In this document: positions 1 through 27,167 of the stretch, piece by piece
Numbering within the stretch: the first letter of the stretch is position 1
Layout of the letters: every line of letters starts with the position of its first letter
Origin: Nitrospirota bacterium
GTDB lineage: Bacteria > JACPQY01
NCBI GenBank assembly: GCA_016180645.1
Contig: JACPAV010000042.1
Coordinates: 1-27,167, forward strand
Reading direction: 5' to 3'
DNA: 27,167 bases
The notes under the pieces: generated by a model
The model's input: the letters and a program-made list of their open reading frames with translations, nothing else
Told to the model about the DNA's origin: nothing
The model's database searches: none
Translations under genes and position numbers: made by a program

Positions 1-336
1 TCCACCCCGAACCCCTTCGGTCGTACCGGCACGAACCCCATTAGCGGCACCCCCTCGGACGCCATCGGCCGCACCACCTCGAACGCCCTCGCCGTCGATT
101 TCAAGGTCCGCCACACCGCGCGTGTCGCCTGCGAGCGCGTCGGGATCATCCGATGCCAGCCCGTTGAGCGCCGCCGCCTGAGAAGCGCTGAGCGGGACCG
201 CCACCTCCAGGGGAACGCCTCCTTCGCCGGCGCCGTCCTTCTTGGTGCAGCCGAATATGGCCAGGGCCGCGAGCAGGCCGGCTCGGCCGAATGCGGATGT
301 CATGACGAAACTGCGGCCAAGTGTGGAGCGGATCAT
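1..336 (-). CDS. Lipoprotein with GVRGG octapeptide repeats (C-terminus beyond window edge)
   Basis: Reading frame is open for 112 codons from ATG at 336 to the window edge, so the gene is partial. A strong Shine-Dalgarno (TAAGGAGGT, 342-350) lies 5 nt upstream and fixes the start. Residues 1-30 form a signal peptide ending in AIFGC, a lipobox-like site with Cys30 as the probable lipidated residue, so an exported lipid-anchored protein is expected. From about residue 84 an 8-residue repeat of type GVRGGAAx occurs about four times and runs off the edge. Residues 41-60 (VPLEVAVPLSASQAAALNGL) resemble the segment just after the lipid anchor of the plus-strand gene at 20540, which also carries GVRGG units, so the two are probably paralogues. 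Function unknown. Small size and repeats make database naming uncertain, but the start, signal peptide and RBS make a real gene likely. Confidence 0.75.
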   Translation of the reverse strand, partial: MIRSTLGRSFVMTSAFGRAGLLAALAIFGCTKKDGAGEGGVPLEVAVPLSASQAAALNGLASDDPDALAGDTRGVADLEIDGEGVRGGAADGVRGGAANGVRAGTTEGVRGG

Positions 337-388
337 GCAGAACCTCCTTACCGGACGGACGTCTCCCCGTGAAATCATGCTGACGGCC

Positions 389-417
389 ACGCTAACTGAC
401 CGTTCAGATACTGTCAA
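389..417 (-). promoter_or_regulatory. Putative promoter of the edge lipoprotein
   Basis: A perfect TTGACA (412-417 on the complement) is followed after 17 nt by TAGCGT (389-394), a poor -10. The predicted leader is about 45 nt and contains the Shine-Dalgarno. The rest of the gap 337-546 is non-coding and somewhat AT-rich around 430-475. Confidence 0.4.
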
Positions 418-493
418 CGGTAATCTGTAGTGATTTCAGCTACTTGTAGATATATTGGGTCGTAATTGATTTTCCGGCGGGACCCTGTTGGTT

Positions 494-509
494 GCCTCGC
501 GCAAGAGGC
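494..509 (-). terminator. Small hairpin downstream of smpB
   Basis: GCCTC-N6-GAGGC can form a 5-bp stem about 40 nt past the smpB stop codon. There is no U-tract, so this is at best a weak or factor-assisted terminator. Confidence 0.2.
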
Positions 510-546
510 TATCCGAGTTCAGGGTGACGGTTTTGCGACAAGGAGG

Positions 547-1011
547 TCAGCCTAGCCGGCGGCCTTCCTTGCGCATTTCCCGAAGGAGATCCTGCTTCTT
601 GATGTCGTCTCTACGGTCGCGATCTTCCTTGCGGCGTACGACGGCAATCTCGACCTTTACGCGATGGTTTTTCAAGTAAACCTTGAGGGGAATGAGGGTG
701 GTGTTCTTCATGGACCACTTACCCACGATGCGGTCGATTTCGGCGCGGTTGAGGAGAAGTTTCCTTGGACGCATGGGGTCGTGGTTCCAGATGCCCCCCT
801 CGGCATAGTGCATGATGTTCATGTTGTAGATGAAGATTTCGCCTTGCGCGAGCTTGGCGTAGCTCTCCTGGATGCTCGCGTGATGGCGGCGGAGCGATTT
901 GACCTCCGAGCCTTGCAGCACCATCCCGGCCTCGAAGGATTCCATAACAAGGAAATCCTTGAGGACGCGGCGATTGTGGCAGAGGACGCCTTCGGCGGGG
1001 GATTTAGCCAG
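547..1011 (-). CDS. smpB: SsrA-binding protein SmpB (trans-translation)
   Basis: SmpB binds tmRNA and delivers it to stalled ribosomes. Family motifs are clear: HNRR near residue 12, then SFEAGMVLQGSEVKSLR (residues 25-41), YAEGGIWNHDPMRPRKLLL, and a basic C-terminal tail rich in K/R. The only in-frame ATG (945) would cut off the conserved HNRR strand. Reading upstream, the frame stays open to a TGA near 1033 with no ATG, GTG or TTG. A CTG at 1011 gives MAKSPAEGVLCHNRR and 154 aa, the normal family length and a typical family N-terminus, so I use CTG 1011. A purine stretch (GAAGGG) precedes it. A dispersed repeat starts only 9 bp upstream. Identity is certain; the start is inferred. The gene lies downstream of the aldehyde dehydrogenase gene on the same strand. 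Confidence 0.9.
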   Translation of the reverse strand: MAKSPAEGVLCHNRRVLKDFLVMESFEAGMVLQGSEVKSLRRHHASIQESYAKLAQGEIFIYNMNIMHYAEGGIWNHDPMRPRKLLLNRAEIDRIVGKWSMKNTTLIPLKVYLKNHRVKVEIAVVRRKEDRDRRDDIKKQDLLREMRKEGRRLG

Positions 1012-1019
1012 GACCGCCG

Positions 1020-1104
1020 CCCTTCGACAGGCTCAGGGTGACCCTTCGACGGAGCTCAGGGTGAGCGGAAAAGATCCCGCTCGTGGTGAGCCGGTCGAAC
1101 CACG
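1020..1104. repeat. Dispersed intergenic repeat, two CCTTCGAC..CTCAGGG units
   Basis: Two near-copies of a unit beginning CCCTTCGAC and ending CTCAGGGTGA lie back to back (1020-1041 and 1042-1064), followed by GAGCCGGTCGAACCACG. Each unit is itself an imperfect palindrome. I recognise the unit as a common dispersed element of environmental bacterial genomes. It fills almost the whole space between the aldehyde dehydrogenase stop and the smpB start. Confidence 0.8.
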
Positions 1105-1117
1105 CATCTTGGTCGGG

Positions 1118-2656
1118 CTACACCGGTTGGCGCCGGATGGCGCGAATCACGCCTTTGATGCGGTCGCCTACGCCGTTCCCGTAGATCACATCCAACGCCG
1201 CGGGTACGACGTCCGCCTTGGCCTTCGAGTAGTTGAACCACATCGGGTTCGGGGACTTGTAGCTCTTGTTCGTGTGGACGTGCCGGATCTCGCACATTTC
1301 GCGCAAGCCCATCGGGCCGTGCGTGCGGCCGATCCCGCTGTATTTCCAGCCCCCCCAGGGTGACTGGGCGATGCCGTAGGTGGCGCCGTGATCGTTGATG
1401 GAAACGCTTCCGTATTCCAGCCGGGACGCGACCTCTTGGGCTTTGTGGCGATTCGACGTCCAGATGCTGGCTGTGAGACCGTAGGCCGAGTCGTTTGCCC
1501 GTGCAACCGCCTCGTCCACCTTGTCGAACGCCATGACCGGAAGGGTGGGGCCAAACGTCTCTTCCCGGATGGTGGTCATATCGTGGGTCACATCCGAGAG
1601 CACGGTCGGCTTGTAGAAGTAGCCCTTGAGTTGGCGGTTCCGCTCGCCGCCGACGAGTATCTTCGCGCCGTGCTTTCGGGCATCTTCCACCTGGGTCTCC
1701 ACCACACGAAGCTGCCGTTCGCAGATGACCGGCCCGACATCGGTATCCGGATCCATCCCGTTTCCTTGGCGAAGCTTTCGCGTTTCCTCAACTACTCCAT
1801 CAAGAAATGGCTTATAAATATCCTTTTGAACGTATAATCTTTCAACCGAGCAGCAGACCTGCCCGCAGTTTATGAACGCCCCCCATACCGCGCCCTTGAT
1901 GGCGGTGGGGAGGTGGGCATCGCCCATGACGATCATAGGATCCTTCCCGCCCAGTTCAAGGACCACCGGTTTCAGGTCCTGGCCGGCCAGGGACATGATC
2001 TTCTTCCCGGTTCCCACGCTGCCGGTGAAGATGATTTTCTTAACGCGTGATCGCACCAGAGCTTCACCGGTTCGTCCGTCACCGGTGGCGACGCCCACGA
2101 GGCCGTCCGGGAATCCCGCCGCCTTGAACAGTTCTCCGATCTTGACTCCGGTGAGGGTCGTGAGTTCGCTGGGTTTGAGGACCGCGGCGTTGCCCGCCAT
2201 GATGGCTTGGATCAGGGGGCCCATGGCGAGGGAGAAGGGGAAGTTCCAAGGGGCGATCACGCCGACTACACCGAGGGGGGCGTATTCGAGGTAGCTCTCC
2301 CGGCGCATGAACTTCCACTTGCCGATGTCCAGAAATTCGCGGCGCAGGATTTCCTCCGCATGATTCGCGAAGTAGGTGACGAATTCCAGGACGGGAAAGA
2401 TGTCGTACGCCACGGCCTCCACGAAGGGTTTGCCGTTCTCTTTGACAATGATTTCGGCGATCTCGCGTTTTTGTTTCCGGATTTCGTCCTTCAACCGGAG
2501 CATGAGTTTGCGACGCTGCCGGAAGGTGGTTTTCTGCCAGCTTTCGAAGGCGGACCATGCCTTGTCGACGGCTCCGTCCACGCGAGCCTGGTCCCAAATG
2601 TCGATTTCAGCGAGCAACTCCAGAGTTGCGGGATTCACGCACTTGATCTTTTCCAC
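1118..2656 (-). CDS. NAD(P)-dependent aldehyde dehydrogenase
   Basis: Oxidises an aldehyde to the carboxylic acid with NAD(P)+; the substrate cannot be told from sequence. All catalytic features of the ALDH superfamily are present: PWNFP with Asn138, KPSE with Lys161, the nucleotide-binding GSVGTG (212-217), general base Glu234 in LELGG, and nucleophile Cys268 in GQVCCS; EETFGP follows near residue 368. The longer frame starting at 2815 runs through a palindromic repeat and has no RBS. GTG at 2656 has GGAGGT five bases upstream and gives a 512-aa protein beginning MEKIKCVNPATLE, the normal family length, so I use it. It lies on the same strand as selB and smpB but is separated from both by repeats and need not share their function. 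Confidence 0.93.
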   Translation of the reverse strand: MEKIKCVNPATLELLAEIDIWDQARVDGAVDKAWSAFESWQKTTFRQRRKLMLRLKDEIRKQKREIAEIIVKENGKPFVEAVAYDIFPVLEFVTYFANHAEEILRREFLDIGKWKFMRRESYLEYAPLGVVGVIAPWNFPFSLAMGPLIQAIMAGNAAVLKPSELTTLTGVKIGELFKAAGFPDGLVGVATGDGRTGEALVRSRVKKIIFTGSVGTGKKIMSLAGQDLKPVVLELGGKDPMIVMGDAHLPTAIKGAVWGAFINCGQVCCSVERLYVQKDIYKPFLDGVVEETRKLRQGNGMDPDTDVGPVICERQLRVVETQVEDARKHGAKILVGGERNRQLKGYFYKPTVLSDVTHDMTTIREETFGPTLPVMAFDKVDEAVARANDSAYGLTASIWTSNRHKAQEVASRLEYGSVSINDHGATYGIAQSPWGGWKYSGIGRTHGPMGLREMCEIRHVHTNKSYKSPNPMWFNYSKAKADVVPAALDVIYGNGVGDRIKGVIRAIRRQPV

Positions 2657-2710
2657 GTTACCTCCGTTCGCTATGAGCGCAGTCAGCCACCGGATCATCC
2701 GGTGAAATGC

Positions 2711-2836
2711 GGTAGCCGCACCCTTCAGGGTGCGCTCCATGACGCAGGCGTAAAGCCCCATGCCACGGAGGGCATGGGACCATGCAATGTTGCCGCGCCT
2801 AGGATGGCGCGGCATGTAACATGGCCTGCGGCTACC
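2711..2836. repeat. 126-bp composite palindromic element (REP-like)
   Basis: The element is bounded by a 10-bp inverted repeat, GGTAGCCGCA (2711-2720) and TGCGGCTACC (2827-2836). Inside are hairpins CACCCT-TC-AGGGTG, ATGCC..GGCAT and GCCGCGCC-TAGGAT-GGCGCGGC. The ends match the elements at 6099-6122 and 22195-22252, so this is one member of a dispersed family. It lies between the selB stop and the aldehyde dehydrogenase start and may affect transcript ends there. Confidence 0.75.
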
Positions 2837-2864
2837 GGTGTTGGAATCTGACAGCCGTGCGGGG

Positions 2865-4820
2865 TCATTTTACCTTCGGCGGCGCGGAATGCAATTTCCG
2901 GACGTTTCCTTCGCGGCGGGTCAATCGGATGCGGTCGAAATATTCGAGGAGGGGGATGGCGTGTTTTCGGGTGACGCCCGCCAGATCCTTCAGATCGGCG
3001 GGGGACATGGCCGGGTGGGTGTCAAAGAAGCGAATAAGCTTGAGACGGAGTGTTTCGATCGCCTCCCGATGGAAATAGAGATCGGGGGCGACGCGGACAA
3101 CCTGCGCCTGATTCTCAAGGAGCTGAAGGATTCGTGAGACACCGGTGGCATGGAGGAAATCCTCCGCTTCCTTGACGGATGGGGGAGCGGACGAGGCCTC
3201 CATGAAAAGATTGAGGACGCGGACACGCAGGTCTTCGTCCTTCTTCTGGGTTCCAAGCTGGAACCGGCCTGAAGCGACTCGATCCTCCGCAATGCGTATG
3301 GCGCCGGACGCCGTTTCTTCCTCCAGTATGGCATTCAAGAGGGGTTCCTCCACTCGAAGGCGCTGACGAAGTTCTTCGCGCGAAATCCCTTTCTCGTAGG
3401 GTTTGTCCGCGTGAAACGCCGTAACATACTCATGGATCATCTTGCGGGTCTGCTCGTAAATCTCTCTAAGAACGACTGTATCGTTTCGAAGGAGTACCAC
3501 TGCTCCGTCGGCCTGAACCGCCTTCACATGCTCACGCAAGGTTGTCAGCGAGATTCCGGTTCGTTTGGACAGATCGCCCAGCGTCCGGTGCCGGCCATGT
3601 AGAGAAAGGAAGGGGGCAATGGAGTTCGCGGCCGAAGCGCGGCCCAGGAGGGAAAGGGGCTCGGCCTTGTCGCGGTATCGACGCTTTGCAGCCAGGGGAT
3701 CCAGGAGCTTGCCTCCCCCAATCGTTCGTTGATAGCCGGTGGTTCCGAGGAGGACGAATCGATCTCCCCATGCGCCTACGGCCGGCCTGTCCAGAACAAG
3801 CGTGGCCGGCGTTTCTTCTCCCGCCGCCAGCTCCTTGTGATTGTGCAGGAGGATGCGGGCGTTTGAGAAGAACGTCCTCAGGTGGAGGGTGGCTTGAGTC
3901 TGGGTCCGGATGGGGTGGGGCAGGGGTGAGGTGGCTTGGAGGAGGACATCCATGCGTGCCGACGGTTCGAAGGCACCCGACGTAGCGAGCAAGTCGCCCC
4001 GGGCCACATCTTCCTTCCGGATCCCCTGGAGATTCACCGCCACTCGTTGGCCGGCCAGCGCCTCTTCAACAGCATTCTTGTGGCTCTGGAGCGCACGCAC
4101 GCGCACGGGTGCGCGACGAGGAGTCGAATCCTGGAGCGAAAATAGATCGATCTCCTCGCCGGTCCGGACCCGGCCGGAGGCGACGGTGCCCGTGACGACG
4201 GTGCCGAACCCTTGCATCACGAACACGCGGTCGATGGGGAGCCGGAAAAGATCGCTCGCGGAACTGTGGGGGCCGATGTCGCGGGCCATTTCATCGATGG
4301 TTGATTTCAGCTCCGCGAGGCCCGTGCCCGTGCGCGCCGAAGTGCGGATGATTGGGGCGTGTTCCAGGGGGGTACCCTTCGAAAGATCCCGTACCTCGGA
4401 TTCGACGAGGTGGAGCAGCTCCTTGTCGGCGAGGTCCGATTTCGTGATGACGATGATCCCGCGAGGGATTTCGAGCAGTCGGCAGATGTCGAGGTGCTCG
4501 CGCGTTTGCGGCTTTACGCCCTCGTCGGCGGCCACGATGAGGAGAACGACATCGATGCCTCCCACGCCCGCCAGCATGTTCCGGATGAAGTCCTCGTGGC
4601 CCGGGACGTCGACGATGGCGCAGTGGGTTCCCGATTCAAGATCGAGGTAGGCGAAGCCGATGTCGGTGGTGATGCCGCGCTCCTTTTCCTCCTTCAGGCG
4701 GTCCGGATTGGTTCCGGTGAGGGCCTTGACGAGTTCGGTTTTGCCGTGGTCGATGTGACCGGCGGTGCCGACGGTGATGTGACGGGAAGGGGAAGGGGGC
4801 CGGCTCGATGCGGTGCCCAC
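2865..4820 (-). CDS. selB: Selenocysteine-specific translation elongation factor SelB
   Basis: SelB is the GTPase that carries Sec-tRNA(Sec) to recoded UGA codons through a SECIS hairpin. The N-terminus shows the EF-Tu-like G domain: G1 GHIDHGKT (21-28), [11 protein letters not shown] (41-51), G3 DVPGHEDF (71-78) and G4 TKSD (126-129). Two beta-barrel domains follow, and the C-terminal third has the winged-helix repeats that bind SECIS RNA (for example [17 protein letters not shown] near the end). The frame extends upstream to 5078 only because it overlaps rpmB in another phase. GTG at 4820, 17 nt after the rpmB stop, gives 651 aa, normal for SelB, though no clear Shine-Dalgarno is seen, so translational coupling to rpmB is likely. 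No selA, selD, selC tRNA or selenoprotein gene is seen in the window. Confidence 0.95.
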
Positions 4821-4837
4821 GGGTGGGCCCGGGGCCG

Positions 4838-5041
4838 CTACGCCGCCGTGGGCGCGCCGGTGAGATGCCGGTTGAGTTTGAGGCAGACCATGCAGATTTT
4901 CGCCTTGATCGACTTGCCGGCTTTCATGATCCGCACGGCACGAAGATTGGGCATGAACACGCGGTGAGTCTTGTTGTTGGCGTGACTCACGTTGTGCCCG
5001 AAGATCTTCTTCTTTCCGCAGAAATCGCACTGTCTGGCCAT
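4838..5041 (-). CDS. rpmB: 50S ribosomal protein L28 (zinc-ribbon form)
   Basis: A 67-residue basic protein of the large ribosomal subunit. It shows the L28 signature [25 protein letters not shown] and two Cys pairs, Cys5/Cys8 and Cys50/Cys53, which form the Zn-binding (C+) version of the family. The start is ATG 5041 (MARQCDFC); an upstream in-frame ATG at 5059 adds six residues foreign to the family. There is no Shine-Dalgarno upstream, but a promoter-like TTGCCG-N17-TAGATT ends 8 nt before the ATG, so the mRNA may be leaderless. It heads the rpmB-selB pair. Confidence 0.95.
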
Positions 5042-5049
5042 GGGGCGGG

Positions 5050-5078
5050 AATCTAGCATGAAACTGCAGGCACGGCAA
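5050..5078 (-). promoter_or_regulatory. Putative rpmB-selB promoter
   Basis: On the complement, TTGCCG (5073-5078) and TAGATT (5050-5055) are 17 nt apart. The gap from the -10 to the rpmB ATG is 8 nt, the same layout as other promoters in this window. Each hexamer alone is only a moderate match. Confidence 0.35.
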
Positions 5079-5092
5079 GATCGAATGAGAGC

Positions 5093-5121
5093 TTGAGGAA
5101 TGTTTCCGATCGGGGTACGCT
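5093..5121 (+). promoter_or_regulatory. Putative promoter of the 316-aa lipoprotein gene
   Basis: TTGAGG (5093-5098), 17 nt, TACGCT (5116-5121), then 10 nt to the ATG at 5132. It is divergent from the rpmB promoter. Moderate match only. Confidence 0.3.
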
Positions 5122-5131
5122 TCCGTCAGGC

Positions 5132-6082
5132 ATGAGAACGCGAACGCTGTACCTCATGGGGGGAATTCTGTTGACGCTCTCCTGCGAAGCCATCGACGGC
5201 GACAGCCCGCCGTACACCGCCGTGTTCTGCGCGCCCTCCGAGCTCGCTACGGTGGCGGGGGTGATTGCGAAAGCCATGGTATCGGGACGCGGCGTGTTCG
5301 ACCTCAATCCGACGGAGGACGGGGCGTCCTCTGCCCAGATTCCGGATGTGCCCGCCGGGGCGGCCGACGTGAGGCTGGTGTTCTACAAGGGAGATCTTCC
5401 CATCGCCGAATCGACTCGAACCCTGAAGCTTTCCTCAGCGCAGTCGGTCGTGGTTCGAGTGGAGTCGTGCAAGGTTCAGTTTCCCGATTCCGACGGCGAT
5501 GGGATTTCCAATCTGGATGAGGTTCTGCTTTCCGGAATTGACGCAGCCCTACTCGGGAGTAGTTCCGCGCCGTCCGGTGGGAAAACGGCTTGGGGATCCA
5601 AGGGGGACTGTCCATCCTCGACCAAGGACTGTTTTTCGGCCGCCTTCACCGCAGATGGAAGAACACGATCCTTCACCCACGAGATGAGTTCCATCGAGGG
5701 TTACTGGAACGAGAGCTCCTACCTGGATTCGAAGGGTCAAGTGGAGGGGAAATGCGGGTACGTTCGCGCTGACTTCCAAACGGATCCCGACGTCGACTCT
5801 GAGGTTTATGCCCTTCACTTCGAGGCCAATCTTAACCAGGAGACCTGTCCATCGGTGGGCAACATAAGCGGGCCCGGGGAGGTCCAGCTCCAGCGATACG
5901 TCGCCCAAGTTCAACTCTTTGAGAAGCTCGGAGTAGGGGGCATCGATTCGGCGTTGGCCCAGGGGCGCCTGGTCGTCAAGGAGATGGGGTCCGTCATCGG
6001 TGGCGTCTTTTCCGGCACTTTTGAAGCGAAACTACCGCGCAAGAGCGTGGAGGGCTCCTTCCGGTTCACCCGCCGCAATTGA
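5132..6082 (+). CDS. Lipoprotein with calcium-loop motif, unknown function
   Basis: Encodes 316 aa from ATG 5132. A TTG at 5093 is in frame but falls inside the putative -35 and would bury the signal peptide. Residues 1-18 (MRTRTLYLMGGILLTLSC) form a short lipoprotein signal with lipobox LTLSC, so it is probably membrane-anchored through Cys18. Residues 119-130, DSDGDGISNLDE, are a thrombospondin-type-3 / EF-hand-like calcium loop. The protein has several cysteines in its C-terminal half, as expected for an exported protein. The stretch before and after the loop resembles the equivalent part of the giant gene at 20540 ([16 protein letters not shown]), suggesting distant relation. It is followed by a REP-like palindrome and the PadR gene. 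No named family recognised. Confidence 0.8.
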   Translation: MRTRTLYLMGGILLTLSCEAIDGDSPPYTAVFCAPSELATVAGVIAKAMVSGRGVFDLNPTEDGASSAQIPDVPAGAADVRLVFYKGDLPIAESTRTLKLSSAQSVVVRVESCKVQFPDSDGDGISNLDEVLLSGIDAALLGSSSAPSGGKTAWGSKGDCPSSTKDCFSAAFTADGRTRSFTHEMSSIEGYWNESSYLDSKGQVEGKCGYVRADFQTDPDVDSEVYALHFEANLNQETCPSVGNISGPGEVQLQRYVAQVQLFEKLGVGGIDSALAQGRLVVKEMGSVIGGVFSGTFEAKLPRKSVEGSFRFTRRN

Positions 6083-6122
6083 CGGGTGCGTCATGGGACG
6101 CAGGCTAAAGCCTGCGGCTACC
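6081..6122. repeat. REP-like palindrome after lipoprotein gene
   Basis: CGCAGGC-TAAA-GCCTGCG (6099-6116) forms a perfect 7-bp stem and is followed by GCTACC, matching one end of the elements at 2711-2836 and 22195-22252. It begins at the lipoprotein stop codon and could act in transcript ending or mRNA 3' protection. Confidence 0.7.
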
Positions 6123-6183
6123 GGGCCAGTCGACATTTTCAGACCGCGCCTGGCAACTCGCCGCATCCCGCATCCGCCTCAAT

Positions 6184-6235
6184 TTGACAAATGGGGTCTT
6201 CACCATATAATATACTACTCTATTATAATATATGG
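6184..6235 (+). promoter_or_regulatory. padR promoter and probable auto-operator
   Basis: Perfect TTGACA (6184-6189) and TATAAT (6206-6211) with a 16-nt spacer. From the -10 to the start codon runs an AT-rich inverted repeat, CCATATA (6203-6209) and TATATGG (6229-6235), with TATAATATA present twice (6206-6214 and 6224-6232). Such palindromes at their own promoter are typical of autorepressed PadR regulators. The leader is only about 14 nt and lacks a Shine-Dalgarno. Confidence 0.65.
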
Positions 6236-6816
6236 CCCTCAAACATCTCATCCTGGCGCGGCTCATGCGCCGTCCCGCCCACGGCTATGAGCTGCACCAC
6301 GAGCCCCTTCAGCCGCTCCACCCCGATTTTGGAGTAACCGAGGCGCACATCTACGCGTCCCTCCGATCCTTGGAGAAGAACGGCTACGTGCGGCATCGAT
6401 CCGTCCGCCGGGGGAAATTCCCGCAGCGCATGAGCTACAGCATCACGTCCAAAGGCAGGAAGTACCTGCGTGTCTGGGCCAAGGGCCTCCAGGAGGAGCC
6501 ACCCGAGGCGGTCTTTGGCCGTTCTCTTTGGCATCCCTTGGGCGCACGCCTTTCTGTTCTGCTGACGTTGGGATCGAAGCCATCGCCGGAAACCCTTCGT
6601 TCCGCTGTCCTAGCTGCGCAAAATCGGATCCGGCAATACCGATCTCTCCTGGCTGTTCGCCGTTCCGTTCACCCGTCCACGCGGATCCTCCTGCTTGGCG
6701 GCTTGGCCTTGGAGAAGGCCGGCCTATCGTGGTTGAGGACGGTCCACGGGGAGGGTGGGCTTCGCGGGCGATCGCACTCGCGGACCCCGTCACGGCCAAA
6801 GAAGCGGCGGAGTTGA
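6232..6816 (+). CDS. PadR-family transcriptional regulator
   Basis: A 194-aa DNA-binding repressor-type protein. Residues 3-80 form the PadR winged helix: LKHLILARLMRRPAHGYEL, then AHIYASLRSLEKNGYV as the recognition segment, and the wing ending YSITSKGRKYL. The C-terminal part (about 95-194) is less conserved, with an alpha-helical middle that may dimerise and a very basic tail (RSHSRTPSRPKKRRS), unusual for the family. The start ATG overlaps the operator palindrome. Its stop codon lies inside the TTGACA of the next promoter, so it is tightly packed against the recombinase gene and probably controls it. Effector unknown. Confidence 0.85.
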   Translation: MALKHLILARLMRRPAHGYELHHEPLQPLHPDFGVTEAHIYASLRSLEKNGYVRHRSVRRGKFPQRMSYSITSKGRKYLRVWAKGLQEEPPEAVFGRSLWHPLGARLSVLLTLGSKPSPETLRSAVLAAQNRIRQYRSLLAVRRSVHPSTRILLLGGLALEKAGLSWLRTVHGEGGLRGRSHSRTPSRPKKRRS

Positions 6817-6840
6817 CAAGCTTCATATACCGCGTATAAT
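6813..6840 (+). promoter_or_regulatory. Recombinase promoter with inverted repeat
   Basis: Perfect TTGACA (6813-6818) and TATAAT (6835-6840), spacer 16 nt, the same geometry as the padR promoter. The perfect inverted repeat TATAC-CGC-GTATA (6826-6838) covers the spacer and -10 and resembles the AT-rich palindrome before padR, so PadR may repress both genes. Confidence 0.65.
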
Positions 6841-6878
6841 GGCTGTTTCATACGGTACATGAGCATTCCGGAGCGAAG

Positions 6879-7805
6879 GTGAAAGTCACTGCGGCTATTG
6901 AGGAGTTCCTGGACTACGTCCAAGTCGAGCGTGGTCTGAGCGCCACCACCCTGAAGAACTACCGCCGCTGGCTGGAGCATTTACAACTATGGCTCAAGCA
7001 GAAGGGTCCGGGTGATATCGAAATCAAGGATCTGAGGAGTGATGTCATCTGGAAGTACCGGCTCTATCTCGCCGGTCGGCCGAGGGCCAACAAGCCGGGA
7101 GCCTTGTCGCGCACAAGCCAAAGGTACTTCTTGATTGCTTTGCGCACAATGCTTCGATACCTGACCAAACGCGGCGTCGCGGTGTTGGGTCCGGAGCAGA
7201 TCGATCTTCCCAAACCGGCACCGAGGCAGATCAAGTTCCTGGATGATCGCTCCGTAGAGCGATTGCTTGCTGCTCCCAAGGTCGAGACGCGGCAGGGACT
7301 GCGAGACCGTGCGCTTTGTGAGGTGATGTTTTCCACGGGACTTCGGGTGTCCGAACTGTCCGGATTGGATCGAGACCGGGTGAATGTGAGCGACGGTGAA
7401 TTCTCGGTAACCGGGAAAGGCGGCCGGACGCGGGTGGTATTTCTATCGGAAGAGGCTCGTCAATGGCTCACGAAATACCTGAAGGCGCGGAAAGACGATG
7501 GGAAGGCTCTTTTCGTAACCGCCAGGGGAAAGCCCGGATCTCGCCGATGGGCGAAGCGGTTATCGATCCGGGCCATCCAGGACCTCATCAAGCATTATTG
7601 CCGGTTGGCGGGAATCACTCTGCCCGCCAGTCCTCACACGCTCAGGCACAGTTTCGCAACGGATCTTCTGAGCCACGGTGCCGATTTGAGGTCGGTGCAG
7701 GAACTGTTGGGCCACAAGAACGTGGCGACGACGCAGATCTACACCCATCTGACGAATCCGCAGTTGCGCGACGTTCACCGGCGATTCCATCGCGGCGGGC
7801 GGTAG
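6879..7805 (+). CDS. Tyrosine recombinase, XerC/XerD-like
   Basis: A 308-aa site-specific recombinase that cuts and rejoins DNA through a 3'-phosphotyrosine. The N-terminal SAM-like core-binding domain (about 1-95) starts AAIEEFLDYVQVERGLSATTL. The catalytic domain has all expected residues: Arg156 (TGLRVSEL), Lys180 (GKGG), His253-x-x-Arg256 (HTLRHSFA), His279 (LLGHKN) and nucleophile Tyr288 (TQIYTHL). GTG 6879 follows a purine-rich GGAGCGAAGG. Length and motifs fit Xer proteins, but its position behind a PadR gene rather than in a housekeeping context suggests an accessory recombinase. A 48-bp direct repeat and a small inverted repeat lie just downstream and could be substrates. Its target is not known. 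Confidence 0.92.
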   Translation: MKVTAAIEEFLDYVQVERGLSATTLKNYRRWLEHLQLWLKQKGPGDIEIKDLRSDVIWKYRLYLAGRPRANKPGALSRTSQRYFLIALRTMLRYLTKRGVAVLGPEQIDLPKPAPRQIKFLDDRSVERLLAAPKVETRQGLRDRALCEVMFSTGLRVSELSGLDRDRVNVSDGEFSVTGKGGRTRVVFLSEEARQWLTKYLKARKDDGKALFVTARGKPGSRRWAKRLSIRAIQDLIKHYCRLAGITLPASPHTLRHSFATDLLSHGADLRSVQELLGHKNVATTQIYTHLTNPQLRDVHRRFHRGGR

Positions 7806-7816
7806 CCGGAAAATAA

Positions 7817-7835
7817 GTCAATATTCAAGATTGAC
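7817..7835. repeat. Inverted repeat downstream of the recombinase gene
   Basis: GTCAAT-N7-ATTGAC, 12 nt after the recombinase stop. Possible recombinase core site or transcript-end hairpin; it lacks the 11-bp arms of a canonical dif site. Confidence 0.35.
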
Positions 7836-7889
7836 CCCCTGCCCTATTCGCTCAGTATAGCACGCCCCGACCGGCCGAAAGTTTCCCAC

Positions 7890-7937
7890 GGAAGGCCGAG
7901 GACGGGAACGGGGGTGAGGCGGTTGATGGTCGGGCCG
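7890..7937 (-). pseudogene. 48-bp remnant of an RCC1-gene 3' end
   Basis: This stretch matches 8213-8260, the last codons of the giant lipoprotein gene, at 44 of 48 positions. On the minus strand it still reads PTINRLTPVPVLGLP, like TTITRLTPVPVVGLP of the intact gene, but the stop codon position is TGG. With the copy at 8213-8260 it makes an imperfect direct repeat flanking the two micro-ORFs. It is either a relic of a lost paralogue or of a cassette insertion. Confidence 0.7.
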
Positions 7938-7939
7938 GC

Positions 7940-8023
7940 TTATGCCCGCTTCTTGGTTGGGATCAGGGCGATCACGCCCAAGATGAGCGTGACGAGAGAC
8001 ATGAAAACGAGTGCTTTTACCAT
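7940..8023 (-). CDS. 27-aa single-span membrane miniprotein
   Basis: ATG 8023 immediately follows the TAG of the 61-aa ORF (TAGATG), and the frame ends at TAA 7940. The product, MVKALVFMSLVTLILGVIAL plus IPTKKRA, is one hydrophobic helix with a positively charged C-terminal tail, a credible membrane miniprotein. No Shine-Dalgarno of its own, so translation would depend on re-initiation. Such short frames can arise by chance; the tight junction and clear helix support it only moderately. Confidence 0.4.
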   Translation of the reverse strand: MVKALVFMSLVTLILGVIALIPTKKRA

Positions 8024-8209
8024 CTAGTCATCGCCGCCTTTTCTCCAGAAGTACCAACTGATCACGAAGAGAAGTATAACATTCACGAGTCCCACCGGCA
8101 AGAACCACCATTTCCATTGTGGATTGGAGGCGAATCCGAAGATGAAAACTGCGAAGGCAACGGCGATCAGAGTCAGACAAAGCTTTGAGACCTCGCGGAA
8201 CCATTTCAT
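8024..8209 (-). CDS. 61-aa two-span membrane protein
   Basis: Its ATG overlaps the stop codon of the giant lipoprotein gene (TAATG at 8207-8211), a typical translational coupling. The product has two hydrophobic helices, about residues 9-27 (KLCLTLIAVAFAVFIFGFA) and 35-53 (WFLPVGLVNVILLFVISWY), and a charged tail WRKGGDD. No family recognised. It probably sits in the inner membrane and is co-expressed with the lipoprotein. The next micro-ORF follows directly. Confidence 0.55.
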   Translation of the reverse strand: MKWFREVSKLCLTLIAVAFAVFIFGFASNPQWKWWFLPVGLVNVILLFVISWYFWRKGGDD

Positions 8210-11200
8210 TACGGCAGGCCGACGACGGGAACGGGGGTGAGGCGGGTGATGGTCGTGCCGTCGCCAATTTGTCCTCTATAGTTCCACCCCCAGCATCGCG
8301 CGGTGCCATCGGCCACCACAGCGCAGGAGTGCCGTCCACCCGCGACCAACCCAACCGAATTGGACATATTCGAAACCTGCACCGGTGTGCTCTTGCCAGC
8401 CGTGGTTCCATCACCGAGTTGCCCGTTGCTGTTGTCTCCCCAGCACTTGACAGTGCCGTCCGCGAGCAACGCGCAGTTATGATCATGGTGCCCTATGACG
8501 GCAACCGCGGCAGTGAGACTTGAGACAACGGTGGGCAAAGTTTTCCCGAGACCGCTGCCATCACCCAGCTTGCCTGCCGTGTTCTGCCCCCAGCACTTCA
8601 CGATACCGGTTGATAGAATGGAGCAGGTGTGCTGGTAGCTGGCGCTGATTCCCACCACGGCGGAAAGGCTTGCAACCGGGATTGGCGTGAGCCGTTGGAT
8701 GGTCGTCCCGTCTCCGAGTTGTCCATTTACGTTCCAACCCCAACACATGACCGTGCCATCCGATTTGAGCCCGCAGGTGTGAGTATCTCCCGCAGAAATG
8801 CCAACCAGTCCAGAGAGGGACGGCACGGCTGCAGGAGTCTTCTTGGTCGTCAGGGTCCCGTCACCAATTTGCCCATAGTTATTCGCCCCCCAGCACTTCG
8901 CGGTGCCATCGGAGATGACCGCGCAGACGTGACCCGAAACGATAGTTTCGTCTCCTCCACAGTCCATGGCGATGACGCCGGTTAGCGTGGATACTGCGGC
9001 CGGCGAGTACCGATTTGTCGTTGTTCCATCGCCAAGCTGTCCATTGTTGTTCTCGCCCCAACATCGTACCGTTCCATCAGACCCGAGCGCGCACGAATAG
9101 TACGCGCCACCGCAAATCGCCGTTGATGACGAAAGGGAGCTTACTTGGACAGGCGTTGATCTGTTGCTGGTCGTGCCGTCTCCGAGCTGTCCGTCGGAAT
9201 TCCCGCCCCAGCATTTTGCCGTCCCGTCCGAGAGAAGCGCACAGACATGGCCTTCTCCCTCGGCCAGGCCAAGTCTCCACGGGCGGCCCGGGCCGCCGCG
9301 GCCGGAGGAGGATTCGTGGAGGCGTGGGAGTTTCACGCCGAGGGGACCGCTGAGGTTGGTGACGGCGACCGGCACCATGGTTTCGTTTGTTGTACCGTCT
9401 CCGAGAAGCCCGACGGTGTTGTTTCCCCAGCACCTTGCTGTCCCATCTGAAAGAACAGTACATGCGTGAACGTCCCCTGCCGCGAGAGCGACGGCGCCGC
9501 TTAGGTTGGAGACCACCACCGGCGTACTCCTGTCTATTGTCGTCGCATCGCCAAGCTGACCAACATTGTTTTTGCCCCAACATTTCACAGTCCCATTTGA
9601 AAGGATAGAACAAGTAAAGGCACTGCCAGCCCAAATGTCTACCGCACCCGTTAGAGAGGATACGGGCACCGGTGTGATCTTGTCCACAGTCGTTCCGTCG
9701 CCCAATTGGCCATATGCGTTGTATCCCCAGCATTTCACGGTACCGTCCAAGATCAAGGAACAGGTGTATTGACTACCCCCCGCAATGGTGACAGCGCCGG
9801 TTAGACTCAACACGGCTACGGGCGTATTCCTATCTACTGTCGTTCCATCGCCCAACTGGCCAAGGTTGTTGAACCCCCAGCATTTCGCTGTGCCGTTCGA
9901 GATAAGGGAACAAGCGTGGGCGTCTCCCCCCGTGACTGCGACGCCGCCAGACAACGTGGAAACGGCGACTGGTGTGGGTCTAGACGAGCCTAAGGAGTAC
10001 AACGACGTTCCGTCGCCAATTTGGCCGGTGAAATTGTATCCCCAGCATTTGACAGTACCGTCTGAAAGAAGCGCGCAGCTATGATTGCCCCCCCCCGCGA
10101 CTGCCACGGCGCCGGATAGGCTGGACACGACTGCGGGCGTCGGCTTATCCGCCGTCGTGCCATCCCCGAGTTGGCCGGCACCGTTGGATCCCCAGCATTT
10201 TACCGAGCCGTCCGACATTAGGCCACAGGTGTGGTGGATCCCTGCCGCAACGGCGATCGCACCGGACAGGGTGGACACAGCTAGCGGCATGTTTCTATCC
10301 AGCGTCGTACCGTCGCCTAATTGGCCATAGTCGTTCCAGCCCCAGCATTTGACGGTTCCGTCGGCGGCCAGCACGCAGGTGTGATCGCTACCTGCCGTGA
10401 CGGCCTGGATGTTTCCACCGGTTGGGCCGCCACCACCGGAAGTTGTCGCGTTCGCTTCGTTGGAGAAGGCGGAGTTGTTGGCGCCGGTATAGGCGTAGAC
10501 GCGGTAGAAGTATTGGGTGGAGGGGGTGAGGCCGGCGATGCTCATGGTAATTACGTTGGCGGAGGCGGGCCCAAGGTACGCGTACGATCCCCCTGCCCCG
10601 ATTTTCTGGTCGACCTTGAAGCCGTCTTCGTTGGCGGAGTTGTCGGTCCAGCTCAGGTTGATCTGAGTGGACGAGACGGCAGTCGCGGTCAATCCGCTCG
10701 GCGCGGCGGGCGTGCAGACGCCGCCCTCGTCCGTGCTCCCGTCGCAGTTGTTGTCGATTCCGTCGCAGATTTCGATTCCTGGATTACCCACCGTGGCCGA
10801 GCATTGAGTCGCCGTCCCATCGGCTTTGCACACGAAGGTCCCGGAAGACTGACACGCCCCCTGCCCTGCGGTGCAGGCTTGCCCCTTGTTGACGAAGTCC
10901 TCATCGCTCGAAGCGTCGCAGTCGTTGTCGAGGTTGTCGCAAAGTTCAGCGCTAGGCGCCAGGCTCGAGGCGCAAACAAGAGAACCACTTGTGCAGGTTT
11001 GCGTGCCTGCCGCGCAAACGCCGGGCTGGGCCGTTGTGCAGCTTCCGCCGCCACTCACCCCATTGTCGATCGTTCCGTTGCAGTCATTGTCCAGCCCGTC
11101 GCAGAGTTCCGATGTCGGGAGGATTTCTCCGGTGCAGGTGCCCCAGAGGCCGCCGGAGCAGGTCTGGGAGCCGGTTTTGCAGGCACCGATCGTGTTCGTC

Positions 11201-14200
11201 CCGCTGGGACCGCTGTAACAGACTTGGGTGGTCCCATTCGTGCATTGACAGATCTCGTCGATCTTCCCGTTGCAGTCGTTGTCGATCCCGTCGCCGCAGA
11301 CCTCGCTCGTCTGGGCCAGAGTTTGCACGCACACCAGAAGCCCCGACTGGCACTGTTGAGTCCCGCCCGAACAGATGCCGGTCTTAGTCGTGGAGCAGAA
11401 GGACCCGCCCGTATTCTCGTCCACCTTTCCATCGCAGTTGTTGTCGAGGCCGTCGCACATTTCGGCGCCAGGCGCCAGGCTCGAGGCGCAAGCAAGAATT
11501 CCGGCGGAGCATTTCATCGTGCCGGCGGCGCACACGCCAAGGGCGGTAGTCGAGCAGGAGGAGCCGCCGAGCCCGTCGTCCACCTTCCCGTCGCAGTTGT
11601 TGTCGAGGTTGTCGCAGATTTCCACGTTCCCGGGGAACTTGGCCTTGTTGGCGTCGTCGCAGTCACCGGGCTTCGCGACGGCCACGTACCCGGCGGTCGG
11701 AGCGCAACCTTGAACAAATCCACCGTCCGTGTAGCCATCGCCGTCCGCGTCCTTGTAGCTGATGGCGCTTTGAGGAACGTCGTCCACCTTTCCGTTGCAG
11801 TCGTTGTCGGCCCCGTCGCAGACTTCAGTTCCTTTGGGAAAGGCTTTCGCGTTGGCATCGTCGCAATCGACTCCCGCCACGAATCCATCGCCGTCCTTGT
11901 CCTCGCCCACCTGGATCTCCGCCGTGGCCGTGCCGCTCCCTTTCTTGGGATCTTCAACCACGACGCTCAGGTTGTACTTGCCGCTCTCGGAAGGCGCCGT
12001 CCATTCCGCCTGGGGATCATCGCCTTTGTAGCTCGTCGGCGCCTTCTTCTTTCCGGGATTCTCTTTCACCTTTTCCAACTTTCCACCGGATGCGACCCAC
12101 GCGTAGCTCAGCTTGTCCCCGTCCGGATCAGAAGCCGTCACGCTCACCACGAGGCTCTCTCCCGGCGATGCGATCTTCTTGGGGATGGAAAGCTCTCCCA
12201 CGGTGGGTGGGCTGTTGATGTCGATCGATTTGTCGACTACGACGCAGGCCCCGCAGGCCGCCGCCCCGCCCGTCTCGACCTCCTCATCCGCTTCCACGTC
12301 CGATCCGCCGCCGCCCTTTGCGCTGATGCTGTGTTTCACTTTGACTTTCACTTTCTGTTTCGTCGGCGCGATCACGCAATACTTCCCGTTCGCATCCGTG
12401 GCCACCATCTGGCTCCCCACGCGCACCGAGGCGCCGTTGACCGCCTTCCCCTTCTGATCGGTGATCGTGCCGCTCACGCAGGAGTCTCCAACCTCCATGA
12501 CAATGTCGGCGAGAACGCACTTGGTCTGTCCTCCGCCGCAGTTGCCGCCGCCCACGATCTTCACCTTCTGCGATTTCTTATGATTCTTGCTCTTCCCGCG
12601 ATCGTAGTAGTTGAAGTTGAGGTCCACTTCCGCCGGCGCCGTCTCGAGACAGTAATTCCCGCCCTGATCGCTGGCGGCGTACGATGAGCCGGCCATGACG
12701 GAGGTGTTCTTGAGCAGGTTCCCGGCGTCATCCTCGATCTTGCCCCGCACACAGCCGACGTCGGCCTTTTTCACCTCGACGACTCCGATCTCCACCGGTG
12801 GGGCCGACACGCACTCACCCGGCCCGGGCGTAAAGCCCGGCACGGCGATCGTCTGCTTCGCGGGGGCAAATTTGAGGTAGGACTGGGGGTAGTACGCCGC
12901 CATGGGATTCTGCGATATCGTGAGATCGACGGCGTCCGCCGCCGCGAGCGCCAGGCTGAACGCGCCCTTGTCGTCCGTCGTGGCAGAGGTTCCACCGCCA
13001 TTGACGACCGCGCCCGCCACCCCCTTGCCACCGGATTCCTGGACTTTCCCGCGCACTTCCCGGAGTTTTGGCGGCGCGATGAGGATATCGCCCACGTCCG
13101 TGCACGCCTCCGACGGCGTCACGCACGTGGAAGCCGTGTCGGGCGCCGTCACGTCCTTCCGGGCCAGGATCTCCTTCATCTTGATCGTGCCCCAGCTCGG
13201 GTTGTCCACCCCCTGCCCGGCCTGGATCTCCAGGGTACCGTTTCGCATGACATCCAGACAGAACTTTCCGTCATCGCCCGTCGGGAGGATCTTCTTGTTT
13301 GACCATCCGTAGGTGCCGTTGCAAAAAGCCGAGGGGTAACTCTTTCCTTGCGAACAGACGTGGAGGTTCTTGACCGCCTCCCCGCACGCGTCCACGATTC
13401 GGCCGCGCACGCAGTGATGGGTATCGACAGCCTGGTCCACGTTCCACCACGAGAAGTGCTTCGCCTTGAATTGCATGAACTGGACGCCGCTGTCCTCCAC
13501 CACGGAGGCCACGACCGGATTCCCCGCCTCGTCCAGCTCGGGGACCCACGTCCCGAGCGCCTCGTCGATGTACCAGACTTCGATGGAGTCGCCGATCACA
13601 TACGGCGCGCCGGTCTTGGGATTGAGGGACCCGGTGGGAATTTTGAGCTTCACGTCCGCGGGGCTGTTGAGCTTCGGGATGGCGTTGCCTGCTTCATCGC
13701 GAAGCGTGATGTTCGCGTACACCACCGAAGCGAGTTCGACCGATTCGCCCACGGTCTCGCCATTCGCCCGCTTCACTGCCCGTTTCGATGCGCCGCGGAC
13801 GCCCCCGCGCACCCCGCCCCGAACGCCTTGGACGGCCACGAAGCCTCCGGGGAATTCGCTGGACGCTTCCCGCGGGTTGCCGACGACCACTTCCGCCTTA
13901 ACGGGACCGCTGGTCCCCAACGCGGCGGCGGCATTCGGGATCTGGACGGAAATCGAATTGTCCGGCGCTTTCAGCTCGGCCGTGCCGGATTCGGAAATGG
14001 CCAGGGACTGAACAAATTGGACCGGCTGAACCGAAAGCGGAACTTGTTTCGTTCCCGCCGCCAGCTCCATCACCTGCGCTTGAGGGGCGTAACCGGCCAT
14101 GTCCGCCACGACGGAGACGTTGCCCGAGGGCGACTCGACGGCGAAGTTCCCCTGCCCGTCCGTCGTGGCCGAAGCGATCTTGGTCGGGTCGTCGATGGAC

Positions 14201-14439
14201 GTGACGCGAATGCTGGCACCCGCGAGAGGGGATTTGGATTCCGAGTCGGAAAGCTGGCCGACCAGTTGGGTGGTGCCCTTGGCAGCCGAAGATGCCTCCG
14301 ACGCACCGCCGGACAGCTTTTTCCCCATGATCCGGCCTCCCTTGGATTCGCAAGAAGAGAGGCTGATGAGCAGAGCGGCAGCCAAGAGAATTGTGATAGC
14401 AGAAGCCAAGCTAAGCGGGCTCCTCCCCCGAGGATTCAT
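8209..14439 (-). CDS. Giant lipoprotein A: carboxypeptidase-like, MopE, FN3 and 14 RCC1 motifs
   Basis: A 2076-aa exported protein. ATG 14439 gives a lipoprotein signal MNPRGRSPLSLASAITILLA.. with lipobox ending Cys30; the frame upstream to 14517 holds the promoter and is not coding. Order (approximate residues): carboxypeptidase-regulatory-like fold 55-130; GVRGG tract about 201-216; cys-containing carboxypeptidase-like modules 345-735; Ig/PKD-like 741-845; seven MopE-type motifs (CDGxDNxCDGxxDE) with cys-rich spacers 845-1250; FN3 1250-1335; RCC1 motifs 1340-2076. I count 14 CWG motifs, and a linker (LPRLHESSSGRGG..) separates motifs 7 and 8, so two seven-bladed propellers are likely. Each blade has two Cys (HTC..KCWG). 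Probably surface-exposed; ligand unknown. The stop overlaps the 61-aa gene. Confidence 0.9.
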   Translation of the reverse strand: MNPRGRSPLSLASAITILLAAALLISLSSCESKGGRIMGKKLSGGASEASSAAKGTTQLVGQLSDSESKSPLAGASIRVTSIDDPTKIASATTDGQGNFAVESPSGNVSVVADMAGYAPQAQVMELAAGTKQVPLSVQPVQFVQSLAISESGTAELKAPDNSISVQIPNAAAALGTSGPVKAEVVVGNPREASSEFPGGFVAVQGVRGGVRGGVRGASKRAVKRANGETVGESVELASVVYANITLRDEAGNAIPKLNSPADVKLKIPTGSLNPKTGAPYVIGDSIEVWYIDEALGTWVPELDEAGNPVVASVVEDSGVQFMQFKAKHFSWWNVDQAVDTHHCVRGRIVDACGEAVKNLHVCSQGKSYPSAFCNGTYGWSNKKILPTGDDGKFCLDVMRNGTLEIQAGQGVDNPSWGTIKMKEILARKDVTAPDTASTCVTPSEACTDVGDILIAPPKLREVRGKVQESGGKGVAGAVVNGGGTSATTDDKGAFSLALAAADAVDLTISQNPMAAYYPQSYLKFAPAKQTIAVPGFTPGPGECVSAPPVEIGVVEVKKADVGCVRGKIEDDAGNLLKNTSVMAGSSYAASDQGGNYCLETAPAEVDLNFNYYDRGKSKNHKKSQKVKIVGGGNCGGGQTKCVLADIVMEVGDSCVSGTITDQKGKAVNGASVRVGSQMVATDANGKYCVIAPTKQKVKVKVKHSISAKGGGGSDVEADEEVETGGAAACGACVVVDKSIDINSPPTVGELSIPKKIASPGESLVVSVTASDPDGDKLSYAWVASGGKLEKVKENPGKKKAPTSYKGDDPQAEWTAPSESGKYNLSVVVEDPKKGSGTATAEIQVGEDKDGDGFVAGVDCDDANAKAFPKGTEVCDGADNDCNGKVDDVPQSAISYKDADGDGYTDGGFVQGCAPTAGYVAVAKPGDCDDANKAKFPGNVEICDNLDNNCDGKVDDGLGGSSCSTTALGVCAAGTMKCSAGILACASSLAPGAEMCDGLDNNCDGKVDENTGGSFCSTTKTGICSGGTQQCQSGLLVCVQTLAQTSEVCGDGIDNDCNGKIDEICQCTNGTTQVCYSGPSGTNTIGACKTGSQTCSGGLWGTCTGEILPTSELCDGLDNDCNGTIDNGVSGGGSCTTAQPGVCAAGTQTCTSGSLVCASSLAPSAELCDNLDNDCDASSDEDFVNKGQACTAGQGACQSSGTFVCKADGTATQCSATVGNPGIEICDGIDNNCDGSTDEGGVCTPAAPSGLTATAVSSTQINLSWTDNSANEDGFKVDQKIGAGGSYAYLGPASANVITMSIAGLTPSTQYFYRVYAYTGANNSAFSNEANATTSGGGGPTGGNIQAVTAGSDHTCVLAADGTVKCWGWNDYGQLGDGTTLDRNMPLAVSTLSGAIAVAAGIHHTCGLMSDGSVKCWGSNGAGQLGDGTTADKPTPAVVSSLSGAVAVAGGGNHSCALLSDGTVKCWGYNFTGQIGDGTSLYSLGSSRPTPVAVSTLSGGVAVTGGDAHACSLISNGTAKCWGFNNLGQLGDGTTVDRNTPVAVLSLTGAVTIAGGSQYTCSLILDGTVKCWGYNAYGQLGDGTTVDKITPVPVSSLTGAVDIWAGSAFTCSILSNGTVKCWGKNNVGQLGDATTIDRSTPVVVSNLSGAVALAAGDVHACTVLSDGTARCWGNNTVGLLGDGTTNETMVPVAVTNLSGPLGVKLPRLHESSSGRGGPGRPWRLGLAEGEGHVCALLSDGTAKCWGGNSDGQLGDGTTSNRSTPVQVSSLSSSTAICGGAYYSCALGSDGTVRCWGENNNGQLGDGTTTNRYSPAAVSTLTGVIAMDCGGDETIVSGHVCAVISDGTAKCWGANNYGQIGDGTLTTKKTPAAVPSLSGLVGISAGDTHTCGLKSDGTVMCWGWNVNGQLGDGTTIQRLTPIPVASLSAVVGISASYQHTCSILSTGIVKCWGQNTAGKLGDGSGLGKTLPTVVSSLTAAVAVIGHHDHNCALLADGTVKCWGDNSNGQLGDGTTAGKSTPVQVSNMSNSVGLVAGGRHSCAVVADGTARCWGWNYRGQIGDGTTITRLTPVPVVGLP
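8213..8260. repeat. Partner copy of the 48-bp direct repeat
   Basis: Coding 3' end of giant lipoprotein A; matches 7890-7937 at 44 of 48 positions in the same orientation. The interval between the copies (7938-8212) holds just the two micro-ORFs. Confidence 0.8.
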
Positions 14440-14445
14440 GCCCGA

Positions 14446-14474
14446 ATTGTGAGGAAAATTGGTATCAATGTCAA
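14446..14474 (-). promoter_or_regulatory. Promoter of giant lipoprotein A (near leaderless)
   Basis: On the complement, TTGACA (14469-14474) and CACAAT (14446-14451) with a 17-nt spacer. The -10 ends 6 nt from the ATG, so transcription should begin at about the start codon. The spacing TTGACA-N29-ATG is identical in giant lipoprotein B. Confidence 0.65.
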
Positions 14475-14503
14475 GGCAGAAATCACGCCAGGGGCGCCAC
14501 TTG

Positions 14504-14517
14504 GTGACGGAGGTCAC
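14504..14517 (-). promoter_or_regulatory. CRP/FNR-like operator upstream of lipoprotein A
   Basis: GTGACCTCCGTCAC on the complement, that is TGTGA-N6-TCACC, close to the CRP-family consensus TGTGA-N6-TCACA. Its centre is about 71.5 bp upstream of the predicted transcription start, a classic class I activator position. Between site and -35 a 23-bp block (14480-14502) is conserved with lipoprotein B (21 of 23). Confidence 0.6.
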
Positions 14518-14575
14518 AATTCAAAATATCTGGAATCCACCCTGCCTGAGTGGAGGATGGGAGCGGTCGACGCAG

Positions 14576-17500
14576 CTACGGAAGAAGAACCTGGACCGGT
14601 GTGTCTTTCCAGGCCATTCCGTCGCCGATCAATCCTGAGTTGTTGGATCCCCAGCAGGAAAGAGTGCCCGGCGATTGTACGCCGCAGGAATGGATTGACC
14701 CGACTGTGATCGAAGTCCAATTTGTGGCCGTGCCAACCTGCGTGGGGGCGAGTTTTTGTGTAATGGTTCCGTCGCCGAGCTGGCCGTACGAATTGATGCC
14801 CCAGCATGAAAGGCTTCCCGGCGATTGGATCCCGCAAGTGTGACTTGGGCCGGTGGTGATCGAAGTCCAGCTTGTCGCCGTGCCGACCTGGGTGGGGGTG
14901 AATCTTTGCGTCGTCGTTCCGTCACCGAGCTGACCCGATCCATTCTGGCCCCAGCACGAGAGGATGCCCGGCGATTGGACGCCGCAGGTGTGTGTGTAGC
15001 CGGTGGTGACCGAGGTCCAATTTGTGGCCGGCCCGACCTGCACGGGGGTGAGTTTCTGAATAGTCGTTCCGTCGCCGAGTTGGCCGTACGCATTGATGCC
15101 CCAGCACGAGAGTATGCCCGGCGATTGGACGCCGCAGGTATGGGTTGAGCCGGCTGTGGCCGAGGTCCAATTTGTGGCCGTCCCGACCTGTACGGGGGTG
15201 AGTCTTTGCGTAACAGACCCGTCGCCGAGTTGACCGTAAGCGTTCACTCCCCAGCACCAAAGGGATCCCGGTGATCGTATGCCGCAGGTGTAGCCTGAGC
15301 CCGTTGTGACCGCGGTCCAGTTCGTGGCCGTTCCGACCTGCACAGGGGTGAGTTGTTGCGTAACGGAGCCGTTGCCAAGCTGGCCGTAGCCGTTCAACCC
15401 CCAGCACCAGAGCGTACCGGTGGATTTGACGGCGCAGGTATGCAATGTCCCGGTCGAGATCGCAAGCCAGTCGGTATTGGAGCCCAGTTGAACTGGAGCC
15501 GCCCGGCTGGAGGTCGTCCCGTCGCCGAACTGTCCGTAGAGGTTTATCCCCCAGCACCACGCCGTTCCAGTGGCCCGCCGAGCGCAGGAATGGTAGTAGC
15601 TTGCCTGCGCCGTCGTCCAGTCTGAGGCGACTCCGACGGTGACAGGGATCTTGTAGTTCGGCAGGCTTCCGGACCCCGTTTGGCCCGAGGTGTTGTCTCC
15701 CCAACATTTCACCGAGCCATCCTGGAGTCGGGCGCACACGAACGAATCCCCCCCGCTCAATTCCACCACACCGGTCAGACCGATCACCGCAACGGGAGTG
15801 GACGATGCGACGGTCGAGCCGTTTCCCAATTGCCCGTTGGAATTGGATCCCCAGCATTTGACGGTTGAATCGGAGAGAAGGGCGCAGGAGTGACTATCCT
15901 CGGCCAGGACGGCGACCGCTGAGGATATTCCCGAGACGACGACGGGAGTGGTCCCGTATCCCGAACCCCAGCATTTCACGGCGCCATCCGCGAGAGCCGC
16001 ACAGGCGTGGAATCCTTCCGCGCTGACGCCGACGGCCGTGGAGATTCCAACCACGGCTACGGGCAAGTTGGACAGCGTGACGGAACTTCCATCGCCCAGT
16101 TGTCCCATGCCGTTGTCGCCCCAGCACTTAACGGTAGCGTCGGCCATCAGAGCGCAGTTCGAAGATTCATCGGTGGACAGGGTGACGACTCCCATCAGCC
16201 CGACGACACTGACCGGAGTGGTTGAATTCACGGTCGTGCCATCGCCGAGTTGCCCGTCATAGTTGGACCCCCAGCATCGAACGGTGGAATCGGCGAGGAC
16301 GGCACACTGATGGCTGGCTCCCCCGTCCACCGCTTTCGCACCCGTCAGGCCCGAGATGGTCGCAGGCGAGCCTGAGTTCGTCCAGCATTTCACAGAACCA
16401 TCCGACAAAACCGCGCAGTTGTTGGATGCGCCCGATCCGACGTTCTCGACGCCCACGAGGCCGCTCACTTGAACGGGTACGCCGCCGAAGGCGCCGCCCC
16501 AGCAGCGCACCGTCGTGTCGGCCATGATCGCGCACGTTTGACTCCAGCCCCCGTCCAGCCGTTTCTGAACGAAACCCGCAGGCGTGGTCCCTCCCGCTTC
16601 GTTGGAGTAGGCTGAGTTGTCCGCGCCGAGGAATGCAGCCACACGATAGGTGTACGTCGTCCCACCCGAGAGACCCATGCTGGAGTACGACATAATGTTT
16701 GGGCCGACCGTGGCAAGGGCTGCAAAGGCGCCGCCGCCGATTTTCTGCTCGACCACGAATCCCGCCTCGTTTGAAGCGTTGTCCGCCCAGCTCAGATTGA
16801 TCCGGGAGGACGAGACGATGACCGCCATGAGATTGCTCGGAGCGGCAGGGGCGCAGATGCCGCCTTCGTCCGTGCTGCCGTCACAGTCGTTGTCCATCCC
16901 ATCGCAAATTTCAGTAGCGGGAGCGCCGGGAATCGCCGAGCATTCCGTCCCGGTTCCATCAGCCTTGCAGGAGAAAGTCCCTGTCGACTGGCACGCCCCC
17001 TGCCCCGCCGAGCATGCCTGTCCCTTGTTGGTGAATTCCTCATCTGTGCTTCCATCGCAGTCGTTGTCGAGGTTGTCGCAGATGTCGGCACTGGGCGCGA
17101 GGCTTGAGGCGCAAGCCAGGCTTCCTGCCGTGCATTGCTGCGTGCCCGCGGAGCAGACTCCCGCCTGAGTCGAAGTGCAACTCGCAGCCCCCAGCCCGTT
17201 GTCCACCGCGGCGTCGCAATCGTTGTCCTTGCCGTCGCACGTCTCCAAAGCCGGCAGAACTTCTCCGGTACAGTTTCCCCAAATGCCTCCCGCACAGGTC
17301 TGCGTGCCCGCTTTGCAGGATCCTACGTTCCTCGTGCTTGCTGCGCCGCTGTAGCAGGACTGGCTGCTTCCATCGCTGCACTGGCAGACTTCATCGATCC
17401 TGCCGTTGCAATCGTTGTCGATCCCATCGCCGCACACCTCGGAGGTTTGCGCGAGGGTTTGAACACAGACCAGACTGCCCGACCGGCACTGCTGAGTCCC

Positions 17501-20365
17501 CCCCGCACACAGACCGCTCCGACCGGTGGCGCAGAGCGTTCCGCCTGTGTTTTCGTCCACCCTTCCGTTGCAATTGTTGTCCAGGCCGTCGCAAATCTCG
17601 GCGCCAGGCGCCAGGATCGAGGCGCAGGCAAGAATTCCGGCGGTGCACTTCATCGTGCCCGCAGCACAGACGCCAAGGGAGGTGCTCGCACAGGACGATC
17701 CGCCGATCCCTTCGTCCACGCTTCCATTACAGTTGTTGTCGACTCCATCACACGATTCCGTCGCTCCCGGATACACGGCCGGATTGGAATCATTGCAGTC
17801 GGTCCCTGCGGGCGATTTGTCCCCATCTGCATCGACGGCCACTTCGATGTCCACGGAGGCCATGCCGGTTCCTTTTCGATTGTCCTCGACTCTCACGCTT
17901 ACCGTGTACTTGCCGGATGACGACGGAGCTTTCCAGGCAACCGCCGGGTCGGGACCTTTCAGGCTGGAGGGAGCCCTTCTGCCGCCGCTCGAAGTAATCT
18001 TACTGAGATCACCATCCGTAGACGTCCAAAGGAACTGGAGCGGGTCCCCCTCGGCGTCCGACGCGGTGGCCGTGACCACCACCTCATCACCGGGTTGGGC
18101 CACTTTCTTTGAGGACTCCAGTTTGGAAACCACGGGCGGCTCGTTGATGGTCAGGGTGCGATTAACGATGGTGCATCCGCCTCCGCACATTCCCGCCGAT
18201 CCGGTCTCGACGTCCACCTCGTCTTCAGACTCGCTGCCGCTCGTTCCCTGCCCGCCCGAGGCATGCTTGAGCGTCACCTTTACTTTCTGTTTGACCGGCG
18301 CCATGAGGCAGTACGCGCCGTCCGGCCCGGTGGTGACCATGGTGGAGCCCGCGCGCACGGTTGCGCCCGCCACGCCCGCGCCTTTCTGGTTGGTGACGCG
18401 GCCGCTGATGCAGGCGTCGCCCAGTTCAACCTCGATGTCGGCATGAACGCACCGATCGGACTCTCCGCCGCACTGGCCGCCACCGACGATCTGCACGCCT
18501 GATTTCTTGTTGTGCATGCGGCCCCGGCCCTTGTCGTAATAAGTCAATTTCAAGTCCTGATCGCCCTCGAGCGAGGCCAGGCAGTAGTTGCCTCCCTCAT
18601 CGGATTGAATGGTCGAACCCCCTATGGAGACGGTCGCCCCGGAGATGGGCCGGCCGGCTTCATCGAGCAGTTTGCCTCGGGCGCACCCGGTCTCCGTGTC
18701 AAGCGCGACCGTGCCCAAATCGACAGCCGCGAGGGCATCACACTGGCCCGGCGAGGGACTGACGCCCGGAACGGAGATCTTGTTTTCTTTCCTGCCTCGA
18801 AGGGCGCCTTCCGGGTGCGTAATGCTGAGAAGCAGATCGTCGCCGGGCTCCGTTTCAACGCTGAACAGGCCATTGGCGTCCGCCTTGGCGAGCCGTTTTC
18901 CCAGGGAGACCACCGCTCCGGGAACGGGGACTGCGCCGGCACCAACCACCTTTCCGCTCACTTTTCGAAGCGTTGGAGTGATGGAAACGTCGCCCAGATC
19001 CTGACATGCAGCGCCTGCGTCGGCGCACGTACCCACGGTATTGGACATCGTGACATTCTGTTTCGTGAACGTCTCGGTGAACGAAAAGTTGAACCAGCCC
19101 CACTGGCCACCGACGCCGGTTTCCACGCTGATCGTGCTGCCTTTCAAAGCGTCCAAACAGAACTTCCCGTTTTCCCCCGTGGGCTCCTCTTTCTTGTCGA
19201 CTCCCCCACCGAACTGGAGCGCAGCGGTGCCCAACACGCCATTGCAGGTGGCCCCGTTGAAGGTCACGCCGTTCCCGCAGACACGAATATCTTTCTTGGG
19301 CTGCCCGCATGGATCGATCACCCGGCCGCGGACGCAGCTTCGGGTGGAGATAGGCTGATCGAGGTTCCACCAACTGAAGTGCCGCGCCATGAACTCACTG
19401 TAGAGCCCGTCATCCCCCTGGACGACGGTTCCCAGCACCTGTTGTCCACCGTCGTCCAACTCCGGTACCCACGTGCCGAGTGTTTCGTCCACGTAGTACG
19501 TTGGGACGGTGTCGCCAACCTTGAACGGCACACTCGTGGCCGGATTCATCGATCCGGTGGGGATTTTCATGCGAACCTTGGCAGGTTGCTTGAGGGAGCT
19601 GATGATGTTGCCCTCTGAGTCGCGCAAGGTAATATTGCCGAACATGATGCTGGCCAATTCGACCACTTCACCGATCGGCTCTCCCGCCTTGCGCACAACG
19701 GCGCGCTTGGACCCCGCGCGCAATCCGCCTCGGAGGCCGGCGCTCACGGCCATGAAGCCACCCGGGAATGCATCGCGGTCCTGGCGGGGATCGCCCACGG
19801 TAATTTCCGCGCGGATGGGTCCGGTCGCGCCGAGAGCTTTGGAAGGATCGGTGATTTCGATACTAAGGCTGTTGCCAGGCACTTTCACGGCAAGCGACTT
19901 TGTGTCCGCGTCGATCACGGTTTCCTGCATGAACGTTACGGGTTGGGCCCTCATCTGGACGGTGTTCGCGCCGGGGCTGAGTTGGAGCACTTGGGCCTGT
20001 GGAGCAAAGCCCTCCTTCTCTACGGAGATGGAGGCCGTCCCTTCGCCGCCGAGGGTCAGGCTGAACAAGCCCGTTCCATCCGTTGTCCCTTCTGCAAGCA
20101 CGGATGGATCCAGCACGGAGACGACCTTGACCTTTGCGCCGGCGATGGCTTCACCGGATTCCATGTTTAGCACCCGGCCCACGATATCCGAGCTCCGGAG
20201 GACTTCCGTCGTCTTGACCGCAGTCGCCCCGTTTCCGGTGAGGGTTGCCCCGAGAATACGACCTCCCTTGCCTTGGCAGGAAGTCATGCTCAGAATAAGC
20301 AGGAAGGCAAGGAACAGCGAAACCATGGACGCCAGACTCAGCGGATTCTTCCCCCGAGGATTCAT
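14576..20365 (-). CDS. Giant lipoprotein B: carboxypeptidase-like, MopE, FN3 and 14 RCC1 motifs
   Basis: A 1929-aa paralogue of lipoprotein A. ATG 20365 gives MNPRGKNPLSLASMVSLFLA.. and lipobox Cys30; the frame up to 20443 is promoter. Order (approximate residues): carboxypeptidase-regulatory-like 50-125; GLRGG tract 207-222; cys-containing carboxypeptidase-like modules to about 735; Ig/PKD-like 738-840; six MopE-type motifs 842-1172; FN3 1172-1265; RCC1 region 1268-1929. Fourteen CW(G/T) motifs: the first seven are of type VKCWG..GLTGVV, the last seven of type LSCWG..GTATNWTSITTG, so the repeat subtype changes exactly at the 7/8 boundary. Motifs 1, 2 and 5 are shortened. The MopE part is very similar at DNA level to that of A. 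Exported, probably surface-bound; role unknown. Confidence 0.9.
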   Translation of the reverse strand: MNPRGKNPLSLASMVSLFLAFLLILSMTSCQGKGGRILGATLTGNGATAVKTTEVLRSSDIVGRVLNMESGEAIAGAKVKVVSVLDPSVLAEGTTDGTGLFSLTLGGEGTASISVEKEGFAPQAQVLQLSPGANTVQMRAQPVTFMQETVIDADTKSLAVKVPGNSLSIEITDPSKALGATGPIRAEITVGDPRQDRDAFPGGFMAVSAGLRGGLRAGSKRAVVRKAGEPIGEVVELASIMFGNITLRDSEGNIISSLKQPAKVRMKIPTGSMNPATSVPFKVGDTVPTYYVDETLGTWVPELDDGGQQVLGTVVQGDDGLYSEFMARHFSWWNLDQPISTRSCVRGRVIDPCGQPKKDIRVCGNGVTFNGATCNGVLGTAALQFGGGVDKKEEPTGENGKFCLDALKGSTISVETGVGGQWGWFNFSFTETFTKQNVTMSNTVGTCADAGAACQDLGDVSITPTLRKVSGKVVGAGAVPVPGAVVSLGKRLAKADANGLFSVETEPGDDLLLSITHPEGALRGRKENKISVPGVSPSPGQCDALAAVDLGTVALDTETGCARGKLLDEAGRPISGATVSIGGSTIQSDEGGNYCLASLEGDQDLKLTYYDKGRGRMHNKKSGVQIVGGGQCGGESDRCVHADIEVELGDACISGRVTNQKGAGVAGATVRAGSTMVTTGPDGAYCLMAPVKQKVKVTLKHASGGQGTSGSESEDEVDVETGSAGMCGGGCTIVNRTLTINEPPVVSKLESSKKVAQPGDEVVVTATASDAEGDPLQFLWTSTDGDLSKITSSGGRRAPSSLKGPDPAVAWKAPSSSGKYTVSVRVEDNRKGTGMASVDIEVAVDADGDKSPAGTDCNDSNPAVYPGATESCDGVDNNCNGSVDEGIGGSSCASTSLGVCAAGTMKCTAGILACASILAPGAEICDGLDNNCNGRVDENTGGTLCATGRSGLCAGGTQQCRSGSLVCVQTLAQTSEVCGDGIDNDCNGRIDEVCQCSDGSSQSCYSGAASTRNVGSCKAGTQTCAGGIWGNCTGEVLPALETCDGKDNDCDAAVDNGLGAASCTSTQAGVCSAGTQQCTAGSLACASSLAPSADICDNLDNDCDGSTDEEFTNKGQACSAGQGACQSTGTFSCKADGTGTECSAIPGAPATEICDGMDNDCDGSTDEGGICAPAAPSNLMAVIVSSSRINLSWADNASNEAGFVVEQKIGGGAFAALATVGPNIMSYSSMGLSGGTTYTYRVAAFLGADNSAYSNEAGGTTPAGFVQKRLDGGWSQTCAIMADTTVRCWGGAFGGVPVQVSGLVGVENVGSGASNNCAVLSDGSVKCWTNSGSPATISGLTGAKAVDGGASHQCAVLADSTVRCWGSNYDGQLGDGTTVNSTTPVSVVGLMGVVTLSTDESSNCALMADATVKCWGDNGMGQLGDGSSVTLSNLPVAVVGISTAVGVSAEGFHACAALADGAVKCWGSGYGTTPVVVSGISSAVAVLAEDSHSCALLSDSTVKCWGSNSNGQLGNGSTVASSTPVAVIGLTGVVELSGGDSFVCARLQDGSVKCWGDNTSGQTGSGSLPNYKIPVTVGVASDWTTAQASYYHSCARRATGTAWCWGINLYGQFGDGTTSSRAAPVQLGSNTDWLAISTGTLHTCAVKSTGTLWCWGLNGYGQLGNGSVTQQLTPVQVGTATNWTAVTTGSGYTCGIRSPGSLWCWGVNAYGQLGDGSVTQRLTPVQVGTATNWTSATAGSTHTCGVQSPGILSCWGINAYGQLGDGTTIQKLTPVQVGPATNWTSVTTGYTHTCGVQSPGILSCWGQNGSGQLGDGTTTQRFTPTQVGTATSWTSITTGPSHTCGIQSPGSLSCWGINSYGQLGDGTITQKLAPTQVGTATNWTSITVGSIHSCGVQSPGTLSCWGSNNSGLIGDGMAWKDTPVQVLLP

Positions 20366-20371
20366 GTGCGC

Positions 20372-20400
20372 ATATTGAGGGATTCCATTTTTGTTGTCAA
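20372..20400 (-). promoter_or_regulatory. Promoter of giant lipoprotein B (near leaderless)
   Basis: On the complement, TTGACA (20395-20400) and CAATAT (20372-20377), spacer 17 nt, -10 ending 6 nt from the ATG. Same geometry as lipoprotein A. Confidence 0.65.
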
Positions 20401-20429
20401 GTTCAAAATCACGCCAGCGCCGCCACTTT

Positions 20430-20443
20430 GTGACCACTATCAC
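20430..20443 (-). promoter_or_regulatory. CRP/FNR-like operator upstream of lipoprotein B
   Basis: GTGATAGTGGTCAC on the complement, that is CGTGA-N6-TCACA. It is centred about 71.5 bp from the predicted start of transcription, exactly as in lipoprotein A. Confidence 0.6.
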
Positions 20444-20488
20444 GCTTTGGAATATACCTAGTTCACCCCATCAGGGATGATCTCCAAC

Positions 20489-20502
20489 GTGACTTACATC
20501 AC
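20489..20502 (+). promoter_or_regulatory. CRP/FNR-like operator upstream of lipoprotein C
   Basis: GTGACTTACATCAC, that is CGTGA-N6-TCACT. Its centre is about 41.5 bp upstream of the predicted start and it abuts the -35, the classic class II activator position. Confidence 0.55.
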
Positions 20503-20530
20503 TGACAGAATATTCCAAACAAAGTATACT
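20502..20530 (+). promoter_or_regulatory. Promoter of giant lipoprotein C (near leaderless)
   Basis: CTGACA (20502-20507), 17 nt, TATACT (20525-20530), then 9 nt to the GTG start at 20540. No Shine-Dalgarno is present in the gap. Confidence 0.6.
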
Positions 20531-20539
20531 GGGCTAACT

Positions 20540-23500
20540 GTGAAGTTGGTGGCGGATCTCTGGGCGCGGAGCGAGCTGGGTTGGGCTTCTCTCATCGCGA
20601 TCTTCCTCGGGGGTGTGTTGCTCCTAAGCGTTTACGGCTGCGTGGGACAAGGGGGCGTCCTTGGCGGGCTTCCGATCGGTGAATCTGAATTGAAAATCAC
20701 CGTGGATATTCCCCTCACTTCGCAACAGGCGGTGGCCATCGAGGGTGTGCGGGATGCGGTGGCGGATGTCTACTGGAACGACGCGCCGGTGGGGACGTCG
20801 GTTCGAGGCGCGGTGCGCGGTGGCGTGAGCGGTGGAGTTCGTGCGGCGGAGACCGGCGGTGTTCGCACAGGGGTCAGAGCGGCCCTCTCCCGCTTGGTGG
20901 CCTCCGGCCAGTCGCGGGACGGCCATGCCGTCTTGGCTCCGGTGCGGCCACGATTGAATCACCTTCCGGAACATGGGGACGGATCGGCGGTCCCCGAAGG
21001 CGGAACATCCACCGCAAGCGCAGAGGAGATACTTTTCTCGTTCGAGGTCACTTTCACGCTTCCCGTCAAGTCGGCGGCGGAAGGCACAGGTGCGTTGAAC
21101 ACGAAAGTCCGGTCGCGAACAAGACCGGAGGTGGCCTATGTGGATCTCAAAGTCAGGGTGGACGTGAAGGCGTCCGAGGCGGATCCCGCGCGCGTGGAGA
21201 TCCTCTCCCAGGATGTCGGGTTCAACCAGGTGGAACTCCCGGACCTCGACGGCGACGGTGTGGCCACGCTCTTCGAGGTCGTTTCCAAGGGAGCAGATGC
21301 CGCCATGGATGCGGCGTCGAAACCGGATGAGACGACGCTCCAGTCGAAGCTGGAAAGCCTCAAGGCCGGGCTGGAGAATTCGCTCAAGGAGAGCGGATTT
21401 ACGACCGCGATCGTGATGGGCGAAGTGGATCTCACGCCGCCCGACACCCAGGTGGCGTCGAACGCCGAATCGCGAACGTCCGCGGAGGCCTACCGGTTTA
21501 CGTTCACATGCAACCCCCAGGAAGGGGGAACTGCCGTGGGAGCGCAGAAGCCCGGGGCGGCCAATGTATCCTTTTGCGTCTATCGATGCTCCCTGGTGGG
21601 CCCGGCGGACACGTTCGATTTCAAGCCGTGCGACACCCCGTTCTCCCTCAGCCCGGCGAAGGAGGGTGACTACACCCTCGCCGTGAAGGCGGCTGACGAA
21701 CTGGGGAATACGGATCAAACGCCGGCGACCGTTTCGTTCAAGGTCTTGCCGCCCGCCGTGTGCGGGAACGGGACGTGCGAGGCTGGGGAAACATCCGCCT
21801 CGTGCGCTGCGGACTGTCCCGCTCCGGACACGACGCCGCCAGATACCGCGCTCAGCGCGGCGAGTGGTCAGTTGCCAGTGGTCAGTGGTCAGTGGTTGAA
21901 CAAGACGGACATCAGTTTTACCCTGACCAGCACCGAGGCGGGTTCCACGTTTCAATGCTCGACTGACAATGGCGCGTGGTCGGTCTGCGCGAGCCCATTC
22001 GTCCTGAGCCAGTTGAAGGACGGGCCGCGAACGTTCTCGGTCTACGCTGTCGACAAGTCGGGGAACAAGGACCCCACTCCGGCCGTGTTCACGTGGAGAC
22101 TCGATACCACGGCTCCGGATACAACCATCACGGTCAAGCCATCAGCGCTCAACAATCAGCCTTCCGCCTCCTTCGAGTTCTCGTGTTCCGATCCGGTAGG
22201 CGCACCCTTTACGGGTGCGTCTTCGGACGCAGGCATGAAGCCTGCGGCTACCTGCACGTTTTTCTGCCAACTCGGCATCGGAGTCGCCGCGCTCTGCGCG
22301 TTCCCCTACTCTGCAACGGCTCTGCCCGAGGGATCCCAGACCTTCCAGGTTTATGCGCAGGACGCCGCGGGGAACAAGGACGCCACACCTGCCTCGGCCA
22401 CGTGGGCGGTGGACATGACTGCGCCGGACACCGCGCTGAGCGCGGCGAGTGGTCAGTTGGCAGTGGTCAGTGGTCAGTCCACAAACAAGACGGAGATCAC
22501 GTTTACGCTGAGCAGCCCCGATCCGTCGGTGACGTTCCAGTGTGCTCTCGACCTCGCTTTATTCTCCTCTTGCTCATCGCCCGCCACCTACAGCGCGTTG
22601 GCGGCGGGTAGCCACACGTTTGGCGCGCGTGCCGTGGATACGGCGGGGAACAACGACAGTACGCCTGTGACGTTCACCTGGAGCATCGACATCACGCCGC
22701 CGGACACGGCTATCAGCGTTCAGCCGTCAGCGGTCAGCAATCAGACTTCCGCGTACTTCGAGTTCTCGTCACCGGAGGTTGGGGTGACGTTCCAGTGCGC
22801 CTTGGACGCAGGTGCGTTCGGAACGTGCACGTCGCCCTACTCTCAGGCGGCGTTGCCCGCGGGCGCTCACACATTCAAAGTTCGTGCCGTGGACGCCGTG
22901 GGCAACGCGGATGCGACGCCTGCCGAGGCGACGTGGACCATCGACCTCACCGCGCCGACGTTCAGCGGTCTTACGAGCGCGACGGCCATCTCCACCACGC
23001 AAATCGACGTTGCGTGGACGGCGGCAACGGACAATGCCAGTGCCTCGTCCGCCATCGTCTACAAGATTTGTGCAAGCACTACCCCCGGCGCGTGCGCCGC
23101 GAATTTTGTCGTTTACGCCACGACGAATGCGGGAGTCACGTCCTATTCCGCCACGGGCCTGACCCCTTCGGCCACCTACTACGTCGTCGTTCGCGCCCAG
23201 GATCAGGTTGCGAACATCGACGCAAACATCGTCGAAAAATCGGCCGTCACGTGGGGAACCACCGGCGCCGCGCAGGCGATCACGAACCACCTCAGCAACC
23301 GCACCTGCGCGCTTCTTTCGGATGGCACGGTGAAATGCTGGGGGTGGAACGACTATGGTCAGCTTGGGGATGGGACAACGGCCCAGAAGACGACTCCGGT
23401 GGCCGTTTCCACCCTTTCGGGCGCGGTCGCCGTGACGGGAGGGGATAGGCAGACCTGCGCGCTCGCCTCGGACGGCACGGTGAAATGCTGGGGATACAAC

Positions 23501-25450
23501 TTCTATGGTCAGCTTGGGGATGGGACAACAGCCAATAAGACGACTCCGGTGGCCGTTTCCACCCTTTCGGGCGCCATCGCCGTGGCGGGAGGGATCAACC
23601 ACACCTGCGTGCTCGCCTCGAATGGCACGGTGAAATGCTGGGGATGGAACGCGAATGGTCAGCTTGGGGATGGGACGGTGGCAGACAAGACGACTCCGGT
23701 GGCCGTTTTCACCCTTTCGGGCGCGGTCGCCGTGGCGGGAGGGCTCTACCACACTTGCGCCCTCACCTCGGATGGATCGGTGAAATGCTGGGGATCCAAC
23801 GGCAACGGTCAGCTAGGGGATGGGACGACGGCCCAGAAGACGACTCCGGTGGCCGTTTCCACCCTTTCGGGTGCGGTCGCCGTGGCGGGAGGGACCTACC
23901 ACACCTGCGCCCTCGCCTCGGATGGCACCGTGAAATGCTGGGGACGCAATCTCTATGGTCAGCTTGGGGAAGGGACGACGGCGGATAAGACGACTCCGGT
24001 GGCCGTTTTCACCCTTTCGGGTGCGGTCGCCGTGGCGGGAGGGACTTATCACACCTGCGCCCTTGTCTCGGACGGCACGGTGAAATGCTGGGGAGGCAAC
24101 GGCGGTGGTCAGCTAGGGGATGGGACGACGGACCAGAGAACGACTCCCGTGGCCGTTTCCGCCCTTTCGGGTGCGGTCGCCGTGGCGGGAGGGAACGTCT
24201 ACACCTGCGCGCTCGTATCAGACGGGACCGTCAAGTGCTGGGGGGACAACTATTATGGCGGGCTTGGGGACGGAACCACCGCCAATCGCCTAACGCCCAC
24301 CGCCGTAACTTCACTGTCAGGCCCGCTCGGTGTCAGGCTCCCCCGCCTCCACGAATCCACCGCCTCCGGCGCGCCGGCTCGACCGTTCCGCGAGGGTCTC
24401 TCCGGCGGCGGCGTTCACACTTGCGCAATCATCTCCAACGGCACGGCCAAATGCTGGGGCCAGAATGATCAGGGCCAACTCGGCGATGGCACCACGACCA
24501 ACCGGCCCACACCTGTCCCCGTGTCGTCCCTTACGAGTGTCACAGGCATGGCCACCGGTCAATTCCACACCTGCGCTCTGGGCTCCGACGGGACCGCCAA
24601 GTGCTGGGGCGTAAATGGCAGCGGACAACTCGGCGACGGAACCAGCACCGGAAAGCTGCTGCCGACCGTCGTATCGACTCTGTCCAGCGCCATCAGTCTG
24701 AGCGCAGGGGCCAATCACACCTGCGCCTTGATGGCCGACGGCACAGCAAGGTGCTGGGGTGCAAACAGCGCCGGACAGGTGGGCGACACCACCGGGACCA
24801 ATCGCCTCGTGCCCACGACTGTAACTTCGCTTACCACAGCCGTAGCGCTCATTGCGGGCGGCTACCACAATTGCGGGCTCCTGGCAAACGGAACCGTGAA
24901 CTGCTGGGGGCGAGGGGCTGAAGGACAGACCGGAGACAATTCCGCGTCAACTCATTTCGCGCCGGCCGCCGTCTCCACCCTATCCGGAGTGGTAGCGCTG
25001 GCGATGGGAGACTACCACTCTTGCGGCCTCCTTTCAGACGGCACGGTCAGATGCTGGGGACGCAATTCTCTCGGTCAACTGGGCGACGGCACGACAACGG
25101 ATAGGCCCACTCCAATCGTCGTCTCAACGCTTACGGATGTGATTGCCACCGTCGCGGGTTCGGACCATACCTGCGCCCTGCTCTCCTCGGGACCGGTTCG
25201 TTGCTGGGGCGCCAATCAAGGGCAGCTCGGAGATGGGACCTCCATCGCGCGTGTCACACCTGTTTCGGTGGCGGGGATAACGGGGGTTGCAGGAATCACC
25301 GCGGGCGGTTCAGGCGGTGGATCAGGTCACTCGTGCGCCGTTCTTCCTGGCGGCACGGCCAAGTGCTGGGGACTCAACAATTCCGGCCAGCTCGGAGATG
25401 GAACGACCGGCAGCAAATCCACTCCAGTCTCCATCACGAGCCTCCCGTAG
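20540..25450 (+). CDS. Giant lipoprotein C: GVRGG tract, Ig-like repeats and 14 RCC1 motifs
   Basis: A 1636-aa exported protein. GTG 20540 directly after the promoter begins a signal peptide with lipobox VYGC (Cys34); the in-frame ATG at 20477 lies upstream of the promoter. Order (approximate residues): GVRGG-rich tract 86-115; calcium-type loop [15 protein letters not shown] about 233-248; one divergent Ig-like module; cys cluster [19 protein letters not shown] about 407-427; four Ig-like repeats (TxPDT..FQCxLD..CxSP..GNxDxTP) 430-803; FN3 803-903; 14 RCC1 motifs 910-1636. The linker [17 protein letters not shown] lies after motif 7, as in A. Motifs 1-6 are nearly identical 50-aa units, unlike 8-14. 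Ig repeats contain short DNA repeats and an in-frame REP-like element. It has no MopE or carboxypeptidase-like part. Likely surface-exposed; ligand unknown. Confidence 0.9.
21863..21895 (+). repeat. GGTCAGT-type short repeat inside coding sequence
   Basis: Reiterated AGTGGTCAGT units, read in frame as [12 protein letters not shown] related array lies at 22448-22478 and degenerate CAGCCGTCAGCGGTCAG arrays near 22139-22160 and 22713-22745. Each falls at the start of an Ig-like repeat of lipoprotein C. The unit resembles heptamer repeats usually found between genes. Confidence 0.7.
22195..22252. repeat. REP-like element inside lipoprotein C coding sequence
   Basis: Two hairpins (CGCACCC..GGGTGCG and CGCAGGC..GCCTGCG) are bounded by GGTAG and CTACC, matching the intergenic elements at 2711 and 6081. 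It is translated as [18 protein letters not shown] within the second Ig-like repeat, with no frameshift. Confidence 0.8.
23330..24229 (+). repeat. Six near-identical 150-bp tandem repeats encoding RCC1 blades 1-6
   Basis: The codon starting VKCWG recurs at 23330, 23480, 23630, 23780, 23930, 24080 and 24230, an exact 150-bp period. Units 1-6 share long identical stretches such as CGACTCCGGTGGCCGTTT, indicating recent amplification or conversion. Confidence 0.9.
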
Positions 25451-25502
25451 CGCCCGATTTCATATCGAGCGGCAATGCCTACTCCGCCGTAGCAGCTCCC
25501 GC

Positions 25503-25531
25503 CTTCGCGAAGCCCGCTTCGGCGGGCGAAG
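25503..25531. repeat. Palindrome after lipoprotein C
   Basis: GCCCGC-TTCG-GCGGGC stem-loop (25512-25527) within a CTTCGCGAAG..GGCGAAG context. It could end lipoprotein C transcripts, although no U-tract follows directly. Confidence 0.5.
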
Positions 25532-25556
25532 AAAGGGCGGCTGCGAAGGCTGGATC

Positions 25557-25580
25557 GTCCGGTATGAAACCGGACGCTAC
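25557..25580. repeat. REP-like hairpin before the OMP gene
   Basis: GTCCGGT-N5-ACCGGAC followed by GCTAC, a diverged relative of the CGCAGGC..GCCTGCGGCTACC family. A TTTTT run follows at about 25588-25592, so weak terminator activity is possible. Confidence 0.45.
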
Positions 25581-25668
25581 AAAGAGGTTTTTGGGCCAAC
25601 AGCGGTCACCCAGGCGGTCACCAGCCTGCCCTGATTTCCGCGCAAGTGGGCCACCATGCCATTGTGTG

Positions 25669-25677
25669 TGGTATAAT
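25669..25677 (+). promoter_or_regulatory. Extended -10 promoter of the outer-membrane protein gene
   Basis: TGG-TATAAT is an extended -10 (TGnTATAAT). No good -35 is visible. Eight nt separate it from the GTG at 25686, so the mRNA should be nearly leaderless. Confidence 0.5.
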
Positions 25678-25685
25678 GCTCTATC

Positions 25686-26849
25686 GTGATTCGCCGGGAT
25701 GGGTACGTATGCGCATGGATGGCGCTGAGCGTCGGGATGCTGGTTTCCCCGACGGCGGTTCGTGCCCAAGTACTTCTGGACCGCCTATCTCTCCGAGACG
25801 GTTCCGTCGTCGTCGGCAAGATTCTGAGCGATTCCGCTTCTTCCATCACCCTCTTCAGCACGCGAATGCGAGAGGAAGTCGTAGCCTCCGGAGAGGTCCA
25901 CACCTATGAGAAGATCCAAGTCAAGGGCAACCCCTTCAAACCGGATCCCAGCCGGCCGTTTTACTGCTCCGTTATCACCACGGTGCGAACCAAGGACGGC
26001 AAGGAGTTTCGCGGTGTCTCGCTTGACCGCCAGGGTGACGCGTTCTGGTTGATCACCCCCGAGGGATACCTCCTCAAGATCCCATTCGTGTCCGTGCTCA
26101 CCAGCATCCAGGAGCCGATCGATGTTGCCCTTCGCGGAAGGCCCGTGAGTGTTGCTCCTCCGCCGGAATCGTGGGAAGCCGCCCCACCCGCGCAGGAGAC
26201 GCGGCCCGCCGCATCGCAGCCGGTCGTCCCATCCTCCCGCCCCGCTCCCGCGCCGACTGCGCAAGCCCTGAGCACCACCGCAGCAGCGGCAGGGGTTCCG
26301 CCCCCTCTCCCCTCGGACTCATCGAGCGTGGCGCCCGCCCAATACTACGGCGGCATCTTTTTCGGAATCCACGATCAAAGTTCAGGTCCCCTCGAGGAGT
26401 TCTATGGGACCGGGGTTTCGTTCGGAGGATTTGCGGGCTTCCGCATCATCCCCCGCATCGGGGGGCGCATCGCCATCCAGTATTTCTCGAAGGCCGTTAT
26501 GGACCCCCAGGCGGAGAAGTGGCAATTGACCAAGCTGCCCATCGAGGCCGCTCTGACGGTTCATCCGTTTCAGGGTTGGAAGTGGTTCGAGCCCTATGTC
26601 GGCCTCGGACCGGGGATCACCCGAATCAGCCAGGAGCCGGATGCATTCGTGCTGGAGGAGCTGAAGAGAGAGGAATCCACATCGCAGTTCGTGCCGCACT
26701 ACTTCTTTATCGGGGGAAGCCGGATACGCGTTTGGCAGGACGTCGGCGCGTTTCTGGAGTTGCGCTATGCCAACGCTCCCTTTGAGGACCAGTCCCACAA
26801 CCTGAACGCCGGAGGTGTGGATTTCCTGATGGGGATGAGGTGGAGATAG
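25686..26849 (+). CDS. Outer-membrane beta-barrel protein with N-terminal soluble domain
   Basis: A 387-aa protein from GTG 25686. Residues 1-27 form a Sec signal peptide ending AVRA|Q. Residues 28-155 are beta-rich with two similar strands-loop units (LSLRDGSVVVGKILSDSASS and VRTKDGKEFRGVSLD), possibly SH3/LSm-like. Residues about 158-220 are a Pro/Ala/Ser linker. Residues 222-387 show alternating hydrophobic strands (YYGGIFFGIHDQ, GVSFGGFAGFRIIP, IGGRIAIQYF, FEPYVGLGPGITRI, GAFLELRYAN) typical of an eight-strand OmpA/OmpW-like barrel, ending FLMGMRWR. It lies in the same direction as lipoprotein C but behind repeats and with its own promoter. No specific function can be assigned. Confidence 0.8.
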   Translation: MIRRDGYVCAWMALSVGMLVSPTAVRAQVLLDRLSLRDGSVVVGKILSDSASSITLFSTRMREEVVASGEVHTYEKIQVKGNPFKPDPSRPFYCSVITTVRTKDGKEFRGVSLDRQGDAFWLITPEGYLLKIPFVSVLTSIQEPIDVALRGRPVSVAPPPESWEAAPPAQETRPAASQPVVPSSRPAPAPTAQALSTTAAAAGVPPPLPSDSSSVAPAQYYGGIFFGIHDQSSGPLEEFYGTGVSFGGFAGFRIIPRIGGRIAIQYFSKAVMDPQAEKWQLTKLPIEAALTVHPFQGWKWFEPYVGLGPGITRISQEPDAFVLEELKREESTSQFVPHYFFIGGSRIRVWQDVGAFLELRYANAPFEDQSHNLNAGGVDFLMGMRWR

Positions 26850-27167
26850 GGGAAATGCTCAATTGTCGAGTATCACTGATTCACTGTGAGGGATGCTCCG
26901 ATCTCCATGGTTGATTGAAAAGCGAGAATGGGGAACTGATCTCAGCTCGACTTTTGGCATTTTTCCATGCTGTGTGAACATCACTTCACGAGGGAAGGCC
27001 ATTTCCACGCCGTGAATTAAGAGACAGGAGCCGTTTTCCGGTCTCGTTTCAAAATTCATCGCTCAGATTCTCGCTCGGATGGGAAGGTATCTTCAGACAC
27101 CGCTCAAGCGATTCGTAGGGGAGCATCTTCAGATGCTCCCTCTTGTCGGGAGGGTCTGAAGACCCTC
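26850..27167. other. Non-coding tail with terminal hairpins
   Basis: No convincing gene. The only frame of note, on the minus strand at 26859-27059 (66 codons), has no RBS, domain or codon pattern like its neighbours. A 16-bp palindrome GTGAA-CATCAC-TTCAC lies at about 26976-26991. Two perfect hairpins close the window: GGGAGCATCT-TC-AGATGCTCCC (27119-27140) and GAGGGTCT-GA-AGACCCTC (27150-27167). They look like a dispersed palindromic repeat cluster continuing past the edge. Confidence 0.6.

Follow-up and report, generated by a model that had tools for sequence, protein, structure and literature searches.

Stranded 3' ends behind RCC1-propeller lipoprotein genes in a Nitrospirota genome: a 48-bp direct repeat as a functional and a probable fossil gene end

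The window analysed here, a stretch of 27,167 nucleotides, is contig C42 of the genome of a Nitrospirota bacterium (G000; 4.7 Mb in a fragmented assembly of 65 contigs, to which the C-numbers below refer). It contains two tandem lipoprotein genes, two very small reading frames enclosed by a direct repeat, and a convergent recombinase gene:

6879 to 7805, plus strand: Xer-type tyrosine recombinase, a convergent neighbour judged to lie outside the feature
7887 to 7937, minus strand: repeat copy 2, a stranded RCC1 3' end, GPTINRLTPVPVLGLPW.., its stop lost
7940 to 8023, minus strand: micro-ORF2, 27 aa, with a single hydrophobic stretch
8024 to 8209, minus strand: micro-ORF1, 61 aa, with two hydrophobic stretches
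8211 to 8260, minus strand: repeat copy 1, the functional 3' end of gene A, ...TTITRLTPVPVVGLP, comprising its last 16 codons and stop
8209 to 14517, minus strand: gene A, a lipoprotein of 2102 aa with C-terminal RCC1 propeller repeats (from ORF and Pfam)
14576 to 20443, minus strand: gene B, a tandem RCC1 lipoprotein and paralogue of gene A (from ORF)
25615 to 25634, plus strand: possible short stranded RCC1 3' end, VTSLP followed by a stop; tentative

Gene A matches the Pfam families RCC1 (9e-110), MopE (5e-42), CarboxypepD_reg (2e-26) and fn3 (1e-9), and shares with gene B DNA blocks that are 71-74% identical (D14, D15). The start of micro-ORF1 overlaps the stop of gene A (TAATG) and micro-ORF2 starts directly behind the stop of micro-ORF1, which suggests that the pair is coupled to gene A in translation. 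Micro-ORF1 resembles the Pfam family DUF6722 (E 3.4e-4; 21.2 bits, under the gathering cut-off of 27), and the genome holds two DUF6722-like places only, both behind RCC1 ends; at C64:10890-11081 (L058) a DUF6722-like micro-ORF, seemingly frameshifted, sits behind a stranded RCC1 end. No family matched micro-ORF2, no homologue of micro-ORF1 was found outside its own genome among the 60 genomes searched, and neither micro-ORF shows a match above a curated cut-off or to a toxin, immunity or nuclease family. The tentative end at 25615 to 25634 lies 165 bp behind gene C, which ends at 25450; its best match is a gene end on C17 and it is weak, scoring 5.9 bits alone.

The initial annotation had reported a direct repeat matching at 44 of 48 positions, one copy of which was the functional 3' end of lipoprotein A, an interval holding just two tiny membrane ORFs, and a recombinase gene ending 84 bp away, all of which stands. 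The segments 7890-7937 and 8213-8260 match at 44/48, against a best 48-mer self-match of 30/48 in 300 dinucleotide shuffles of 7780-8340, and the alignment extends to 46/50 between 7888-7937 and 8211-8260 (family D16). Copy 1 is the end of gene A, whose TAA stop occupies 8209-8211; the interval contains the hydrophobic ORFs of 61 and 27 aa, both on the minus strand; and the recombinase gene ends at 7805, as compared with 7890 for the repeat.

Copy 2 (7887-7937) translates to TINRLTPVPVLGLP in the frame corresponding to gene A. Its similarity to the gene end stops exactly at the former stop codon, where TAA has become TGG, and past either edge of both copies the flanks have zero similarity. It begins 2-3 nt past the stop of micro-ORF2, and is recognised at 25.5 bits by an nhmmer tail profile and at 39.8 bits in a genome-wide model scan. 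Three of the four sense-codon differences between the copies are non-synonymous, in addition to the lost stop, in what is a very short sequence. What marks copy 2 as a displaced 3' end is homology to a gene end that is kept in frame and bounded at the stop, without a gene body. Its best match is the end of gene A itself (score 42, the next being 28).

The RCC1 lipoprotein genes of the gene A family number more than 20 in the genome and share a common end; stranded RCC1 3' ends number about 12. The latter were counted in selected regions and in a genome-wide model scan in which 150 of 4041 candidates were scored, so that the census may be incomplete; the tail profile was built from 20 RCC1 gene ends and recovers all gene ends. 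Besides copy 2, the stranded ends are:

C64:11084, C43:8587, C20:113301 and C63:8967: stranded RCC1 ends, from tail profile and model scan
C17:58315 and 58522, C57:10932 and C36:5467: stranded RCC1 ends, from tail profile and model scan
C15:56253 and 65428: weaker stranded RCC1 ends, from tail profile and model scan
C15:104597: stranded RCC1 end without a neighbouring RCC1 gene, added by the genome-wide model scan

The stranded ends are about 20-180 bp long, and every stranded RCC1 piece found extends to the last positions of the model, that is, to the stop-codon end. In the selected regions and among the 150 of 4041 candidates scored there were no stranded internal repeats, as against some 300 internal repeat matches inside genes, and the same scans gave no comparable match on the opposite strand; the 3' bias of the stranded pieces argues against random pseudogene decay. 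Most of them sit just behind an intact family gene and are closer to other paralogues than to that gene, as expected for former residents, copy 2 of the window being the clear exception. On C42, C20 and C57 the stranded end begins at most about 20 nt past a stop codon, and C20:113301-113703 encloses a similar micro-ORF pair in like manner. A Smith-Waterman comparison of 372 ORF ends (696 kb), assessed by inspection with antisense artefact frames and complete tandem paralogues left out, yielded high-scoring displaced ends within 400 bp for RCC1 genes only.

Kelch propellers have left comparable remains. Behind an intact RCC1 gene on C43 come first a stranded end of the RCC1 type, then one of the Kelch type (SPTNEVYTPPLP and stop), and finally an aspartyl-protease-like gene; on C57 a Kelch-propeller family gene precedes a stranded RCC1 end; and on C23 a stranded Kelch end stands alone, with no Kelch gene to go with it, ahead of a protease gene. 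Displaced ends are stacked behind an intact gene on C43 and C17, and the window locus has one only. The RCC1 and Kelch ends have zero recognisable sequence in common, and a common recombination site therefore cannot explain the class of stranded ends.

Several further observations concern the surroundings of these ends. The modular lipoproteins form a large family whose C-terminal propellers (RCC1, Kelch, NHL-like) are interchangeable and whose genes are often arranged in tandem, e.g. at C15:45353-65396. Aspartyl-protease-like genes (DTG/DSG motif) lie directly behind propeller ends at C17:75196, C43:8882, C15:104670 and C23:5660; as a fixed partner the protease was rejected, since only 4 of its 11 copies in the genome follow propeller ends, intact or stranded. 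Three of the stranded RCC1 ends, C17:58315-58414, C20:113301-113389 and C15:104550-104640, contain a palindrome-like insertion of 20-35 bp, in each case immediately after CTCGGCGA(C/T). A palindrome-rich spacer that starts with ACCTGCGATCRGACGAG stands directly behind the RCC1 stop at C17:58135, C50:7400 and C63:9202 (L193-L195), with no further exact match in the genome; the tails of its three RCC1 genes differ. Motifs of the GGGGTCAAGTCTTGACTTG type are found near RCC1 ends in the window (7808-7842) and at C43:8640-8710 and C64:11150-11200, and are presumably of a kind also seen near REP-associated transposases.

The probable explanation is that RCC1-propeller lipoprotein genes account for both copies of the 48-bp repeat, one being a functional 3' end and the other a fossil one, a statement that covers two histories jointly, replacement of the gene end and loss of a tandem gene. 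An older RCC1 gene, or an older version of the propeller end of gene A, would have terminated at 7887; either the present 3' end of gene A was placed there together with the coupled micro-ORF pair, or a tandem copy was deleted, and the last 50 bp or so of the old gene would have been left behind as a non-functional displaced tail, likely older than the present end of gene A. On the genome scale, C-terminal RCC1 and Kelch modules would be replaced or lost while the old 3' ends remain downstream, a process for which the Xer recombinase would be unnecessary. Where replacement is involved, it may proceed by homology on the gene side and by illegitimate joining on the side of the old tail. That the interval might be the scar of a lost RCC1 gene had already been proposed in the initial annotation, and is supported by the preserved frame of copy 2 and by the dozen or so stranded RCC1 ends, together with Kelch ends, elsewhere in the genome. 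The RCC1 locus of gene A is absent from G001, the sole genome of the same family compared, and is missing from related genomes in general.

Between the two histories, replacement is slightly ahead. The alternative is that a third tandem RCC1 gene, following B and A, was deleted with only its final 50 bp surviving, and that gene A never had its end replaced; taken by itself this is possible rather than probable, and whatever likelihood it has is part of that given to the fossil explanation as a whole. Family genes are often tandem indeed (B and A, four consecutive ones on C15, two on C41), the stranded end at C15:56253 lies between two tandem genes, and the solo ends at C36, C15:104597 and C23, with no intact propeller gene ahead of them, fit plain deletion or loss better than replacement. 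Deletions of genes of about 5 kb, however, predict remnants of varied length, drawn from various parts of the gene, whereas the pieces found are all 3' ends, about 20-180 bp long, and the stop-proximal starts at C42, C20 and C57 are tighter than random deletion predicts and favour replacement.

An improbable third history is that the 3' end of gene A was duplicated locally and then diverged, the micro-ORFs being caught between the copies. It would fit the fact that copy 2 is clearly nearest to the end of gene A itself (42 vs 28), but the arrangement recurs at loci where the stranded end, Kelch ends included, matches other genes best, and the copies have sharp edges and share 50 bp only.

The other reading offered in the initial annotation, a cassette bounded by att-like repeats beside its recombinase, fared less well. 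By this account the interval and one repeat copy moved site-specifically, the RCC1 3' end serving as attachment site for the adjacent or another recombinase. The interval is compact, with little room beyond two ORFs, and resembles gene cassettes in its coupling to the upstream gene as well; C20 encloses a pair much like this one; and one and the same spacer follows the stops of three RCC1 genes directly. The recombinase itself points elsewhere. Its NCBIfam matches are PRK00283 (248.7 bits), XerD (246), XerC (235.5) and the integron integrase TIGR02249 (97), the XerC/XerD match falling under the curated cut-off (246 vs 329.6 bits) and the integron one likewise (97 vs 265 bits), and it is the top XerD match of the genome (245.7 bits, the next 157.9). 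The closest orthologue, 74% identical, is in a 'Nitrospirae' groundwater MAG of the sister genus (L093), where the order PadR-xer is kept without any RCC1 gene; further relatives, about 50% identical, are mostly from Patescibacteria. To judge by these matches, it is probably an ordinary housekeeping (chromosomal) Xer. As a partner of the cassette it was rejected, since G001 has the PadR-xer order without RCC1. In the repeat, a search for inverted Xer-like arms (11-bp arms with cores of 6-8 bp) found pairing not above that of shuffles, and reading its sequence revealed no GTTRRRY/RYYYAAC arm pair. On these grounds, namely the identity of the recombinase, the context of its orthologue, the missing arms, and stranded ends whose length ranges between about 20 and 180 bp and whose RCC1 and Kelch families are unrelated, the att or integron reading was rejected, and site-specific movement in any form is very improbable.

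An artefact of assembly or binning where a gene end is repetitive, conceivable in a genome of 65 contigs with a repetitive gene family, is hardly credible given that 4 of the 48 positions distinguish the copies, that unique sequence lies between them, and that elsewhere the stranded ends vary in their length, in the insertions that they carry and in their context.

If the fossil explanation holds, stranded 3' ends may be regarded as a record of the C-terminal modules that a surface-protein gene formerly carried. Where RCC1 and Kelch layers lie behind one gene, the replacement of modules in large propeller lipoproteins would be readable from a single genome, and one may ask whether ordinary recombination or a dedicated agent lies behind it. 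The locus also cautions that short direct repeats near a recombinase need not be att sites.

The relatives of the recombinase provide a parallel of their own. At L093:2819-4587 a 234-aa ORF comes after the xer gene and weakly matches HNH_repeat, a homing-endonuclease repeat (E 0.014); behind it lies a displaced xer 3' end that agrees with the resident end at 46 of 49 residues and at only 108 of 147 bases. The locus is thus laid out like a homing element of the 3'-end-replacing type, here in a gene of a bacterium. In Patescibacteria, an HNH ORF (7.6e-10) at L159:5478-7111 has a second recombinase on one side and a displaced xer 3' end on the other, and a degraded displaced xer end lies 2.4 kb behind xer at L120:9938-13419, with an ORF of uncertain type between them. 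These three are the clear cases among 79 xer loci. No literature joining homing endonucleases, XerC and tyrosine recombinases was found, and none of the seven papers containing both 'homing endonuclease' and 'XerD' deals with this subject, judged by title. It is conceivable, though doubtful, that an active 3'-end-replacing process swaps RCC1 and Kelch ends and brings in partner genes (the micro-ORF pair, the protease, a coiled-coil gene), as a bacterial counterpart of the WHO/FBA1 case described below, with xer genes of the sister genus and of two Patescibacteria showing the same anatomy tied to endonuclease-like ORFs.

Among known systems, a literature search found no paper joining RCC1 repeats with lipoprotein and recombination. 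Beta-propellers are described as large repetitive families with ongoing amplification from single blades (PMC9218822), and that account appears to be about the amplification of blades, not about stranded 3' ends behind genes. Integron cassettes (attC) are similar in having small ORFs between direct repeats with a tyrosine recombinase near; here, however, the recombinase is not of the integron type, the repeat is coding sequence without paired arms, and the tail families are two and unrelated. In contrast to an integrase-borne element, the recombinase, ending at 7805, lies outside both copies, which carry no recombinase arms.

The closest parallels concern displaced gene ends. In yeast, WHO elements give FBA1 a new 3' end and displace the old one downstream, with layers built up by repeated events; they carry an endonuclease gene between the new and the old end (PMC7282813). 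The xer genes with displaced 3' ends resemble them, as do the RCC1 layers on C43 and C17, whereas 7887-8260 holds only two membrane micro-ORFs (61 and 27 aa) and lacks an endonuclease. Rhs loci contain orphan rhs-CT modules, 3' parts that have been displaced (PMC3967940), and the likeness is in displaced 3' fragments of a large modular surface-protein gene lying downstream with small partner genes; yet orphan rhs-CT modules are whole toxin domains with immunity genes, while here the leftovers are of about 20-180 bp without a recognised toxin, the displaced piece in the window encoding about 15 residues of an RCC1 repeat. Having neither endonuclease nor toxin, the window feature is a member of neither system, yet by analogy it looks like the debris of events of the WHO or Rhs type.

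What the first reader, a model, noticed from the sequence alone, without database searches (positions are those of the whole stretch)
8209..25450. Three neighbouring giant lipoproteins each carry exactly 14 RCC1 motifs
Counting CW(G/T) blade motifs gives 14 in each of the three proteins despite strong divergence of individual blades and of all upstream domains. RCC1 propellers are known to have seven blades, so 14 implies two complete propellers in series. Constant number with variable sequence suggests selection for a closed double propeller in a lipid-anchored protein with a long stalk.
Basis: partly seen in the sequence, partly recalled or inferred. Interest (0 to 1): 0.75.

Follow-up and report, generated by a model that had tools for sequence, protein, structure and literature searches.

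The report
Paired seven-bladed propeller heads on lipoproteins
Three neighbouring giant bacterial lipoproteins each end in two complete seven-bladed ring-shaped (RCC1-type) domains; they belong to a genome-wide set of such heads whose repeats come in sevens and vary sharply at five exposed positions each, so they look like a repertoire of surface binding proteins.

Summary
Confirmed: each of the three proteins has exactly 14 RCC1 blades, and the evidence says they form two closed seven-bladed rings. AlphaFold2 builds two 28-strand rings for P0003, split by a disordered linker, and two rings for P0002, which has no linker; the best-matched ring of each fits UVR8 (Z 57 and 55, about 1.5 Å). Neighbouring-blade identity dips exactly between blades 7 and 8, in this genome (21 arrays) and in 29 arrays from 18 other genomes.

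Counts are quantised: 27 of 33 arrays here and 96 of 114 elsewhere are multiples of seven. Exceptions exist; the 13s here (7+6 or 6+7) lie in unusually homogenised rings, so slippage or assembly collapse.

One reader point is wrong: upstream domains are not all divergent. P0001 and P0002 share a 49%-identical stalk but carry different heads; P0001 and P0003 share the head type but not the stalk.

New here: a coupled cysteine pair per blade (predicted disulfide), and five codons per blade that differ at 61% of first and second positions in blade pairs whose fourfold-silent sites differ at 12%. They map onto the UVR8 dimer face and recur in 36 genes from elsewhere. Most likely: surface recognition heads under diversifying selection. 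Ligand unknown.

The parts
14350..14352 (-). P0001 lipobox cysteine (ISLSSC), +2 Glu
   Evidence: sequence
10423..14349 (-). P0001 stalk: CarboxypepD_reg, Ig-like (Big_9/PKD-like), five MopE metal-binding motifs, fn3
9352..10422 (-). P0001 propeller 1: closing strand plus blades 1-7
   Evidence: boundaries by analogy with the P0003 model
9286..9351 (-). P0001 inter-ring linker SGPLGVKLPRLHESSSGRGGPG
8212..9285 (-). P0001 propeller 2: closing strand plus blades 8-14, ends at the stop codon
20276..20278 (-). P0002 lipobox cysteine (LSMTSC), +2 Gln
16604..20275 (-). P0002 stalk, homologous to that of P0001 (49% identity)
15638..16576 (-). P0002 propeller 1: seven blades, three of them short (37-39 aa)
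   Evidence: model residues 10-324 match nvWRAP-T, Z 18.5
14579..15637 (-). P0002 propeller 2: seven blades of a different blade lineage, no linker before it
   Evidence: (UVR8, Z 55, 351 aligned)
20639..20641 (+). P0003 lipobox cysteine (LLLSVYGC), +2 Val
20642..23230 (+). P0003 stalk: several Big_3_3/Big_13/Y_Y_Y Ig-like domains and an fn3-like domain
23270..24304 (+). P0003 propeller 1: 28 strands, seven homogenised blades (DNA identity 0.77)
   Evidence: (UVR8, Z 57, rmsd 1.5-2.0)
24305..24397 (+). P0003 inter-ring linker, predicted disordered (pLDDT 24-37 at its core)
   Evidence: DNA motif shared by 17 RCC1 genes
24398..25447 (+). P0003 propeller 2: 28 strands, seven diverged blades (DNA identity 0.50)

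Best explanation
Each protein is an outer-membrane lipoprotein: a lipidated N-terminal cysteine, a long stalk of Ig-like and metal-binding domains, and a C-terminal head made of two RCC1-type seven-bladed beta-propellers in series. Each ring closes by itself: one strand from the N-terminal side joins the three last strands of the seventh blade (1+3 closure), so the stop codon and the inter-ring linker both fall right after the third strand of a seventh blade. Seven blades per ring is set by folding; blades are amplified, homogenised and diversified within a ring, and copies with the wrong number are mostly purged, which gives totals of 7, 14, 21 or 14+14. A cysteine pair in the first hairpin of each blade probably makes one disulfide per blade. 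Five positions per blade (the two residues of GxxH and three of WGxNxxG) lie on the face that UVR8 uses for dimerisation and change much faster than silent sites; the heads therefore most likely act as a diversified set of recognition or adhesion modules held away from the cell by interchangeable stalks. Shown here: 14 blades, 7+7 partition, predicted fold, quantised counts, hypervariable codons, coupled cysteines, head/stalk swaps. Inferred: surface exposure, disulfides, ligand binding, diversifying selection as the cause.
For: Count 14. P0003 model, pLDDT 85: strands 14-358 and 390-734, 28 in each half, linker 363-388 below pLDDT 50; P0002 model, pLDDT 82. UVR8 fit: P0003 residues 10-363, Z 57, 353-357 aligned; P0002 residues 324-675, Z 55, rmsd 1.5; P0002 residues 10-324 fit the seven-bladed nvWRAP-T. 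Gap exactly after blade 7 in 20 of 21 local 14-blade arrays. Adjacent-blade DNA identity 0.665 within rings versus 0.604 across 7|8 here, and 0.603 versus 0.494 in 29 arrays elsewhere; of cuts 3 to 11, cut 7 gives the largest effect in both sets (0.050 +/- 0.007; 0.055 +/- 0.010). Blades of one ring share fourfold sites (0.476) more than blades of the other ring of the same protein (0.365), which equal blades of other proteins (0.363). Census: 27/33 here, 96/114 elsewhere; longest array per genome a multiple of 7 in 49 of 58 genomes. Cys7/Cys17: both present in 408 of 411 scored blades here; elsewhere 749 with both, 267 with neither, 80 with only the second, 1 with only the first. Hypervariable positions 3, 4, 20, 22, 23; in blade pairs under 15% DNA difference 0.61 of their codon positions 1+2 differ versus 0.116 of fourfold sites; the same five positions stand out in 36 genes from other genomes (0.50 versus 0.24). 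In the alignment they coincide with UVR8 W94, D96, R146, W233/R234, W285/R286; R286-D96/D107 and R146-E182 are salt bridges of the UVR8 dimer (PMC5091643).
Against: AF2 used only nine aligned sequences; pTM 0.52-0.56, and only one or two of the five models per head scored high; P0001 itself was not folded. Most superpositions list only one of the two rings per model, and P0002 ring 1 is the less certain one (pLDDT 56-77 near 7|8). Counts of 13, 12, 15, 8 and 6 exist. Face position is mapped by sequence alignment to UVR8, not measured on coordinates. Surface exposure, ligand and expression are untested. Choosing near-identical blade pairs biases silent divergence downward somewhat.
Confidence: 0.75

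Rival explanations
1. The 14 blades form one irregular solenoid or a single large ring.
For: The blades are contiguous in P0002 and in most 14-blade arrays of other genomes, with no linker.
Against: Models split 28+28 strands and one half fits closed seven-bladed UVR8 over about 350 residues; identity drops exactly at 7|8 also in linkerless arrays; 7 and 14 dominate over all other numbers.
Confidence: 0.04
2. The number 14 is simply inherited from one ancestral double head, with no continuing constraint on the count.
For: 20 of 21 local 14-blade heads share the same linker region, in most of them nearly identical in sequence; three genes are too few to show selection by themselves.
Against: Blades keep no memory of position (same position in different proteins 0.595 identity, other positions 0.590) and are homogenised ring by ring, so units turn over while the count stays. 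P0002 has no such linker and its ring 2 is closest to a ring of another genome. Linkerless 14s occur across many genomes.
Confidence: 0.2
3. The hypervariable codons are made by targeted mutagenesis (a diversity-generating retroelement) rather than by selection on ordinary mutations.
For: Codon positions 1 and 2 are near saturation while third positions of codons 22 and 23 stay at background (0.17, 0.15); the residue set (Tyr, Ser, Gly, Asn, Asp) resembles that of such elements.
Against: No reverse transcriptase (PF00078) in this genome, 97% complete; a pattern search for an adenine-rich template blade found only 11 inexact matches, all on contigs with RCC1 genes, none exact; adenines of the conserved Asn between two hypervariable codons are not mutated.
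Confidence: 0.07
4. The heads have a catalytic, signalling or structural role (like RCC1 as a GTPase exchange factor, UVR8 as a light sensor, or a scaffold) and variability is relaxed constraint.
For: Same fold as RCC1 and UVR8.
Against: The UVR8 GWRHT tryptophan positions are hypervariable here and Trp is only about 2% of residues at the five positions; variability far above the silent rate is not relaxation; the proteins carry lipoprotein signals, whereas Ran exchange is a eukaryotic intracellular function (general knowledge).
Confidence: 0.15
5. The counts are assembly artefacts of collapsed short-read repeats.
For: Several RCC1 genes lie at contig ends, and 6-blade rings are among the most homogenised (Mann-Whitney p = 0.008).
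Against: Collapse cannot produce the same 7+7 in divergent rings (down to about 45% DNA identity) and in many unrelated genomes. It may explain the 13s.
Confidence: 0.03

Closest known systems
RCC1-like domain family (Pfam PF00415, PF13540, PF25390; RCC1, UVR8, HERC1/2, RPGR)
   Same: Blade sequence, blade length near 50 residues, seven blades per ring, 1+3 strand closure; UVR8 is the best structural match.
   Different: Two rings directly in series at the C-terminus of a lipoprotein; a cysteine pair in every blade; hypervariable face; no Trp triad of UVR8.
BLIP-II (secreted Streptomyces inhibitor, PDB 1jtd, 3qhy)
   Same: Bacterial, secreted, seven-bladed RCC1-related ring that binds a protein with very high affinity (PMC6121496); matched by fold (Z about 29) and sequence.
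   Different: BLIP-II has short three-stranded blades and one ring; here mostly four-stranded 50-residue blades (three short ones in P0002) and two rings on a stalk.
WRAP, Npun_R6612 of Nostoc punctiforme
   Same: 14 blades in one chain that fold as two seven-bladed rings (PMC9218822).
   Different: WD40 lineage, cytoplasmic STAND ATPase protein, near-identical blades without the hypervariable pattern seen here.
HERC1 and HERC2 RCC1-like domains
   Same: More than one seven-bladed RCC1 ring in one giant protein (structures 4o2w, 3kci, 7q40, 4l1m).
   Different: Eukaryotic ubiquitin ligases with rings far apart in the chain; no lipid anchor.
ACR4/CR4 CRINKLY repeat ectodomain (7a0j, 7a0k)
   Same: Extracellular RCC1-related ring on a cell surface.
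   Different: Plant receptor kinase, one ring, shorter blades.
Fibrillar adhesins (stalk plus adhesive head, PMC9210967)
   Same: General plan of a long repeat stalk presenting a variable head (abstract).
   Different: Not filed as one: adhesion is not tested, and RCC1 heads were not checked against that paper's list.

Membership tests
RCC1-like propeller domain | Significant match to RCC1 family models | tested here: met
   PF00415, PF13540, PF25390 far above cut-offs in all three proteins
RCC1-like propeller domain | Seven blades per closed ring | tested here: met
   AF2 models and UVR8 superposition for P0003 ring 1 and P0002 ring 2; the other two rings by strand count, boundary and, for P0002 ring 1, a weaker match; P0001 by homology only
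RCC1-like propeller domain | Ran exchange activity (of RCC1 itself) | not testable with these tools
   biochemical; not expected in bacteria
UVR8 photoreceptor | Trp triad in GWRHT motifs | tested here: not met
   the GxxH residues are hypervariable; Trp about 2% of residues at the five positions
BLIP-II | One ring of seven short three-stranded blades | tested here: not met
   14 mostly 50-residue blades of four strands
BLIP-II | Inhibits class A beta-lactamase | not tested
WRAP-type double propeller (WD40) | 14 blades in two seven-bladed rings | tested here: met
   analogy of layout only
WRAP-type double propeller (WD40) | WD40 blades | tested here: not met
   blades match RCC1 models; the PF25390 match is the RCC1-like domain
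Bacterial outer-membrane lipoprotein | Signal peptide with lipobox and no Asp at +2 | tested here: met
   LSSC-E, MTSC-Q, VYGC-V; by sequence only
Diversity-generating retroelement target | Reverse transcriptase and template repeat in the genome | tested here: not met
   no PF00078 match, no exact template
Fibrillar adhesin | Surface stalk with an adhesive head that binds a target | not testable with these tools
   architecture fits; binding untested

The most novel reading that the evidence does not exclude
The genome carries a repertoire of about 25 to 30 disulfide-stapled RCC1 heads, most of them double rings, with some 70 hypervariable face positions per double head under strong diversifying selection: a programmable recognition system on the surface (for prey, neighbours, phages or hosts), comparable in logic to the variable lymphocyte receptors of lampreys, on stalks that can also carry Kelch, NHL or YCF48-type propeller heads.
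Probability: 0.35. Interest if true: 0.8.

Novelty: new variant of a known kind. Interest (0 to 1): 0.55.

Why it matters
It gives a natural test of how propellers count: units are gained, lost and homogenised, yet totals stay at multiples of seven, ring by ring. It also points to five codons per blade that change far faster than silent sites, in exactly the place where known RCC1-type rings bind partners. If the heads bind variable targets, a single bacterial genome holds a large set of stable, disulfide-rich binders whose specificity positions are already mapped, useful both for ecology (what do they recognise?) and for binder design.

Tried and rejected
Single solenoid or 14-bladed ring. 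Diversity-generating retroelement. The linker as a mobile DNA repeat: its core sequence occurs 17 times in the genome, on contigs with RCC1 arrays and at linker positions, not elsewhere. Finding the best cut per protein without matching for distance was noisy (cut 7 best in only 4 of 18 local arrays) and was replaced by the distance-matched test pooled over arrays. A first iterative blade HMM drifted to 77-101 columns and was discarded, rebuilt at 50 columns. Reading 39-residue-unit arrays of '13' as exceptions: in L139 and L203 half blades at both ends complete a 14th blade; L148 stays at 13. L086 scored 13 but its last unit is a false hit, so 12. Rfam: nothing in the window. The literature search found no description of tandem RCC1 rings on bacterial lipoproteins, within an open-access library only.

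Full report
OBSERVATION. The three ORFs translate without interruption and each holds exactly 14 CW(G/T) motifs; a blade HMM counts 14 in each. Spacing is 50 residues with two departures that matter: in P0001 and P0003 the step from blade 7 to blade 8 is 73 and 72 residues, and in P0002 three blades are 37-39 residues long. All three proteins stop 27 residues after the last CW, that is, after the third strand of blade 14.

TWO RINGS, FROM SEQUENCE ALONE. Of 21 complete 14-blade arrays in this genome, 20 have one long gap and it always follows blade 7. Blade DNA identity at equal separation falls when a pair straddles 7|8: adjacent pairs 0.665 within rings versus 0.604 across; in 29 arrays from other genomes, most without a linker, 0.603 versus 0.494. 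Among cuts 3 to 11 the effect is largest at 7 in both sets. Within a protein, blades of the same ring share fourfold sites at 0.476, blades of the two rings at 0.365, and blades of different proteins at 0.363-0.370: the ring, not the array, is the unit of homogenisation.

TWO RINGS, FROM STRUCTURE PREDICTION. AF2 of the P0003 head (739 residues, nine sequences) gives mean pLDDT 85, strands 14-358 and 390-734 with 28 strands in each half (7 x 4, the first strand completing the last blade), and a core linker below pLDDT 50 at 363-388. P0002 (675 residues) gives 82 with no long break. P0003 residues 10-363 superpose on UVR8 with Z 57 and 353-357 aligned residues; P0002 residues 324-675 with Z 55, rmsd 1.5; P0002 residues 10-324 fit the seven-bladed nvWRAP-T with Z 18.5. 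Limits: pTM is 0.52-0.56, only one or two of five models scored high, most table rows cover only one ring of each model, and P0001 was not folded (its head is 58% identical to that of P0003).

CENSUS. In this genome: 21 arrays of 14, six of 7, four of 13, plus one of 8 (5' part of a frameshifted gene) and one of 4; one of the sevens (L033:15509-16846) is the 3' part of that frameshifted gene and one (L125) is ring 2 of an array already counted, so true single rings are about five. One gene has 14+14 (L036). Elsewhere, 96 of 114 arrays of 50-60-residue blades are multiples of seven; taking the longest array per genome, 49 of 58. A 21-blade array (L090) and a protein with three separate sevens (L095) extend the series. 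Some misfits are scoring gaps (L182, L096), others are real (L086 with 12, L091 with 15). The four local 13s have a six-blade ring, and these rings rank 1, 3, 13 and 17 of 50 in homogeneity (p = 0.008), as expected for slippage or for collapse in assembly; Pereira and Lupas warn of the latter (PMC9218822).

INHERITANCE OR CONSTRAINT. The linker is nearly the same in 15 of the genes examined (amino-acid identity 0.89, fourfold 0.69; blades at equal positions 0.64 and 0.40), so most local double heads share an ancestor. Yet blades at equal positions in different proteins are no more alike (0.595) than at unequal positions (0.590). Blades have turned over, or diverged to near saturation and been re-amplified ring by ring, while the count stayed. 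P0002 is separate: no linker, and its second ring is closest to a ring from another genome. Independent linkerless 14s occur in other genomes.

MODULES. P0001 and P0002 share a stalk at 49% identity but not a head lineage; P0001 and P0003 share the head type but little of the stalk. The stalk of P0003 recurs in many other large proteins of this genome, some with other propellers at the C-terminus: Kelch (L215, L220), NHL (L212, L217, L219) and YCF48/BNR (L213). In L220 the Kelch head reads as six plus six with a short insert, a possible parallel at that family's preferred number; L215 has eight.

CYSTEINES. Positions 7 and 17 of the blade, facing each other across the first hairpin, are both Cys in 408 of 411 scored local blades. 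In other genomes 749 blades have both, 267 neither, 80 only the second and 1 only the first (part of the 80 may be register errors). The coupling suggests one disulfide per blade; inferred, not seen.

HYPERVARIABLE FACE. Five of 50 positions (3, 4, 20, 22, 23) have entropy above 3 bits. In 37 same-ring blade pairs with under 15% DNA difference, codon positions 1+2 of these five differ at 0.61, fourfold sites elsewhere at 0.116, and positions 1+2 of the other 45 codons at 0.057. Boundaries are sharp to one codon: Asn21, between two hypervariable codons, differs at 0.05. The five positions were defined here and then tested on 36 genes from other genomes, where the same five stand out (0.50 versus 0.24). 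In the UVR8 alignment (UVR8 number = index + 9, checked on the W285A mutant) they fall on W233/R234, W285/R286, W94, D96 and R146; R286-D96/D107 and R146-E182 are salt bridges of the UVR8 dimer (PMC5091643). No reverse transcriptase or template repeat was found, so ordinary mutation under diversifying selection is the better reading.

MECHANISM. Shown: blade number, 7+7 partition, predicted fold, quantised counts, coupled cysteines, fast-evolving face codons, exchange of heads and stalks. Inferred: outer-membrane anchoring (lipobox without Asp at +2, by the rule known from E. coli), surface exposure, disulfides, and binding of changing partners by the ring faces. A Myxococcus RCC1 protein among outer-membrane vesicle proteins (PMC4158809) and BLIP-II as a secreted tight binder (PMC6121496) are in keeping with this but do not prove it.

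COMPARISON AND NOVELTY. Seven-bladed RCC1 rings are known, and 14 blades folding as two sevens is known for the WD40 protein WRAP (PMC9218822). What I did not find described, in an open-access library only, is the tandem RCC1 head on bacterial lipoproteins, its count rule across genomes, and the five-codon pattern. I rate it a new variant of a known kind.

Noticed in passing
L220:699-9587 (-), same genome: A 2963-residue protein on the same type of stalk ends in Kelch repeats that read as six plus six with a short insert between, a possible double six-bladed head; L215 has eight Kelch repeats.
   Followed up: partly
L212, L213, L217, L219, same genome: Large lipoprotein-like proteins with related stalks carry NHL or YCF48/BNR propeller heads instead of RCC1: interchangeable propeller heads.
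   Followed up: partly
L033:13227-15884 and 15509-16846: A 14-blade RCC1 gene is split by a frameshift inside blade 8; sequencing error or a decaying copy.
   Followed up: no
L178 and L179 (G151 contig 6): A 9976-residue protein in another genome has at least four separate seven-bladed RCC1 arrays.
   Followed up: no
24305-24397 and 9286-9351: The inter-ring linker is predicted disordered yet is the most conserved part of the head, also at silent sites; the reason is unknown.
   Followed up: partly
6879-7802 (+): A tyrosine recombinase (phage integrase family) lies next to the 3' end of P0001, with a PadR regulator before it and SelB and SmpB genes nearby; whether it moves the RCC1 genes is unknown.
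   Followed up: no
5093-6082 (+) and 25686-26849 (+): Two ORFs of 329 and 387 residues without any Pfam match.
   Followed up: no
L096:3754-7161 and 7140-10502: In a Bdellovibrionales genome two adjacent genes each have RCC1 arrays of about 60-residue units scored 7+6, with a gap that probably hides one more blade.
   Followed up: no
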